Of a stretch of DNA of 64,000 nucleotides, positions 1 to 64,000 are shown one piece after another (within the stretch, counting starts at the first letter, position 1; each line of letters begins with the position of its first letter). A model generated the notes under the pieces. The model saw nothing but the letters and a program-made list of their open reading frames with translations. It ran no database searches and was not told the DNA's origin. This stretch comes from Bacteroidales bacterium (GTDB lineage: Bacteria; Bacteroidota; Bacteroidia; Bacteroidales; UBA932). The stretch covers positions 1-64,000 of the forward strand of contig JAFSBV010000001.1 of the NCBI GenBank assembly GCA_017437125.1, read 5' to 3'. The translations under genes and the position numbers were made by a program.

Positions 1-50
1 TAAGTATATACGCTACTACAATAATGATAGAATCAAACTGAGGCTAAATG

Positions 51-77
51 GAAAAAGCCCGGTGCAATACCGAGCTT
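51..77 (-). terminator. Intrinsic terminator after the fimbrillin-like lipoprotein gene
   Basis: Read on the minus strand, an 8-bp stem (AAGCTCGG pairing with CCGGGCTT, with one G-T wobble) and a 7-nt loop are followed by a run of five T. It lies about 100 nt past the stop codon at 180. No gene is visible in bases 1-179. Confidence 0.7.
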
Positions 78-179
78 TATTCCAATTTAAGCGAGCCTCT
101 TAATAATGTTAAACCGTCCAACTTTTTGGGGTCACATCACAGTTACTCGCTGTACAGCCTTATTCCTTTTTAACTGTCG

Positions 180-2759
180 TTAGTTCTTGTAGAACTTCAC
201 TTCAGCTATCTGCGTGTGGGTTTCACCACAGTAATTGTGCTTGAATGATACAGGAATCTTCACGATCACGTTGTCTGTAATTCCACCGGAATTAGTGATT
301 ATCTTCACTTCTCCAGTCTCAGGGTTGACGTCATAGAACATAGCAGGAACTTCTACACCAGATGTTTCCATCACGGCAGTGATATGCTCTGTATCGATTT
401 CAAGATCTGTCTGACCATATACTCTGAATGAATCATCCTCATCAGGTCTTGTGTAGTATATCTTTCCTGTATCGCTGTATTCGTAACCCATCCAGAACTC
501 TGTAATGTCGTAAGCATACTTGTTGTAAAGCTCTGCTGATGTAGCTGCATCGAACGCACTGAGTGCAGATACAACGTTTACATATGACCATTCTCCATCT
601 TCCCATACAGAATATGCACCCTGTTTCTTTGTCTTATCCGGCTTTATCTTTGAGAATCTTACGAGTTCAGGTACAACGAGGGTAAGATCGATTGATCCAT
701 ATGATACAGTTGTATCGCCGGTAGCAACAAGCTCAATCTCCACATCAAGTGAATTTCTGTAGATTGCATCTTCGTCAGCTGTGTTCCATGTGAGGAGATT
801 TGTCATTGCATGCGGATCATCTGTAGTATATGTCTTATGTGTATTAAGGGTTGCGAAATCATCACCGCTCTTTTCAACCTTTCCGTATTCGTCATACTTT
901 ACAGTTGTAACCTTGTAAAGCAGACTGAGTTCGTTGTACTGGATATCCTTCTCATTTTCTCCGTTTACGATGACATAGTCCCTGAGGTCAATTGCAGAAA
1001 GCTGATAATCAGCACCGTCAGTGGTACCTGTACCCTTGATGAAATTCGGAATCTTTACCGTTCCTTCAAGGTTGACAGTGTTGTCAGGATTAACCCATAC
1101 AGGATTACGCTCGATAGAGAACCCGAGACGACTTATCTTGGCAGTTACAAGGTATGAATAGTTTACACCGAAAATATTCATGGTCTTCAGCATAACCACT
1201 TTATCGTCATATTCTGCGATGCCGGCTGGGATTGAAATATATGAGGTTTCAATTTCTTCCTCGCTGTCATATGCAAATCTGAATCCAGGTCCGGAAACAG
1301 GCTTTCCGTTCACCTCAGCCACCAAGGTACCTGCAGTGTAGGAAGTCTGTTTGAAGAACTCCTTGATGAATGCTTCGCTCTCATCTTCATCCAATGCTTC
1401 TGGATAAAAGTCCTTGTCAACAGCCAATGTCGCTGCAAAAGGCTTGATCTCGCCGTACATGGTCGAGCTCATTCTTCCGTCGATCATCACGTCATCAAGA
1501 GTTATGGTCTTGTCTTCAGGCATCGCTCCAGTATTGATATCGAACTTGATAGTATATTCGACAGGCTCGTCATCATAGAGCTTGGCTGTAAACTGATAGT
1601 TCAGCATTTCTCCCTTGGCGAAAGGAATGTTTCCGCCGGTAAGCCTTACATCATTCTTTGAGAGAGATGTAATGATGGCAGTCGCATCATAAGTCTTACC
1701 TTTGCTGTCGGTAGCTGTAGCCTTTAGCTTGATTGTGCTTGTCAGTGGTGAAAAGAGCTTGCCATCGGCGTCCTTCAGTTTGGTGATATCGTCTATACCT
1801 GAAACTTTAAACTCCATTGCAGTCGAAATACCATTGTCATGTTTCCATGTATCGCCATATTTATATGACCATGCGATGTCGATTGAAGCACGTGCAGGCT
1901 CAGCCATTTCGTCAGCTGTGAGAGGTATGCTGAGGATTGATGAACGGCCGACAGCAAGCTTCTTTCCCTCCTTGAGGTTGAACTTCTGCTCACGTCCGTC
2001 TGTTGACTGTATGCTTATGCAGAGATCCTCATACTCTCTGTGAGGAACTACAATGTAGAACGCTGTGGCATTCTTTCCGACAGCAACGCCGTTTCCACAG
2101 TCAAGAACGACTTTGTTCTCATCTGCGGCTGTACCTGCGACATATTCCTTCTTGTTGACGTCATATCTGCACTTTCCAGAAATGAAGCCTTCCGAGGTAG
2201 CAACAGTTACGGACTTGACCTTGAAGCTCTCCTTGTTTGTCGATACCATCAGCTTGAGGGCACCGGCAGCATTGAAGAACCTGAATTCCGGAATTGCGGT
2301 TATGTTGCTTACCATAGGCATTGCCTCTTCTGCAAAAGATCCCTCTGCATAGACCTGCTCGGCAGGGATGGTTATATACACCTCCTTGGTCGAGACGATT
2401 TCTGCATTTTCTGCAGGATATACGGCAATGGCGCCGTTCGACATCTTCAGTCCCTTGGTAGGATCCTCAGGAATGAACACTGCTGTCACATCTCCTCCTT
2501 CCAGAGCAGTATAAACAGCCTGAGATTCAGCGCCGTCCGTACGGATGGCGATGTTGTCCCACTGTGACCATAATACCTTATATATATTATCTTCCTTAGG
2601 ACCGAGATGAGTCTTTGTTTCGGCACCTATGGTGGCTGTTACCGGAACCGCTTCTTCATTTCCGGTAACGGTTTCAGTTACATCTTCCATGGCGCAGGAT
2701 GCAAGCAGCAATCCGCCGATAAGCAAGGTTGTTATTTTCCTATTCATGATCGATGACAT
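180..2759 (-). CDS. Fimbrillin-like surface lipoprotein with the shared C-terminal module
   Basis: An 859-residue lipoprotein. The signal peptide ends in lipobox LLASC (C22), which predicts lipid anchoring and probable surface export. Residues about 35-285 resemble the N-terminal half of Bacteroidales fimbrillin/Mfa-like proteins: TKTHLGP, VLWSQWDNIAI, AVYPAENAE and FFNAAGALKLMV are typical patches. Residues about 293-859 are homologous to the C-terminal half of the lipoprotein encoded at 4514-8209. Shared patches include DSKGKTYDAT, GGNIPFAKGE, IDLRDYV and TLVVPEL, and a tail with H841-x2-C844-x3-H848. A second ATG at 2747 (MNRKITT) is an equally good start. The gene lies 8 nt after a 47-codon gene and shares its promoter. 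The fimbrillin call is family resemblance only; the function is unknown. Confidence 0.85.
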   Translation of the reverse strand: MSSIMNRKITTLLIGGLLLASCAMEDVTETVTGNEEAVPVTATIGAETKTHLGPKEDNIYKVLWSQWDNIAIRTDGAESQAVYTALEGGDVTAVFIPEDPTKGLKMSNGAIAVYPAENAEIVSTKEVYITIPAEQVYAEGSFAEEAMPMVSNITAIPEFRFFNAAGALKLMVSTNKESFKVKSVTVATSEGFISGKCRYDVNKKEYVAGTAADENKVVLDCGNGVAVGKNATAFYIVVPHREYEDLCISIQSTDGREQKFNLKEGKKLAVGRSSILSIPLTADEMAEPARASIDIAWSYKYGDTWKHDNGISTAMEFKVSGIDDITKLKDADGKLFSPLTSTIKLKATATDSKGKTYDATAIITSLSKNDVRLTGGNIPFAKGEMLNYQFTAKLYDDEPVEYTIKFDINTGAMPEDKTITLDDVMIDGRMSSTMYGEIKPFAATLAVDKDFYPEALDEDESEAFIKEFFKQTSYTAGTLVAEVNGKPVSGPGFRFAYDSEEEIETSYISIPAGIAEYDDKVVMLKTMNIFGVNYSYLVTAKISRLGFSIERNPVWVNPDNTVNLEGTVKIPNFIKGTGTTDGADYQLSAIDLRDYVIVNGENEKDIQYNELSLLYKVTTVKYDEYGKVEKSGDDFATLNTHKTYTTDDPHAMTNLLTWNTADEDAIYRNSLDVEIELVATGDTTVSYGSIDLTLVVPELVRFSKIKPDKTKKQGAYSVWEDGEWSYVNVVSALSAFDAATSAELYNKYAYDITEFWMGYEYSDTGKIYYTRPDEDDSFRVYGQTDLEIDTEHITAVMETSGVEVPAMFYDVNPETGEVKIITNSGGITDNVIVKIPVSFKHNYCGETHTQIAEVKFYKN

Positions 2760-2767
2760 TTATTCGT

Positions 2768-2911
2768 TTATTCAAAATCAGAGAAATCACCAGGAATCTC
2801 TGTCATTCCTTCATTTCCGCCTCCGAAGCTCTGGGCGCATACAACCTGTTCCGTCTGCAACAGGATTGTCTTGACTTCCGGTTTTACGTAGTTTTTTCTA
2901 TCTATATTCAT
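2768..2911 (-). CDS. 47-residue peptide gene leading the lipoprotein transcript
   Basis: An uninterrupted 48-codon frame encodes a peptide beginning MNIDRKNYVKPEVKTILLQ and ending in an acidic, aromatic tail (GDFSDFE). The order K-x-Y-x-KP-x-x-x, then a short hydrophobic stretch with Cys, then Gly-rich and Asp/Phe-rich residues, resembles the many unnamed 40-70 residue proteins that sit upstream of surface lipoprotein genes in Bacteroidales. That likeness is from memory of the pattern, not a search. A TATATTTG promoter box lies 22 nt upstream, and the stop is 8 nt before the ATG of the 859-residue lipoprotein, so the two genes form one transcript. It could be a peptide substrate, chaperone or leader peptide; no function can be assigned. 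Confidence 0.7.
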   Translation of the reverse strand: MNIDRKNYVKPEVKTILLQTEQVVCAQSFGGGNEGMTEIPGDFSDFE

Positions 2912-2932
2912 ATAATAAATGTATTAGAACTG

Positions 2933-2940
2933 CAAATATA
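2933..2940 (-). promoter_or_regulatory. -7 promoter box for the peptide and lipoprotein transcript
   Basis: On the minus strand this reads TATATTTG, a full match to the Bacteroidetes -7 consensus TAnnTTTG, 22 nt before the ATG of the 47-codon gene. Confidence 0.65.
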
Positions 2941-3288
2941 ACATTCTTCGAGGATTTTGCTGATATTTTTAATGATTTTGTTCGAATCGTCATGAAATCA
3001 TGGTCAGAAATGTGAATATTTTGTTTGCTGTTTCATAAATATTGTTTACTTTTGTAAAAGTATTCGGATCATTCAGGCTTGAATATCGTAATCATTCTTC
3101 GTAACCCGCCTCCGATACGTTTCAAATCGATTTTTTCCGTTTTTTTATTGCTAATTCAAATTTTCTGATTACCTTTGTGCATTACTATAGCTTTGTCAAG
3201 TAGTGTCTTGACGCACTAAGGGTGTGTGTGACAGGGTGTTATGAGACGAATAATAAGTTGAACCATAAACCAACTAGACTATTAAAAT
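2941..3288. promoter_or_regulatory. Divergent intergenic region with plus-strand promoter and structured leader
   Basis: This AT-rich stretch separates two divergent surface-protein transcripts and holds no convincing gene. A -7 box TACCTTTG at 3170-3177 is the best promoter for the OmpA-like gene and would give a leader of about 105 nt. That leader contains a small hairpin (GTCAAG, 6-nt loop, CTTGAC) around 3195-3212. A second box, TACTTTTG at 3047-3054, sits inside the palindrome TTTAC-TTTT-GTAAA and could be an upstream promoter or an operator. Confidence 0.5.
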
Positions 3289-4461
3289 ATGATGAAACGA
3301 CTGACGATGATTGTCGCATCGCTGCTTCTGTTGAGCGGTGTTGCGTCAGCTCAGCAGAGCAAGTCTGATGAAACTCTCGAGTTCCGTCCTCATTGGAGCC
3401 TCGGTCTTCAGGGTGGTGTGGCTCACACTCGTGGTGAGTCGAGTTTCGGTGACTTGATCTCGCCTGCAGCCCAGCTTTCTGTGGCTTACAATTTCCATCA
3501 TGCGATGGGCGTGCGCTTTGGTCTGGGTGGCTGGCAGGGAAAGGGTGCAGCCCTTACTGCGAAAGGCTATCAGGGCTACGCTTTCCAGTTTGGTCAGTTC
3601 AGTGCTGACTATGTTCTCGGTCTTGCAAATCTTTTTGGAGGTTTCAGACACGACAGAGTGGTTAATCCATACCTTTTTGCCGGAGTGGGGGCCGCTTATG
3701 GTTTCAACAACGAGCAGGCCGCTCCTTACAAGGACATCCTTGAGTACTATTGGGAGGGCGGCAAGTTCTTCGTTCCTGTTCGCGCAGGTCTCGGTGTTGA
3801 CTTCCGTCTCGGAGACAAGGTAAGCCTCGGTCTTGAGGGAAATACCGCAGTTCTTTCAGATAAGTTCAATTCAAAGAGAGCTGACAATGCTGACTGGCAG
3901 TTCAACCTGCTTGCCGGCTTGAAGTTCGCTTTCGGAGGAAATACTCGTCCGTCTAAGGCATATGCAGACAAGCTTGCTGCTGAAGAGGCTGCTGCCGCCG
4001 CTGCTGCTGAGGCAGAGAGACTCGCTGCAGAGAAGGCTGCAAGAGAAGCTGCCGAGCGTGCTGCCGCTGAGAAGGCTGCTGCAGAGAAGGCTGCAAGAGA
4101 AGCTGCCGAGCGTGCTGCTGCCGAGCGTGCTGCAAAGGCTGCCGAGAATTCAGATAACGTATTCTTCACAATCGGTTCATATTATATCCGTAAGGCTGAG
4201 GGTGCAAAGCTTGAGACTCTCGCTGAGTGGATGAAGGCAAATCCTGATTTCAACGTATCTCTCGTAGGATATGCTGACAAGGAGACCGGTACACCTAAGG
4301 GTAACGAGAAGCTTTCTGCGAACCGTGCAAGGGTTGTAAAGGAAAGACTTGTAAGCCTCGGTGTTGACGAGTCAAGGATCATGACCGCATACAAGGGCGA
4401 TACTGTTCAGCCATTTGCTGAGAACGCCAAGAACCGTGTCGTAATCTGCACACTTGAGTAA
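3289..4461 (+). CDS. OmpA-family outer-membrane protein with TolA-like Ala/Glu linker
   Basis: A 390-residue outer-membrane protein that should tether the outer membrane to peptidoglycan. A Sec signal peptide ends near ASAQQ (about residue 22). Residues about 30-220 form an OmpA-like N-terminal beta-barrel rich in alternating aromatics and glycines. Residues about 225-285 are an Ala/Glu/Arg/Lys-rich helical linker. Residues about 288-390 are an OmpA C-terminal domain, with the peptidoglycan-binding D in YADKETG and R in LSANRARVV. The linker is built of duplicated DNA. The first of two adjacent ATG codons is used, and the leader is A-rich rather than Shine-Dalgarno. It precedes the giant lipoprotein by 52 nt and is probably co-transcribed with it. 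Confidence 0.9.
   Translation: MMKRLTMIVASLLLLSGVASAQQSKSDETLEFRPHWSLGLQGGVAHTRGESSFGDLISPAAQLSVAYNFHHAMGVRFGLGGWQGKGAALTAKGYQGYAFQFGQFSADYVLGLANLFGGFRHDRVVNPYLFAGVGAAYGFNNEQAAPYKDILEYYWEGGKFFVPVRAGLGVDFRLGDKVSLGLEGNTAVLSDKFNSKRADNADWQFNLLAGLKFAFGGNTRPSKAYADKLAAEEAAAAAAAEAERLAAEKAAREAAERAAAEKAAAEKAAREAAERAAAERAAKAAENSDNVFFTIGSYYIRKAEGAKLETLAEWMKANPDFNVSLVGYADKETGTPKGNEKLSANRARVVKERLVSLGVDESRIMTAYKGDTVQPFAENAKNRVVICTLE
4027..4118 (+). repeat. Tandem 54-bp-period repeat in the Ala-rich linker
   Basis: A 38-bp unit at 4027-4064 recurs identically at 4081-4118, a period of 54 bp (18 codons). It encodes EKAAREAAERAA. Identical DNA rather than only identical protein suggests recent unit duplication, so linker length may vary between strains. 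Confidence 0.85.
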
Positions 4462-4513
4462 GTTTTACTATACCAAATATTTATTCATTCACATTAACAA
4501 ACAAAGTTTTATT

Positions 4514-7500
4514 ATGAAAAAATTTTTCAGTGCAATTCTGCTGATGACCATGATGGTATTTTCAGTAGGCACATTTGTTTCATGTAATGACCTTGTAGAT
4601 GAAATGCAGGGCATACAGGGACAGGTGGATGGACAGCAGGCCGCAATCAAGGCTCTCAATGATGAGATCGCTGTCCTCGAAAGTGCTCTTGCTACAGCAC
4701 AGAGCACAGCTGACGCTGCAAAGAAGGCTGCTGACGATGCAGCTGCTGCCGCAGCTCAGGCAAAGGCTGATGCAATCGCTGATGCTAAGGCTCAGGTTGA
4801 GGCTCTCAAGTCTGCTTACGAGGGTAAGATCGCTGAGATCGAGGCTACTCTTGCAGGAAAGGTAAGCAAGGAAGAGCTTGATGCTGCCGTTAAGGCTGCT
4901 TCTGATGGCGTAAACGCTGCTCTTGAGGTTATCAACACTAAGCTTGCTACAATTGAGGCAACTATCAAGGATCTTCAGGATAAGAAGGCTGACAAGGCTG
5001 AGCTCGACGCTGAAGTAGCTAAGCTTCTTGAGGCTGACACTAAGATCAACACTCAGCTCGCTGCTCTCGAGAACTACATCAAGAATCTTGAGGTAGGTGG
5101 TTCTGCAAATGCTTCTCAGATCGACAGCATCAGAACAGAGCTTGCTAACGCTGCTGCTGAGATCGAGGATCTTTGGGCATTCCTTCAGGACGAGAACACT
5201 GGTCTTTATGCACTCGTAGCAGGTAACTCTTCTGCTATTACTGCAATGCAGGAGGATTTCCAGGCTGCTCTTGACGAGCTTTACGCTGATATCTATGGTG
5301 AGGGTCCTAACTCTCTCTTCACAATGGTTGGTCAGCACGCTGGTCTTATTCAGGATCTCGATGAGAGAATGACTGCTGCTGAGGAAGCTATCCTTGCTAA
5401 CAACCAGGCTCTTTCTATCGCTGTTAAGATTGCTAACCAGATTCAGTCTGTAGTTTATGTACCAACTTCTGATAACATTCCTTCAATGAGCTATTATCTC
5501 GGTGCTACTACTCTTAAGAAGTATGAGTCACCTCTTATGATCATGGCTACTTACGAGGTTAGCCCTAAGGCGCTCGTAGAGACTCTTGAGGATGTAAATG
5601 TTGGTTTCGCTACTGTTGCAACTAAGGTTGCTGGTGCTGAGTATTTCGGTGCTAAGATTATCGACAGAGATGCTACAACTGGTCGCATGATTGTTGTTGG
5701 TTACATCACTAAGGGTTCTGATGCTTATAAGGTTCTTACTGGTGCAAATACTCAGAATGGTGTTTCTTTCAACCTTAATGTATCTGTTTCAGCTCCTTTC
5801 AATGTTGAGGATGAGGATGGTCTTCAGGCTTCTATCGACGGTGGTACTTTCGTAGTATCTGATTACACTAAGGCTACTGTTGCTGGTGCTGCAAAGAATC
5901 TTGCTGAGAATGTTTATACAGCATATCCTTACGGTGATGTTGTAGCTTACAATACTGTATTCTCTGCAAGTTATGAAGTTCCTTATTCTCCAGTAGGAGA
6001 TTCATCTGCACGTTCTCTCTTTGAGCAATTTATGGGTCTTTATGTAAACTTCGAGGGCACTTACCTCCCACTCGACAGAGCTTCTGAGGTTCTCGGATTC
6101 GATCTCGTTCCTTCATATGGTGCGTTCAAGGCTACTTATAATGCAGCAGATAACAACTATGATGGTAAGAAGGAGTCTCCAATCGTTGTTTCAGGCGAGA
6201 ATTTTGCTACTGTAGCTACTCTTGCAGGTCCTACTGGTGACTATAAGAAAGAGGCTGATGCTATCGGTCAGAATGTAGTAGTTAAGGTTGATGGTGTTAA
6301 GCTTAATGACACTGCTGTTGATGTTACTATTCAGTCAACTTACAAGGTTGGTTACAAGAAGGCTGACATTACTCTTACTTCTGCTGACTTCGTATGGTCA
6401 TATCAGTATGGTGCTGAGCTTGACGGTGTTTACAATGATCCAGATAATGAATTCCCATTGCTTAAGTCTGCTGCTGAGCTTGATGTAACTAGCGGTACTG
6501 CTGATATTTCAGCACTTTACGTTGGTGATCCTCTGGATCCTACTTCTCAGCAGTTCTCACCAAATAATGTAATCGAATTCGAGTCAACTGCTAAGGACTC
6601 TAAGGGTAATGAGTATGATGCTACAATCCAGGTAGTTTCACTTTCTAAGGACAATGTTCGTATCGTAGGTGGTAACGTTCCATTCGCACCAGGTGAGGAA
6701 CTTACTTACAAGTTCAATGCTATTCTCTACGATAAGGCTCGTGTTCAGTACACTCTTGAATTCAGCTTCACTACTACTCCAATGCCAGCTAACAAGGAGA
6801 TCGTTCTTGATCCAGTTGCTGTTGATGTTAAGTTCAACTATGACATGGTTGCACCAGTAACTCCAATCGATGCAATCCTTGCTGTTGACGCTGCTTATTA
6901 TCCAGAGGCTGCTGCAGGTCTCGCTTCATTCGAGGCTCTCTCAGATGCATTTATTGCTGGTACAGGTGCTTTGAATGTTTACGATCCTAATACACCGGCT
7001 GCTGATCAGTCTATCTTTGATTTCACTGTAGCTAACTATAAGGCTTACAACGCATGGAGTCAGCTTACAGCAGTTTACGATGCATCTTATGTTACTATTG
7101 AGGACGCTGTTATCGGTGATGAGTTCGTATTCATCTATGAATATACAGTATTCGATGTAGTTTACACTATCGTAGTTCCTGCTGAGGTTGTCAAGGCTAC
7201 TGGTTATGCTCTTGAGGTTAACCCACTCCTTGTAAACTCTAATAACGTCGTTAACCTTACTAAGGGTACAGTTAAGTATCCTACAGTTGCTACTGGTTCT
7301 ACATCTGTAACTGCTGGTACTGACTATGAGCTCGAGGTTATTGACCTTAGAGACTATGTAATGGTAACAGGTGAGGATCAGTATGATCTTGCTGCTGAGG
7401 AGCTCGCACTCTCATATACAGTTACAAATTACTATAAGGATAACGCTGGTACTGAGTATGTTGGTGAGGCTTGGGCAACAATTGACAATGCTTACACTAA

Positions 7501-8209
7501 CACAATTGTAGGTACTGTTGATGAACTCGTAAATCAGCTTACTTGGGGTCTTGATACTCTTGGTCAGTATGTTAACACTATGACTGTCAAGATTGATCTC
7601 GTAGCAAATAACGCTCTTAAGGGTGATCCTAAGAAGAGAACACTTTACGGTTCACAGACTCTTACACTCGTAGTTCCTGAGCTTCTTGAGGCTACTGCTA
7701 TCAAGCCGGTTTACGATTCTAAGAAGGCTTCTAACTGCAAGGGTGCTTACTCTATCATGGAGGCTAACACAACTACAGGTGCTCTTGAGTGGACTCCAGT
7801 AAATGCTGTTAAGGGTGTTAAGGTAACTGCTAAGGATACTAAGAAGACTGCTCTCTATAATCCATATGCTGCTGATCTTACTGAGCTTTGGATGGATTAT
7901 AACAGTTCAACTAAGACTACAATCGCTGGTGGTGATGATGTATTCGCAGTTTACAACCAGACTACTGCTACTGTAGCTACTAAGTGGAACGGTTATGCGT
8001 ATGTACTTGATGTAACTGCTAAGTTCCAGAGCTCTGGTAAGGCTGTTCCAGCTGACTACTATACTGTTGATGTTGAGGGTAATGTTGCTCTTACAGTTAA
8101 CTCAGGTGAGATTACTGATAATATCATCGTTACAGTTCCTGTAGTATTCAAGCATGACTACTGCTCAAGCGAGCATAAAGTTAATGTTGAGGTACTCTTC
8201 GTTAAGTAA
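4514..8209 (+). CDS. Giant coiled-coil surface lipoprotein with the shared C-terminal module
   Basis: A 1231-residue lipoprotein starting MKKFFSAILL. The longer upstream frame overlaps ompA and has no signal peptide. Lipobox TFVSC gives C24. Residues about 28-330 are predicted coiled coil rich in Ala, Lys, Glu and Asp. Residues about 330-620 are unrecognised beta-rich sequence beginning QSVVYVP, as in other large Bacteroidales coiled-coil lipoproteins. Residues about 625-1231 match the C-terminal module of the lipoprotein at 180-2759 and end with H1214-x2-C1217-x3-H1221. Codons are strikingly uniform (GCT, ACT, GTT, CTT, AAG, GAG), which suggests very high expression. It may be a stalk-and-head surface protein or a major coat component; this is inference from architecture. 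Confidence 0.85.
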   Translation: MKKFFSAILLMTMMVFSVGTFVSCNDLVDEMQGIQGQVDGQQAAIKALNDEIAVLESALATAQSTADAAKKAADDAAAAAAQAKADAIADAKAQVEALKSAYEGKIAEIEATLAGKVSKEELDAAVKAASDGVNAALEVINTKLATIEATIKDLQDKKADKAELDAEVAKLLEADTKINTQLAALENYIKNLEVGGSANASQIDSIRTELANAAAEIEDLWAFLQDENTGLYALVAGNSSAITAMQEDFQAALDELYADIYGEGPNSLFTMVGQHAGLIQDLDERMTAAEEAILANNQALSIAVKIANQIQSVVYVPTSDNIPSMSYYLGATTLKKYESPLMIMATYEVSPKALVETLEDVNVGFATVATKVAGAEYFGAKIIDRDATTGRMIVVGYITKGSDAYKVLTGANTQNGVSFNLNVSVSAPFNVEDEDGLQASIDGGTFVVSDYTKATVAGAAKNLAENVYTAYPYGDVVAYNTVFSASYEVPYSPVGDSSARSLFEQFMGLYVNFEGTYLPLDRASEVLGFDLVPSYGAFKATYNAADNNYDGKKESPIVVSGENFATVATLAGPTGDYKKEADAIGQNVVVKVDGVKLNDTAVDVTIQSTYKVGYKKADITLTSADFVWSYQYGAELDGVYNDPDNEFPLLKSAAELDVTSGTADISALYVGDPLDPTSQQFSPNNVIEFESTAKDSKGNEYDATIQVVSLSKDNVRIVGGNVPFAPGEELTYKFNAILYDKARVQYTLEFSFTTTPMPANKEIVLDPVAVDVKFNYDMVAPVTPIDAILAVDAAYYPEAAAGLASFEALSDAFIAGTGALNVYDPNTPAADQSIFDFTVANYKAYNAWSQLTAVYDASYVTIEDAVIGDEFVFIYEYTVFDVVYTIVVPAEVVKATGYALEVNPLLVNSNNVVNLTKGTVKYPTVATGSTSVTAGTDYELEVIDLRDYVMVTGEDQYDLAAEELALSYTVTNYYKDNAGTEYVGEAWATIDNAYTNTIVGTVDELVNQLTWGLDTLGQYVNTMTVKIDLVANNALKGDPKKRTLYGSQTLTLVVPELLEATAIKPVYDSKKASNCKGAYSIMEANTTTGALEWTPVNAVKGVKVTAKDTKKTALYNPYAADLTELWMDYNSSTKTTIAGGDDVFAVYNQTTATVATKWNGYAYVLDVTAKFQSSGKAVPADYYTVDVEGNVALTVNSGEITDNIIVTVPVVFKHDYCSSEHKVNVEVLFVK

Positions 8210-8230
8210 TTAATGAATACTCTATAAATT

Positions 8231-8261
8231 AGCTCCTCCGGAAACGGAGGAGCTTTTTTTT
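8231..8261 (+). terminator. Strong intrinsic terminator after the giant lipoprotein gene
   Basis: A perfect 10-bp stem (AGCTCCTCCG with CGGAGGAGCT) closes a GAAA tetraloop and runs into eight T, 22 nt after the stop codon. A strong terminator fits a highly expressed gene. Confidence 0.95.
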
Positions 8262-8295
8262 GTTATTGTAACAGTTTATTCGTCGCCGCATAATA

Positions 8296-8333
8296 ATAGC
8301 CGTTATCGTTCACATTTGATTGATAACGGCTAT
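8296..8333 (-). terminator. Hairpin downstream of hutI, possible weak terminator
   Basis: A 12-bp stem (ATAGCCGTTATC with GATAACGGCTAT) around a 14-nt loop lies 48 nt past the hutI stop. No clear T run follows on the minus strand, so it may protect the 3' end of the RNA rather than terminate. Confidence 0.4.
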
Positions 8334-8380
8334 AATTTGATATAGTTCGGGTATTTCTGTCAGGCTCGATCCTTCTCTGA

Positions 8381-9703
8381 TTATATGATTACTCTTTCGA
8401 TAATCGGAGTCTGGTGACTGTAAGGGATGAATGCCAGGGATGGGATCGGTCTGGTGATGATGAGATTGGCTTTTTTGCCGATTGTTATTGATCCGAGGAT
8501 GTCGCTGACGCCCATTGCGTATGCTGTGTTGATTGTGCAGGCATTCAGGGATTGTTCCGGTGTCAGTCTCATCTTGATGCAGCCGAGGGCCATTACGAAC
8601 CTCATGTTTCCGCTTGGACTTGAGCCCGGGTTGTAATCTGATGCCAATGCTACGGGAAGTCCTGCTTCGATATAATCCTTTGCTCTGCCGTATGGGAGAC
8701 CGAGGAAGAATGAGCATCCTGGGAGCATCGTAGGCATGGTGTTGCTTTCTCTCAGCACCTCGATTTCTGCGTCTGTGGTCTTTTCAAGATGATCTACCGA
8801 AAGTGCATCATATTTTACTCCGACCTGAACTCCGCCTGATACTTCCAGCTCATTAGCATGAATTTTAGGTCTGATTCCAAATCCGGCAGCTGTCTCAAGG
8901 ATTCTTGCTGTTTCTTCAATTGTAAAGAAACCTGCATCACAGAATACATCGACATAGTCAGCCAGACCTTCTTCCGCTACTCTCGGTAGCATTTCATTGC
9001 AGACCAGATCCACATACTCGCTTTGTCTGCCTCTATATGCTCTTCCGACTGCGTGCGCACCAAGGAAATTAGCCTTTACAGTGATCGGAGATGTTTCCTT
9101 GATCCTTTTGATGACTCGAAGCATCTTCAGCTCATCTTCCACTGTCAGCCCGTATCCGCTTTTGATCTCGACAGCACCGGTTCCCATCGCCATGATCTCA
9201 TTCACGCGTACCATAGACTGCCTGTAGAGCTCCTCTTCAGATGTTTCATGGAGCAGATCCGCAGAATTGAGGATACCTCCACCTCTGGCAGCGATCTCCT
9301 CGTATGAAAGCCCCGCAATCTTATCCCTGAATTCACCGTCCCTGCATCCCGCATAAACTATATGCGTATGTGAGTCGCAGAAACACGGCAGCACGTATCC
9401 CCCCTTCGCATCAATGTATTCAGTCTCATTACTGTCGCTGTTTCCGGAGATATTGGTATCGGAAACAACCCCTCCCACTCCTGCGGAGCGGGCCCCTCCT
9501 CCTGCGGCCAAGAGGGTAGCACGGTTTCCGATACCAATATCTCCGGAAACAGGTCCGAAATCAGCAATGACGCCGTCTTCAATCACAAGATATGCATCTT
9601 CAATACACTCCACATGTCCCATCGCCTCACCCTCCAGCTTCCTCACATCAGCCGGCAGAATTCCCGCCAGAGTTCCAATATTATATATTACTGTCCTTTT
9701 CAT
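8381..9703 (-). CDS. hutI: Imidazolonepropionase carrying an in-frame palindromic insertion
   Basis: This enzyme hydrolyses 4-imidazolone-5-propanoate to N-formimino-L-glutamate, the third step of histidine degradation. Amidohydrolase landmarks are all present: metal ligands in CDSHTHIVYAG, then VEIKSGYGL, HAVGRAYRGRQ, HANELEVSGG and LASDYNPGSSPSG. The protein has 440 residues against about 415 usual. The excess lies between ADFGP and EYIDAKGG, where a segment including NRATLLAAGGGARS comes from the 115-bp palindromic element at 9438-9552. The insertion precedes the metal-binding barrel core, so activity is probably kept. hutH lies upstream, separated only by a second copy of the element. The ATG at 9703 is the only plausible start. 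Confidence 0.95.
   Translation of the reverse strand: MKRTVIYNIGTLAGILPADVRKLEGEAMGHVECIEDAYLVIEDGVIADFGPVSGDIGIGNRATLLAAGGGARSAGVGGVVSDTNISGNSDSNETEYIDAKGGYVLPCFCDSHTHIVYAGCRDGEFRDKIAGLSYEEIAARGGGILNSADLLHETSEEELYRQSMVRVNEIMAMGTGAVEIKSGYGLTVEDELKMLRVIKRIKETSPITVKANFLGAHAVGRAYRGRQSEYVDLVCNEMLPRVAEEGLADYVDVFCDAGFFTIEETARILETAAGFGIRPKIHANELEVSGGVQVGVKYDALSVDHLEKTTDAEIEVLRESNTMPTMLPGCSFFLGLPYGRAKDYIEAGLPVALASDYNPGSSPSGNMRFVMALGCIKMRLTPEQSLNACTINTAYAMGVSDILGSITIGKKANLIITRPIPSLAFIPYSHQTPIIERVII
9438..9552. repeat. Palindromic element inside the hutI coding sequence
   Basis: A perfect 29-bp inverted repeat (9438-9466 with 9524-9552) encloses a 57-nt core. The core matches, at about 50 of 57 positions, the reverse complement of the core in truB, and shares a 30-nt block with the copy at 9747-9807. 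It stays open in the hutI frame as about 38 codons. Two small hairpins can form in the core (CTCC-TGC-GGAG and CTCCTG-CGGC-CAAGAG). Confidence 0.93.
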
Positions 9704-9722
9704 ACTATGATTCTTCTTTATG

Positions 9723-9831
9723 CGTCATACGGTTGTTTTTTAAGACTGAATCCCTCCCACTCCTGCGGAGCGGGCCCCTCCCGTTCACAAAGCCACGGGC
9801 GGCTATGGTCTTAAAAAACAACCGTATGGCG
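9723..9831. repeat. Divergent palindromic element filling the hutH-hutI spacer
   Basis: Arms 9723-9746 and 9808-9831 pair over 24 bp with a single G-T wobble around a 61-nt core. The first 30 nt of the conserved core are identical to the hutI copy. The second half differs in sequence yet can still form a hairpin (CCCGT with ACGGG). The element occupies nearly the whole 130-bp gap between the hutH stop and the hutI start, so it must be transcribed and could act as a processing or attenuation structure. Confidence 0.88.
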
Positions 9832-9833
9832 TG

Positions 9834-11306
9834 TTAACGAATGAATTCTACAGACTTCTCGATAAGCGGATGCATATAAGTATCATCCTCAATGAAAGGC
9901 ACCACCTTGCGATAGCCCGCAAAAATCTTCTCTATAGCCCATGAAGACTTCAACGGACGACGGAACTGAAGAGCCTGAGCAGCATTGAAAAGCTCGATCG
10001 CAAGAACGCGCTCAGTATTCTCGACAACGCGTACAAGCTTTGTAGCAGCGTTCGCACCCATGCTGACATGGTCCTCCTGACCCTGAGACGACGGGATCGA
10101 ATCAGCCGATGCCGGCATACAGAGTCCCTTGCTCTGGCTTACGATAGAAGCAGCAGTATATTGAGGAATCATGAAACCGCTGTTCAGACCAGGCTTTGCA
10201 ACCAAGAAGTTAGGAAGACCTCTCTGGCCGGAAATCAGCTTATATATTCGTCTTTCCGAGATATTTGCCAGTTCGGAGAGAGCGAGAGTCAGCATATCCA
10301 TAGGAATGGCGATAGGCTGGCCGTGGAAATTGCCCGCTGAAATGATGAGATCATCGTCCGGGAATACTGTAGGATTGTCAGTGGCACTGTTTATTTCGGT
10401 CTCAATCACGGATTTCACATACCTGATAGTATCTTTCGATGCACCATGAACCTGAGGAATGCAGCGGAATGAATAAGGATCCTGAACATGAATCTTCTTC
10501 TGTCTTATGATTTCGCTGCCCTCGAGAAGCTCCCTGAAACGCGCAGCTGTCTCTATCTGTCCCTTATGGGCACGAACCTCATGAACCTGAGGATAGAAAG
10601 GCTCGATACGGCCGTCATATGCCTCAAGTGACATTGCTCCGATCTTGTCAGCCCAGTCGGAAAGCCTTTCAGCCTGAATCAAAGACCATACAGCATGAGC
10701 ACTCATGAACTGCGTACCGTTAAGCAGGGCCAGACCTTCTTTCGACTTGAGACGGATAGCCTCCCATCCGAATTCCTTCCACAGCTCTTCTGCCTGACGG
10801 ACTTCTCCCTTATACATGACTTCTCCCATGCCGATCAGTGGCAGGCACATGTGCGCAAGGGGAGCGAGGTCACCGGAAGCACCGAGAGATCCCTGCTGAT
10901 ATACCACAGGAAGAATATCATTATTGAACATGTCTATGAGACGCTGGACTGTGATGAGCTGAACACCCGAATATCCGTACGAAAGAGACTGGATCTTGAG
11001 AAGGAGCATCAGCTTGACTATCTCCGGGCGGACAGTCTCGCCGGTTCCGCATGCGTGTGACATCACGAGATTATGCTGAAGCTGCGAAAGATCTTCAGCT
11101 GGGATCGTGATATTGCAGAGTGAACCGAATCCTGTAGTCACGCCATAAACCGGCCTTCCGATGTCTTCCATCTTGGTGTCTAAGAACTTGCGGCACTTGA
11201 TTATCGCTGCCTCAGCCTCTTTGCCAAGCTCGAGACGAGTACCTTCGGCCAGAATGGCCTTGACATGATCGATAGTGAGTTTCTTGTGTGAAATTATATG
11301 GCTCAT
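9834..11306 (-). CDS. hutH: Histidine ammonia-lyase
   Basis: This enzyme deaminates L-histidine to urocanate and ammonia, the entry step of the pathway. The A-S-G triplet that cyclises to the MIO cofactor is seen in GSLGASGDLAPLAHM, and the family block GNFHGQPIAIPMD is present. The start at 11306 (MSHIISHKKLT) gives 490 residues. The longer frame from 11333 would begin inside the -7 box at 11331-11338, so it is unlikely. The gene begins its own transcript with hutI and is separated from hutU by the Wzi and Stealth genes. The neighbouring gene diverges from it within 55 bp. Confidence 0.96.
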   Translation of the reverse strand: MSHIISHKKLTIDHVKAILAEGTRLELGKEAEAAIIKCRKFLDTKMEDIGRPVYGVTTGFGSLCNITIPAEDLSQLQHNLVMSHACGTGETVRPEIVKLMLLLKIQSLSYGYSGVQLITVQRLIDMFNNDILPVVYQQGSLGASGDLAPLAHMCLPLIGMGEVMYKGEVRQAEELWKEFGWEAIRLKSKEGLALLNGTQFMSAHAVWSLIQAERLSDWADKIGAMSLEAYDGRIEPFYPQVHEVRAHKGQIETAARFRELLEGSEIIRQKKIHVQDPYSFRCIPQVHGASKDTIRYVKSVIETEINSATDNPTVFPDDDLIISAGNFHGQPIAIPMDMLTLALSELANISERRIYKLISGQRGLPNFLVAKPGLNSGFMIPQYTAASIVSQSKGLCMPASADSIPSSQGQEDHVSMGANAATKLVRVVENTERVLAIELFNAAQALQFRRPLKSSWAIEKIFAGYRKVVPFIEDDTYMHPLIEKSVEFIR

Positions 11307-11330
11307 GATGTTTTTGAAATTGGTATTACA

Positions 11331-11338
11331 CAAAGATA
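11331..11338 (-). promoter_or_regulatory. -7 promoter box for hutH-hutI
   Basis: The minus strand reads TATCTTTG, a full consensus match, 24 nt before the chosen hutH ATG. It lies back to back with a plus-strand box at 11350-11357. Confidence 0.65.
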
Positions 11339-11349
11339 TGAATTATAAT

Positions 11350-11357
11350 TATCTTTG
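11350..11357 (+). promoter_or_regulatory. -7 promoter box directly before the Wzi-family gene
   Basis: TATCTTTG ends only 4 nt before the ATG at 11362. If used, transcription would begin at or next to the A of the start codon, giving a leaderless mRNA. Confidence 0.5.
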
Positions 11358-11361
11358 CCAT

Positions 11362-12855
11362 ATGAAACAGACATCTATTTTCAGAATCATAACTATAGCG
11401 GCAGCAGTATTCTGCGCCGTATCCAATGCATATTCCCAGAACTTGAAGATCGATTGGGGAGGATCGGCGAATGCATTGACAGGAACAGGCGAATATCTTC
11501 CTTTCTGGGCAAGGACAGGCCATGACGGAGTCATGCCATATACATCTTCCGGTGTGCTTACATTCGGGGCGGATGTGATGTACGGTGAGACGGATGGATG
11601 GAACTTCGAAGCGGGAACCAACCTTGTCGGAGCCATTGCGGCCGGCAGTCCTGTCGCTCCAAGGGATGCATATGGACTTGTTGACAGATTATATGTTTCC
11701 GGCTCATGGAAAATGCTTCACCTTGATATAGGAATGAAGCCGAGAGCTCGGGAACTTGCTGACATATCCGTTTCCGGAGGAAATGTAATGTACTCCCGGA
11801 ATGCGCGTAACATACCTGGAATCAACGCATGGTCGGACTGGATCTGGTTAGGAAAAGGGAAGAAGGTCGCATTCAAAGGCAATCTCGCTCATTATCAGAT
11901 GATCGATAACCGTTTTGTTGACGGCGCCATGCTTCATAACAAGGCTCTCTCCATGAAGTTCGCGCTAACCGGCAGGATTGATTTCAGCCTTGGATTCGAG
12001 CATTGGGCTCAATGGGGAGGCGTATCTCCTCTTTACGGCCCTCAGCCTGTGTCAATGATGGATTATGTACTCATATTCGTCGCCGGCAAGGGACGCGAAG
12101 GCGCTTCGACATCTGACAAGATAAACGTGCTTGGAAACCATCTGGGAAAGGAATATTTCCGATTCGACTATAAGGCCGACTCGTTCACCCTGACAGCCCA
12201 GTATGACAAGCCTTTCGAAGACGGCTCGGGAATGAGATTCAAGAATGTTCCTGACGGAATATGGTCCCTGCAGTGCTCTATGAATGACCGTGATGCCTTT
12301 GTGACCGATGTTATATATGAATTCATAAGCACGACATGGCAGTCCGGTCCTGATCATGACCGTCCGGCGACGGAAGAAGAGAAGGCCGAACAGGATCCGA
12401 GCGAACCTACCTATGGAAAGGTTGTCCTCGGAGGTTGTGACAATTATTTCAATAACGGAGAATACAGGTCGGGATGGACCAATTATAACAGAGTCATCGG
12501 ATGTCCTCTGATTATTCCGTATGCTCCCGGAGCTGACGGAATAACGACAGCGATGGCAAGCAACAGACTGCGCGGCCATCATTTCGGTATCAAAGGAGTG
12601 GCCTTTGACAAAATTCCATACAGATTCATGGCAACCTATACGAAGAATTACGGAAGGTACAAGCAGGCAGAGACTTCTCCGTTTGCAAGTACTCCGAAGC
12701 AGCTTTCACTGGCGCTTGAACTGGAATTCGGTGAGAGAATGATGGATCTTCCTATAGCTTTTGCCGTAGGTGCCTATGCGGATATGGGACAGCTGTATCA
12801 GGACAGCGCAGGACTTACATTGAGATTCTTCTACGGCAGAGGACGCAGGTTCTGA
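11362..12855 (+). CDS. Wzi-family outer-membrane beta-barrel (capsule assembly)
   Basis: A 497-residue protein with a signal peptide (MKQTSIFRIITIAAAVFCA, cleavage near NAYSQ) followed by an outer-membrane barrel. Patches such as YFNNGEYRSGWTNYNRVIG, the later RGHHFGIKG and the C-terminal TLRFFYGRGRRF are typical of the capsule assembly Wzi family (PF14052 as remembered) in Bacteroidetes. In E. coli, Wzi is a lectin-like barrel that anchors capsule; the specific role here is inferred. The ATG at 11362 starts the signal peptide, whereas upstream in-frame starts overlap hutH. Its 3' end overlaps the convergent Stealth gene by 25 bp, a possible functional pair for surface polysaccharide. Confidence 0.78.
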   Translation: MKQTSIFRIITIAAAVFCAVSNAYSQNLKIDWGGSANALTGTGEYLPFWARTGHDGVMPYTSSGVLTFGADVMYGETDGWNFEAGTNLVGAIAAGSPVAPRDAYGLVDRLYVSGSWKMLHLDIGMKPRARELADISVSGGNVMYSRNARNIPGINAWSDWIWLGKGKKVAFKGNLAHYQMIDNRFVDGAMLHNKALSMKFALTGRIDFSLGFEHWAQWGGVSPLYGPQPVSMMDYVLIFVAGKGREGASTSDKINVLGNHLGKEYFRFDYKADSFTLTAQYDKPFEDGSGMRFKNVPDGIWSLQCSMNDRDAFVTDVIYEFISTTWQSGPDHDRPATEEEKAEQDPSEPTYGKVVLGGCDNYFNNGEYRSGWTNYNRVIGCPLIIPYAPGADGITTAMASNRLRGHHFGIKGVAFDKIPYRFMATYTKNYGRYKQAETSPFASTPKQLSLALELEFGERMMDLPIAFAVGAYADMGQLYQDSAGLTLRFFYGRGRRF

Positions 12856-13814
12856 TAGAGCCTGTTTCTTACCCAGTCCAGAACCTTCTGCCGGTCTTCC
12901 TCACAGGCCAGGCTCAGTGCATTCACGCAGCAGAAAACCGCATCGAGCCTTGAGTCGAACATGGCCAGTTTCCTGTCAATATAACCTTTCTTGTCCTTCG
13001 GTTTCAGATAGACGAGCCTGCTGTCGGTGTCGATCACATTACAGCGGCCTTTCCTGTATTCGGAAATATAGAAAAGTTCCTGAGAGTTATATTGCTCCGC
13101 ATGACGGAACCGGTGTCTGATGTTCCTTATCATGACATCATCCCTTCCAGTGAAGAAGTCCTCATAGAAACTTTTCCTCAGTGCACGGGGAGTATGTCCC
13201 AGAAACATGAATCTCCGGCTTCCTCCCATGATGTCAACGGCATTGACCATGGAATCCTTGAAACTTATACGCTTGTGACCATTTCTGGATGGCCTCAGCA
13301 GCCGCATCAGCCTTGCCCACCAGGTAAGATACATCTTTGCATAGCAGACAGTACTGTCTCCCTGAAAGAAATCCTCCGGACTGACCTTGCCGGTAATGAT
13401 GAAATCGTCGTTCATCAGAATGAATCGCTCGCTCAACCCCGGGATCCTCCATATCATGGTCTCGATCGCCCTCGAATTGAATGTCGGAAGGTAATCCTCA
13501 TATCCTCTGAATATGACCTTGTGGTCAATGATTTCCATCGGAATATGGCCGTCAGGAAAGATACGGGATATTTCCTCCCCAATCATGGGATCCTGGCCGT
13601 CTGTAACGATGAATATCTTCCTGATGAAGGGTGCGTATATGTTTATGGACAGGATGCAATAGAAAATCTCTCCGATGCTGGTGAATCTGCTTGACCCGCC
13701 CACATCTTCGAGATTCTCTTCATTTGATCCTGTGTTGAATCCGTGACGCTTCGCAGAGTGGACGGGATCGTTCCCGTCCACCCATGGAATCACTATGTCA
13801 ATCGCTTCCGTCAT
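12831..13814 (-). CDS. Stealth-family sugar-phosphate transferase
   Basis: A 327-residue protein with the conserved regions of the Stealth family in order: IDIVIPWVDGND (CR1, residues 5-16), then IFIVTDGQDP, FNSRAIETMIWRIPGL and FILMNDDFIITG (CR2), and ending with an RHRFRHAEQYNSQELFY block. Known members move hexose-1-phosphate units from nucleotide sugars to build capsule or exopolysaccharide, and include the catalytic part of human GlcNAc-1-phosphotransferase. A GTG at 13826 would add four residues. The gene follows hutU by a short gap, so it is likely co-transcribed with hutU although it has no link to histidine metabolism. It converges on, and overlaps, the Wzi-family gene. Confidence 0.85.
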   Translation of the reverse strand: MTEAIDIVIPWVDGNDPVHSAKRHGFNTGSNEENLEDVGGSSRFTSIGEIFYCILSINIYAPFIRKIFIVTDGQDPMIGEEISRIFPDGHIPMEIIDHKVIFRGYEDYLPTFNSRAIETMIWRIPGLSERFILMNDDFIITGKVSPEDFFQGDSTVCYAKMYLTWWARLMRLLRPSRNGHKRISFKDSMVNAVDIMGGSRRFMFLGHTPRALRKSFYEDFFTGRDDVMIRNIRHRFRHAEQYNSQELFYISEYRKGRCNVIDTDSRLVYLKPKDKKGYIDRKLAMFDSRLDAVFCCVNALSLACEEDRQKVLDWVRNRLYQNLRPLP

Positions 13815-13837
13815 TCTCTGCGTCACAGCTCCTGTTA

Positions 13838-15859
13838 TCAGTTCAGAGCCTTTCTGATAAGCTCCTCGTCGGCAATGTTCGGCATGGTGACCTTCAGACC
13901 AGGAGTACGCTCCATCTCACGTCTGATGGCGTGCATCGCGCCCTCGTTGCGTGCCCAGCTGCGACGTGCGATGCCGTTGTTCACGTCCCAGAGCAGCATT
14001 TCCTGAATATGTCTGTCGGAATCCTCCGATCCGTCAATGACCATTCCGAATCCTCCGTTCATAACTTCTCCCCAGCCTACTCCGCCGCCGTTATGGATGG
14101 ATACCCATGTCGCTCCGCGGAAACCGTCACCGATTACATTATGAACGGCCATATCTGCGCAGAACTGCGATCCGTCATATATGTTCGATGTCTCGCGGAA
14201 AGGAGAATCGGTTCCGGATACGTCATGATGGTCGCGGCCGAGTACTATCGGAGCCGTGATCTCGCCGTTGCGGATGGCCTCGTTGAATGCTAAGGCGATC
14301 TTGGTACGGCCTTCGCAGTCAGCATAGAGGATACGCGCCTGTGAACCTACTACGAGGTTGTTGCGACCTGCTTCCTCTATCCATCTGATATTGTCCATCA
14401 TCTGGCCCTGGATCTCCTCCGGAGCTTCTGCCATGATTTCCCTGAGTACCTTTGCAGCTATCGCGTCTGACTTTGCAAGATCCTCCGGCTTCTCAGACAT
14501 GCAGACCCATCTGAATGGGCCGAATCCGTAGTCAAAGAATAGCGGACCCATGATGTCCTGTACATATGAAGGATAGCGGAAACGTCCGTCTTCGCGAAGA
14601 ACGTCTGCACCGGCGCGAGAAGCTTCAAGAAGGAAGGCATTTCCGTAATCGAAGAAATACATGCCCTTGTCTGCCAGGCGGTTTACCGCAGCTGCATGTC
14701 TTCTGAGCGACTCCTGCACGCATTCCCTGAACCTTTCAGGCTCCTCTGCCATCATTCTGTTGGATTCCTCGTATGAATATCCGACAGGGTAGTAACCTCC
14801 TGCCCATGGATTATGAAGTGATGTCTGGTCAGAGCCGAGATCCACATGTATGTCCTCGTCGGCAAGTCTTTCCCAGAGATCCACGACATTGCCCTGATAT
14901 GCTATGGAAACCACCTCCTTGTCAGCTACAGCCTTGCGGATACGTGGAATGAGCTCGTCGAGATCTTCATGTATCTCGTCAACCCAGCCCTGGTCATGTC
15001 TCTTATGAGCTGCATGAGGATTGACCTCGGCACATACGCTGACAACTCCTGAGATCACGCCTGCCTTAGGCTGTGCTCCTGACATTCCGCCAAGTCCTGC
15101 AGTGACGAAAAGCAGTCCTCTCATATTCTCCTCGGTTCCCTCTATTCCTCTGGACCTGAGCTGCTTGCGTGCTGCGTTCATGACGGTGATGGTTGTTCCA
15201 TGAACTATACCCTGAGGACCGATATACATATATGATCCGGCTGTCATCTGTCCGTACTGAGACACTCCAAGAGCATTGAACTTCTCCCAGTGGTCAGGCT
15301 TCGAATAATTAGGAATAACCATTCCGTTCGTCACGATGACACGTGGAGCGTCCTTATGGCTTGGGAAAAGGCCGAGAGGGTGGCCCGAGTACATTACAAG
15401 AGTCTGTTCGTCAGTCATTGTGGCCAGGTACTGCATCACGAGACGGTACTGTGCCCAGTTCTGGAACACTGCTCCGTTTCCGCCATATGTGATGAGCTCG
15501 TGAGGATGCTGTGCCACACGATAGTCCAGATTGTTCTGGATCATAGCCATGATGGCAGCAGCCTGCCTCGATCTTGCCGGATATTCGTCGATCGGACGCG
15601 CGTACATCTCATAGTCAGGACGGAAACGATACATATATATGCGTCCATAGTCCTTGAGCTCCTGAGCAAATTCTGAAGCGAGAGTCTCGTGATGCTCTTC
15701 AGGGAAGTATCTGAGTGCATTCTTTATAGCCAGAACCTTTTCCTCCGCGCTGAGGATCTCCTTTCGCTTCGGTGCATGGTTCACTGTTGTATCATAAGGC
15801 TTTGGCTCCGGAAGTATGGTCGGAATACCAGCCAGGATATCTTCGTGGAATCTGTTCAT
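13838..15859 (-). CDS. hutU: Urocanate hydratase
   Basis: This enzyme adds water to urocanate to give 4-imidazolone-5-propanoate, using tightly bound NAD+ as an electrophile. Family blocks seen are YGGNGAVFQNWAQYRL, MYSGHPLGLFP, GQMTAGSYMYIGPQGIVHG, the Gly-rich GLGGMSGAQPKAG and SDQTSLHNPWAGGYYP. At 673 residues it is the longer form common in Bacteroidetes, compared with about 555 in Proteobacteria. It starts 10 nt after ftcD and is followed closely by the Stealth gene, so it is the second gene of a ftcD-hutU-Stealth operon. Confidence 0.96.
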   Translation of the reverse strand: MNRFHEDILAGIPTILPEPKPYDTTVNHAPKRKEILSAEEKVLAIKNALRYFPEEHHETLASEFAQELKDYGRIYMYRFRPDYEMYARPIDEYPARSRQAAAIMAMIQNNLDYRVAQHPHELITYGGNGAVFQNWAQYRLVMQYLATMTDEQTLVMYSGHPLGLFPSHKDAPRVIVTNGMVIPNYSKPDHWEKFNALGVSQYGQMTAGSYMYIGPQGIVHGTTITVMNAARKQLRSRGIEGTEENMRGLLFVTAGLGGMSGAQPKAGVISGVVSVCAEVNPHAAHKRHDQGWVDEIHEDLDELIPRIRKAVADKEVVSIAYQGNVVDLWERLADEDIHVDLGSDQTSLHNPWAGGYYPVGYSYEESNRMMAEEPERFRECVQESLRRHAAAVNRLADKGMYFFDYGNAFLLEASRAGADVLREDGRFRYPSYVQDIMGPLFFDYGFGPFRWVCMSEKPEDLAKSDAIAAKVLREIMAEAPEEIQGQMMDNIRWIEEAGRNNLVVGSQARILYADCEGRTKIALAFNEAIRNGEITAPIVLGRDHHDVSGTDSPFRETSNIYDGSQFCADMAVHNVIGDGFRGATWVSIHNGGGVGWGEVMNGGFGMVIDGSEDSDRHIQEMLLWDVNNGIARRSWARNEGAMHAIRREMERTPGLKVTMPNIADEELIRKALN

Positions 15860-15869
15860 ATGTAAAGTG

Positions 15870-17576
15870 TTATTGGATCTTTGTGTTGACGATATCCAGT
15901 ATCTCGGCCTCTTCAGCTACGGCCTTCGCTGCGATTTCGGCCGCTTCTGCACATAGACGTCCGGCCGCTTCACGGTCAGCGAGTCCGGCCGCGTTGATAC
16001 GTACATTGAGCTGTGCACCGAGAACAGCGCTTCGTGCTGCAAGAGCACCTACGCCGGCATCCGAAACCGAATTAGGATTTCCTTCTTCAGCCATGGCACG
16101 TACGATAGGGAAGACTTCAAGAGCAGCCTTCATGGTCTTGAGAGGCACTTCGGTAGCATATAATGTCGCTGCTTCCAATGCTTCTGCACGGGCCTTCTTC
16201 TCTTCTTCCGATCCCTTAGGCATACCGATGGCGGCCATGATCCTGTCAAATGCGGCAGTGTCTTCGTCAACGAGGGCAAGAAGCCTGTTCATCAGTGCCT
16301 GGCCCTTGTCTGCCCAGTCAGAGAACTCCTTCCAGCGTGCATCCCAGCCTGCCTTATGAGATGAAAGGTTGGCTACCATGGTTCCGAGTGCCGCTCCGAG
16401 AGCTCCCATATATGCTGAGATGGATCCACCGCCCGGAGCAGGGGACTCCGATGCTGTCTCATATGCAAAGCCTTTGCATGTCATGCGTACAAGTCTCTCA
16501 CGTGCAGCAGCTTCCTTCTCGTCTTCGATAAGATATTCGATCACCTTCTCGGACGGATTGAAAGGCTTGAGATCGTCGAGGCCCATCGACTTGACGGCGA
16601 TTTTCATGATTTCCTCCTCGCTGATACCTGTCGAACGCTGCTGCTTCTCAAGGAAATATCTTCCGGCCTCGATCAGAGTACGTTTTGGTACAAGGCCGAC
16701 AATCTCGGTTCCCGTTACACGAAGACCACGTGCCTGAGCCGCCCTGCATACCTCATCGAAAGCGACGTGGAGCGGGGTGGTGTTGATATCTGTGATATTC
16801 ATCGATACCTGTGCGATACCATATTCATCGATGAACCATCCTATTGCCTTGCAGCCCTTCAATGTTCCCGGAATCATCACGGTCTTGCCGTTCTCATCCT
16901 TCACGATCTTGCCGGTGATAGGATTGCCCTCTCTCTTAGGACGGCCTTTCTCACGGACATCGAATGCAATCGCATTGGCACGGCGTGTCGATGTCGTGTT
17001 GAGGTTATAGTTCACGGCAATGAGGAAGTCACGTGCTCCGACATTTGTAGCACCGGCCTGAGCCGCACGTTCGGTATAGTGTCCGGGACCGAAGTCAGGC
17101 TGACGGTCAGGATCTCCCATCTTTTCAGGAAGAGCCTCGTATTCTCCGGCACGGCAGACTGCAAGATTCTTGCGCTCAGGCTTCTGAGCGGCAGCCTCAT
17201 AGCAGTAGCATGGAATCTCAAGCTCGTTGTATATGCGTTCTGCAAGCTTCCTTGCAAGCTCGGCGCACTCCTGAAGAGTCATTCCTGAAATAGGGATGAG
17301 AGGAAGTACATCTGTCGCACCTGAGCGCGGATGTGCTCCGTGATGCTGGCGCATATCGATCAGCTCACCTGCCTTCTTCACTCCCTGGAAGGCAGCTTCA
17401 ACCACAGCTTCAGGGCTTCCCACAAAGGTGACCACTGTACGGTTCGTGGCTTCACCGGGATCAACATCCAGTACTTTTACTCCACCGGATTTCTCGATTG
17501 CACTGACAATTGAGTCAATGACTTCCATATTGCGGCCCTCACTGAAATTAGGCACGCACTCGATGATTCTTTCCAT
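15870..17576 (-). CDS. ftcD: Fused glutamate formimidoyltransferase and cyclodeaminase
   Basis: A 568-residue bifunctional protein that ends the histidine pathway. Residues 1 to about 330 transfer the formimino group of formiminoglutamate to tetrahydrofolate (start MERIIECVPNFSEGRN, folate-site block HHGAHPRSGATDVLPL). Residues about 360-568 are the cyclodeaminase that releases ammonia and forms methenyl-THF (APGGGSISAYMGALGAAL). The fusion has the same domain order as mammalian FTCD; many bacteria keep the two as separate genes. The ATG at 17576 fits the family N-terminus; ten further residues upstream are unlikely. It leads the hutU transcript. Confidence 0.93.
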   Translation of the reverse strand: MERIIECVPNFSEGRNMEVIDSIVSAIEKSGGVKVLDVDPGEATNRTVVTFVGSPEAVVEAAFQGVKKAGELIDMRQHHGAHPRSGATDVLPLIPISGMTLQECAELARKLAERIYNELEIPCYCYEAAAQKPERKNLAVCRAGEYEALPEKMGDPDRQPDFGPGHYTERAAQAGATNVGARDFLIAVNYNLNTTSTRRANAIAFDVREKGRPKREGNPITGKIVKDENGKTVMIPGTLKGCKAIGWFIDEYGIAQVSMNITDINTTPLHVAFDEVCRAAQARGLRVTGTEIVGLVPKRTLIEAGRYFLEKQQRSTGISEEEIMKIAVKSMGLDDLKPFNPSEKVIEYLIEDEKEAAARERLVRMTCKGFAYETASESPAPGGGSISAYMGALGAALGTMVANLSSHKAGWDARWKEFSDWADKGQALMNRLLALVDEDTAAFDRIMAAIGMPKGSEEEKKARAEALEAATLYATEVPLKTMKAALEVFPIVRAMAEEGNPNSVSDAGVGALAARSAVLGAQLNVRINAAGLADREAAGRLCAEAAEIAAKAVAEEAEILDIVNTKIQ

Positions 17577-17614
17577 ATTTCGGTATATAGTTTTGTGAAT
17601 TATCAAACAACTTA

Positions 17615-17622
17615 TAAAGTTA
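17615..17622 (-). promoter_or_regulatory. Probable -7 box for ftcD-hutU
   Basis: The minus strand reads TAACTTTA, seven of eight positions in the usual promoter pattern with A replacing the last G, 38 nt before the ftcD ATG. It is the best candidate in the 154-bp gap to pnp. Confidence 0.4.
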
Positions 17623-17676
17623 GATGTTTTCCGTGAATAATCTCTCTTTCTTTAAAGTTTTTCTTTTTTATTTCAT

Positions 17677-17705
17677 AAAAAAAGCGACCCTGCATTGGAT
17701 CGCTT
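17677..17705 (-). terminator. Intrinsic terminator after pnp
   Basis: On the minus strand, AGCGA-x-CC pairs with GG-x-TCGCT (one internal mismatch) and is followed by seven T. It lies about 25 nt past the pnp stop. Confidence 0.85.
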
Positions 17706-17730
17706 CTTCATATAATATGGATGTCATGTC

Positions 17731-20055
17731 TTAGAACATCTCCGGCTCGTTGTTCTGCTCTGGAGCTTCTGCTGGGCGCTCGCGACGTGGACCTCTTGGA
17801 CCGCGGTCGTCACGGCGTGGACCTCTGTTATCATCGCGACGTGGACCACGGTTGTCACGGCGGTCATTCTCACGACGTGGGCCGCGCTCAGGGCGTGGAC
17901 GACGCTCTGGCTCGACATATCCCTCAGGCTTCTCGAGGAGTGCCTTGCGTGAAAGTCTCATCTTGCCTGTCTTCTCGTCGATCTCGAGGAGCTTTACATC
18001 CACCTCGTCACCTACATGAAGAACGTCCTCTACCTTCTCGGTCTTCTTCCAGTCGATTTCTGATACATGGAGAAGGCCTTCCTTGCCAGGGAGAATCTCT
18101 ACGAATGCACCGAACTCGAGGATAGAAACCACCTTGCCATGATATACTGTGCCTGGTTCAGGAACAGCTGTTATGCCGTTGATCCAGTTCAGAGCCTTGT
18201 CCATAGCTTCCTTGTCCTGACCGAAGATATCGACAACTCCCTCAGAAACACCGTTGGTGTTCTCCTCGGTGATTGTGATTGTTGTGCCGGTCTCGCGCTG
18301 GATACGCTGGATGGTCTCGCCGCCCTTTCCGATGATTGCACCGATGAACTCACCTGCAACACGGATCTGAACCATACGAGGAACGAACTCCTTGTACTCT
18401 GCACGTGGCTCACTGATAGTCTTCATCATCTCTCCCATGATGTGCATACGGCCCTGACGTGCCTGCTCGAGAGCCTTCTCGAGAACGTCATATGAAAGAC
18501 CGTCCACCTTGATGTCCATCTGAGTGGCAGTGATACCGTCTCTTGTACCTGTCACCTTGAAGTCCATGTCTCCGAGGTGGTCCTCGTCTCCGAGGATATC
18601 TGTAAGGATGGCGTAACGCTCGTTAGGATTGTCCTTGTCAGTGATGAGACCCATTGCAACACCTGCAACCGGCTTCTTGATCTTCACACCTGCATCCATG
18701 AGTGCAAGACATCCTGCACATACGGTAGCCATTGAAGATGAACCGTTTGACTCAAGAATGTCAGATACGACGCGTACTGCGTACGGATTCTCCGGAGCCA
18801 TAGGGATCATAGGCTTGAGTGCCCTGTATGCAAGGTTTCCGTGTCCGATCTCACGACGGCCAACACCGCGCTGCGGACGAGCCTCACCAGTTGAGAAAGG
18901 AGGGAAGTTATAGTGAAGGACGAACTGGTCTGTGTCCTGGATGAGCACTTCGTCACGCTCCTTCATGTCAAGCTTGGTTCCGAGTGTCACGGTTGAAAGT
19001 GACTGAGTCTCTCCACGTGTGAAGATGGCAGAACCGTGAGCGCATGGAAGATAGTCGGTCTCGCACCAGATTGGACGTACTGTCGTAGTGTCACGGCCGT
19101 CGAGACGTACACCCTCGTCGAGGATCATGTTTCTCATTGCGGCCTTTTCTACAGCATGATAATATCTCTCGATCATCATTCTCTTCTCTTCCTGCTCCTC
19201 CTCCGGGAGAGTTGCGTAGAATTCCTCCTTGAGAGCCTCGAATGCATCTGACCTTTCGTGCTTTGCAGAACCTGACTTTGCGATGGCATAGCATCTGTCA
19301 TAGCAGAACTCCTGGATGGCCTTGCGGAGATCCTCGTCGTTCTCCTCATGGCAGTAAGTCCTCTTCTCAGTCTTGCCTACAGCCTCTGTAAGCTCCATCT
19401 GAACCTTGCAGTGCTTCTTGATCTCCTCATGAGCGAACTTGATGGCCTCGAGCATGTCGTGCTCGCTTACCTCGTTCATCTCACCTTCAACCATCATGAT
19501 GTTGTCATATGTAGCGGCAACCATGATGTCGATGTCTGCGTCAGCCATCTCGCTGAAGTTAGGGTTGATCTTGAGCTCGCCGCCGATACGTGCTACGCGA
19601 ACCTCTGAAATAGGGCCCTCGAAAGGAATGTCACTCACTGCGAGTGCTGCAGAAGCTGCAAGTCCTGCAAGAGCATCCGGCTGGATGTCCTTCTCTGCAG
19701 AGATAAGGTTTACATTTACAAATACCTCAGCGTGGAAATCCTCTGGGAAAAGAGGTCTGAGGGCGCGGTCAACGAGACGCGCGATGAGAATCTCATAATC
19801 GGAAGCCTTTCCTTCACGCTTCATGAATCCGCCAGGGAAACGACCTGCGGAAGCATATTTCTCCTTGTAGTCCACCTGGAGAGGCATGAAATCAACGTCC
19901 TCCTTTGCATCTTTTGCACATGTTACAGTAGCGAGGAGCATTGTGCCACCCATCTTGACCACTACTGAGCCGTCAGCCTGCTTTGCAAGCTTGCCGGTCT
20001 CGATTTCTATTATCCTGCCGTCGGATAATTCGATTGTCTTTTTTACGATATTCAT
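17731..20055 (-). CDS. pnp: Polynucleotide phosphorylase
   Basis: A 774-residue 3'-to-5' phosphorolytic exoribonuclease. Two RNase PH-type domains span about residues 1-230 and 310-540. A KH domain follows ([15 protein letters not shown]), then an S1 RNA-binding domain ([16 protein letters not shown]) to about residue 700. The final roughly 60 residues are a low-complexity tail of [13 protein letters not shown]-type repeats, which the E. coli enzyme lacks. The tail is basic and disordered and probably adds RNA or partner binding. The start at 20055 ([10 protein letters not shown]) matches the family. The leader upstream is rich in hairpins, as in enterobacterial pnp, which is autoregulated. 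Confidence 0.96.
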
Positions 20056-20074
20056 TTTTCCGTCTTCAACCTGC

Positions 20075-20189
20075 CTCCCCCAATGGGAGTTATTGTTAAT
20101 TTATCATTTTCCGCCTATACGGAGCTGATAATCAAGCTCCTACATACAGTTACGTATAATATGTTGTTCTGCTCCTGCAGCGCCGCAGG
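20075..20189 (-). promoter_or_regulatory. Hairpin-rich 5' leader of pnp
   Basis: Three inverted repeats precede the start codon: CTCCC/GGGAG at 20075-20089, GGAGCT/AGCTCC at 20121-20140 and CCTGC/GCAGG at 20174-20189. In E. coli, pnp is controlled through cleavage of a leader stem and PNPase binding; a similar loop is possible here but not shown. No full TAnnTTTG box was found in this gap, so transcription may come from read-through of rpsO. Confidence 0.35.
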
Positions 20190-20224
20190 TTGATTTGTTA
20201 GCGCTGAGGAAGCGTCTTTGCGTG

Positions 20225-20267
20225 AAAAAAGGGGGATAACCCAAATTGCTTTGAGTGCTCCCCCTTC
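20225..20267 (-). terminator. Intrinsic terminator after rpsO
   Basis: On the minus strand, an AAGGGGGA/TCCCCCTT stem with a loop of about 22 nt runs into six T. It lies about 25 nt past the rpsO stop. The long loop makes partial read-through into pnp plausible. Confidence 0.75.
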
Positions 20268-20290
20268 GTCGGTTCCTACTATGATGTAGC

Positions 20291-20566
20291 TTATCGACGG
20301 AGGCCAAGCTCCTTAACGATAGCTCTGTATCTCTCGATGTCAACAGACTTGAGATAATCAAGTACGCGACGACGCTTACCTACAAGCTTAAGAAGTGAAC
20401 GACGAGTTACATAGTCGTGCTTGTTGCTCTTAAGATGCTCGGTAAGGTGAGCGATACGGTAGGAAAATAATGCCACCTGGCTCTCTGGAGAACCTGTGTC
20501 AGTATTAGACTTTCCGTACTTCTCGAAAAGCTCCTGTTTTTTCTCTGGTGCCAAATATTCAGCCAT
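20291..20566 (-). CDS. rpsO: 30S ribosomal protein S15
   Basis: A 91-residue S15 of standard length. It binds the central domain of 16S rRNA early in 30S assembly. The block [20 protein letters not shown] and the C-terminal [19 protein letters not shown] are diagnostic. The rpsO-pnp order is widespread in bacteria. A promoter box lies 73 nt upstream, leaving a leader of about 68 nt that could host S15 autoregulation. Confidence 0.97.
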
Positions 20567-20638
20567 CTTTTGAAAAAATTAGAGGTTAATAAATTATAAA
20601 ATCTGTGCCTCACCCGGATTATGGGATTTTAGCGGGCG

Positions 20639-20646
20639 CAAAGATA
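20639..20646 (-). promoter_or_regulatory. -7 promoter box for rpsO
   Basis: The minus strand reads TATCTTTG, a full consensus match about 73 nt before the rpsO ATG. Confidence 0.65.
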
Positions 20647-20730
20647 AGTATAAATTACAAGAAAACAACGGGTTCTGCTAAAAAATAGTATGATAATCCT
20701 TAAAAGTTTTTATCATTTGAATTCATTTTC

Positions 20731-20738
20731 TACCTTTA
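20731..20738 (+). promoter_or_regulatory. -7 promoter box for the YgjP-like gene
   Basis: TACCTTTA ends 11 nt before the ATG at 20750; the last base departs from the consensus G. The predicted leader is only a few nucleotides. Confidence 0.45.
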
Positions 20739-20749
20739 CCGCTACAGAT

Positions 20750-21400
20750 ATGAAAGGAGAAAAAACAATCCATGACTCCGAAATAGGAGATGTGACGTTC
20801 AGAAAGAGCGTCAGAAGCAGCCGTATGAGCATAAGGGTGCATCCTCTCAAGGGTGTGACCGTGTCCGTGCCGTATGTAGTGCCGTATGCCGCCGCAATGC
20901 TTTTCCTTCAGGCCCGACGTGACTGGGTCCTTGAAACCCTCGCCAGGCAGAAGGAAAGATTCAAGGATGTCCATGTGCCTTCCGAATCTGAGCTGGAATC
21001 ATTGCGCCGGCAGGCGAAGAAGGAACTTCCGCATCGTCTCGTCCAGCTTGCTTCCAGATATGGATTCGTTTATAATCGCGTGAGCATCAAGCATAATGCG
21101 ACCAACTGGGGAAGCTGTTCGGCAAAGGGAAACATCAATCTGAACCTGAATATCGTCAGGCTTCCGCGCGTCCTTCAGGATTATGTCCTCCTTCACGAGC
21201 TGTGCCATCTCCGTCATCAGGATCATGGCCATGCCTTTCATCTTCTGCTTGAGCATGTGCTTACGGACAATATGCTGAAACTGGTGGATGATGGTGACGA
21301 AATGGCTCTGGAAATGGCACGCAAGGCCGCTGCTTCAAAGGCAAAGTACCCTGTTGACCATACCTGCACGAGGGCTATAAGGCAATATCAGCTGGTATAG
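20750..21400 (+). CDS. YgjP-like zinc metallopeptidase (DUF45)
   Basis: A 216-residue protein of the YgjP/DUF45 family, putative zinc-dependent metallopeptidases of unknown substrate. The metal site HELCHLRHQDHGHAFH has the HExxH core with further histidines, and NWGSCSAKGNINLNLN is the other family signature. The N-terminal half carries the usual basic SRRMSIRV-like segment (SSRMSIRVHPLKGVTV). There is no signal peptide, so it should be cytoplasmic. The ATG at 20750 is used because the frame upstream overlaps the promoter box. Its stop is 3 nt from the stop of the convergent MATE gene. Confidence 0.85.
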   Translation: MKGEKTIHDSEIGDVTFRKSVRSSRMSIRVHPLKGVTVSVPYVVPYAAAMLFLQARRDWVLETLARQKERFKDVHVPSESELESLRRQAKKELPHRLVQLASRYGFVYNRVSIKHNATNWGSCSAKGNINLNLNIVRLPRVLQDYVLLHELCHLRHQDHGHAFHLLLEHVLTDNMLKLVDDGDEMALEMARKAAASKAKYPVDHTCTRAIRQYQLV

Positions 21401-21403
21401 AAG

Positions 21404-22741
21404 TCAGATCTTTCTGTTTTTCCAGCGGCCGGAGCGTATATACAGCCAGCTGCAAATGAAGAGCATACCTGCATATACATGTTCAGCTGTCCAGCATATC
21501 GCCACATCCAGCTTCAGGATTCCTATTATCACGGTGCAGTATGCCATATATACCGCGAGGGCGATCAGTTCAAGTCTGAATGCAGTCTTGGTGCTTCCCG
21601 TTCCCGAAACGGCCATGAAATATACCTGGCCTCCGACATTGATGAAGTAAGACGAGCACATGACCACCAATGCGGGTATGCAGGCATATATCAGATCCGG
21701 GATATCCGTATATATCCTCGCAAGCGTTTCCGGGAAAAGGCAGAAAATGATGATCATGATGCTGACGATGCCGTATGAAAGCTTGAGGATGCGCTTTATC
21801 AGCAATGGGACTGTATCCTGATGTCCTTCTCCGATCATGTTGCTGACCAGTGTGCTGCAGGTCGAAGAAAATGCCTGCAGGACCACCCAGATCAGTCCGG
21901 ACACACCACGTGCGATATTCGAAATGGCAAGTGCACGTTCTCCCAGATGCTCGATATAAAGGAAGAATATCAGCCATGTCGAAATGGAAATCGTATGCTG
22001 TATCATTGTCCATGTGCATACCGGCATCATGCTTTTTAGCTCAGCCATGTCGAAACGCGCAGCCTTGTCAAGACCGTACTTCGGGCGGTCGCATCTGATG
22101 CGTGTATATGCCACGAAGAATATGAGAGATACCAGTTCCGCAAGGCTTGATCCGATGGCGGCTCCGGTTATGCCAAGGGCAGGACATCCGAATTTGCCGA
22201 AGATCAGGATATAGTTGAACACCACGTTGGACAGAACCATCACCACCGAATTGAGGGTCAGGGTCTTGGTCTGTGTCGTTCCGATATAGAACGCACGGAA
22301 CATGGCAGTCATGAAGGCGAATACCATACCTGGCAGACGCCAGCGTACATAGCTCAGTGCCGCATCATATATGGCATCGGACGATACCATGAACTTCATC
22401 ATCCATGGGGTGAACAGCTCTGACAGCAGGATTATGACTCCTGAAAGCGCCAGTACGAAATACAATCCTATCCAGAAAATCCTTCCGGTAGCCTTGTAAT
22501 CACCTTCTCCGTTTCTTCTTCCTATTATGATCTGTGCTCCTATGCTGAATCCGAAGCCGATCATGAAGAGGACCATATAATAAACGATGGCTATGGCGGA
22601 AGCTCCCAGTTCTACCTCACCGACCCTTCCCAGGAATGCAGTATCGGTGAGACCGATCATCTGCTCCATTATCAGACTGATCAGGATAGGGTATGCCACC
22701 TTCCAGATGTTCCTATATGAATATGTCGCGATATTCTTCAA
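21404..22741 (-). CDS. MATE-family multidrug exporter
   Basis: A 445-residue inner-membrane transporter of the MATE/DinF/NorM superfamily with about twelve hydrophobic segments in two related halves. These proteins export cationic drugs or metabolites in exchange for Na+ or H+. The N-terminal MEQMIGLTDTAFLGRVGEVEL block is typical of the Bacteroidetes branch. The reading frame begins with TTG at 22741 (MKNIATYSYRN); the next ATG, at residue 25, would remove part of the first helix, so TTG is preferred. A terminator hairpin separates it from truB. Confidence 0.88.
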   Translation of the reverse strand: MKNIATYSYRNIWKVAYPILISLIMEQMIGLTDTAFLGRVGEVELGASAIAIVYYMVLFMIGFGFSIGAQIIIGRRNGEGDYKATGRIFWIGLYFVLALSGVIILLSELFTPWMMKFMVSSDAIYDAALSYVRWRLPGMVFAFMTAMFRAFYIGTTQTKTLTLNSVVMVLSNVVFNYILIFGKFGCPALGITGAAIGSSLAELVSLIFFVAYTRIRCDRPKYGLDKAARFDMAELKSMMPVCTWTMIQHTISISTWLIFFLYIEHLGERALAISNIARGVSGLIWVVLQAFSSTCSTLVSNMIGEGHQDTVPLLIKRILKLSYGIVSIMIIIFCLFPETLARIYTDIPDLIYACIPALVVMCSSYFINVGGQVYFMAVSGTGSTKTAFRLELIALAVYMAYCTVIIGILKLDVAICWTAEHVYAGMLFICSWLYIRSGRWKNRKI

Positions 22742-22786
22742 AATATTAAGTGCAATATAAGTGTTTAAGTGTCAGGGCGTTATGCT

Positions 22787-22816
22787 AAAACCCTGCTGTC
22801 CTATCCATGCAGGGTT
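22787..22816 (-). terminator. Intrinsic terminator between truB and the MATE gene
   Basis: An 8-bp perfect stem (AACCCTGC with GCAGGGTT) and 12-nt loop run into TTTTA on the minus strand, about 30 nt past the truB stop. Confidence 0.75.
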
Positions 22817-22844
22817 CTACTATATTGTGTTGATCGTCAGGGAG

Positions 22845-23810
22845 TTACGTTGCACTCGCTGACAGCAGCTTGATAGTCTGTTCGACCGTCAGGGAGTTTT
22901 CAACCCGGAATATGCCGCTTCTGCTGCGCTGGAGGCTGTCCAGATGAGCCCCGCTGCCGACGGCTTCCCCCAGATCTCGGGCAAATGCACGTACATATGT
23001 ACCCTTGCTGCATGATATCCTCACCACTGCCCGTGGCAGTCCGAGTGCGGAGTTGTCATTGACGTTGATTCTGCTTGACGCTTTTGAAACAACTTCCGGT
23101 TTTGCATCCGCTTCCGAGGTGGTATGGGTTTGGAAAACCGTGCTACCCCCCTGGCCGCAGGGGGAGGGGCCCGCTTCGAAGAAGTGGGAGGGGTTGTTTT
23201 CCAAACCCATACCACCTCGGAAGCCGGTCTCAAATGCCAGAAGCTCCAGCTCCGTGATATTGATGCGCGATACCCTTATGAGTTCCTCGGCCGCCTCATC
23301 CAGAGTCTTGCCCTCCTTATGAAGCTTCCTTGCCAGCTCATAGGCACGTACTCCGTCAACTGACTTTGCGGAAAACAAAGGCGCAATCTGGTCCTGCTCC
23401 CCGATGAAGACAGGAAGAGCCTCGCTGACTGTTCCGGCAGTGATATGCTCATGAGGAAAGAATCTGTCGATCTCCTTCTCAAGATCATATGAAGGAGTCG
23501 TAGCGCCGAAGGTGATGCCGGCTACATATTCCTTATGGTGCGACTGAAGCCATTCCGCAAGCTTTGTGGCCTTGCCTATGCATACCAGCAGAATGCCTGT
23601 AGCCAGTGGGTCGAGAGTTCCTGCGTGTCCTACCTTGAGATTCTTCTTGCCGAAATGACGGATAGCGGCGAACTTGATCTTCCTGATCACGTCCGCCGAT
23701 GTCCATCTGTATGGCTTGTCTATAGGGATGATGATCCCCTCCGGATAATCTTCGATGTTTCTTGACAGGAAGCTGTCTTCCGGAGTAAGGATCTTAGCGT
23801 TTATTTCCAT
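22845..23810 (-). CDS. truB: tRNA pseudouridine-55 synthase with an in-frame palindromic insertion
   Basis: This enzyme makes pseudouridine 55 in the T-loop of tRNAs. The catalytic Asp lies in KVGHAGTLDPLATGILLVCIG, and KGTYVRAFARDLGEAVGSGAHL is the second family block. The protein has 321 residues from the ATG at 23810; a TTG one codon upstream is not needed. Between ELLAFETG and LPRAVVRISCSKGTY, where relatives have only a short loop, about 60 extra residues occur. About 38 of these (including NNPSHFFEAGPSPCGQGG) are the 115-bp palindromic element at 23110-23224. The site is a surface loop before a conserved strand, so folding is probably kept. It lies 9 nt after rpiB in the gltX operon. 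Confidence 0.93.
   Translation of the reverse strand: MEINAKILTPEDSFLSRNIEDYPEGIIIPIDKPYRWTSADVIRKIKFAAIRHFGKKNLKVGHAGTLDPLATGILLVCIGKATKLAEWLQSHHKEYVAGITFGATTPSYDLEKEIDRFFPHEHITAGTVSEALPVFIGEQDQIAPLFSAKSVDGVRAYELARKLHKEGKTLDEAAEELIRVSRINITELELLAFETGFRGGMGLENNPSHFFEAGPSPCGQGGSTVFQTHTTSEADAKPEVVSKASSRINVNDNSALGLPRAVVRISCSKGTYVRAFARDLGEAVGSGAHLDSLQRSRSGIFRVENSLTVEQTIKLLSASAT
23110..23224. repeat. Palindromic element inside the truB coding sequence
   Basis: A perfect 29-bp inverted repeat (23110-23138 with 23196-23224) encloses a 57-nt core, the same dimensions as the hutI copy. The core is oriented opposite to the hutI copy on the plus strand. Differences between the two cores fall largely as paired changes in two hairpins: CTTC-TTC-GAAG here against CTCC-TGC-GGAG there, and CCCCTG-CGGC-CAGGGG here against CTCCTG-CGGC-CAAGAG there. 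The arms match each other completely but only about 16 of 29 positions of the hutI arm. Confidence 0.93.
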
Positions 23811-23819
23811 CAATGATTC

Positions 23820-24254
23820 TTATTTGCAGCAAGGCATCTTGTCGATGCGGGTCTGATGACGTCCGCCTTCGAATTCCTCGCCGAGCCATGCATCTGTAAT
23901 TTCCACAACGGTCTCATATGAGATGAAGCGTGCAGGCATCACGAGCACGTTGGCATTGTTGTGCTGCTTGATGAGCTTTCCGATTTCCGGAGTCCAGCAG
24001 AGTCCGGCACGAATGCCCTGATGCTTGTTGAGGGTTATTCCTATGCCGTTGCCGGTACCGCAGAATGCTATTCCAAGATCAACCTTTCCGGCTTCGACAG
24101 CTTCAGCGAGAGGATGAGCCACGTCAGGGTAGTCCATGCTGGCAGTAGTGTCAGTTCCGAAATTGACGATCTCATATCCTTTTCCCTTGAGGTACTCGGA
24201 CAGCTGGTTCTTGTACTCCACGCCTGCGTGGTCGTTGCAGATTCCTATCTTCAT
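23820..24254 (-). CDS. rpiB: Ribose-5-phosphate isomerase B
   Basis: This enzyme interconverts ribose 5-phosphate and ribulose 5-phosphate in the pentose phosphate pathway. The 144-residue RpiB/LacAB fold shows the N-terminal NDHAGVEYK block, the active-site GTGNGIGITLNKHQGIRAGLCW and the HNNANVLVMPARF block. It begins 2 nt before the end of gltX and is followed by truB, so it is translated within the gltX-rpiB-truB unit. Confidence 0.95.
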   Translation of the reverse strand: MKIGICNDHAGVEYKNQLSEYLKGKGYEIVNFGTDTTASMDYPDVAHPLAEAVEAGKVDLGIAFCGTGNGIGITLNKHQGIRAGLCWTPEIGKLIKQHNNANVLVMPARFISYETVVEITDAWLGEEFEGGRHQTRIDKMPCCK

Positions 24255-24256
24255 GA

Positions 24257-25888
24257 TTACAGTGTTGCTTTAATGTATTCTATTCTTTTTGCGAATTCTT
24301 CCTTTCCGATCAGGGTCACTATGTCGGCGATGCCGAGTCCGCTTGACGCACCTACAAGTGCAAGACGGAGGCAGTTCATCACCTTTCCCATAGGCCATTC
24401 GTTGCCACGGATATATTCCTCAAGCGGTCCTTCAAGTGATTCCTTTGTGAATTCCCCGTTGAAGTTGAGGATGAAATCGGCAGCCTGGAGCGCGAGAGTA
24501 TAGTTCTCCTCTTTCCAGAATTTTGCCGCATCCTTCTCTGCGAATGTTTCAGGGGCTACGAAGAGATATGAAGCAATGTCCCAGAAATCAGCCACGAATG
24601 TAGCTCTTTCCTGAATCAGCGCAACTATCCTTTCAACATACTGACGTGAGAATATCCTGTTCTCGAAGTCTGCTCCTGTCACTGTCATTGGCGAGCCTGC
24701 AGTAAGGGCACATGCAGGACAATCGACGATCTGAAGTCCCTTTGACTCCAATACAGGGATATAAAGCGATGTGAGTTCATCCACAGACTTCATTCTGAGA
24801 TACTCCTTGTTGTACCACTTCGCCTTGTCGGCATTGAAGCGCGCACCTGACTTCACGACCCTTTCAAGAGAGAAGGCTCCGATAAGCTCTTCGAGAGAGA
24901 AGAGCTCCTGATCATTGCCCGGATTCCATCCAAGCATGGCGAGAAGGTTCACGAATGCCTCAGGGAAATATCCGTCCTCGCGATATCCGCGTGATACTTC
25001 TCCTTCTGCGTTGACCCATTTCAACGGGAATACAGGGAAACCGAGACGGTCTCCGTCACGTTTGCTGAGCTTGCCTTTTCCGTCAGGCTTGAGAAGGAGG
25101 GAGAGGTGAGCGAATCTCGGCTGTGTCTCTGTCCATCCGAATGCCTCATAGAGAAGATAATGCAACGGAAGGGAAGGAAGCCATTCCTCGCCACGGATCA
25201 CCTCGGTGATTTCCATTAGGTGGTCGTCCACGATGTTCGCGAGATGGTATGTAGGGAGCTCGTCAGCCCTCTTCCAGAGCACCTTGTCATCAAGGGTGTC
25301 GGTATTGACCTCTACATGTCCTCGAATAAGGTCATCCATCTTCACGACCCTGTTCTCCGGCATCTTGAACCTTATCGTCCAGTCTGTACGTGTCTCGATA
25401 AGCTCCTTCCATTCAGCTTCAGGAAGAGAGAGAGAGTTGCGAAGACCGAGTCTTGTGGTCTGGTTATATATGAATGTCTGGCCGGCAGCTTCCATCTCGG
25501 CGCGTCTTGCACCAAGCTCCTCTGCAGTATCGAAAGCATAGTATGCGAAGCCGTCTGCAACGAGCTGCTCGGCATACTGACGATATATCGGCTTCCTCTG
25601 GCTCTGTCTGTACGGAGCGTGAGGATGGCGTTCAGATGCCGTCTCGACTACATTTCCTGATGCATCCACACCTTCGTCAGGGATGATGCCGCACCAGTTG
25701 AGGGCTTCTATGATATATTGCTCTGCTCCAGGGACAAATCTCTGTGAGTCAGTATCTTCAATCCTTATGATGAAGTCTCCTCCGCGCTGCTTTGCGAAGA
25801 GGTAATTGTAAAGTGCAGTCCTCACACCACCCATGTGGAGCGGACCGGTAGGAGAGGGGGCGAATCTGACCCTTGTCTTGCGTTCCAT
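24257..25888 (-). CDS. gltX: Glutamyl-tRNA synthetase
   Basis: A class I aminoacyl-tRNA synthetase that charges tRNA-Glu. The HIGH-like motif is seen in FAPSPTGPLHMGGVRTALYN and the KMSKS-like motif as KLSKRDGDRLGFPVF. At 543 residues it is slightly longer than the E. coli enzyme (about 470), as is usual in Bacteroidetes. The ATG at 25888 gives the family N-terminus MERKTRVRFAPSP; nine residues upstream would overlap the promoter spacer. A consensus -7 box sits 25 nt upstream, so the gene need not rely on ftsZ transcription. Confidence 0.96.
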   Translation of the reverse strand: MERKTRVRFAPSPTGPLHMGGVRTALYNYLFAKQRGGDFIIRIEDTDSQRFVPGAEQYIIEALNWCGIIPDEGVDASGNVVETASERHPHAPYRQSQRKPIYRQYAEQLVADGFAYYAFDTAEELGARRAEMEAAGQTFIYNQTTRLGLRNSLSLPEAEWKELIETRTDWTIRFKMPENRVVKMDDLIRGHVEVNTDTLDDKVLWKRADELPTYHLANIVDDHLMEITEVIRGEEWLPSLPLHYLLYEAFGWTETQPRFAHLSLLLKPDGKGKLSKRDGDRLGFPVFPLKWVNAEGEVSRGYREDGYFPEAFVNLLAMLGWNPGNDQELFSLEELIGAFSLERVVKSGARFNADKAKWYNKEYLRMKSVDELTSLYIPVLESKGLQIVDCPACALTAGSPMTVTGADFENRIFSRQYVERIVALIQERATFVADFWDIASYLFVAPETFAEKDAAKFWKEENYTLALQAADFILNFNGEFTKESLEGPLEEYIRGNEWPMGKVMNCLRLALVGASSGLGIADIVTLIGKEEFAKRIEYIKATL

Positions 25889-25912
25889 ATCCTTATATAT
25901 TTGTTTCGGGCG

Positions 25913-25920
25913 CAAAATTA
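25913..25920 (-). promoter_or_regulatory. -7 promoter box for gltX-rpiB-truB, between ftsZ and gltX
   Basis: The minus strand reads TAATTTTG, a consensus match 24 nt before the gltX ATG, within the 42-nt gap after ftsZ. It gives the tRNA-related genes transcription separate from the division cluster. Confidence 0.6.
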
Positions 25921-25930
25921 ATAAAAAATA

Positions 25931-27208
25931 CTATTCCTTGTTTCTTCCGGCCATTCTCTTGATGGCAGGAGTGTTCTCAAGCTCGCTCTTGCTTTCACCT
26001 TCGCCGATGAGAAGCACAGGTCTGCGTCCATCTTCAAATGAGATGCCTTTCCTAATTGCGGAATTGTTGTAGCCGATCTTGACGCTTCTTACTTCAGGAA
26101 GCTCGATGCCTTCTTCCGATATATGCTCTTCCCGTCTGTAGGTGAAGTTGCTGTCTATGGCAATGATGTTTCCGATATTGCCGTCGGTGATTTCGGTCAA
26201 CCTGGCCATCTTGAAGCCTGTGGCGATGACGGTGATGCTCACCTTGTCACCGAATTCAGGATCATCATCGAATACGATACCGCGCTTGAAGTTGTTTGCC
26301 TTGCCTGTATATTCCTTGATCATCTTGTCGATTTCGTCAAGCTGCCTCATCTGGAGACCGTTCTCGTTTTCTCCGACCGTCACGTTGATGAGTACGTTCT
26401 TTGCTGTCTTGATATCGAAATCGTTGAGAAGAGGGGAGTCCATTGCAGACTTCACGGCATCCTTTATCCTGTTGGCGCCGGTACCTGTTCCGCAGCCCAT
26501 GAGAGCCATTCCGCTGTCGGTCATCATTGTCTTTACATCCTTGAAGTCAACATTGATGAATCCGCGCTTCTTGATGATCTCGGTTATGCCCCTGACCGCT
26601 GTTGCAAGTACCTCGTCAGCCTTAGGGAAGGCTTCCTGTATGAGCAGGTCGCCATATTCCTTGTATATCTTCTCGTTGTTGATGATGATGAGGCTGTCAA
26701 CATTCTTTTCAAGCTCGTTTATGCCGTCGATTGCCTTAGACATGGATTCGTTACCTTCGCTCTTGAAAGGAATTGTTACGACTCCGACGGTCAGGATACC
26801 CTTCTTCTTTGCCATCGCAGCAATCACGGGAGCGGCTCCAGTACCGGTTCCTCCTCCCATTCCTGCAGTGATGAAGAGCATGTCGGTGTTGCTGTTGATC
26901 ACCTTCTCAGCGATCTCATCCTGGGAATTGAGGGCTGCATTTCGACCTTCAGTAGGATTGCAGCCTGCTCCGAGGCCTTCTCCAAGCTGTATCTTGATAG
27001 GAACGTCACAGCTGTTGAGAGCCTGAGCATCGGTATTGCATACGATGAAGGTACAGCCTTCGATCCTCTGGTTGTACATGTAGTTGACTGCGTTGCAGCC
27101 GCCACCTCCTACACCGATAACCTTGATAATGGAATTCTCAGGTATCCAGTCAGTCGGCATTATATCGTTTTCAGGCATTACACCGTTATTGTCCATATAT
27201 TCACTCAT
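25931..27208 (-). CDS. ftsZ: Cell division protein FtsZ
   Basis: The tubulin-like GTPase that forms the division ring. The tubulin signature GGGTGTGAAPVIA, GVGGGGCNAVNYM and the T7-loop region NVDFKDVKTMM, which completes the GTPase site of the next subunit, are present. The 425-residue protein ends in a variable linker and a short conserved C-terminal peptide (ENTPAIKRMAG), the likely docking site for FtsA. It is the last gene of the division cluster. Confidence 0.97.
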   Translation of the reverse strand: MSEYMDNNGVMPENDIMPTDWIPENSIIKVIGVGGGGCNAVNYMYNQRIEGCTFIVCNTDAQALNSCDVPIKIQLGEGLGAGCNPTEGRNAALNSQDEIAEKVINSNTDMLFITAGMGGGTGTGAAPVIAAMAKKKGILTVGVVTIPFKSEGNESMSKAIDGINELEKNVDSLIIINNEKIYKEYGDLLIQEAFPKADEVLATAVRGITEIIKKRGFINVDFKDVKTMMTDSGMALMGCGTGTGANRIKDAVKSAMDSPLLNDFDIKTAKNVLINVTVGENENGLQMRQLDEIDKMIKEYTGKANNFKRGIVFDDDPEFGDKVSITVIATGFKMARLTEITDGNIGNIIAIDSNFTYRREEHISEEGIELPEVRSVKIGYNNSAIRKGISFEDGRRPVLLIGEGESKSELENTPAIKRMAGRNKE

Positions 27209-27221
27209 GTCTTTCCTCTTT

Positions 27222-28694
27222 TTAGATTTCCTCTTCGCTTATTCCGTCCAGCAGCCTGTTTGTCTTTGCGGCTGTCTCTTCCGCCTTCTTCTTGGCATTG
27301 CTCCAGAGAATATCCAGGATATTTCTTCTGCGAGGCTTCTGAGGCGGATCTATGACCGTGGTCTCGCTGTCGCTGAACAGCTTGCCGTCATGCTTCTCTT
27401 CCGGTGCGTCAGTCTCATGTATATTATCTGCCTGAACTTCCGATTCATCTTCAACAGGTTCGTCCTCTGTCTCTATCATTACGCTGCATGAACTTCCTCC
27501 TGTTTCCAGGATAGCGCAGTTGACTGACTGCTCTTCCTTTGCCGCGAGAATGAGGCCTATCGATGTCGCTGCCGATGTTTCCTTTATTCCGTCGCATCCA
27601 ACAGTGGAAACCTTACCCTGAGGGTATCCGGTCCTTACCCTGTAACCCGAAAGTTCATATATGAAGTTTCCGAGGTTGGCTATCTGTGCGCATCCTCCTG
27701 TGACCACGATTCCGCTTCTGAGCATGTCTGCAAATCCGCTTTCGTTGATCTCATAGAGCATGGCCATTATTATTTCCTCCACTCTCGCCGTAATTATCTC
27801 CGAAAGATACTTGACAGGAAGCTTCTTGTCCGGTTCAGCGTTTCCGCTGCTTATGTGGAGAACCTTCTCGCTGAGGCTCTGAAGCTTGTCCGGCATACAT
27901 GCACCGAATGCAAGCTTTATGTTCTCGGCAAGTCTCTCTGAAATCTGACCTTCCGTCTTGATGTCATTGGTGATGTTCTTTCCTCCGAACGGGATCGATG
28001 CGTAGTGGCGCATGATGTTTCCATGATATATGGATACCGATGTGCTTCCGCCACCGAAGTCGATCAGGGCCACACCGTTCTCCATCTCCGAATCGGTAAG
28101 TACGGCCTTGGCTGTAGTGTCGGCTGTGAAATACTTCTTCCTTACAGAGATGCCGGTCTTGCTCATGACCGTGTCGATCTTCTTGAGGTCGCTTTTCTTT
28201 CCGATGAATATCTTGAAATGTCCCTCAAGGATGTCGCTTGTCATTCCTATGATGTCGTTCTCGATGATCTGGAAATTCTCGCCGTCTGAAAATGACTGGG
28301 CCACAGCACCATAGATGGCTTCCTTGTCGGGGTTCTCAAGCGGATATGAATCCTCTGCATAGCTCTTGAGGTCGGCTATGTCCTCGGCAGTGATGTCAGT
28401 GTCTTCACCTCTGTCCTTAATGATTCCGCTGTTGCTTTCCTGACGTACCGGATATTTCGACATGCCTACCACCGCCTGGGTGATCTTGATGTCAAGAGCC
28501 TCCTCAGCGTCCCTGATGATCCTTCCGAGCGGTTCCGTCACGTGCATTATGTTATACACGCTGCTGTATTTTATTCCAGCGGAAGGCGCTTCCTTGTAAT
28601 AGACGACCTGGATGTCGTCGCCGTTCACCTTTGCTACGGTGAGGGCGATCTTCGACGTTCCGAGATCAATCGCGACGATATTCTTCTCTTCCAT
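27222..28694 (-). CDS. ftsA: Cell division protein FtsA
   Basis: An actin-like ATPase that tethers FtsZ to the inner membrane and recruits later division proteins. The phosphate-1 motif IVAIDLGTSKIALTVAKV, the phosphate-2 block ALIDFGGGSTSVSIY and the adenosine block IVVTGGCAQIANLG are visible. The protein has 490 residues. The C-terminal region from about residue 400 is acidic and variable, then basic (KPRRRNILDILWSNAKKK). The KPRRRNILDIL region may be the membrane-targeting amphipathic helix. It lies 13 nt upstream of ftsZ. Confidence 0.95.
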   Translation of the reverse strand: MEEKNIVAIDLGTSKIALTVAKVNGDDIQVVYYKEAPSAGIKYSSVYNIMHVTEPLGRIIRDAEEALDIKITQAVVGMSKYPVRQESNSGIIKDRGEDTDITAEDIADLKSYAEDSYPLENPDKEAIYGAVAQSFSDGENFQIIENDIIGMTSDILEGHFKIFIGKKSDLKKIDTVMSKTGISVRKKYFTADTTAKAVLTDSEMENGVALIDFGGGSTSVSIYHGNIMRHYASIPFGGKNITNDIKTEGQISERLAENIKLAFGACMPDKLQSLSEKVLHISSGNAEPDKKLPVKYLSEIITARVEEIIMAMLYEINESGFADMLRSGIVVTGGCAQIANLGNFIYELSGYRVRTGYPQGKVSTVGCDGIKETSAATSIGLILAAKEEQSVNCAILETGGSSCSVMIETEDEPVEDESEVQADNIHETDAPEEKHDGKLFSDSETTVIDPPQKPRRRNILDILWSNAKKKAEETAAKTNRLLDGISEEEI

Positions 28695-28723
28695 GATATT
28701 TCTACTTTTTCTGTTTTTCTGAT

Positions 28724-29503
28724 TTATCTGCAGACGATCTGGCCGTCATATTCGACGCTGACATATCTGTATGCGTCGCTTCCTTTTTCAGGCAGGATGT
28801 TGGTATAATACATCTCCATCTTCCTGAACTTCGTGCTGATGTCATCCGGCTGTCCGAAAAGGAACTTTTCCTTGCCCTCTCTCGGAACAAGGGTGAGCTC
28901 TCCTCCGTCCGAAACGGTTATCTGGACTATCTTGTCCTTCCATACCTTGCTGTTTTCCATATAGTTGACAACATCCAGCACTTTGCCGAGCCACTCCCTC
29001 TCCTTCTCATCGGTAAGTTCTCCCTTGTAGCCGCTGTTGGCCTTGAGCGGGATGTCACCGTCTATGACCTGCACCCTTGACGAATAGCTGTTCTGCAAAG
29101 GAAACAGGAATCCTTCGGCATCTGCATAGAATCCTCCGTCCTCCTTCTGGAACCTTACGACCGGTGTCCTCTGGGTCACAGTGACATTCAGCTTTCCGTC
29201 ACGTGTTGTGTATGCCTGACATTTGTGAACCGCGCTTCTTCCGTCTATTATCCTCTCGACTTCGACCAGGTCTATGCTGTCCAGAATCTGACCGGTATAT
29301 TCACCGTATTCCCGGTCAAGGTATTTCTTCACGTTGTCAGCCGTGACGAAGCTGTTCCTGCTGCTGTCAGCTATTATGACGTTCAGGCCTGTGCACTTGA
29401 GAGGCGCACGGCAGGATACTCCCAGGAAGTATGCCGCCGCGAGGCATCCGGCCAGAAGGCACGCTGATACGATGTTTATTATTCTTCTCACTGTCTTTGA
29501 CAT
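28724..29503 (-). CDS. ftsQ: Cell division protein FtsQ
   Basis: A 259-residue bitopic division protein. One N-terminal transmembrane helix (about residues 8-27) is followed by a periplasmic POTRA-like segment and an FtsQ domain (VTQRTPVVRFQKEDGGFYAD). FtsQ links early and late divisome proteins (FtsB, FtsL). Sequence conservation is low, so position between murC and ftsA is a main support. Its start overlaps the 3' end of murC by 16 bp, suggesting coupled translation. Confidence 0.88.
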   Translation of the reverse strand: MSKTVRRIINIVSACLLAGCLAAAYFLGVSCRAPLKCTGLNVIIADSSRNSFVTADNVKKYLDREYGEYTGQILDSIDLVEVERIIDGRSAVHKCQAYTTRDGKLNVTVTQRTPVVRFQKEDGGFYADAEGFLFPLQNSYSSRVQVIDGDIPLKANSGYKGELTDEKEREWLGKVLDVVNYMENSKVWKDKIVQITVSDGGELTLVPREGKEKFLFGQPDDISTKFRKMEMYYTNILPEKGSDAYRYVSVEYDGQIVCR

Positions 29504-30846
29504 AGCATTTCGGTTATCGGACCGATGAATCTGTCGATGTTGCCGGCTCCGAATGTTATGAGTGTGTCTATCGGTTCATTCCTGAGATAATCCATGAGTT
29601 CCTCCTTGACCATGATCACCTTTTCCGGTGCAGTCACATTGTCGAAGATGATCTCGGATGTGACCCCTGGTATCGGCTCCTCGCGTGCAGGATATATGTC
29701 AAGCATGATGAGCTTATCGACCTTGCTCAAGGCTTCTGCGAATTCGTCAGCGAAGTCTCGTGTCCTTGTGTAGAGATGAGGCTGGAATATCGCCGTGAGC
29801 TTCCTTCCCGGGAATATGTCCCTCATTGAGCTGATCGCTGCCGCGATCTCCTTGGGATGATGAGCATAGTCATCGATATATGAGCATCCCGGCCTGTTTA
29901 CATGTATGTCGAAACGCCTCTTGACGCCTTGGAACGTTCCAAGTGCATGTCTTACTTTCTCCGGTTCGAGGCCGTATGTCAGAGCTATCGCGGAAGCTGC
30001 CACCGCATTCTCCACATTCACCCATCCCGGTATTCCTACCTTGCAGTCTTTAACGGTTCCGCCCGGCCATATGAGGTCGAATGTGAAATATCCGCATTCA
30101 TCGACCCTTATGTCCGAAGCATGGAAATCTGCTGCAGGATTGTCATATGAATATGTCAGTATGGAAGCCTTCGTGTCGTTGCTGCCGACCGGAAGTCCGA
30201 GCTTTGCGATCAGGGTTCCGCTCACCTGTGATGCGAATGCCTTGAATGCATCGTGCATGTTGCTTATGTCCGAATATATGTCAAGATGATCGGCATCCAT
30301 TGATGTGATGACGGCTATCTCAGGGAAGAGCTGGAGGAACGAACGGTCGAATTCATCGGCTTCGGCTACGATAGTCTCGTTGGTGCTGACCAGAAGATTC
30401 GTATCGTAGTTCTTGGATATGCCTCCAAGGAATGCAGAACATCCTTCACCGCTGTCCTGGAATATATGTGCCGTGAGCGTGCTTGTAGTGGTCTTTCCAT
30501 GTGTTCCCGCTACAGCGAGACATCTCTGACCATGTGCGATCTCACCGAGCATCCTCGAGCGTTTGATGACCCTGTAGCCGTGTTCCTGGACATAGACCAG
30601 TTCGCCCATGTCTTTCGGGATGGCCGGTGTATAAACGACGAGCGTATCCTCGACATTCTTCGGGATATAGTCTATGTTGTCTTCATAGTGAATCTCTATG
30701 CCCTCGGATTCCAGTGCATGGGTGAGCTCTGAGGGTGTCTTGTCATATCCGCTTACCTTCAGTCCCTTGAAATTGTAATATCTGGCAATGGCGCTCATTC
30801 CGATGCCGCCGATTCCTATGAAATATATGTTGCTCCAGCTTTTCAT
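29488..30846 (-). CDS. murC: UDP-N-acetylmuramate--L-alanine ligase
   Basis: This enzyme adds L-alanine to UDP-MurNAc, the first amino acid of the peptidoglycan stem peptide. The N-terminal GIGGIGMSAIARYYNFKG nucleotide-binding block, the ATP P-loop GTHGKTTTSTLTAHI and the central EADEFDRSFLQL block are seen. Its 452 residues are normal for the family. It is located between murG and ftsQ. Confidence 0.96.
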   Translation of the reverse strand: MKSWSNIYFIGIGGIGMSAIARYYNFKGLKVSGYDKTPSELTHALESEGIEIHYEDNIDYIPKNVEDTLVVYTPAIPKDMGELVYVQEHGYRVIKRSRMLGEIAHGQRCLAVAGTHGKTTTSTLTAHIFQDSGEGCSAFLGGISKNYDTNLLVSTNETIVAEADEFDRSFLQLFPEIAVITSMDADHLDIYSDISNMHDAFKAFASQVSGTLIAKLGLPVGSNDTKASILTYSYDNPAADFHASDIRVDECGYFTFDLIWPGGTVKDCKVGIPGWVNVENAVAASAIALTYGLEPEKVRHALGTFQGVKRRFDIHVNRPGCSYIDDYAHHPKEIAAAISSMRDIFPGRKLTAIFQPHLYTRTRDFADEFAEALSKVDKLIMLDIYPAREEPIPGVTSEIIFDNVTAPEKVIMVKEELMDYLRNEPIDTLITFGAGNIDRFIGPITEMLCQRQ

Positions 30847-30848
30847 CT

Positions 30849-31991
30849 TTATCCAAGTATTCTGTAAACTTCCTTTACTATGGTCTCTGCCGCATCCCTC
30901 TTGGCTAATGCGGAGATGTTCTTCTCCATAAGAGCGATCTTCTCAGAATTATCTATCAGTGCACATGCGGTCTCCATAAGCTTTTCCTGAGCCTCCGCGT
31001 CCTTCACTATCATTCCTGCATCCTTTCTGACCAGAGCCATGGCATTGTGTGTCTGATGGTCTTCCGTCACATTAGGCGAAGGAACGAATATCGATGCCTT
31101 GTGAGCTGCGCAGAGTTCTGAAATCGAACTTGCTCCCGAGCGGGAAATGACCACGTCGGCTGCGGCATATGCCAGATCCATCCTCTTTATGAAGTCGGAA
31201 TGGATGATATGCCTGAGACACTCTCCGCCAAGACCTTTTTCAGCAGCCTCCTTCATGAATGCATCCACTGAAGGCTTGTAATATTTGCCGCACTGCCAGA
31301 GTACCTCCATTCCTTCTCCTCCCGGACATCCGTCCGTGATCCATTTCTTCATGGCATTGTTGAGGGTCGCGCTTCCGAGACTTCCGCCTACTATGAAGAG
31401 GTGTCTTCTTGAAGGATCGAGACTGTAGAACTCAAGGGCCTCTTTCTTCATCTCCTCTGTCGCTGGAACGATCTCCTTCCTGATAGGATTGCCGCTGAGT
31501 ATGATCCTGTCGGCAGGGAAGAATCTTTCCATTCCCTCATATTCCACGCAGATGCTCTCAGCCTTCTTTCCCAGGATCTTGTTCGTCAGTCCGGCGAAGC
31601 CGTTCTGCTCCTGGATCAGGGTAGGGACTCCGAGTCTTGATGCCGCCCATAGAAGGGGAGCGCTGGCATATCCTCCTACTCCTACAGCTACATCCGGCTT
31701 GAATTCACGTATCAGTTTCTTTGCCATCCTTACGCTGCGGATGACCTTGAAAGGCAATGCGAGATTCGAAAGCGTCAGCTTTCTCTGCAGACCGGCTACA
31801 GGAAGGCCGACTATCTCATATCCGGCAGCCGGAACCTTCTCCATCTCCATTCTTCCCTCTGCTCCGACAAACAGTATCTCGTTTTCCGGATTGAAATCCT
31901 TCAACATGTTGGCGATGGATATCGCAGGGAAGATATGTCCTCCCGTACCGCCGCCGCTAATTATTGCCTTTATCTTTCTGTATTCCTTCAT
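30849..31991 (-). CDS. murG: UDP-GlcNAc:lipid I N-acetylglucosaminyltransferase
   Basis: A membrane-associated glycosyltransferase that turns lipid I into lipid II. The family signature ISGGGTGGHIFPAISIA is close to the N-terminus, and SRSGASSISELCA is the UDP-GlcNAc-binding region. The start at 31991 (MKEYRKIK) gives 380 residues and has an AAAAGGAT stretch just upstream. An ATG at 32009, 2 nt after ftsW, would add six residues. A longer open frame running back through ftsW is not real coding sequence. Confidence 0.94.
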   Translation of the reverse strand: MKEYRKIKAIISGGGTGGHIFPAISIANMLKDFNPENEILFVGAEGRMEMEKVPAAGYEIVGLPVAGLQRKLTLSNLALPFKVIRSVRMAKKLIREFKPDVAVGVGGYASAPLLWAASRLGVPTLIQEQNGFAGLTNKILGKKAESICVEYEGMERFFPADRIILSGNPIRKEIVPATEEMKKEALEFYSLDPSRRHLFIVGGSLGSATLNNAMKKWITDGCPGGEGMEVLWQCGKYYKPSVDAFMKEAAEKGLGGECLRHIIHSDFIKRMDLAYAAADVVISRSGASSISELCAAHKASIFVPSPNVTEDHQTHNAMALVRKDAGMIVKDAEAQEKLMETACALIDNSEKIALMEKNISALAKRDAAETIVKEVYRILG

Positions 31992-32011
31992 CGTGTTATC
32001 CTTTTTCATTC

Positions 32012-33415
32012 TTACAGGTCCTCGTCTATCTGTTCCAGTATGCTGATTCGTGCCTGGATGTCGTCTTCCGGCCTGTTCCTTATCGTCTCCTCGACCTTCT
32101 GCACCTTCTTCTTGGCCATTCTGCTGATGGACAATATTATTCCGAATGCCAGACATGACACCAGGAAGGCGCTGGCTCCGTCACTGATCAGCGGAAGCGT
32201 CTGTCCTGTCATAGGCATGATATCGACATTCACAAGCATGTGCATGAACGCCTGTCCCGTGATCAGGAATGCAAGTCCGCCTATGGCGACTTTCGCGAAT
32301 TCATTTCCGCACAGCCTTGCGATCATCGAGCTCCTGGCGATGAGGCTGATATAAAGAAGCACAATCATGATGCCTCCGATAAGTCCGTATTCCTCGATCA
32401 GGAAGCTGAACATATAGTCTGAATATATATGTGTCACGGAATATTTCTGGGTGCTGTTTCCGCTTCCTTTGCCGAGAAGCTTTCCCTCGTGGACGGCAAC
32501 CTTGGCTCCGTAAGGCTGGCGGATGTCGTCGAGGGCGTCATAAAATTCCTTCGTTCCTGGCTTCAGTCCTTCAAGAGCTTCTGTATCATAGTCTGCTTCC
32601 ATTCTGTTGAAGAATGTCTCAAGTCTCGGCATGAACTTTCCGTCTGTAGCCTTGTGCAGTCCGGCTAATGAAATCGCCAGAATAATGAGTCCGGCTCCTG
32701 GAAGAAGTAGGTCCTTGAGAGGAATGCCTCCGATCAGCATGGTTCCGATCAGTATCATCGCAAGGAATATCGCACTTGAGTTACTTCCGGGCGCGATCAT
32801 TCCGCAGATCAGCAATGAAGGGCCATATATGTACAGGATCTTCTTCCATAGCGGTTTCTTCAGGAATTCGAGACTCTTGTGCTTCGCCAGTCCGTTTGCC
32901 AGGCTGAACGTCGTGCTTTCCCTTCCTTCATCCATCGCCTCCTTGTCCTGCTTGTAGGCATGCAGAGCCCATGCGAGGTACATGACCATGGCTACCTTGG
33001 CTATCTCGAACACATGGATCTGGAAGCCCATGAGGCTGAGCGTTCTCCATGCGCCGTTTATATGCTGTGCCTTGAGGAAGCCCATATCGACATGGAAGTC
33101 AAGTATGAGCAGCAGCACGAATGTGATGAAGAAGCCGAATTGAGATAGGACGCGGTAAATACCTATCTTGTTGATGAACTTGTACATGACAAAGATCATG
33201 GCAAGTCCGAAAATCGCCACTCCTCCATGGCTTTTCATTATCTCTATTCGCGATTCGTCGGAAAGGAGAGGGGTGGAAGAGAATATGGCAAGTACGGAAA
33301 TGAGAATAAGAAGGAGGACGATGATCCATATCACCTTGTCTCCTTCTATACTGTCAATGATGCTCCAGAGGCCTTTCTTCGGAGCCTCGGACTTGTCTTT
33401 CCAGTTGTTTTCCAT
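32012..33415 (-). CDS. ftsW: Lipid II polymerase FtsW (SEDS family)
   Basis: A SEDS-family polytopic protein that polymerises lipid II at the septum together with FtsI. Its 467 residues hold about ten hydrophobic helices. The C-terminal helices contain GGLAFLITGQAFMHMLVN and LPLISDGASAFL, typical FtsW/RodA/SpoVE motifs. The N-terminus is cytoplasmic and basic. RodA is the alternative reading, but the place in the division cluster supports FtsW. Confidence 0.94.
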   Translation of the reverse strand: MENNWKDKSEAPKKGLWSIIDSIEGDKVIWIIVLLLILISVLAIFSSTPLLSDESRIEIMKSHGGVAIFGLAMIFVMYKFINKIGIYRVLSQFGFFITFVLLLILDFHVDMGFLKAQHINGAWRTLSLMGFQIHVFEIAKVAMVMYLAWALHAYKQDKEAMDEGRESTTFSLANGLAKHKSLEFLKKPLWKKILYIYGPSLLICGMIAPGSNSSAIFLAMILIGTMLIGGIPLKDLLLPGAGLIILAISLAGLHKATDGKFMPRLETFFNRMEADYDTEALEGLKPGTKEFYDALDDIRQPYGAKVAVHEGKLLGKGSGNSTQKYSVTHIYSDYMFSFLIEEYGLIGGIMIVLLYISLIARSSMIARLCGNEFAKVAIGGLAFLITGQAFMHMLVNVDIMPMTGQTLPLISDGASAFLVSCLAFGIILSISRMAKKKVQKVEETIRNRPEDDIQARISILEQIDEDL

Positions 33416-33418
33416 ATC

Positions 33419-34753
33419 CTAAAGATTCCTGACTGCGTCTTTGAACTGTCTGCCTCTGTCTTCATAATTCTTGAAGAGGTCGAAGCTTGCACAACATGGT
33501 GAAAGGAGAACCACATCTCCTGATTCCGCCAGCTTGTCGGCAAGCTGGACAGCATCCTTCGCAGATGTCACGTCATGTATTTCAGGAACGACACCTTCGA
33601 ACGAACTGTGGAACTTCGCATTGTCCAGACCCATGCAGATCATTGCCTTCACCTTCTCCCTGGCAAGCGGAAGGAGGCTTGTGTAGTCGTTGCCCTTGTC
33701 TGTTCCTCCCACGATCCAGATGACCGGTCTTGTCTGACACTCGAGCGCGTACCATGCAGAATCCACGTTTGTCGCCTTGGAGTCGTTGATATACAGCACG
33801 TCCCTGATGCTGAGAACCTTCTCGAGACGGTGCTCCACTGCCTGGAATGTAGCGAGACCGTTCCTTATCACCTCGTTGTCTATATCCATCGCCTTGGCCG
33901 CGATAGCTGCAGCCATGGAATTGTATATGTTGTGCTTTCCGCCGAGAGCCAGCTCCTGAAGGTACATGTCGCACTCATCATCCTTGTAGCGGACAATCAT
34001 CCTGTCGTCCTTCACGAACGCACCCTGTGCCACCTCTTCCTTCTGTGAGAACGGAAGCTTCTGAGCCTTCATGACGATCTGATCCAGATGCCTGATCGTG
34101 ATCTCGTCGTCAGAGCAGAAGATGAAGCAGTCGTCGCTCGACATGTTCCTTGTGATACGGAACTTCGACTTCACATAATTCTCCATCTTGTAGTCGTACC
34201 TGTCCAGATGGTCCGGCGTGATGTTGGTTATGATGGCGATGTCGGCCTTGAAGTCATATACGTTGTCCAGCTGGAAGCTGCTGAGCTCCAGCACATATAT
34301 GTCATGCTGTTCGGTAGCTACCTGATAAGCATAGCTCTTTCCTATGTTTCCTCCGAGTCCCACGTTGAGGCCTGCGTTCTTCAGAAGGTGATATATGAGG
34401 GAAGTCGTGGTCGTCTTGCCGTTGCTTCCGGTGATGCATATCTTCCTTGCAGAATCGTATCTTCCTGCAAACTCTATTTCAGAAATCACATTTATGCCGC
34501 CGTCGATGACTTTCTTCACCATCGGTGCTGTCGAAGGGATTCCCGGGCTCTTGATTATTTCATCCGCATTGAGGATCAGTTCCTCCGAATGCCTTCCCTG
34601 CTCGTAAGGAATATTCCATTCCTCGAGCATCGAAACATATTTTTCAGGGATCTTTCCCATGTCTGAAAGAAAGACATCAAATCCCTTGACCTTTGCGAGA
34701 ACAGCGGATCCTACACCGCTTTCGCCTCCACCTAATACTACTACTCTGGACAT
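33419..34753 (-). CDS. murD: UDP-N-acetylmuramoylalanine--D-glutamate ligase
   Basis: This enzyme adds D-glutamate to UDP-MurNAc-L-Ala. GGGESGVGSAVLAKVKGF is the N-terminal nucleotide block, ITGSNGKTTTTSLIYHLL the ATP site, and NDSKATNVDSAWYALE the carbamylated-lysine and C-terminal region. Its 444 residues are standard. It overlaps neither neighbour and is 3 nt from ftsW. Confidence 0.96.
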   Translation of the reverse strand: MSRVVVLGGGESGVGSAVLAKVKGFDVFLSDMGKIPEKYVSMLEEWNIPYEQGRHSEELILNADEIIKSPGIPSTAPMVKKVIDGGINVISEIEFAGRYDSARKICITGSNGKTTTTSLIYHLLKNAGLNVGLGGNIGKSYAYQVATEQHDIYVLELSSFQLDNVYDFKADIAIITNITPDHLDRYDYKMENYVKSKFRITRNMSSDDCFIFCSDDEITIRHLDQIVMKAQKLPFSQKEEVAQGAFVKDDRMIVRYKDDECDMYLQELALGGKHNIYNSMAAAIAAKAMDIDNEVIRNGLATFQAVEHRLEKVLSIRDVLYINDSKATNVDSAWYALECQTRPVIWIVGGTDKGNDYTSLLPLAREKVKAMICMGLDNAKFHSSFEGVVPEIHDVTSAKDAVQLADKLAESGDVVLLSPCCASFDLFKNYEDRGRQFKDAVRNL

Positions 34754-34770
34754 ATGTTGATATAACGATT

Positions 34771-36072
34771 TTATCTTACCTTAAGCAAAGCCATAGTCAG
34801 CACGGCCAGTATCATTCCGACGATCCAGAACCTTGTCACGATCTTGGCTTCCGGCAGTGCCTTTGCAGGCTTCTGTATGAGTGAAGGAATACCTTCCTTC
34901 TGATAATGGTGATGGAGTGGGGCCATCTTGAATATCCTCCTTCCTTCACCATATTTCTTTCTTGTGTATTTGAACCAGAACCTCTGCATAAGCACTGAAA
35001 GGCTCTCCACGAAGAATACTCCGCACAGGATAGGGAGGAGAAGTTCCTTCCTGATCAGGACAGCGCATACTCCGATGATACCTCCCAGCATGAGGCTTCC
35101 TGTATCACCCATGAACACCTGTGCAGGGAATGAATTGTACCACAGGAAGCCGATGAGCGCACCTACGAACGCCGACATGAATACCGCTACCTCTCCGCTT
35201 CCCGGGATATACATTATGTTAAGATATTCCGCGTTCACTATGTTTCCCGAAAGCCATGCGAATATTCCCAGCACGACTCCGACTATGGCTGATGTTCCCG
35301 TAGCAAGGCCGTCCATTCCGTCGGTGAGATTGACACCGTTGGAACATGCAGTGATCACGATGATGATCATGAGCACGTAAATGGCCCATTTGCAGTACCA
35401 TCCGAATGTTCCCTTGAAAGGAGAGAGCCACTTGTAGTCGAATTCATGATTCTTCACGAACGGGATGGTGGTCTTGGTGCTCTTGATGACATCATGCTTT
35501 TCCGTCATGATTCCAAGGGCTGTTCCAGCATCGACGGTTGTTGAATCGCTTGTTGCCTCGATTGCGATGCTTTCTCCCACCTGTACGTTCTCCCTTACGA
35601 CAATATCATCGCTGAAGCATACGGCAAGTCCTATCGCAAGTCCGAGCAGACCCTGTGCGATGAGCTTGCCTTTCTCGCTCATGCCTTCCTTGTTCTTTCT
35701 GAATACCTTGATGTAATCGTCGGCAAAGCCTATCAGGAAGAACCATACGGTGCTGACAAGCAGCAGGATAGTATATATGTTGGTAAGGTCTGCGAACAGG
35801 AGGATCGGTATGATTATGGAGAGGAATATGATGATTCCACCCATTGTAGGGGTTCCCTTCTTCTGCATCTGACCCTCGAGTCCGAGGTCACGTATCTCTT
35901 CTCCGATCTGCTTCTTCTGTATCCATCGGATGATCCTCTTTCCTGCAAAGATCGAGATCAGCAGGGCAAAAGTGAATGATATTATGGCACGGAAGGACAG
36001 GTAGCCGAAAAGGCCCTGTCCGGGAATGTCTATTCCCAGCTCCTTCAGATATTCTATGAGATGATACAGCAT
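34771..36072 (-). CDS. mraY: Phospho-N-acetylmuramoyl-pentapeptide transferase
   Basis: A polytopic enzyme that makes lipid I from UDP-MurNAc-pentapeptide and undecaprenyl phosphate. Conserved pieces include [16 protein letters not shown], the Mg2+ site [28 protein letters not shown] and [10 protein letters not shown]. It has 433 residues compared with about 360 in E. coli. The extra stretch, around residues 165-230, is an extracytoplasmic loop seen in other Bacteroidetes MraY proteins rather than a recent insertion. Confidence 0.95.
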
Positions 36073-36073
36073 T

Positions 36074-37552
36074 CTATATTTCGGTTTCTTTAAATATTCC
36101 TGTCACTATTTCACGTTCGTCAAAATGTCTTTTCTCAGTGCCGATGATCTGGTAGGTTTCATGTCCCTTTCCGGCAAGGAGTATCGTCGCTCCCTGGCTC
36201 GCGATCATTATGGCTGTGCGTATGGCTTCCTCCCTGTCTTCGATGAACAGCGAGCGCGATCTTCCGCTGATGTCCATTCCTGCCTTGATTTCCGCCATGA
36301 TGTCGGAAGTCTTTTCCGTGCGGCTGTTGTCCGAGGTCACTATGATCCTGTCGGCATGTTTCTGGGCTATGGCAGCCATTTCCGGACGTTTTGTCCTGTC
36401 CCTGTCTCCGCCGCATCCGAAAAGACATATGAGCTCGTGATCCGGAGCGATCTCCCTCAATGTCTTGAGCACGTTCTCGAGGGCGTCAGGCGTATGGGCG
36501 TAATCGATGATCACGGATATGTCCCTCGGACCTCTTATGTTTTCCAGTCTTCCAGGAGCCGGTCTCAGACCGCTCATGGCTATCAGAGCCTCCTGCCTGT
36601 CCGCTCCAAGCACTATTGCCGTGGTATATATGGCAAGCAGATTATATGCGTTATGCATTCCTATGAGAGGACTCCAGCTTTCCTGTCCGTCGATCCTCAG
36701 CTGCATTCCCTCGAAGCTCTGCTCCACGATCCTGCACGTGTGGTCTGCGATCTTGCGGCATGAATATGTCACGATCTGAGCCTTCGTGTTCTGCATCATC
36801 ACCATTCCGTTCCTGTCGTCTATGTTGGTGATTGCATAGGCATCGGCCGGAAGTGTGTCGAAGAACAGCTTCTTGCATCTGAGATATTCCGCAAATGTCT
36901 TGTGGTAGTCGAGGTGGTCGTGAGTAAGGTTGGAGAATATTCCCACCTTGAACTTCAGTCCTGCAACCCTTTCCTGCTCGACTCCTATCGAGCTCACTTC
37001 CATGAAGCAGTATTCGCATCCTGCGAGAACCATCTCGTTGAGAAGTGAGTTTATTGTAAGAGGGTCTGAGGTAGTGTTTACTGCCTCCGAGCCTCTGGCT
37101 CCGACATAATTGGCTATCGTCGAAAGAAGTCCGCAGCTGTAACCGAGAGAGGTGAACATCCTGTAGAGGAGTGTCACGGTAGTGGTCTTTCCGTTGGTTC
37201 CGGTAATACCGACAAGTGTCAGCTTCTCGGAAGGATTGTCATAGAAATTGGCGGCAATGATGGCCAGCGCATATCTTGATGACCTTACCTGAACTATCGC
37301 AACTCCTTCGACACCGGCCTCAGAGACCTGTCTGCGGGCGATTCCAATATCCTCGCATACTACGGCTGCGGCTCCGCTGCGCACTGCTGTAGCAATGAAA
37401 CTGTGACCGTCACTGGCGAATCCTCTGACAGCGACGAACAGCGACCCTTGGGCCGCTTTCCTCGAATCGTTGCAGACTGACGTTATTTCTGCACGTATGT
37501 CTCCCTCCACGGCAATGACGCCGCTGCCCTCTATGATCTTCTCCAGTATCAT
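36074..37552 (-). CDS. murE: UDP-MurNAc-tripeptide synthetase
   Basis: This enzyme adds the third amino acid of the stem peptide. [20 protein letters not shown] is the ATP site and [15 protein letters not shown] a family block. The diamino-acid specificity motif, usually D-N-P-R in enzymes using meso-diaminopimelate, reads D-N-S-R ([10 protein letters not shown]). The Arg that contacts the DAP carboxylate is kept, so meso-DAP remains the likely substrate, but the Pro is lost. The 492-residue gene overlaps ftsI by 4 bp. Confidence 0.94.
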
Positions 37553-39663
37553 TTGAGTACTATATTGATGGTTTCACCTTTCTTCATCTTCGATCCCGCT
37601 TTCGGGCTCTGGCTTACCACATGTCCGCTTCCCTTGTGGCTGCATCGGTAGCCGTTGTTCTCTATCGCGTACAGGGCATCCTTGAGTCCGAGACCTTTCA
37701 GATCCGGAACAGGAGCATCTGCATCCTTCGAAATGCTTATGTGATCTGCACGCATTTCAGGAACCTCTCCTCGTGCCTTCAGCTCATGTCCCCATTCGTT
37801 GTCGTATGCCCACAGGCCGTCGGCCAGTTCCTTGAAAGTCATCGCAGGAATCCTTCCACCATAGACATCATGTCCGATGAGTCCTGTATAGACTACTACG
37901 ATGGCGGTATATTTAGGCTCTTCAGCCGGGAAGAAGCCTACAAATGTCGCCTGATGCTTCTTTCTTCCGTTTATGTCGGCATATGGGTCGCTGCTTCCGG
38001 CTCTTTCTTCACGGCTCAGGTGCATTCTCGATGTTCCCGTCTTTCCCGCAACCGTACACTTCGCATTCTTGAGCCTGCTTGCCGTTCCTTCCAATGTAAC
38101 CATTGTCAATGCCCTTGTCAGGGTGTCCGCAGTAGCCTTCGAACAGATGGATCCGTTGAGGATCTCAGGCTTGAACTCCTTCACTGTCTTTCCGTTACGC
38201 TCGGTTCTTTCCACGACATACGGCTTCATCATCTTGCCGTTGTTTGCAATTGCATTGTAAAATGTAGCAACCTGCAGAGGAGTGACTCTTACAGAGTAGC
38301 CGATAGCGACTGAAACGAGGTCGGACATGGTCCATGTCGAGCTTGAAGGATCCGGAATCCTCGGCTTGGCGCTTCCCGTCTCATTAAGGTCGAACTCATA
38401 GGCCTCTCCGAAATTGTATTCATGGAGCCTGCTGATGAACTCTTCCGGCTTGTCACCGTAATAATCCTTCACAAGACGGCGGAAAACATAGTTGGAAGAT
38501 ATCTTGAATCCGTCCAGGACAGATATCCTGTCTGTTCCGTGTTTCCTTTCGTAATCGGTTATGTAGCGATCCGGCCTGATCTTGGACATGTCATCCATAC
38601 GTCCGTGATTGGTCGGAATCTCAGTGTCAAGCTCGATCTTTCCGTCTTCGAGAAGCGTGGTCATGGTCACGGCCTTGAATACAGAACCAGGCTCTGCAGG
38701 TCGTCCTGCGGCCATGTTGAACACTTCACGGAACTCTCCGTTCCTATCCTTCTGGAGGTTGACCATCGCACGTACCGCTCCAGTCTCCACGTCCAGCACT
38801 ACGACACAGCCTCCGACAATGTCTTCTTCCAAAGCCATGTTCCTTCTCAATGCACGGTCGGCCAGATCCTGTATGTTTATGTCTAAGGTAGTCCTTACAT
38901 CGATTCCGTCCTCTACTGCAACCACATTGCTGTCCACATCCGGAATCATGATGCTTTCGTCGGTGACCTTCTTCCATTCAAGTCCCTTCTTGCCATGGAG
39001 GATATAGTCATATTTACCTTCGATGCCGATATGTCTCGACATGGTGTCGTTGTTATGCTTCACATATCCGATGACCCTTCGCGCAAGTCCTTCATAAGGA
39101 TACTGCCTGGTCTCCTCCTTCTCAACGATCATTCCGCTCCTGTATGTCCTCTCGTTGAAGAGGGGGAGTGACTGCAGCTGGAGAAGAGTGCCATGATCGA
39201 TACCCTTCGCTATAGGCACGTATCTGCGCTTGTTCCTTCTGCCCGTCAGTATCAGGTCATTATAGTATGATGCGGACTTTCCTTCCTCCTTCAGTACATC
39301 CGGAAGTCTTTTTGCCAGTTCCTTCGCCTTTCCTACCCAGATTTCCTCCTTCTCTGCACCTTTTTCCTTGTCCCTGTCATGCTCCTCCTTCAGGACGTAG
39401 CAGTCCATATAGACGTTATACATGGGAGTGGACATGGCCAGAAGCTTTCCGTTATGGTCGATTATGGCTCCACGCTCAGGATCAAGCTCCTGCCTGGTCT
39501 TCTTGGGCTGGAAATAGCTGACATACCTCGGATCCGGCTCCCAGAAATACTGCAGGATGACGATCTTCACTATGATCGCTATGGCCGCTGTGAGAAACAG
39601 TACATGGAAGGCCATAAGCACGTTGCTCGCCCTGCGCTTCTGTCTTTCCTGATTGTTTCCCAT
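37549..39663 (-). CDS. ftsI: Septal transpeptidase FtsI (class B PBP with PASTA domain)
   Basis: A 704-residue class B penicillin-binding protein that cross-links septal peptidoglycan as partner of FtsW. One N-terminal membrane helix (about residues 15-35) and a dimerisation domain precede the transpeptidase, with the SxxK motif in AEPGSVFKAV, SxN in KISSNYVF and KTG in VAGKTGTSR. The last 60 residues form a single PASTA domain (VPDLKGLGLKDALYAIENNG), which is absent from E. coli FtsI. It lies 15 nt downstream of the ftsL-like gene. Confidence 0.95.
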   Translation of the reverse strand: MGNNQERQKRRASNVLMAFHVLFLTAAIAIIVKIVILQYFWEPDPRYVSYFQPKKTRQELDPERGAIIDHNGKLLAMSTPMYNVYMDCYVLKEEHDRDKEKGAEKEEIWVGKAKELAKRLPDVLKEEGKSASYYNDLILTGRRNKRRYVPIAKGIDHGTLLQLQSLPLFNERTYRSGMIVEKEETRQYPYEGLARRVIGYVKHNNDTMSRHIGIEGKYDYILHGKKGLEWKKVTDESIMIPDVDSNVVAVEDGIDVRTTLDINIQDLADRALRRNMALEEDIVGGCVVVLDVETGAVRAMVNLQKDRNGEFREVFNMAAGRPAEPGSVFKAVTMTTLLEDGKIELDTEIPTNHGRMDDMSKIRPDRYITDYERKHGTDRISVLDGFKISSNYVFRRLVKDYYGDKPEEFISRLHEYNFGEAYEFDLNETGSAKPRIPDPSSSTWTMSDLVSVAIGYSVRVTPLQVATFYNAIANNGKMMKPYVVERTERNGKTVKEFKPEILNGSICSKATADTLTRALTMVTLEGTASRLKNAKCTVAGKTGTSRMHLSREERAGSSDPYADINGRKKHQATFVGFFPAEEPKYTAIVVVYTGLIGHDVYGGRIPAMTFKELADGLWAYDNEWGHELKARGEVPEMRADHISISKDADAPVPDLKGLGLKDALYAIENNGYRCSHKGSGHVVSQSPKAGSKMKKGETINIVLK

Positions 39664-39678
39664 ATCGGTTCTTCCTTT

Positions 39679-40026
39679 TTATCTTTTAATGATGTCTGCA
39701 GGCTTTTCCGGCGCCTTTATTTCCGATCCCTTCTCCTCAAGCATCCTTTCTATAGTGCTTATGCGGTCGAAGCCGACATATTCGCAGGTCTTCTGAGCAT
39801 GATATATCTTCATGGTTTCCAACTCCCTGCGGTTCCTTTCGGCCACGCTCATGGTCTGTTCCATCTTGTAGCTCATCCAGATACTCAGCCATCCGAGCAC
39901 GAATGCGTAGAGTATGTAGGGGAAGAGCCTGTCAAGCCTCATCCTCAGGAGGATGTCTCCGCTCAATATGGATTTGGCCCAGCTCTTTGCCGAGCTTCCA
40001 GCTTCCTTTATCTTCTCTCCGTCCAT
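39679..40026 (-). CDS. ftsL: FtsL-like divisome protein
   Basis: A 115-residue bitopic protein. A cytoplasmic basic N-terminus, one membrane helix (about residues 33-54, LFPYILYAFVLGWLSIWMS) and a periplasmic coiled coil (about 55-95) give the FtsL architecture. The sequence is too divergent to recognise alone; its position between rsmH and ftsI, where FtsL is nearly always found, carries the call. It would bridge FtsQ and the FtsW-FtsI pair. Confidence 0.8.
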   Translation of the reverse strand: MDGEKIKEAGSSAKSWAKSILSGDILLRMRLDRLFPYILYAFVLGWLSIWMSYKMEQTMSVAERNRRELETMKIYHAQKTCEYVGFDRISTIERMLEEKGSEIKAPEKPADIIKR

Positions 40027-40030
40027 TTCT

Positions 40031-40936
40031 CTACTCCTTTTCTGCTATTCTCAGTTTTGCGCTGCGTGCTCTTGTGTTGGCTGCGATCTCGCTTTCCTGA
40101 GGAAGGATCGGCTTCCTGTTTACGGCCTTGAGAGGTGCGGTAGCGTTTCCGTAGAAATCCTTTTCCACCTTTCCTTCTATGTTTCCGGCCTTGATGAAGT
40201 TCTTCACCATCCTGTCCTCGAGGGAATGATATGTTATCACGACAAGCTTTCCTCCGCTCTTGAGCGACTTCGCCGCACCGCTGAGGAACTTCTCAAGGGA
40301 TTTCATTTCCTGGTTCACCTCGATCCTCAATGCCTGATATACCTTTGCAAGGAACTTATGCTCGGCAAATTTCGGGAGTGCGCTCTCTATCGCTTTTCCG
40401 AGGTCTGTGGTAGTCTCGATCTTTGAGACGTCCCTGGCCTTGCATATGAGCTGGGCGATCCTGCGGCTGTTGTCAACCTCTCCGTAGAGCTTCAGGATCC
40501 TTTCGAGGTCCTGCTGGTCATATGTGTTGACTATGTCCGCAGCATTCAGCTGTGCCTCCTGGTTCATCCTCATGTCCAGAGGGGCCTCATATCTGAACGA
40601 GAATCCTCTTTCCGCAGTATCGAACTGATGTGACGACACTCCGAGGTCAGCCAGCACACCGTCTATGCCTTCCTTGTATCCCTGATGGAGGATATGGTTG
40701 TGGATCCATCTGAAATCGCTTCTTATGAGCGTGAGCCTGTCATCATCCGGCTTGTTCGCTATGGCGTCGCTGTCACGGTCGAAGGCAATGACACGTCCGT
40801 CAGGAGAAATTCTTCTGAGAATCTCCGATGTGTGTCCTCCGCCTCCGAATGTGGCGTCTGCATAAATTCCGGATGTTGAGCCGATCAAAGCGGAAACGCT
40901 TTCATCAAGCAGTACTGAAATGTGATATTCTGACAT
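40031..40936 (-). CDS. rsmH: 16S rRNA (cytosine-1402-N4) methyltransferase
   Basis: An S-adenosylmethionine-dependent enzyme, formerly MraW, that methylates C1402 in the 16S rRNA decoding centre. The SAM motif YADATFGGGGHTSEIL and the blocks GVLADLGVSSHQFD and VITYHSLEDRMVKNFI are diagnostic. The length of 301 residues is usual. It follows mraZ by 15 nt in the canonical order. Confidence 0.97.
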   Translation of the reverse strand: MSEYHISVLLDESVSALIGSTSGIYADATFGGGGHTSEILRRISPDGRVIAFDRDSDAIANKPDDDRLTLIRSDFRWIHNHILHQGYKEGIDGVLADLGVSSHQFDTAERGFSFRYEAPLDMRMNQEAQLNAADIVNTYDQQDLERILKLYGEVDNSRRIAQLICKARDVSKIETTTDLGKAIESALPKFAEHKFLAKVYQALRIEVNQEMKSLEKFLSGAAKSLKSGGKLVVITYHSLEDRMVKNFIKAGNIEGKVEKDFYGNATAPLKAVNRKPILPQESEIAANTRARSAKLRIAEKE

Positions 40937-40951
40937 CGCTGGGTCCTCCTG

Positions 40952-41404
40952 TTAAAGATCAGAAAGCATATTGGCGATGGATGTGAACTCTTCGTTTGAA
41001 ATTATTCCGGACTCAAAGTTCTCTTTGGCCCAGATTTCAATCTTATGGTCGTTGCCCGAGAAGACTACTTCCTTGGTCACACCGATCAGTTCCAAGAGTT
41101 TCTTTGGTATGGAGAGGCGTCCGAGCTTTGCGTCCGGCTCCACTATCGCACTGTTATGCATGTACGCCCTCCAGAATTTCGCGTGCTTCTCGTTGAAGGT
41201 TATGTTGAGCTTCGATCTTACAAGTTCGGACTGACGTTCCCACTCAGCGAATGTGTACATCTCGAGACAATCCTCAAAAACGTCCTTTCTCACCACGAAT
41301 CTCATGTCTCCATCAGCGGACATTACAGCCTTGAAGGCGGCAGGAAAGATGATCCTTCCCTTGTCGTCAACCTTTACGCTGTATTCGCCGATGAATTTTA
41401 CCAT
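40952..41404 (-). CDS. mraZ: Transcriptional regulator MraZ
   Basis: A 150-residue MraZ with two AbrB-like SpoVT domains: residues about 5-50 (YSVKVDDKGRIIFPAAF) and about 80-125 (VEPDAKLGRLSIPKKLLELIG). MraZ forms rings that bind direct repeats in its own promoter and repress the division cluster, as shown in E. coli and mycoplasmas. Four such repeats lie directly upstream of its promoter box. It is the first gene of the 13-gene mraZ-ftsZ run. Confidence 0.96.
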   Translation of the reverse strand: MVKFIGEYSVKVDDKGRIIFPAAFKAVMSADGDMRFVVRKDVFEDCLEMYTFAEWERQSELVRSKLNITFNEKHAKFWRAYMHNSAIVEPDAKLGRLSIPKKLLELIGVTKEVVFSGNDHKIEIWAKENFESGIISNEEFTSIANMLSDL

Positions 41405-41426
41405 AACTTTTACACGCTAATCGATG

Positions 41427-41434
41427 CAAAAGTA
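41427..41434 (-). promoter_or_regulatory. -7 promoter box for mraZ and the division cluster
   Basis: The minus strand reads TACTTTTG, a consensus match 22 nt before the mraZ ATG. The matching -33 region falls inside the TGGAA repeats at 41442-41481. Confidence 0.7.
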
Positions 41435-41441
41435 AGAATTA

Positions 41442-41481
41442 TTTTCCACTTTCTTCCACTTTCTTCCAAAATTTTCCACAT
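41442..41481 (-). promoter_or_regulatory. Candidate MraZ operator: four tandem 10-bp repeats
   Basis: On the minus strand four head-to-tail 10-mers read ATGTGGAAAA, TTTTGGAAGA, AAGTGGAAGA and AAGTGGAAAA. TGGAA cores recur every 10 bp exactly, one helical turn. This matches the known layout of MraZ sites (TGGGN every 10 bp in E. coli; AAAGTG[T/G]N3 repeats in mycoplasmas). Binding would cover the -33 region of the mraZ promoter and lie next to that of the divergent M23 gene. Confidence 0.8.
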
Positions 41482-41507
41482 ATTTTTTAACATTTCCCCA
41501 AAATGCA

Positions 41508-41515
41508 TAAATTTG
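41508..41515 (+). promoter_or_regulatory. -7 promoter box for the M23 lipoprotein gene
   Basis: TAAATTTG, a consensus match 26 nt before the ATG at 41542. The MraZ repeat array ends 27 nt upstream, so MraZ could also affect this gene. Confidence 0.6.
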
Positions 41516-41541
41516 CAACATCTAATCACTTAGGAAAAAAT

Positions 41542-42786
41542 ATGAGGAAGTTTACTACAGCGATACTGACGGCGGTTTTTATGTCTTTTGCATCATGTTC
41601 ATCACCTTCATCAGAAGAGGTTACGCAGGCTGTTGAAGAAGCGGCTGCTCCGGAATATGAGATGGGATTCTGTGCGGATTCACTGGAAGTGGTGGAAGGC
41701 AAGGTGAAGTCAGGACAGTTCTTCTCGAACCTTCTCGGGGGACTCGGCATGAGCCAGAAGGATGCATATGACCTGACGATGGCCTGTGACTCCGTCTTTG
41801 ATGTCAGGACTCTCCGTGTCGGCAACGACTACAGGGCATATTATTCACTCGACACCCTGAAATATCTCGTCTATGACCGCGACCGAGCAAGCAGCATCGT
41901 GTTCGCTTGCCAGCCTCCATACGATGCATGGGTATATGAAAAGCCTGTTTCCATAGAGTCAAGATATGCGGATGTTACAATCAATTCCTCATTGTGGAAC
42001 GATATGCGTGATGCAGGAGTCTCTCCTCTGCTTATCCTCAGTCTCTCAGATATTTATGCGTGGACAATAGACTTTTTCGGCCTTCAGAAAGGAGACCGTT
42101 TCAGAGTGCTTTATGATGAGAAGATATGTGATGGGGAAGTGCTCGCGGTTGACACCGTGCGTTACGCCGTGTTCACTCATGGAAATGAGGATCTGCCGAT
42201 GATCATGTTCGATCAGAAGGATGGCGGAAACATATGGTGGAACGAGAAGGGTGAGAGCATGAGGAAGGCATTCCTGAAGGCTCCTCTGCAGTATTCGCGC
42301 ATCAGCTCAGGATTCTCATATGCCCGCAAGCATCCTGTAACAAGAAAGGTCCAGCCACATACCGGAGTCGATTATGCAGCTCCTAAGGGTACTCCTGTAA
42401 TGTCGATCGGAGACGGAACCGTGACCAGCGTGAAGTACGAAGGAGCCGGTGGAAACACCGTGAGGATCAGGCATAATTCCGTATATTCTACTGCATATCT
42501 TCATCTTTCGAAATATGCCAAAGGCCTCAAGGCCGGCCAGCGTGTCCGTCAGGGCGAGGTTATCGGATATGTCGGCTCTACAGGCCGCTCTACCGGTCCG
42601 CACCTCGATTTCCGTGTATGGAAGAACGGTACGCCGATCAATCCTCTCAAGATGGAATCACCTCCTGCAGAGCCGATAAAGGAGGAAAACCGCGATATGT
42701 TCGAAGAGGCTGCTGCAAAATATAAGGCCCGGATCGATACAATCCAGGCCCGTTCGTTTGTAGAAGTTCTGTTGGACAGAATCTGA
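41542..42786 (+). CDS. M23-family peptidoglycan endopeptidase, lipoprotein
   Basis: A 414-residue exported protein with lipobox SFASC (C18), so probably anchored in the envelope. Residues about 240-380 hold a LytM/M23 domain with zinc-ligand blocks HTGVDYAAPKGTPV, AYLHLSKYAKGLKAGQRV and GRSTGPHLDFRVW. The H-x-H motif of the family appears as HLDF: the usual H-L-H-F has Asp at its second histidine. Relatives cut peptidoglycan cross-bridges or activate amidases in daughter-cell separation. The long N-terminal region resembles the domain of DipM/ShyA-like endopeptidases. The neighbouring division cluster fits a role in wall remodelling. Its stop is 2 nt from the nitroreductase stop. Confidence 0.88.
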   Translation: MRKFTTAILTAVFMSFASCSSPSSEEVTQAVEEAAAPEYEMGFCADSLEVVEGKVKSGQFFSNLLGGLGMSQKDAYDLTMACDSVFDVRTLRVGNDYRAYYSLDTLKYLVYDRDRASSIVFACQPPYDAWVYEKPVSIESRYADVTINSSLWNDMRDAGVSPLLILSLSDIYAWTIDFFGLQKGDRFRVLYDEKICDGEVLAVDTVRYAVFTHGNEDLPMIMFDQKDGGNIWWNEKGESMRKAFLKAPLQYSRISSGFSYARKHPVTRKVQPHTGVDYAAPKGTPVMSIGDGTVTSVKYEGAGGNTVRIRHNSVYSTAYLHLSKYAKGLKAGQRVRQGEVIGYVGSTGRSTGPHLDFRVWKNGTPINPLKMESPPAEPIKEENRDMFEEAAAKYKARIDTIQARSFVEVLLDRI

Positions 42787-42788
42787 TA

Positions 42789-43388
42789 TCACCACTTTTC
42801 GTAATGGATGTTCTCAGGCTTCCATTTGTCCTTAGGCTGCTCGTTTCCGGCAGGATGTCCTATCGGAATCGCGCAGAATGGCTGGACTGTTGAAGGAAGT
42901 CCGAGGAAATCGTGGAGCTTTGGATAAAGATCCTGATTAGGATATACTCCTGTCCATACGGCTCCGAGTCCCAGAGCTTCTGCAGCAAGAAGTATGTTCT
43001 GTGTCGCTGCCGCGCAGTCCTGCTGCCAGTAAGGATTCTCGTTTCCTCCCATCCATACGGTCTCGCCGCATACCACAATGGCAAGAGGAGCCTGTTTCAG
43101 CATCTTTGCATAAGGAAGGACCTCTGCCATGGCGTCAAGTCTTTCCCTTTCAGTCACTACCACGAATCTCCATGGCTGGAAATTGACTGCGGTAGGAGCT
43201 GCCATTCCGGCCCTGAGCATCTTCTCTACAGCTTCCTCAGATACCGGTTCGGAAGTATATTGGCGTACGCTCTTCCTGCTGTGGATGTTCTCGAGGACAG
43301 CATCGGCATTGCTGCCGGAATTGCAACATGAACTCATGGCGAATAATGTCAGTGCCGCTAAGGCGATTGTTCTGAAGATGTTTTTCAT
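42789..43388 (-). CDS. Exported nitroreductase-family lipoprotein
   Basis: A 199-residue FMN-dependent nitroreductase fold with an N-terminal lipoprotein signal (AALTLFAMSSCCNSGS; the Cys at about 21 is the likely lipidation site). FMN-binding patches are SRKSVRQY, APTAVNFQPWRFVVV and AAEALGLGAVWTGVYPN. Most nitroreductases are cytoplasmic, so export is unusual: a folded flavoprotein would need Tat or periplasmic assembly, and no twin-arginine motif is seen. The substrate is unknown. It lies 17 nt after glyA and is likely co-transcribed with it. Confidence 0.87.
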   Translation of the reverse strand: MKNIFRTIALAALTLFAMSSCCNSGSNADAVLENIHSRKSVRQYTSEPVSEEAVEKMLRAGMAAPTAVNFQPWRFVVVTERERLDAMAEVLPYAKMLKQAPLAIVVCGETVWMGGNENPYWQQDCAAATQNILLAAEALGLGAVWTGVYPNQDLYPKLHDFLGLPSTVQPFCAIPIGHPAGNEQPKDKWKPENIHYEKW

Positions 43389-43405
43389 AATTTATGTTTA
43401 AGGGA

Positions 43406-44734
43406 TCAGTATCTGTTGAGCGGCATTCCGTTGGTTTTCATGCGCACCTGCTTCCTTACGTTTGCAAGGACTTCCTCATATGCCTCACGGCCTTCTTCGG
43501 TCTTTCCTGCAATGAGGTCAAGATTCGAGGCGGCGTTTGTGAGAATCTGGTCTATAAGGTTCACGATGAACTCCATATCCTTCTCTACAAATCCGCGTGA
43601 AGTGATGGCAGGTGTGCCTACACGGATACCTGAAGTCTGGAAAGGAGTACGTGAGTCGAACGGAACCATGTTCTTGTTGACTGTTATGTCTGCCTTGCCA
43701 AGTTCCTTCTCGGCTACCTTACCTGTGAGTTCAGGGAACTTTGTGCGTAGGTCGATGAGCATGAGATGGTTGTCGGTACCGCCTGAAACGATCTTGTAAC
43801 CTCTTGATGCAAAGGCCTCTGCCATTGCCTGGGCATTGGATATCACCTGCTTCTGATATTCCTTGAATTCAGGCTGGAGGGCTTCATAGAATGAAACGGC
43901 CTTTGCTGCGATGCAGTGCTCGAGCGGTCCGCCCTGAACACCTGGGAATACGCTTGAGTTCAGGATCTGCGACATCTTCTTTACCACTCCCTTAGGAGTC
44001 TTGAGTCCCCAAGGATTATCGAAGTCCTTTCCGAGAAGGATGATTCCTCCGCGAGGGCCTCTGAGGGTCTTGTGTGTGGTAGAAGTCACGATATGTGCAT
44101 ATTTGACAGGATTGCTCAGGAGTCCGGCTGCAATGAGTCCTGCAGTATGCGCCATGTCTATCCAGAGGATGGCTCCCACCTTGTCTGCTATTTCACGCAT
44201 TCTTGCATAGTCCCACTCCCTTGAATAAGCGGAAGCACCACCGATGATGAGCTTCGGCTTGAATTCGAGAGCCCTCTGCTCCATCTGGTCGTAGTCGATC
44301 ATTCCAGTAGCCTCGCTGAGACCGTAAGCCACTGCATTGTAGAGTATTCCTGACATGTTCACAGGTGAACCGTGTGTAAGGTGTCCTCCATGTGCAAGGT
44401 CAAGTCCCATGAATGTTTCTCCCGGCTTGAGGCAGGCCATCATGACGGCCATGTTTGCCTGTGCACCGGAATGAGGCTGCACATTTGCGTATTCGGCTTC
44501 ATAAAGTTCGCAGAGACGGTCAATAGCCAGCTGCTCTATCTGGTCAACAACCTCGCATCCACCGTAATACCTGGCTCCCGGATAGCCTTCCGCATACTTG
44601 TTTGTGCAGATTGATCCAAGTGCAGTCAGCACCTGCTGGCTGACATAGTTTTCTGAAGCGATGAGCTCGATTCCGGAGGTCTGTCTGTCCTCTTCCTTCC
44701 TGATGAGGTTGAAAATCTGTAGATCCTGTTTCAT
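43406..44734 (-). CDS. glyA: Serine hydroxymethyltransferase
   Basis: A PLP enzyme that converts serine and tetrahydrofolate to glycine and 5,10-methylene-THF, the main source of one-carbon units. The PLP lysine lies in [15 protein letters not shown], and the N-terminal [15 protein letters not shown] and [15 protein letters not shown] blocks are canonical. The length is 442 residues. A promoter box lies 22 nt upstream. Confidence 0.97.
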
Positions 44735-44756
44735 AAATCATTGTTTAAGACGTATG

Positions 44757-44764
44757 CAAAAATA
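44757..44764 (-). promoter_or_regulatory. -7 promoter box for glyA
   Basis: The minus strand reads TATTTTTG, a consensus match 22 nt before the glyA ATG. Confidence 0.6.
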
Positions 44765-44783
44765 CTCATTTTTTTATTTTTAC

Positions 44784-44791
44784 TACCTTTG
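44784..44791 (+). promoter_or_regulatory. -7 promoter box for the SpoU methyltransferase gene
   Basis: TACCTTTG, a consensus match 23 nt before the ATG at 44815, divergent from the glyA box. Confidence 0.65.
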
Positions 44792-44814
44792 TGTTGATAA
44801 CTTTTTGGATTTAT

Positions 44815-45345
44815 ATGGGTAATCGCAAGCTTTTGAACATCGAACTCGGCAGAGTGTCGGCTGAAGAATACAAGGAACTGCCTGAAACAGGCCTTGTTGT
44901 GGTTCTTGACAACATACGCAGTGCTCATAATGTGGGCTCCGCATTCAGGACATCGGATTCATTCAAGATTGACAAGATATGGCTCTGCGGTATATGTGCC
45001 GTACCTCCATCAGCGGAAATCCATAAATCCGCACTCGGAGCGGAGGACAGTGTGGAATGGGAGCATGTCGATGATACTCTTGAGGCTGTACGTCGTCTTA
45101 AGGAGGCCGGATATACGGTCGTATGTGCCGAACAGACCGCATGTTCAGTCATGCTCGACGGCTTTGTACCGGAGAAGGGCAGGAAGTATGCAGTCGTGTT
45201 CGGAAATGAGGTGGCAGGTGTGCGTCAGGACGTGGTCGATGCCGCTGATTTCTGTCTGGAGATCCCTCAGTTCGGAACGAAGCATTCCCTGAATGTATCT
45301 GTCAGCGTCGGTGTCATCCTGTGGCACTTCAGAATGTTCAGATAA
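44815..45345 (+). CDS. SpoU/TrmH-family RNA 2'-O-methyltransferase
   Basis: A 176-residue SPOUT methyltransferase. The three family motifs are present: NIRSAHNVGSAFRTSD (motif 1, about residues 29-44), VVFGNEVAGVRQDVVDAAD (motif 2) and IPQFGTKHSLNVSVSVGVIL (motif 3). The protein is close to a minimal catalytic domain without an added RNA-binding domain, so the tRNA or rRNA target cannot be named. The ATG at 44815 is preferred because eight residues upstream overlap the promoter. The 3' end overlaps the convergent DUF819 gene by 8 bp. Confidence 0.9.
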   Translation: MGNRKLLNIELGRVSAEEYKELPETGLVVVLDNIRSAHNVGSAFRTSDSFKIDKIWLCGICAVPPSAEIHKSALGAEDSVEWEHVDDTLEAVRRLKEAGYTVVCAEQTACSVMLDGFVPEKGRKYAVVFGNEVAGVRQDVVDAADFCLEIPQFGTKHSLNVSVSVGVILWHFRMFR

Positions 45346-46504
45346 GACTCAGCAGCTGACTTATCAGGAAACCGAGGTAGTTGCCGACGGCGTAACCTAT
45401 CACGCCGATGGTAAGGCCCGGAATGAGGACGTCCTTGTTCTTCATGGCAGCAGCCATCATCGGGACGAAAGGCGGAGAATTGATGAATGTCACAGAAGAT
45501 ATCACCATCATGTCCGAATCGATCCTGAATATCTTTGCAAATATGATCTGAAGAAGGAGGGAACCGAACACCGCCACAAGAAGGTAGCCCAGCAGACCGA
45601 TGCCTCCTACAAAGTCAAGCTTGCTCAGATCGGCCATCGAAGCCACCACGATACAGAATATATATATGAAGTACATTCCTATGTCATAACTGTATTTCAT
45701 CTTCCTGACAGGTCTGATGAACGAACACGCTATGCCCAAGGTGGTGAGCATGAGGATGAATACGGTCATGAACATCGACTCTGGAAGGAGCAGTGCACAT
45801 CCGGCTGACACTCCCACTATCACTATTGTAAGTCCCAGCAGCTGTCCGGCCTGGGCCATTCCCTTGCGTGTGAACAGTCCTTTGTATGGGTTTTCGTTTT
45901 CCTTGTCTATCTCTTTCTGCAGACTTTCCTCATCTTCTTTCGTGAACTTGTGCGAATCGTTCGGCAGGAAGCTCCGGAACAGCCTTATTCCTATTGCAAG
46001 CAGGAAGGAAAGGTAAAGGAAGCTGACAAGAATGTCATATGAATTGATCATTATATAGGTCTCGTCATCGACGCCCAGCATCGTCTTGAGAGCCGCCAGA
46101 TTGATGGTTCCTCCGGTATATACTCCTGTCAGCATTCCGCCTATCATAGCTCCTTCCGGCAGGTTCTTGCCGAAGATCAGATAACCTATGATCACTGCGG
46201 TCGCTACGGAAATCATTCCTGTTATCAAGGCAAGAATCTGCGAACGGGCGCCGTTGAGGTTGAATTTACATCCGAAGAGCATCAGCGGAATCGCCAGAGG
46301 GACCATTGCGTTTGACAGGAGATCCTGGACGGCGGGAAGCTGCTGAGGCATAAGCCCGATATTTCCTATTATTATGCCGAGTCCGTAAAGAAGCAGAACG
46401 GGGCCTATCTTTCCAAGAAAGCTGAATCTGCGGCAGAGCTTCAGGACTCCTGCCGGAATGAGGCAGAAGGCAGCAATAAGAATTATCGTGTTCAAAGTTC
46501 CCAT
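45338..46504 (-). CDS. DUF819-family integral membrane protein
   Basis: A 388-residue inner-membrane protein with about ten or eleven hydrophobic helices. It resembles the DUF819 (YjcL-like) family of unknown transport function; PLAIPLMLFGCKFNLNGAR and GGMLTGVYTGGTINLAALK are characteristic. A charged cytoplasmic loop (KFTKEDEESLQKEIDKENE) separates two halves that look like an internal repeat, suggesting a transporter fold. It is probably a single gene with its own promoter; its 3' end meets the SpoU gene. Confidence 0.85.
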   Translation of the reverse strand: MGTLNTIILIAAFCLIPAGVLKLCRRFSFLGKIGPVLLLYGLGIIIGNIGLMPQQLPAVQDLLSNAMVPLAIPLMLFGCKFNLNGARSQILALITGMISVATAVIIGYLIFGKNLPEGAMIGGMLTGVYTGGTINLAALKTMLGVDDETYIMINSYDILVSFLYLSFLLAIGIRLFRSFLPNDSHKFTKEDEESLQKEIDKENENPYKGLFTRKGMAQAGQLLGLTIVIVGVSAGCALLLPESMFMTVFILMLTTLGIACSFIRPVRKMKYSYDIGMYFIYIFCIVVASMADLSKLDFVGGIGLLGYLLVAVFGSLLLQIIFAKIFRIDSDMMVISSVTFINSPPFVPMMAAAMKNKDVLIPGLTIGVIGYAVGNYLGFLISQLLSLI

Positions 46505-46524
46505 GACAAAATCTTTTATGTCTG

Positions 46525-46532
46525 CAAAAATA
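46525..46532 (-). promoter_or_regulatory. -7 promoter box for the DUF819 gene
   Basis: The minus strand reads TATTTTTG, a consensus match 20 nt before the ATG at 46504. Confidence 0.55.
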
Positions 46533-46584
46533 CGATTTTATATGTCAGATCATTCGGACAGATACCGTTTTTTTTTGAATAATG

Positions 46585-46597
46585 TGACAAAATGTCA
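46585..46597. promoter_or_regulatory. Palindrome upstream of the groES promoter, candidate operator
   Basis: TGACA-AAA-TGTCA is a perfect 5+5 bp inverted repeat centred about 40 bp upstream of the groES -7 box. Another TGTC/GACA pair lies at 46543-46560. It is neither the CIRCE sequence nor a known site that can be named with certainty. Its place fits an operator or activator site for heat-shock control. Confidence 0.45.
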
Positions 46598-46627
46598 GTA
46601 TTGGGTGAATGGCATTTCTTTTGCCCT

Positions 46628-46635
46628 TATATTTG
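46628..46635 (+). promoter_or_regulatory. -7 promoter box for groES-groEL
   Basis: TATATTTG, a consensus match 40 nt before the groES ATG. The palindrome TGACA-AAA-TGTCA lies just upstream. Confidence 0.65.
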
Positions 46636-46675
46636 CAGTTCTATTCAAGAAACAACAGAAAAAACATAAAGAATC

Positions 46676-46942
46676 ATGATCAGACCATTAGCAGACAGAG
46701 TCGTGATCGAGCCGAAAGCGGCCGAGACTCAGACAGCATCAGGACTTTATATTCCTGACACAGCAAAGGAGAAACCACAGCAGGGCACAGTAGTGGCTGC
46801 CGGACCTGGCAAAAAGGACGAGCCGATGGAAGTGAAAGTCGGTGATGTCGTGATTTACGGAAAATATGCCGGCACAGAGGTTTCTGTAGAGGGCAAGGAC
46901 TATCTCATCATGAAGCAGTCCGATATTCTGGCAATACTTTGA
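46676..46942 (+). CDS. groES: Co-chaperonin GroES
   Basis: An 88-residue co-chaperonin that caps the GroEL cage. [16 protein letters not shown], the mobile-loop region [20 protein letters not shown] and the KYAGTEV roof region are standard. It is followed by groEL after 39 nt in the usual bicistronic operon. Confidence 0.97.
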
Positions 46943-46963
46943 TGATCCTGTCGTTAAACATGA

Positions 46964-48610
<1,647 letters not shown>

Positions 48611-48633
48611 TCTTACAGTTTGCAAAAAAAATG

Positions 48634-48675
48634 ACGTTGCAGATTTTCAGTATGATGAATCTGCAACGTTTTTTT
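48634..48675 (+). terminator. Strong intrinsic terminator after groEL
   Basis: A perfect 12-bp stem (ACGTTGCAGATT with AATCTGCAACGT) and 12-nt loop run into seven T. Confidence 0.95.
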
Positions 48676-48676
48676 A

Positions 48677-48684
48677 TATATTTG
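48677..48684 (+). promoter_or_regulatory. -7 promoter box for the outer-membrane protein and BACON lipoprotein pair
   Basis: TATATTTG immediately follows the groEL terminator T run and lies 19 nt before the ATG at 48704, so terminator and promoter abut. Confidence 0.6.
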
Positions 48685-48703
48685 TGCAATAGAGTATAAG
48701 ACA

Positions 48704-49708
48704 ATGAAACGGATAGTAACTTTTTTTCTTTTTATTGCCTTTACGTTTGTTTGTGCAGCACAGAACGAACGTGTCCTGAAAGGTCTTGTCTATGGTGAGA
48801 ATGGCGGGCCGCTGGCAGGTGCGTCAGTATATGCCGTAGGAACAGAACTGTCAGCCAAGACCGATACGGCAGGCAGGTTTACCATATCGGTTCCGCATTC
48901 TGTGAACGACTTGCGGGCAGAGTGTCCTGGATATCATATCCTTGTTCAGGAGATTGACGGCTCCTTTATGGTGTTTAAGATGAAGCTTGATGAGAAATAT
49001 GCGTCCAGGGCATATGAATATGCGTCTATCGAGGCCAGACTTGCGCATAATAAGGAGAAGAGTGTGGCTGATGCAGCGAAAGCTAAGGTCAGGAATGAGA
49101 AAAATGCAAAGAAAAGGAAGCTGGACTCCTTGTATAATCTGGAGTATAAGAATATCGGATTGGTTCACTCTGTGGAAATATCATATGGATATCAGCTGGC
49201 TAAAGGTGAAGTGGCCTACAAGAATCTCGGCTTCAGGGAGTATGGCAGCCTGCACCCTGTGGAGCTGGACTATACATTATCTTATAGATTTCATAATTTC
49301 TTTTCATTGGGAATCGGTACCGGAGTCCAATATCAGCTTGTGAATCTTTGCAAATATCCTGATGTATTTGATCCGAGCTACGACGGATATGAAGACTTCA
49401 CACCTGTCAATGTTCCTGTGTTCCTGAACATTAAATCATATCTGACCAGAGGAAGCTGGCAGCCATTGGTGTCTGTATCTGCAGGAATCTATTGTCCCAA
49501 CCTGGAGGGGATGGCAGACGTAGGAATCGGCTTGAACTATCGTTTGAACAGGACATCGAATATATATTTCCTCTTTTCCGTAAGAACAACTCCATATGGA
49601 GATTTCCGTCAATACAAATCAAGTGTGATCGGTGGAGAAAGGGATTTCTCTGTATATTATACGGGAGTGGCGTGGACTCCTTCATTCAAGTTAGGTTTCA
49701 CCTTTTAA
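48704..49708 (+). CDS. Outer-membrane protein with N-terminal carboxypeptidase-regulatory-like domain
   Basis: A 334-residue exported protein of unknown function. The signal peptide MKRIVTFFLFIAFTFVCAAQ is followed by a carboxypeptidase D regulatory-like (CarboxypepD_reg) beta-sandwich at about residues 22-95 (LKGLVYGENGGPLAGASVYA, then DTAGRFTI). Next come a Lys/Ala-rich helical segment (about 105-145) and a C-terminal region of alternating strands ending LGFTF, as in outer-membrane barrels. There is no TonB box or plug domain, so it is not a TonB-dependent receptor. It lies 7 nt upstream of the BACON lipoprotein and probably works with it. Confidence 0.75.
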   Translation: MKRIVTFFLFIAFTFVCAAQNERVLKGLVYGENGGPLAGASVYAVGTELSAKTDTAGRFTISVPHSVNDLRAECPGYHILVQEIDGSFMVFKMKLDEKYASRAYEYASIEARLAHNKEKSVADAAKAKVRNEKNAKKRKLDSLYNLEYKNIGLVHSVEISYGYQLAKGEVAYKNLGFREYGSLHPVELDYTLSYRFHNFFSLGIGTGVQYQLVNLCKYPDVFDPSYDGYEDFTPVNVPVFLNIKSYLTRGSWQPLVSVSAGIYCPNLEGMADVGIGLNYRLNRTSNIYFLFSVRTTPYGDFRQYKSSVIGGERDFSVYYTGVAWTPSFKLGFTF

Positions 49709-49715
49709 ATGAGGC

Positions 49716-51395
49716 ATGAAAATGAAGAAGTTAATATTGGCATTGTTTCTTTTCCCGCTGGTTCTGTCTTGTGTCCGGCAGATGGAAGAGATGGAATCAA
49801 CCAGGATAGCCGGTACCTGGGCTGTGGTTGATGAAAACGATATCGCCTCAAGGTTTTTTGTCTTTGATAATGGCTATCTTCATGAATATAAGTCTGTTAA
49901 TGGATACTTTGTGAGGGATCAGATCCTGTGGGGAACCGAGAGATTTCCATTCAATGGCGGTGATGAGTACAGATATTCATTTCAGGACGGAGTCATACAT
50001 TACCGGAATTATTATAAAGACGTACATACCGCTCTGGTACTTGAAGGCAATGAAATGAGACTGGGAGAGGACAGGTGTTTACGGGTAAGGGAGACAGACA
50101 AGTCATTCTACTCGACAATCGTTCTGTCAGAGGCAAACAAGCTGAATTTCCACGCTGGAGGTGAGGATGTGGAATGGGATTTCATTATTGAAAATCCTGT
50201 TGATGGTTTTGAACTTGTGGTCGCGGAAGCTCCTGTGTGGTGTGACGGGGCAGAAGGTGTAAGAGTTGAGGATGGCAAGATCTGTTTCTCTGTGCCGCCG
50301 GGTACGGAAACGCTTGAAGGCAAGTTCGTTTTTTCCTATCTCTCTGCAGAGGATGTGGTGGTTGATGTGAAGATGAGTGCTCCTGAAATCATTCTTGATG
50401 AAACAAGCGGTATCTTGGACTACAATCAGGCTTCATATTCGTTCGGGTATAAGATAAAGAACAGGATTGAAGGAGTTCAGGTGGAAATTGAATATGATGC
50501 GGATTGGATAACAGCTGTAGAAGATGACGGCAGTTCGATAACATATTCTGTGACGACAAATGCAAGCGGGGCCTATCGCTCTGCCCGCATCGCTCTCATT
50601 TATTCCGGTATCAGAGCTGAATATGAGATCGGACAGGAGTATGCACGAACAAAGGTGATGCTGGATAAGCCTTCGGAAATAGTGAAGTTCAATGCTGCCG
50701 CCTATTCGTTCGCCTATGAGATAATTGATGAATTGGAATGGGTTCAGCTTCAGATTGAAGTGGATTCTGACTGGATTACGGATGTAAAGGATAATGGAGG
50801 AGTGATCACTTATTCTGTGACTGAGAACAACAGCGGATCCGCCCGTACCGGTCGTATCAAGCTTACTTATGGCAGTTCGACAAGAATATTTGCGATTACA
50901 CAGTCATATTCGCGTGGCTATTCATCCTGGATCGGGGACTGGACTTTCACTGGCGCGGATGGATTTGCTCAGACTGTGACGTTTTTGCCGAGAGTTGCTG
51001 ACAAATCATTCTCGATGATCGGTTTTCTCGGACTGCCGGCAGATAAATCGATTGCCGTACAATGGGATGAAGAGAATCAGGTATGGAATATTGCCAGTCA
51101 GTATTTAGGCAGACTGACTGTCCCGAGCGGATGGGAGGGTGACGCATGGCTGTATGGAGCAGGTGATGGAAAGTACATTACCAAGACAGATATACCTATA
51201 TGTACAGGTGGCATATACAAGGATGGCAGCTATGTAGCGGTTGCTTGTGAAGAATTCATACCTGAACCTTACAATTACCTCTTTAAACCGACAACTATGA
51301 TCGTTATTGCGGAAAAGGCTTATGATAATCAGGTATATGTCTATCGGGAAGACACTCTGAACTTTCCGTTTACCATTACCCGCGCAGGTGAATGA
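49716..51395 (+). CDS. BACON-domain surface lipoprotein
   Basis: A 559-residue lipoprotein with lipobox LVLSC (C19). Residues about 230-320 and 325-410 are two tandem BACON-like Ig domains; each ends with a line of the type YSVTxNxSGxxRxxRIxLxY followed by xxxQxYxR. A more divergent unit may precede them at about 130-225. BACON domains occur in Bacteroidetes carbohydrate-binding and surface proteins. The C-terminal 150 residues (from YSSWIGDWTFTGADGFAQ) are an unrecognised beta-rich domain. The ligand is unknown. A second Met at residue 3 is a possible start. A large hairpin follows the gene. Confidence 0.8.
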   Translation: MKMKKLILALFLFPLVLSCVRQMEEMESTRIAGTWAVVDENDIASRFFVFDNGYLHEYKSVNGYFVRDQILWGTERFPFNGGDEYRYSFQDGVIHYRNYYKDVHTALVLEGNEMRLGEDRCLRVRETDKSFYSTIVLSEANKLNFHAGGEDVEWDFIIENPVDGFELVVAEAPVWCDGAEGVRVEDGKICFSVPPGTETLEGKFVFSYLSAEDVVVDVKMSAPEIILDETSGILDYNQASYSFGYKIKNRIEGVQVEIEYDADWITAVEDDGSSITYSVTTNASGAYRSARIALIYSGIRAEYEIGQEYARTKVMLDKPSEIVKFNAAAYSFAYEIIDELEWVQLQIEVDSDWITDVKDNGGVITYSVTENNSGSARTGRIKLTYGSSTRIFAITQSYSRGYSSWIGDWTFTGADGFAQTVTFLPRVADKSFSMIGFLGLPADKSIAVQWDEENQVWNIASQYLGRLTVPSGWEGDAWLYGAGDGKYITKTDIPICTGGIYKDGSYVAVACEEFIPEPYNYLFKPTTMIVIAEKAYDNQVYVYREDTLNFPFTITRAGE

Positions 51396-51421
51396 CATAT
51401 GAATCAGGTGATTGAATAAGA

Positions 51422-51450
51422 AAAGCGGCAGTCGATCCGACTGCCGCTTT
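51422..51450. terminator. Bidirectional terminator between the BACON gene and rpsT
   Basis: A perfect 13-bp stem (AAAGCGGCAGTCG with CGACTGCCGCTTT) with a 3-nt loop serves two convergent genes. Its A and T tails give short U runs in both directions. Confidence 0.85.
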
Positions 51451-51484
51451 CAGGCTATAAGAGACCCTTAAAGGGAACCTTTCA

Positions 51485-51739
51485 TTATGAAAGTTTATTG
51501 ATATAAACTGCGATACCGCTCTTGAGGTTTGCAGCTTTGTTCTTGTGGATAACGCCGATCTTAGCGAGCTTGTCGATCATTGCATAGACCTTTGGTGCGT
51601 TAGCCTCGGCTGCTGTCTTGTCGGTTGTGTTTCGAATCGCACGGATTGCGTTTCTTGTAGTCTTTGCATAATACTTATTATGCAATCTGCGCCTTTCGCT
51701 CTGGCGATAGCGCTTGTCTGCTGATGCGTGGTTTGCCAT
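51485..51739 (-). CDS. rpsT: 30S ribosomal protein S20
   Basis: An 84-residue S20 of standard length, a primary 16S rRNA-binding protein. The Arg/Lys-rich N-terminus ([22 protein letters not shown]) and the [16 protein letters not shown] tail are recognisable. It lies 26 nt after tRNA-Glu in the same direction with no promoter box between them, so both probably share the promoter at 51867-51874. Confidence 0.94.
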
Positions 51740-51765
51740 TGTTTTTATTTTTTATATTTTCTTAG

Positions 51766-51837
51766 TAGTCGGTAGGGGAATCGAACCCCTCTTGCAAGAA
51801 TGAAAATCTTGAGTCCTAACCGATAGACGAACCGACC
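51766..51837 (-). tRNA. tRNA-Glu (anticodon TTC)
   Basis: A 72-nt cloverleaf read on the minus strand. Acceptor GGTCGGT pairs with ACCGACT (G-T at the first pair) and the discriminator is A. The anticodon stem-loop CAAGA-TTTTCAT-TCTTG gives anticodon TTC. The T-arm is GAGGGGTTCGATTCCCCT. CCA is not encoded. It reads GAA and GAG codons. Confidence 0.95.
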
Positions 51838-51866
51838 AAACTGACCATTTTTTACAAATGGGAGTG

Positions 51867-51874
51867 CAAAGGTA
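51867..51874 (-). promoter_or_regulatory. -7 promoter box for tRNA-Glu and rpsT
   Basis: The minus strand reads TACCTTTG, a full consensus match about 30 nt before the tRNA 5' end. Confidence 0.65.
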
Positions 51875-51906
51875 AGAATTATTTTTTAATAGACAAAATA
51901 TTTTTG

Positions 51907-52929
51907 TTATTTTCTGCCTTCAGTTTCTTCCTCTTTCCACTCGAATGAGTAAAGAACGGACTCTATCTGTCTGAGATACTGTCTCTTGTCATACTTCGGA
52001 GCATATACGAAAGCAAGCATCACGATCATGTCTTTTCCGTCCTTGCTGTAGAATGCATGGGCAACAAACGGGCCTCCCATGAAGTCGTTGTGTACCTCCC
52101 AAAGCCCTCTGATCTCTGCAAATCCGTGTCCCTTGTAGTTCATGTAGGTAATCGATGGGGCGATTACAGGGGCGATTGTCATATATGTATTTTCAAACAT
52201 TCCCGGAACGTTCTTCTGAAGCATCGCGTTGATGTTTGTGGTGAGGCTCTCCCTGCTCATCATGTCTTCTCCGTCCACAACAGGATACTTGAATATGAGG
52301 ATGCTTTGCTGAGTGTCCTGTGGAGCGTATGTGACCCAGATGAAGTCGCTGGTCCTGCTCTTGATCTTGTAGCCGGAAGGGAAATGTGGAGATCCTCCGA
52401 ATATGTCAGTGATGACCGGAGCTATGGAGAGTTCTTCATATTTCTTTGTATTGGAGATCACACGGTCTCTTTCGGCCTGCTCCAGTGTGGTTATTATCTT
52501 TCTGCTGTTTTCCTTGATCAGGGCTACTGCGGTGTCGGAATCAGGTGCGTTTACACTGATGACGCACTGAGGGGCAGCCCAGACATTCTGCCTGATCACT
52601 ACGCCTGGTTCTGTGACATCGCTGCCGACATTGATGATGATGATGTTTCTGTGGATCTGGAACATGTTGTTGAATCCGCTCGGAGCCACGTCAACGAGAG
52701 TATATAGCGGTTCTGCCTGAGGTAGGAACGGACAGTCTGCCGCAAGTGTGTCGCGGAGGGTGATTCCTATGTCGCCTTCCCATTCGCTCTTGTCGAGGAC
52801 GATGATCACCTCGCCTGCCTTTCCGCTGATGTTGGGGAGAAGGGCTTTCTTTCTTTTCTCTTCACTGCATGATGCCAAGGTCATGACTGTCATTGCAGCC
52901 AGAGCCAGATATGTCAGGATTCGTTTCAT
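51907..52929 (-). CDS. DUF4837-family lipoprotein
   Basis: A 340-residue lipoprotein (lipobox MTLASC, C21) of the Bacteroidetes DUF4837 family, whose function is unknown. Characteristic stretches are GKAGEVIIVLDKSEWEGD, NNMFQIHRNIII and IKSRTSDFIWVTYAPQDT. It is the last gene of an M23-dxr-rseP-DUF4837 run. This conserved neighbourhood suggests an envelope role. The stop is only about 70 nt past the tRNA-Glu promoter region, and no terminator hairpin is visible between. Confidence 0.87.
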   Translation of the reverse strand: MKRILTYLALAAMTVMTLASCSEEKRKKALLPNISGKAGEVIIVLDKSEWEGDIGITLRDTLAADCPFLPQAEPLYTLVDVAPSGFNNMFQIHRNIIIINVGSDVTEPGVVIRQNVWAAPQCVISVNAPDSDTAVALIKENSRKIITTLEQAERDRVISNTKKYEELSIAPVITDIFGGSPHFPSGYKIKSRTSDFIWVTYAPQDTQQSILIFKYPVVDGEDMMSRESLTTNINAMLQKNVPGMFENTYMTIAPVIAPSITYMNYKGHGFAEIRGLWEVHNDFMGGPFVAHAFYSKDGKDMIVMLAFVYAPKYDKRQYLRQIESVLYSFEWKEEETEGRK

Positions 52930-52947
52930 GGTATGATTATTAATTGG

Positions 52948-54285
52948 TTATCTGAATAGTCTTGTTATGTCGTTTCCGAAGGCCAGGATCATAAGGCCGA
53001 ATACGATAATCATGCCTATGAGCTGGGTTATGTAAAGGAAATTGTCGCTTGGCTTCCTTCCGGTTATCATTTCATATAATGTAAATAGGATATGACCTCC
53101 GTCAAGTGCAGGAATAGGAAGCAGGTTCATTACTCCCAGCATTATGGAGAGCAGGGCGATGATGCTGAGGAAGCTGTACCAGTCCCATGCCGACGGGAAT
53201 ATCTGTCCTATGGCGATGAAGCTTCCGACTGACTTGTATGCCTCAGTGCTTGGAGTCGCCACCAGCTTCAGATCCTTGAGATAATCCCCGATGGAACTGA
53301 ATGTCTTTCTGAATCCTGCCGGTATGGCTGAAACGAGGGAATATTCCCTCGTCTGGATATCCGGCTGCATGAGATATACTCCGAGACGGCCGGTCGAATC
53401 GACTGCCATCCTGGTTGAAAGCGTGTCTCCTGAACGCAGATAGCAGATCTCGACATGTGCTCCTGCATGTGCTTCAAGCAGAGGCCATGCTTCCTGGACG
53501 AAGCTTACTTCTTCTCCTGCGATATTTATGATCTTGTCTCCGCTCTGAAGGTCAAGGCCATGATTCGGTGATTCTGCGGCAATCTCCTTGATAGAGAACG
53601 GCATCGCCAGATCGAACATTCCTGGTGTATTGAGGACGTCACCTATCATGCTGTGGTCGATATATATGTTTACGGTGTCATTGCCACGGAGGACGGTAGC
53701 CTTGGATGCGGCATGTCTCGCGAGGTCGGCCTGAAGCATTCCGAAGTTTTCCGGAACATAATCATCGAACATCAGGATCTCGTCTCCTGTCCTGAATCCC
53801 ATTTCATGGGCCAGTTCGTTCACATATATCTTGTTTCCTTTGTTTCCTATGAAGCTTTCTCCCCAGATAGAAAGGATGGTCGAATACATGAGGATGGCGA
53901 ATATGAAATTGAAGAGGACTCCTCCTGCCATCACCATGATTCTCTGCCATGCGGGTTTTGAACGGAATTCCCATGGCTTCGGCTCTATCTTGAGATGTTC
54001 CGTGTCCATCGACTCGTCAATCATGCCGGAAATCTTGCAATATCCTCCGAAAGGAAGCCAGCCGATTCCGTATTCGGTCTCCCATTCCGCTGCTTTCGGG
54101 AATATCTTCACGAACCATGGGGCCTTTGTGCTGAATATCTTTACGTTGCCGGCATCGAAGAAAAGGAAGAACTTGTCAACGCGTATTCCGAATGCCTTGG
54201 CAAATATGAAGTGGCCGAATTCATGCACTACGATAAGTATCGCCAGTGCAAGAATGACCTGAAGTGTCTTTATCAATGCAATCAT
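52948..54285 (-). CDS. rseP: Site-2 protease RseP
   Basis: A 445-residue intramembrane zinc metalloprotease. Zinc ligands are in HEFGHFIFAK (about residues 22-31) and in the last membrane segments as PALDGGHILF; PDZ domains fill the middle. In E. coli it cuts RseA and remnant signal peptides; in Bacteroidetes the substrate may be an anti-sigma factor. The family length and four membrane segments agree. It sits between dxr and the DUF4837 gene with gaps of 15 and 18 nt. Confidence 0.94.
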   Translation of the reverse strand: MIALIKTLQVILALAILIVVHEFGHFIFAKAFGIRVDKFFLFFDAGNVKIFSTKAPWFVKIFPKAAEWETEYGIGWLPFGGYCKISGMIDESMDTEHLKIEPKPWEFRSKPAWQRIMVMAGGVLFNFIFAILMYSTILSIWGESFIGNKGNKIYVNELAHEMGFRTGDEILMFDDYVPENFGMLQADLARHAASKATVLRGNDTVNIYIDHSMIGDVLNTPGMFDLAMPFSIKEIAAESPNHGLDLQSGDKIINIAGEEVSFVQEAWPLLEAHAGAHVEICYLRSGDTLSTRMAVDSTGRLGVYLMQPDIQTREYSLVSAIPAGFRKTFSSIGDYLKDLKLVATPSTEAYKSVGSFIAIGQIFPSAWDWYSFLSIIALLSIMLGVMNLLPIPALDGGHILFTLYEMITGRKPSDNFLYITQLIGMIIVFGLMILAFGNDITRLFR

Positions 54286-54300
54286 CTGAAGTGTCAGTTG

Positions 54301-55479
54301 TTATAGGGATTTCCCGCCGGCTGTCTTGCTGATGAGCTCTGCCGCTTTTGCAAGTGTGGCGTCGTTTGTCTCGAAGATGTCTTCCAACGAAGGATTCTCT
54401 GCAAAATCCGCACCAGCCATGCATTCTCCGACGATGTCAGTGATGTCATAGAAGCCGATCTCCTCTCTCAGGAATGCCGCTACGGCAGCCTCATTGGCTG
54501 CGTTCATTATGCATGGCATGTTTCCGCCTTTCTCAAGAGCTGCATATGCGAGGGAAAGGGCAGGGAACTTCTCCTGGTCAGGAGCAAAGAACGACATGCT
54601 TCCGAGTTCTGCGAAATTGAGCTTCCTGTTGTCAAGGGAGAGTCTGTATGGGTAGCTGAATGCGAACTGGATGGCCTCGCGCATATCAGGATGTCCCATC
54701 TGTGCTATGACCGAGCCGTCGGCATATTCCACCATCGAGTGTATGATCGATTCCGGATGGATCACAACCTGGATCTTGTCGCCCGGGATTCCGAACAGCC
54801 AGCGTGCCTCGATGATCTCAAGACCCTTGTTCATCATGGTGGCCGAATCGATGGTGATCTTGCTTCCCATGCTCCAGTTCGGATGGTTCAGAGCCTGGGC
54901 GCGGGTCGCTTTGGCAATGTCCTCGCGGTTCCATGTGCGGAATGGCCCTCCTGATGCTGTCAGATGTATCTTTTCTATAGGTGCTCCTGCAGATCCCATG
55001 AGGCATTGGAAGATGGCCGAGTGTTCAGAGTCAACCGGAAGTATGCGGGCATGATGCTTCTCTGCCAGTCCCATCACGAGCTTTCCTGCCGCCACCAATG
55101 TCTCCTTGTTGGCCAAAGCGATGGTCTTGCCGGCCTTTACTGCCGCAACGGTAGAGGAAAGGCCGCTGAAACCCACCATGGAAGTGAGGACGATGTCGAT
55201 ATTGTCTCCTGACACGAGATCGCATACAGACTGCATTCCTGCAAATACCTTTATATAATGAGGCTGCAGGGCTTCCGATACCTCGGCGTATTTGTCTTCA
55301 TTGCATATTACGACATTGTTGACATCGAATTCGATTGCCTGCTGAATGAGAAGTTCCGTGCTGTTATTTGCTGTAAGCAGTTCTACCTCAAACAGGTCCC
55401 TGTGCTGTCTGATGACGTCAAGCGCCTGTCTTCCGATCGATCCGGTCGATCCCAATATGGCTATATGCCTTTTCTCCAT
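54301..55479 (-). CDS. dxr: 1-deoxy-D-xylulose-5-phosphate reductoisomerase
   Basis: This enzyme makes 2-C-methyl-D-erythritol 4-phosphate, the committed step of the MEP isoprenoid pathway, and is the target of fosmidomycin. The NADPH site GSTGSIGRQALDVI, metal and substrate residues in DSEHSAIFQCL, and NWSMGSKITIDSATMMNKGLE are intact. It has 392 residues. The dxr-rseP pairing is common in bacteria. Confidence 0.97.
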   Translation of the reverse strand: MEKRHIAILGSTGSIGRQALDVIRQHRDLFEVELLTANNSTELLIQQAIEFDVNNVVICNEDKYAEVSEALQPHYIKVFAGMQSVCDLVSGDNIDIVLTSMVGFSGLSSTVAAVKAGKTIALANKETLVAAGKLVMGLAEKHHARILPVDSEHSAIFQCLMGSAGAPIEKIHLTASGGPFRTWNREDIAKATRAQALNHPNWSMGSKITIDSATMMNKGLEIIEARWLFGIPGDKIQVVIHPESIIHSMVEYADGSVIAQMGHPDMREAIQFAFSYPYRLSLDNRKLNFAELGSMSFFAPDQEKFPALSLAYAALEKGGNMPCIMNAANEAAVAAFLREEIGFYDITDIVGECMAGADFAENPSLEDIFETNDATLAKAAELISKTAGGKSL

Positions 55480-55484
55480 GTTCT

Positions 55485-56336
55485 TTAGAAATTAATGTAT
55501 CTTGTCGGGTCAACGCTTTCACCCTTATGCCATAATTCGAAGTGGAGGTGGTCTCCTGTGCTGAGTGAGCCGGTATTTCCCACAAGTGCGATAGGGGAGC
55601 CAGCCGTCACCTTGTCTCCTGTCTTCTTCAGAAGCTTCTCATTATGCTTGTAAATGGATATTATATCGCCTTCGTGCTGGATCTGGATGGTGTATCCTGC
55701 GTCTTCGCTCCATCCGTCATATATCACGGTTCCGTCCAGAGTGGCCTTTACTACGGATCCTGCAGGGGCGGTTATGTCAATGAAAGGATGGACTGCCGGG
55801 TCATATCCCTGCGATACCACACCCTTGAGAGGGGTGAAGAAATGCAGGCCCTCGATAGGAAGGTCTCGCTTGTCCCTGTCCGAAATTCCGAACTGTTCCT
55901 CCTCTTTTACGTGCTGCCTGAGAAGTGAATCCTTTAAAGCGAGTTCCGCAGCATCGAGCTCTGATGCCGCACGGCTGTCCCTGGCGTTGATTATGCTGTC
56001 TATCTTGAGAGGCTCCTCGCCGTCAACCACCCTGCGGAGATTTTCCGAGTAAAGTTCCCATCTGTATATTACATTCTCCAGAGAATCTATACGGAGGGCG
56101 TTCTGTATGGCCGCTCTCTTGGAATGCGCGTCAGGGTATCCCGGAATGAATGTCCTGACAGGGGTGAATGCGACAATTGAATAGATCAAAGCCGTGAATA
56201 CTACTATTACGCTGATCAGTGCCACAAAGAAGCTTGTCCTTGTGAAATGGATGTTGAACAGATGCTTGTGCGTCTTGTCATCGATGATGGCAAGACGGAA
56301 CTTGCTGGTCTTATTGTCTTTGTTGACTTTGCTCAT
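55485..56336 (-). CDS. M23-family peptidase with N-terminal membrane anchor
   Basis: A 283-residue bitopic inner-membrane protein. One transmembrane helix at about residues 33-53, a helical stalk to about 160, and a LytM/M23 domain (about 175-283) with VHPFIDITAPAGSVV, VIYDGWSEDAGYTIQI and HLHFELWHKG. The HLHF zinc motif is complete, but the first H-x4-D motif reads HPFID, so catalysis is uncertain and it may act as a scaffold or regulator. It leads the dxr-rseP operon. A TATCTTTG box on the minus strand at 56469-56476, inside ruvX, is a candidate promoter. Confidence 0.85.
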   Translation of the reverse strand: MSKVNKDNKTSKFRLAIIDDKTHKHLFNIHFTRTSFFVALISVIVVFTALIYSIVAFTPVRTFIPGYPDAHSKRAAIQNALRIDSLENVIYRWELYSENLRRVVDGEEPLKIDSIINARDSRAASELDAAELALKDSLLRQHVKEEEQFGISDRDKRDLPIEGLHFFTPLKGVVSQGYDPAVHPFIDITAPAGSVVKATLDGTVIYDGWSEDAGYTIQIQHEGDIISIYKHNEKLLKKTGDKVTAGSPIALVGNTGSLSTGDHLHFELWHKGESVDPTRYINF

Positions 56337-56350
56337 AAACGCTTTTTTCT

Positions 56351-56358
56351 TAACTTTG
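56351..56358 (+). promoter_or_regulatory. -7 promoter box for ruvX
   Basis: TAACTTTG ends 7 nt before the ATG at 56366, inside a 29-bp gap between divergent genes. The expected transcription start would coincide with the ATG. Confidence 0.55.
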
Positions 56359-56365
56359 CCTCCAA

Positions 56366-56857
56366 ATGGACAGAATCATAGGGATAGATTACGGAAGGAA
56401 GCGTGCGGGTGTTGCAGTCAGCGACCCCCTTGGCATCTTTGCGTCTGCCCTGGAGACGATACAATCTGCAAAGATAATAGAATATCTCAAAAAATATGCT
56501 GAAAATGAGAATGTAGTGCGTTTCGTCGTGGGGTATCCGGTGAATATGAACGGGGCTCCGTCGGAGGCTGCGAAGGATGTGGATGTGTTCCTGAAGCAGC
56601 TTGCAAAGGCTTTCCCGGAAGTGCCCGTGACGCTTGAGGATGAGCGCTTCACCTCGGTGCTTGCGCACAGGGCCATGATTGACGGAGGTATGAAGGCGAA
56701 GGACCGCAGGGACAAGGAATCGGTTGACAAGATAAGTGCGGCAATCATCCTTCAGGGATATATGGACCGTCAGTCTGCTTCTGCCGGCCCGGCATTTGAT
56801 CCGTTGTCTGTTCCGGATTCCATGTCATCGAAAGTGACAAGAAAAAAACGAAGATAA
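56366..56857 (+). CDS. ruvX: RuvX/YqgF Holliday-junction-resolvase-like protein
   Basis: A 163-residue RNase H-fold protein. The first catalytic Asp lies in IIGIDYGRKRAGVAVSDPLG, then VGYPVNMNGAPSEAAKDV and LEDERFTSVLAHRAMI. In E. coli YqgF is needed for 16S rRNA 5'-end processing, and a resolvase activity has also been proposed. It starts the ruvX-def-mutase-M23 operon, and def follows after 3 nt. Confidence 0.92.
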   Translation: MDRIIGIDYGRKRAGVAVSDPLGIFASALETIQSAKIIEYLKKYAENENVVRFVVGYPVNMNGAPSEAAKDVDVFLKQLAKAFPEVPVTLEDERFTSVLAHRAMIDGGMKAKDRRDKESVDKISAAIILQGYMDRQSASAGPAFDPLSVPDSMSSKVTRKKRR

Positions 56858-56860
56858 GAT

Positions 56861-57412
56861 ATGATTTTACCTATTTATTTGTATGGATCGGAGAAATTGC
56901 GCAATGCCAATGCAGAGGCGGATCTCCAGGACAAGGAGGGCTTGACAAAGCTTATCTCCGATATGAAGGAAACATTGCTGGCAGCAGACGGCTGCGGTCT
57001 TGCCGCTCCGCAGGTGGGTGTCAATCTCCGTGTGGTGATTGTTGACGGCAGTGATCTGACTGATACATATGACTATCTCAAGGATTTCCGCAGGGTGATG
57101 ATAAATCCTGTCGTTCTCGAAGAGAGCAAGGAGGTGTGCGAGTTTTCGGAAGGATGTCTCAGTGTACCGGGAATATATGCGGAGGTAACACGTCCTTCGA
57201 AGATCAAGGTCGAATATTACGACGAGAATTTCGAGAAGGTGGTCGAGGAATTCGACCGTTTCGCCTGCAGAATGGTACAGCATGAGCTTTCTCATCTTGA
57301 CGGAAACCTTTTTGTTGATAACGTGTCTCAGATACGTCGCAAGATGATTGCCCGCAAGCTTCAGGCGATTTCAAAGGGAACAGTACAGACAAGATATAAA
57401 TCAAAGAGATAA
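56861..57412 (+). CDS. def: Peptide deformylase
   Basis: This enzyme removes the formyl group from new proteins. The three motifs are GCGLAAPQVGVN, EGCLSVPGI (metal Cys) and QHELSHLDG. The last is a variant of the usual Q-H-E-x-D-H-L: Ser replaces Asp between the two metal histidines, which are kept. The 183 residues are normal. The stop codon overlaps the ATG of the next gene by one base, implying coupled translation. Confidence 0.95.
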   Translation: MILPIYLYGSEKLRNANAEADLQDKEGLTKLISDMKETLLAADGCGLAAPQVGVNLRVVIVDGSDLTDTYDYLKDFRRVMINPVVLEESKEVCEFSEGCLSVPGIYAEVTRPSKIKVEYYDENFEKVVEEFDRFACRMVQHELSHLDGNLFVDNVSQIRRKMIARKLQAISKGTVQTRYKSKR

Positions 57413-58767
57413 TGGGAGCATTTCACGCATACGACATAAGAGGAATCTATAATGTGGATTTCGATAAGGAAACGGCTTATAAGGTAGGATATTTCATCCC
57501 TGAGCTGCTTTCTGCGGACAAGGTGCTTGTCGGAAGGGATGCGAGAGTGTCTTCTGACGAGATACATGAGTATCTTCTCAAGGGACTGACAGACGCCGGT
57601 GCCGATGTTTATGATGTCGGTCTGAGCACGACTCCTATGGTATATTTCGGAACTGCGAATTACGGATTCAAGGCTTCGGTGCAGATTACTGCTTCGCATA
57701 ATCCTGCAGAATACAACGGTATGAAGGTTTCGCGTGAGAATGCCCTTCCGGTAGGTCTCGACACAGGACTCGGCCAGATAAAGGAATGGATCGAAACCGG
57801 TCGTGAATGCGTTCCGGCTGCTGTCAAGGGACAGGTGCATGATATGGACATACGTGCCGACTACCTGGCATTCCTGCTCAAGTACAAAGGTGATTGGTCA
57901 GGACTCAAGATAGCTATGGACGTGTCCAACGGAATGGCGTCGCTTTTCGTACGCGACATATTCGGTGACCAGCCGGCATATATATATGAAGATATGGACG
58001 GACGTTTCCCTAACCATGAGCCGAACCCTCTCGTTCAGAAGAATGTCGAGGCGCTCAAGAACCTTGTGGCTGAGACCAAGGCTGACATAGGTGTCATATT
58101 CGACGGTGATGCCGACCGTGTGATGTTCGTTGACGAGAACAGCAGATTCGTATCACCAGACCTCATGATAGCCGTTCTCGGACATTATTTCCTTGAGGAA
58201 AGGGGAGAGAAGGGATATATCCATCAGGACATCAGAAGCTCTAAGGCTGTAGGAGAATATCTCGCACCTATGGGTGGAGTCATGAACACATGGAGAGTGG
58301 GTCGTGCATATGCAGCGCTGAAACTTCGTGAAATCGACGGAGTCTTTGGAGGAGAACTTGCCGGTCATTATTATTTCCGTGATTTCTTCTATTCTGACAG
58401 CGGTCTTCTCGCTGCCATCCTGATCATCAATGTCGTTGCGAAGATGAAGGCTCAGGGCGTTTCTCTCAGCCAGCTTATCGCACGTATCGAAAAGTACCAG
58501 AATTCAGGTGAGATCAACTTCCGTCTTGAGGATAAGAAGGGTGCAATGGATGCAGTACGTGACTATTTCATGAGCACGGAGAAATCGACTGCCTATATGG
58601 ACTTTGACGGCTACAGGGTTGAATTTCCTGACTGGTGGTTCAATATAAGACCTTCAAATACAGAGCCTTATCTGAGATTCCTCTGCGAGGCTACATCGAA
58701 GGAGCTTCTTGATGAGAAGGTTGCCAAGGTTCGCGAGATCCTCACAGAACAGTTCGGAGCGAAGTAG
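57412..58767 (+). CDS. Phosphomannomutase/phosphoglucomutase family enzyme
   Basis: A 451-residue alpha-D-phosphohexomutase. The phosphoserine loop TASHNPAEYNGMK, the Mg2+ loop VIFDGDADRVMFVD, the sugar-binding GGELAGHYYFRDF and the phosphate-binding RPSNTEPYLRF are all present, so the enzyme should be active. Relatives interconvert mannose or glucose 1- and 6-phosphates for polysaccharide and lipopolysaccharide precursors. The GGELAGHYYF loop is typical of PMM/PGM enzymes rather than GlmM. Substrate cannot be fixed from sequence, so no symbol is given. Confidence 0.92.
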   Translation: MGAFHAYDIRGIYNVDFDKETAYKVGYFIPELLSADKVLVGRDARVSSDEIHEYLLKGLTDAGADVYDVGLSTTPMVYFGTANYGFKASVQITASHNPAEYNGMKVSRENALPVGLDTGLGQIKEWIETGRECVPAAVKGQVHDMDIRADYLAFLLKYKGDWSGLKIAMDVSNGMASLFVRDIFGDQPAYIYEDMDGRFPNHEPNPLVQKNVEALKNLVAETKADIGVIFDGDADRVMFVDENSRFVSPDLMIAVLGHYFLEERGEKGYIHQDIRSSKAVGEYLAPMGGVMNTWRVGRAYAALKLREIDGVFGGELAGHYYFRDFFYSDSGLLAAILIINVVAKMKAQGVSLSQLIARIEKYQNSGEINFRLEDKKGAMDAVRDYFMSTEKSTAYMDFDGYRVEFPDWWFNIRPSNTEPYLRFLCEATSKELLDEKVAKVREILTEQFGAK

Positions 58768-58768
58768 G

Positions 58769-59785
58769 ATGAGGAAGTTTCTGTGCATTACGGCGCTGCT
58801 GACTTTGATGTCTGCCGGCGTTTCCAAGGCTGTGAATCCTGTCAGGATTGATACTGTCAGGACGCAGCTTGTCGTTCCTCGTCCGGCTTTGGAGCCTCTT
58901 AAGTCGCTTATCACATCCCCTTCGGATCCGATAGATACCCTTGATACCGCCAATGAGCACATCAAGGTCATACTCCATGCCGACAACACATGGCAGTATT
59001 ACAAGACTCCTGGCTTCCAGCAGGTTGCCGGCGTCTTTGATGACCATTGGAACGAGACCCAGAGCAATCCTTACGGAATCGAGCAGAAGGATCTTCCTGA
59101 CCAGTGGTCGATATGGCTTGTCGATAGCCTGGACCAGTATCATTGCCCGTTCCAGGGCTCGATACACAGCAGAGGCAAGTTCGGCGTACGCCGCGGCCGC
59201 CGTCATCAGGGAGTGGATATCCCTCTCAAGGTCGGCGAACCTGTCTATGCTACATTTACGGGAAAGGTGCGTATGTCAAAGTATATGGGCGCTTTCGGAA
59301 ACCTTGTAGTGATCCGTCATGACAACGGCATCGAGACTTTCTATGCCCATCTTTCGAAGAGGAATGTAGAGGCAGGAGACTGGGTAAATGCTGGTGATGT
59401 CATAGGTCTTGGCGGCTCTACAGGCCGTTCTACAGGCCCGCATCTCCATTTCGAGACCCGCTACAACGGCTTTGCCTTCGACCCTCAGTGGCTCATCGAT
59501 TTCGAGAAGGGCATACTCCGTCACCGTCTCTTTGTCCTGAAGAAGAAATACTTCAACATATATAGCAATTACGAACAGGACTTCGAGGACGAGATAAAGA
59601 ACGCGGAGGATGACAAGAAGGAGGATGCAGAAAGAGAGGCCATGCGCTGGTACACGATCAAATCCGGCGACACTCTCGGCCGCATAGCCATAAACCACGG
59701 CACGACCGTCAGCGAACTCTGCCGTCTCAACGGCATCTCCCGCACAACGACTCTCAAGATCGGCAGGAAGATCAGAGTCAGATGA
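58769..59785 (+). CDS. M23 peptidase with C-terminal LysM domain
   Basis: A 338-residue exported cell-wall protein. The signal peptide starts MRKFLCITALLTLMSAG. The M23 domain (about residues 140-245) has RRHQGVDIPLKVGEPV, ETFYAHLSKRNVEAGDWV and GPHLHFETRYNG, so H-x-D and HLHF zinc motifs are complete and it should be active. A charged linker is followed by a LysM domain (about 293-338, WYTIKSGDTLGRIAINHG) that binds peptidoglycan. The ATG at 58769 directly follows the mutase stop; a longer overlapping frame lacks a signal peptide. It is the last gene of the ruvX operon. Confidence 0.93.
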   Translation: MRKFLCITALLTLMSAGVSKAVNPVRIDTVRTQLVVPRPALEPLKSLITSPSDPIDTLDTANEHIKVILHADNTWQYYKTPGFQQVAGVFDDHWNETQSNPYGIEQKDLPDQWSIWLVDSLDQYHCPFQGSIHSRGKFGVRRGRRHQGVDIPLKVGEPVYATFTGKVRMSKYMGAFGNLVVIRHDNGIETFYAHLSKRNVEAGDWVNAGDVIGLGGSTGRSTGPHLHFETRYNGFAFDPQWLIDFEKGILRHRLFVLKKKYFNIYSNYEQDFEDEIKNAEDDKKEDAEREAMRWYTIKSGDTLGRIAINHGTTVSELCRLNGISRTTTLKIGRKIRVR

Positions 59786-59787
59786 TT

Positions 59788-59873
59788 TGACACCTCGGAC
59801 GTTTTAGGCGTAAAAAATGACCGAGGTGTCATGAAAATATGCTCATAGAGATAATTCAGATGACACCTCGGTC
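59788..59873 (-). terminator. Three-copy hairpin and guaA terminator in the convergent gap
   Basis: The motif TGACACCTCGG occurs at 59788-59798 (copy A), inverted at 59819-59832 (B) and again at 59860-59873 (C). B pairs with C over 14 perfect bp, and on the minus strand the hairpin runs into six T, a terminator for guaA. A can pair with B over 11 bp instead, so the two folds exclude each other. A GACGTTTT/AAAACGTC pair also brackets the region. Confidence 0.75.
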
Positions 59874-59909
59874 GTAAATATTATGAAAAACGTCTAAGCT
59901 CTTATATGC

Positions 59910-61217
59910 CTATTCCCACTCGATGGTAGCGCTTGGCTTTGGTGAGAGGTCGTAGCATACGCGGTTGACCTGAGGAACCTCGGCGAGGATGCGGTCGGTG
60001 ATCTTCATGAGGATCGGCCAGTCGATCTGCTCGATGGTTGCAGTCATGGCGTCGATAGTGTTGACGGCGCGGATGATTACAGGCCAGTCGTATGAACGTG
60101 CGTTATTGCGTACTCCTACAGACTTGAAGTCAGGAACTACAGTGAAGTACTGCCATACCTTCTTGTCAAGGCCTGCTGCTGCGAACTCCTCGCGAAGAAT
60201 AGCATCAGCCTCACGGAGCGCCTCAAGACGGTCACGTGTGATGGCTCCGAGACAGCGTACGCCGAGACCCGGGCCTGGGAACGGCTGGCGGTAAACCATC
60301 TCATATGGAAGTCCGAGCTCTACTCCACATGCGCGGACCTCATCCTTGAAAAGCTGTTTCAGCGGTTCAACGAGCTCGAACTGGAGATCGTCAGGAAGAC
60401 CGCCTACATTGTGGTGCGATTTAACCATCTTGGCAGTCTTGGTGCCGCTTTCCACGATGTCAGGATAGATGGTTCCCTGACCGAGGAAATCTATGCCGTC
60501 AAGCTTGCGTGCCTCCTCCTCGAATACGCGGATGAACTCTCCGCCGATGATCTTTCTCTTCTGCTCTGGGTCTGCAACTCCTTCGAGAAGACCGAGGAAA
60601 CGGTCTGTTGCGTCAACATATATCAGGTTTGCACAAAGCTGGTTTCTGAACACTTCCACTACGTTCTCAGACTCGCCCTTGCGCATGAGTCCGTGGTTCA
60701 CGTGAACGCATACGAGATTGTCTCCGATGGCTTTCAACAGCAGTGCAGCCACGACAGAACTGTCAACGCCGCCTGAAAGAGCAAGAAGAACCTTGCGGTC
60801 TCCGACCTGTCTGCGCACGAGCTCTATCTGATCTGCAACGAAGTTCTTCATGTTCCAGTTAGCCTCAGCCTTGCATGTGTCGAATACGAATTCCTTCAGA
60901 GCGGCCTTTGCGGCTTCTTCGTCGTTTCCGAACTGCGGAAGCTTCACTTCACAGAGAGCTTTGTCATGACCTGCAGCGATAACTGGGAATCCTGCTTCAT
61001 AAATCTCAGGAAGGACATCAATCGCAACTCCGTCAATGACATTGTTAGGACCTCCGTTGATGATGATACCTTTTACATTTGGCAGTGCCTTGAGCTCTGC
61101 AGCCGTAATGTCATGCGGGTAGATCTCGCTGTAAACACCCAATGAGCGGATAGCTCTGGCTACTACGGTGTTCTCGTGACTTCCGAGATCAAGGATTACA
61201 ATCATGTCTTGCTTCAT
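59910..61217 (-). CDS. guaA: GMP synthase with a reduced, catalytically incomplete glutaminase domain
   Basis: A 435-residue GMP synthase, about 80-90 residues shorter than usual. The synthetase part is intact: P-loop LLALSGGVDSSVVAALL (SGGVDSS at 148-154), QGTIYPDIVES, HHNVGGLP, RQPFPGPGLGVR and the terminal SPKPSATIEWE. The N-terminal glutamine amidotransferase domain begins normally (VILDLGS, IIINGGPNNV), but where the nucleophile Cys of G-I-C-Y-G should be it reads PVIAAGHDKA. The following half with the H-x-E catalytic pair is missing. The enzyme should therefore use free ammonia, or NH3 from a separate partner, to aminate XMP. It has its own promoter. Confidence 0.93.
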   Translation of the reverse strand: MKQDMIVILDLGSHENTVVARAIRSLGVYSEIYPHDITAAELKALPNVKGIIINGGPNNVIDGVAIDVLPEIYEAGFPVIAAGHDKALCEVKLPQFGNDEEAAKAALKEFVFDTCKAEANWNMKNFVADQIELVRRQVGDRKVLLALSGGVDSSVVAALLLKAIGDNLVCVHVNHGLMRKGESENVVEVFRNQLCANLIYVDATDRFLGLLEGVADPEQKRKIIGGEFIRVFEEEARKLDGIDFLGQGTIYPDIVESGTKTAKMVKSHHNVGGLPDDLQFELVEPLKQLFKDEVRACGVELGLPYEMVYRQPFPGPGLGVRCLGAITRDRLEALREADAILREEFAAAGLDKKVWQYFTVVPDFKSVGVRNNARSYDWPVIIRAVNTIDAMTATIEQIDWPILMKITDRILAEVPQVNRVCYDLSPKPSATIEWE

Positions 61218-61253
61218 AATGTTTAAATTTAAATTGTTTTTCTAACCAAGGCG

Positions 61254-61261
61254 CAAAAATA
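61254..61261 (-). promoter_or_regulatory. -7 promoter box for guaA
   Basis: The minus strand reads TATTTTTG, a consensus match 36 nt before the guaA ATG. Confidence 0.5.
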
Positions 61262-61294
61262 AAAAAAGTGTTTCAATTATTTTGTAAAAATATC

Positions 61295-61302
61295 TAATTT
61301 TG
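61295..61302 (+). promoter_or_regulatory. -7 promoter box for typA
   Basis: TAATTTTG, a consensus match about 70 nt before the typA ATG, divergent from guaA. Confidence 0.55.
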
Positions 61303-61372
61303 CAAATCTTTTTCGAACGGATTTTCCGGTCGGGCAGCGGTATGCTGTCAAATGATTAATTATTAGGCAGAT

Positions 61373-63181
61373 ATGCAGGAAATCAGAAACATAGCGATCA
61401 TCGCCCATGTCGATCATGGTAAGACCACTCTTGTGGACAGGATGATCTATCAGGCGCGTCAGGCACGCGAGCAGGAGAAGCTGGGAGAGCTGATCCTTGA
61501 CAACAATGACCTCGAACGGGAAAGAGGAATCACCATTCTGGCAAAGAACGTATCGGTAATATATAAAGGAGTGAAGATCAATGTCATCGACACTCCGGGC
61601 CATAGTGACTTCGGAGGTGAGGTGGAGCGTGTGCTCAACATGGCAGATGGCGTGATTCTTCTTGTTGATGCATTCGAGGGATGTATGCCGCAGACACGAT
61701 TCGTTCTTCAGAAAGCAATAGAGATGGGCAAGAAGCCTGTTCTCGTCATCAATAAGGTTGACAAGCTTAACTGCCGCCCTGAGGAAGTGCAGGAGGAGGT
61801 GTTCGACCTTATGTTCTCTCTTGGAGCAACAGAGGACCAGCTGGACTTCAGAACTGTTTACGGAAGTGCAAAGCAGGGATGGATGTCTTATGACTGGAAG
61901 GAGCAGACAAATGACATCACTCCTCTTCTGGATACGATTCTTGAAGTCATTCCGGCTCCGGAAGTTGTCGAGGGAACCCCTCAGATGCTGATTTCTTCTT
62001 TGGAGTATTCTCCATATGTGGGCCGTATCGCGGTCGGAAGAGTGACCCGAGGCAGCCTCTCTGCAGGTATGAACATAACCCTCTGCAAGAGATATGACAT
62101 ACAGCAGAAGCAGAAGATCAAGGAGCTTATGGTGTTCGACGGGCTTGGAAAGGCCAAGGTCGATGAGGTGAAATGTGGAGATATATGTGCTGTCGTGGGA
62201 CTTGAGGGCTTTGAGATCGGTGATACCATCGCTGACTTCGAGAATCCTGAGGCGCTTCCTCCTATCGAGGTCGATGAGCCTACCATGAGTATGCTTTTCT
62301 GCATCAACAATTCGCCTTTCTTCGGAAAGGAGGGCAAGTTCGTCACATCAAGGCATCTCAAGGAGCGTCTTGAGAAAGAGCTTGAGAAGAACCTTGCGCT
62401 CAGAGTGAAGCCGGGTCCAAATGCCGATTCCTTCATCGTTTATGGTCGTGGCGTGCTTCATCTTTCAGTTCTTATCGAGACCATGAGAAGAGAGGGCTTC
62501 GAACTTCAGGTCGGACAGCCTAAGGTGCTCGACAAGGTGATCGGAGGCCAGCGTTGTGAGCCTATAGAGATGCTTACAATCGATCTTCCCGAGGAGTTTG
62601 TCGGAAGGGCGATCGAGATGGTGACCCGCAGAAAGGGTGCCCTGATCCAGATGGAAGGCAGGGGAGACAGGACTCATCTGGAGTTCGATATCCCGTCACG
62701 CGGACTCATGGGACTCAGAAGCAACCTTCTTACCGCAACACAGGGTGAGGCTGTCGTAGCTCACCGTCTTAAAGGATATGAACCTTATAAGGGAGATATC
62801 GAGCGTCGTACGAACGGTTCGCTGGTGTCTCTCGAGACAGGTCTTTCCGTGGCATATTCGATGGACAAGCTTCAGGACAGAGGACGTTTCTTCATCGAGC
62901 CGGGAGTCGAGATATATGAAGGCCAGGTGGTCGGAGAGCATACGCGTGACCGCGACCTGAACATCAATATATGCAAGACCAAGAAGCTTACGAACATGCG
63001 CGCATCCGGAAGTGACGACAAGGTAATGCTTCCACCGCCTGTGGTATTCTCTCTTGAGGAAGCTCTTGAGTATATTCAGGAGGATGAACTTGTGGAGGTT
63101 ACACCTAAGTCTATGAGACTCAGGAAGATAATACTTAATGAACTTGAGCGTAAGAGAAAAAGTTCGGATATAAATTGCTAA
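61373..63181 (+). CDS. typA: Translational GTPase TypA/BipA
   Basis: A 602-residue ribosome-associated GTPase that helps 50S assembly and stress or cold adaptation. G1 is [15 protein letters not shown]3 [12 protein letters not shown] and G4 NKVDK. EF-G-like domains II, III and V follow, then the TypA-specific C-terminal domain. Length and motifs are standard. It is followed by yceD and rpmF in the same direction. Confidence 0.97.
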
Positions 63182-63197
63182 TAAAAAAAGTTTTTGT

Positions 63198-63205
63198 TAC
63201 CTTTG
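63198..63205 (+). promoter_or_regulatory. -7 promoter box for yceD-rpmF
   Basis: TACCTTTG, a full consensus match 27 nt before the ATG at 63233. Confidence 0.65.
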
Positions 63206-63232
63206 CGGGCTCAAATCTGTTTATGGGTCAAT

Positions 63233-63760
63233 ATGAACGATAAATTTATCATACCTTTAAATGGATTGGCTGCCGGAGAAAGCAGATTTTCCTGGCATGC
63301 CGGGAAGGAGTTCTTCGAAGCTTTCGGCAATGAGGAAATCCTTGACGCTGACCTTGATGCATCTGTTGTCGTCGAAAAGTCAGGCCGTTATCTTGGAGTC
63401 GATTGCGAGATCGACGGATCGGTTACGGTAGAGTGCGACAGGTGTATGGAGGATCTTCTGATGCCCGTTTCGACAGACGTGCTTCTCAGTGTGAAGTACG
63501 GTGACGAAGAGCCGTCGGAGGATCATCAGGAAGGTGAAAGGGAGATCGTCTTTGTGCCGGAGGGAGATGCTGAGTTTGACATGAGTCAGATAATATATGA
63601 CTATGTCTGTCTCTCGCTTCCGATGCAGCGCCATCATGATGAGGGCGGTTGCAATCCTGAGGCGGTAAGGCATCTTGCTTCGGGTGAGCCCGGTGATAAC
63701 GGTGAAGCGGATCAGGACAGTCCTTTCGCCGCATTGAAGGATTTGATGAAAAACAAATAA
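63233..63760 (+). CDS. YceD-family protein (DUF177)
   Basis: A 175-residue DUF177/YceD protein. The family pattern VECDRCMEDLLMPVSTDVLL with two cysteines, and a later acidic stretch ending in the ICLSLPMQxxH-like YVCLSLPMQRHHDEGGCNP, are present. Members are nearly always encoded next to rpmF and are implicated in 23S rRNA or ribosome metabolism, but no molecular activity is settled. The ATG at 63233 is chosen because the upstream frame overlaps the promoter. It precedes rpmF by 16 nt. Confidence 0.9.
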   Translation: MNDKFIIPLNGLAAGESRFSWHAGKEFFEAFGNEEILDADLDASVVVEKSGRYLGVDCEIDGSVTVECDRCMEDLLMPVSTDVLLSVKYGDEEPSEDHQEGEREIVFVPEGDAEFDMSQIIYDYVCLSLPMQRHHDEGGCNPEAVRHLASGEPGDNGEADQDSPFAALKDLMKNK

Positions 63761-63776
63761 TTAAAAATATAGAACA

Positions 63777-63959
63777 ATGGCACATCCAAAACACAAAGTC
63801 TCTAAGCAGAGACGTGACAAGAGAAGAACACATGACGTGGCTGTAGTTCCTACACTCGCTACATGTTCAAACTGCGGTGCTACTATCATGTACCACAGAG
63901 TATGTCCTGAGTGCGGCTATTACAGAGGCCGTCAGATCATTGAGAAGAAGGCTGAATAG
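63777..63959 (+). CDS. rpmF: 50S ribosomal protein L32
   Basis: A 60-residue L32. It begins MAHPKHKVSKQRRDKRRTH and keeps a zinc ribbon of C-x2-C and C-x2-C type (CSNCGATIMYHRVCPECG). This is the zinc-bound form; some bacteria hold a second, cysteine-free copy for zinc starvation. It is cotranscribed with yceD. Confidence 0.97.
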   Translation: MAHPKHKVSKQRRDKRRTHDVAVVPTLATCSNCGATIMYHRVCPECGYYRGRQIIEKKAE

Positions 63960-63975
63960 TCTTCTTTTTGCTATG

Positions 63976-64000
63976 GCCCTGTAGTTCAACGGATAGAATG
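63976..64000 (+). tRNA. 5' end of a tRNA gene cut by the window edge (possibly tRNA-Arg)
   Basis: The last 25 bases show an acceptor 5' strand (GCCCTGT), A/G at the usual junction, and a D-arm of the type AGTTCAACGGATAGAAT. The anticodon lies outside the window. The D-arm sequence resembles Bacteroidetes tRNA-Arg, but the isotype is a guess. Confidence 0.65.

Follow-up and report, generated by a model that had tools for sequence, protein, structure and literature searches.

Miniature hairpin elements of a Bacteroidales genus, with locus-specific arms possibly copied from host DNA

We describe a family of palindromic sequences from a genus of Bacteroidales in which a conserved core is flanked by long arms that are complementary within a copy and differ between loci. 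In our judgement the chances are about even that these are miniature, non-autonomous, mobile hairpin elements whose core moves and whose arms are host DNA and its inverted copy. More tentatively, and a little short of even, we propose that the mobile element consists of the structured core only and that its long inverted repeats are built anew wherever it inserts, by back-copying flanking host DNA. Miniature palindromic elements are already known, and locus-specific, host-copied arms around a conserved mobile core are probably a new variant.

Three elements in and near host genes

The window, by which we mean the whole stretch of 64,000 nucleotides that was analysed, holds three copies.

8381..9703, minus strand: hutI (imidazolonepropionase), frame open through element 1
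9438..9466, plus strand: element 1 left (5') arm, type A, 29 nt, 100% complementary to 9524-9552
9467..9523, plus strand: element 1 core, type A, 57 nt, with P3 hairpin, second hairpin and TAGCACG
9524..9552, plus strand: element 1 right (3') arm, pairs with 9438-9466
9723..9746, plus strand: element 2 left arm, type B, 24 nt, 96% complementary
9747..9807, plus strand: element 2 core, type B, 61 nt, with P3 hairpin and H-type pseudoknot
9808..9831, plus strand: element 2 right arm
9834-11333, minus strand: hutH (TIGR01225, 613 bits)
22845..23813, minus strand: truB (tRNA pseudouridine 55 synthase), whose frame element 3 leaves open (TIGR00431, 174 bits)
23196..23224, minus strand: element 3 left (5') arm, type A, 29 nt, 100% complementary to 23110-23138
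23139..23195, minus strand: element 3 core, type A, 57 nt
23110..23138, minus strand: element 3 right (3') arm, pairs with 23196-23224

Element 1 lies antisense within hutI, whose product scores 388 bits against TIGR01224, the best match spanning residues 90-439 and beginning right after the insert. Element 3 lies sense within truB, inside a hypervariable linker, and 2 bases separate the right arm of element 2 from the end of the hutH stop codon. As the original prediction stated, elements 1 and 3 share a 29+57+29 layout with perfect arms, the latter core being on the minus strand. Perfect arms had been claimed for every copy, and here element 2 departs slightly because its 24-nt arms, around a 61-nt spacer, are only 96% complementary; its core is a subtype (B) distinct from that of the other two. 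The hutI and truB arms agree at 16 of 29 positions in element orientation (counted from the printed sequence), as had been reported, and the third arm, described as unrelated, does look unlike both except at its inner end.

The P3 hairpin of element 1 reads CCCTCCCAC-TCC-TGC-GGA-GCGGGCCC. Paired core changes noted earlier are indeed present, the first hairpin having CTCC/GGAG versus CTTC/GAAG and the second a T-A versus a C-G pair; in the hutI copy the second hairpin also has one uncompensated C.A mismatch (read from the alignment). A 14-nt core fragment, at two or fewer mismatches, matches the window four times against 0.33 expected, a number reached by none of 100 shuffles; three matches are elements 1-3 and the fourth is at 3712.

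Spread, core structure and genomic context

The family extends well beyond the three copies first seen: the draft genome of the window (G000) holds 10, and 136 of the 400 genomes searched in the same genus of gut bacteria contain a match to a relaxed core pattern (reversed-pattern control, 2 of 400). Among 195 sampled genomes of other families, a stricter pattern was found in one, which has 14 copies. Relatives have element-free sites at the positions of the hutI copy and of two further copies (C67 and C74), with aligned flanks about 75-89% identical, and in one relative the C67 position carries a half-core in the opposite orientation. Empty sites and the occurrence of both orientations support mobility, and the empty sites are what had been anticipated for a small mobile palindromic repeat comparable to Rickettsia palindromic elements. 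Among the relatives no filled site had an empty counterpart at strain level, and these genomes are too distant for empty sites to date insertions or to reveal a target-site duplication. The type B core had no match in plasmid and phage records; in IMG/VR, eight contigs carry the P3 motif in a different context. We also considered orientation flips on a truB tree, with labels assigned partly by eye and remnants counted in, where sense and antisense each need six changes and are no more clustered than shuffled labels. Only two orientation changes are forced by well-supported branches, and flips and independent insertions are indistinguishable on this tree.

The core, 57 nt in type A, about 61 nt in type B and about 128 nt in type C, is a hairpin, to which type B adds a pseudoknot. 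Type A contains a GTAG (GGGGTAGCACG), internal to the element on its 3' side, which the type B consensus lacks. Compensatory changes in the core hairpin and pseudoknot amount to 43 both-side changes in 666 cells, equalled in none of 500 shuffles, which ignore relatedness. The covariation first read from three copies is thus upheld in larger alignments, and the core hairpin and pseudoknot may be under selection.

The types differ in where they sit. Open frames (at least 170 codons) contain 20 of 22 type A copies, one of which (L230) has an intergenic copy as its orthologue and possibly lies in a chance frame, versus 11 of 65 type B copies; the in-frame type A copies are antisense in 14 cases and sense in six. 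Among 84 armed copies that were classed, a gene ends on the left only in 16, on the right only in five and on both sides in 23; 39 copies have a left-hand gene, and 30 of these begin 18 nt or less past its stop. Genes tolerate type A in frame; type B is mostly intergenic, often just past a stop codon.

This left-sided placement, together with the covarying core hairpin and pseudoknot, would suit a functional structured RNA or single-stranded DNA, such as a 3' end or mRNA-stability element, with both fold and arms selected and with spread by recombination and occasional mobility. We consider such a role improbable: type A occurs in open frames in both orientations, G.U wobble pairs in the arms are rare, below A.C, and the elements reach the gathering score of no Rfam family. 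At that score the window matches tRNA only, and the ten loci searched at E values up to 5 give nine low-E matches, all below it. The best of these, to mir-5615 (31.7 bits versus 82 needed), appears by position to cover element 2 and is taken as a chance fit to a long palindrome.

Origin and maintenance of the arms

Arms and cores contrast sharply between copies. Over the outer 15 arm nucleotides, between-copy identity is 0.327 for 37 type B and 0.396 for 21 type A copies, against core identities of 0.906 and 0.904, and arm complementarity within copies is 0.932 (type B) and 0.898 (type A). Nine copies of one genome give an arm identity of 0.352, a core identity of 0.954 and an arm complementarity of 0.978. 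Concerted change is seen between L125 and L194, where two adjacent positions have changed in both arms and the cores differ too (type B versus C), and once between L033 and L035. The arms are not always fast-changing, since L013 and L016 share an identical 132-nt linker amid surrounding DNA that is about 93% identical. No arm at a score of at least 12 was found in 44 of 131 core copies, some of which carry an additional hairpin separating arm from core and some of which are truncated. A weak consensus in the inner 12-15 arm nucleotides (..GGTTTTGAAAAC) points to a contribution from element sequence or target preference in part of the arm.

The clearest link to host DNA comes from lpxB, which is uninserted in the genome of the window. 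In four of six distinct lpxB copies (L192, L201, L308 and L243), the 5' arm contains conserved host codons (VW/VY, or an SG end) that recur in inverted form in the 3' arm, which supports the earlier suggestion that an insertion process copies local sequence into an inverted arm. One truB copy (L014) runs contrary to this rule, with conserved host codons in its 3' arm.

The spreading unit would then be the conserved core, probably plus a short inner end (..AAAAC / GTTTT..), and the long arms would mostly not be element sequence. The 5' arm would be host DNA adjoining the insertion point and the 3' arm a 20-30 nt inverted copy of it, a direction of copying that may hold in general. At or shortly after insertion, a strand ending in ..AAAAC-core-GTTTT could fold back and prime synthesis on its own 5' flank, that is, by hairpin-primed, intrastrand template switching. 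Later switches could rewrite one arm from the other, so that the arms change together and the core stays. An alternative, insertion into a pre-existing terminator loop, was considered because two copies (L006 and L115) have A-run/T-run arm ends; since comparable arms are also present within open frames, we rejected it as a general explanation.

Mismatches within the arms bear on how pairing is kept. In curated alignments covering 58 copies at 20 arm positions per copy, the core strand has 31 A.C and 10 G.T mismatches, the reverse of the residue expected from wobble-tolerant selection on that strand; a cruder count over 69 arms, with inner ends misplaced in some rows, gives 34 and 27. Selection acting on the complementary strand could account for the A.C surplus. 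Because G.T is not in excess, arm pairing is probably kept at the DNA level, for example by template switching. The original prediction took covariation as a sign of selection on the structure, which may hold for the core and is too strong for the arms. Given the absence of a wobble excess and arms that follow host codons in one gene, templated DNA correction would account for covarying arms no less well than selection on the fold. Template switching has been described as creating and maintaining perfect stems (PMC8794818) and as homogenising arms and inverting spacers in genes (PMC8604942).

It is also conceivable, if unlikely, that these are ordinary palindromic elements with both arms in the mobile unit, inserted long ago, whose arms drifted apart nearly without bound, their complementarity preserved by template switching. 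The weak common arm consensus near the core would fit, as would the odd inner ends AAAG/CTTT shared by the orthologues L097, L109, L222 and L233, which point to one old insertion with replaced arms, and the similarity, at 20 of 24 inner positions by our count, between the arms of L115 and L124, both from a single genome. However, host codons lie within the lpxB arms, and the genome with cores 95% and outer arms 35% alike would call for a far higher rate of evolution in the arms than in the core.

If arms are indeed made from host DNA at insertion, the target copy left behind by the process is inverted and not direct, and such hairpin-primed inverted target duplication would set this mode of insertion apart from transposition with target-site duplication. 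Hairpin-primed copying would also be a source of in-frame protein inserts. The elements themselves show a route by which conserved enzymes (TruB, HutI, LpxB) gain some 30-60 residues with the frame open. Template switching at hairpins is usually inferred from single events; well over a hundred natural sites here make it traceable across species, inside and outside genes.

Mobilising enzymes and known palindromic systems

The link to REP elements and RAYTs (Y1 transposases) raised at the outset found little support, and movement by a RAYT seems very unlikely to us. Y1 genes occur in 16 of the 20 genomes searched, including nine of 10 copy-rich genomes, with two in the genome of the window; they occur in seven of 10 zero-copy genomes as well, which amounts to no association. 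Of the 20 Y1 loci fetched, some of which stop at a contig end, none contains the P3 core pattern, and in several, other palindromes are visible by eye. A single locus (L296) has a related, diverged type C copy downstream (by eye), and another (L289) matches a 19-nt 3' motif with three mismatches. Still less credible is a retroelement remnant moved by a reverse transcriptase, an enzyme that had also been named as one to look for in association with the copies. Inverted target copying would resemble target-primed synthesis, but RVT_1 has no match in eight of 10 copy-rich genomes and does match in six of 10 zero-copy genomes. The genome of the window is among those without a match; it is 91% complete, and its missing part could hold one.

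Rickettsia palindromic elements (RPEs) that lie inside genes stay in frame, and their copies share arm sequence, both arms belonging to the mobile unit. RPEs are described as long stem-loops of 105-146 bp within protein genes (PMC2229807). Compared by description, our elements are alike in being palindromes of 100-150 bp in frame inside host genes (115 bp in hutI and truB), but they lack a common arm sequence, outer arm identity between copies being 0.33-0.40, and for the same reason they do not qualify as MITEs, whose terminal inverted repeats are common to all copies. Repeat identity in RPEs is reported to decay with time (PMC6649704); by comparison with RPEs, the arms here are locus-specific yet kept complementary, around a fixed core hairpin (with a pseudoknot in type B), and in another phylum.

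GTAG/CGTC-tagged REPs, as presented in the available part of PMC3733652, are 20-40 bp long with stems of 5-13 bp, mostly intergenic and some intragenic. They resemble our elements as short palindromes with that distribution, but their tag is terminal and unpaired, whereas core and arms here span about 97-190 bp and the type A GTAG is internal. The larger core, the arms of free sequence and, except for the one nearby diverged case, positions not flanking RAYT genes also set our elements apart from the REPs and RAYTs of that account.

Nematomorpha mitochondria have perfect inverted repeats in coding genes, with arms evolving in concert, for which template switching has been proposed (PMC6649704). 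The concerted arms inside genes are alike, and the portion of that paper available to us makes no mention of a conserved mobile core. Template-switch stem mutations, in the available text of PMC8794818 and PMC8604942, are similar in arm-from-arm rewriting and spacer inversion. In that work correction by intrastrand switching goes towards the 5' base, a direction that the lpxB arms suggest here too; it is described as a process at existing sequence, whereas here it is apparently tied to a mobile core. Finally, GC-rich palindromes of Azospirillum plasmids have a similar P3 hairpin (CCCTCCCAC-NNC..GNN-GCGGGCCCCTCCC); long locus-specific arms are absent from the five copies examined, and the second hairpin is TCTCCC..GGGAGA.

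Core and arms of the palindromic elements

Three palindromic loci lie in the window, as originally described:

9438-9552, within hutI: element 1, type A core
9723-9831: element 2, type B core
23110-23224, within truB: element 3, type A core

Elements 1 and 3 have the 29+57+29 geometry given there. Their arms are perfect, as had been claimed for every copy, but this does not extend to element 2, whose 24-nt arms match at 96% around 61 nt. The source genome (G000) is a 2.8-Mb draft of 99 contigs, 91% complete; its TruB relatives suggest a Bacteroidales bacterium of the gut. A relaxed core-pattern search of the genome found ten copies, whose arms (about 21-31 nt) are particular to each copy. The cores are 57-61 nt long in seven of the ten; C29, C44, and C55 have cores of 127-128 nt with an additional domain of about 66 nt. 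Our literature search, which covered few subscription journals, found no title or abstract describing this element family, weak evidence that it is new to the literature.

We analyzed the anatomy in 131 distinct core copies, a non-random set with loci mostly from copy-rich genomes and truB relatives; arms score at least 12 in 87 copies, and 44 are without such arms. From 5' to 3', the element consists of a 5' arm, the P3 hairpin, a pseudoknot in type B, and a 3' arm. P3 reads CCCTCCCAC-NNC-loop-GNN-GCGGGYCC, with a mostly fixed A.C mismatch, and is followed in type B by an H-type pseudoknot (CCCGT..GGCC-ACGGG-C-GGCC), which a plain second hairpin (CCCCCT..AGGGGG) replaces in type A. At the variable pairs of P3, three in number, 381/393 cells are Watson-Crick (the rest being 1 G.U, 1 A.C, and 10 others).

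In type B core helices (37 copies), 99.7% of 666 cells are paired, with 43 both-side changes, a number reached in 0/500 shuffles, which take no account of kinship between copies; slid controls gave 0-6. The "further pair types" measure showed no excess for the type B core (146/500 shuffles as high) or for core plus arms (417/500), where 97.4% of 1406 cells are paired with 328 both-side changes. In type A (21 copies), 94.5% of 693 cells are paired, with 146 both-side changes.

Between copies, cores are about 90% identical, and the outer 15 nt of the 5' arm are near the level of unrelated sequence (32.7% in type B, 39.6% in type A). Within a copy, these same positions are 93.2% (type B) and 89.8% (type A) complementary. 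Nine type B copies of a single genome (G007) have 95.4% core identity, 35.2% arm identity, and 97.8% complementarity. With near-identical cores and dissimilar arms, the arms therefore belong to the locus; what arms of different copies have in common is limited to the AAAAC/GTTTT inner end and a weakly conserved ..GGTTTTG.

Occurrence among genomes and insertion sites

Within the genus, the relaxed core pattern (up to 2 mismatches) matched in 136 of 400 genomes, against 2/400 for a reversed-pattern control; a stricter pattern matched in 13/101 genomes. In an order-wide sample of 198 genomes (one mismatch allowed), three of them from the window's own family, only G000 and one genome of another family (G576) matched, i.e., 1/195 genomes of other families. 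G576 carries 14 core copies, and several copies there adjoin repeated sequence (L331-L345). This patchy occurrence suggests horizontal spread of the element family.

A first hairpin resembling P3 occurs in a different context at 154 places in 40 Azospirillum plasmid records, without long locus-specific arms in the five copies read, and in eight IMG/VR contigs, likewise in a different context and without such arms. These hairpins and core P3 may share a common descent. The Azospirillum plasmid palindromes (L355-L359 and the 40 records), from another phylum, are abundant and GC-rich.

Comparison of sites relies on relatives with flanks about 75-89% identical, too divergent to fix the exact insert. 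At C67, several relatives have an empty intergenic space, G066 carries an element with different arms, and G286 holds a half-core in the opposite orientation. G245 has an empty C74 site and G032 an empty hutI site; in G236 and G245, hutI carries an element with different arms.

Among type A copies with sufficient flanking sequence, 20/22 fall within an ORF that has 170 codons or more and that the insert leaves open (14 antisense, 6 sense). One of these, L230, is orthologous to intergenic L002, and its open frame may be chance. The corresponding counts are 11/65 for type B, 1/7 for type C, and 15/30 for unclassed copies, which include type A variants (e.g., L022 and L033). The A/B difference has a Fisher P of 6e-10, and the type B consensus has open frames too, so stop codons alone are insufficient to explain it. 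Where a gene ends to the left of an armed copy, the copy begins within 18 nt of that gene's stop in 30/39 cases. In L010, a type C core of 127 nt, flanked by arms of 30 nt, sits in frame within a long open frame that may encode a GH95-like glycoside hydrolase. Two hairpin elements of this family, with conserved arms, are contained in a repeat unit roughly 500 bp long (L237, L249, L250, L259).

Elements in both orientations and other palindromes make the TruB linker a hot spot, and a linker in LpxB is a second case. In-frame inserts of several kinds, palindromic or repeated, occupy the TruB linker (window 22845-23813; L011-L090), e.g., L024/L029, L069 with CHSEPAEES repeats, and L070/L072/L076/L085, and truB has a second insert site near residue 165 (L022, L033, L034). 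Mapped onto a 36-row truB tree, the sense and antisense labels need 6 changes each and are not more clustered than shuffled labels (409 and 418 of 500 as low); strongly supported branches force 2 changes only.

How the arms arise

The lpxB gene has six distinct copies, of which L304 is diverged. By eye, the palindrome extends into codons conserved in uninserted homologues in L192, L201, L308, and L243, and stops short of them in L107 and L304. In 4/4 cases, the conserved codons sit in the arm 5' of the core (element orientation), with the inverted copy in the other arm; L243 shows this pattern despite its opposite orientation in lpxB. The data point to the 3' arm being a copy of the 5' host flank. 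In truB L014, however, the conserved codons are in the 3' arm, counter to this rule.

Template switching is a process that could make such copies. PMC8794818 describes it as creating and correcting perfect stems, the intrastrand form correcting toward the 5' base; PMC8604942 reports that it homogenizes arms and inverts spacers within genes, and PMC6649704 proposes it for coding palindromes of hairworm mitochondria. Arm pairs show more G-C than C-G (170 vs 57 in type B, 129 vs 40 in type A) and more T-A than A-T (177 vs 113 and 76 vs 38), excesses that match a prediction in the Discussion of PMC8794818. Shared inner consensus feeds this bias, and the outer eight positions keep the G-C excess only.

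Two adjacent positions changed in both arms between orthologous L125 (type B core) and L194 (type C core), and the orthologous pair L033/L035, in which most of the core is gone, differs by one both-arm change. Read on the core strand, mismatched arm positions comprise 31 A.C vs 10 G.T in 58 curated copies (P 0.0015); a less refined set of 69 arms gives 34 vs 27. Since A.C outnumbers G.T, the counts do not point to wobble-tolerant selection on the core strand; such selection may act on the opposite strand. L013 and L016 share an identical 132-nt truB linker in surroundings about 93% identical, which counts against fast concerted arm change. Around truB, L016 and L029 share 94.4% identity across 4.4 kb and have wholly different linkers, and linker exchange by recombination may be an additional process.

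Candidate mobilizing enzymes

A reverse transcriptase search gave no matches in the 91%-complete G000, and the enzyme was present in 2/10 copy-rich and 6/10 zero-copy genomes. Y1 transposases, the RAYT type expected for a REP-like element, were found in 16/20 genomes (9/10 copy-rich, 7/10 zero-copy). The P3 core pattern matched at 0/20 Y1 loci; a diverged copy of type C lies near one of these, L296. By eye, several RAYT-like Y1 genes of the genus (L281-L300) are flanked by other palindromic repeats.
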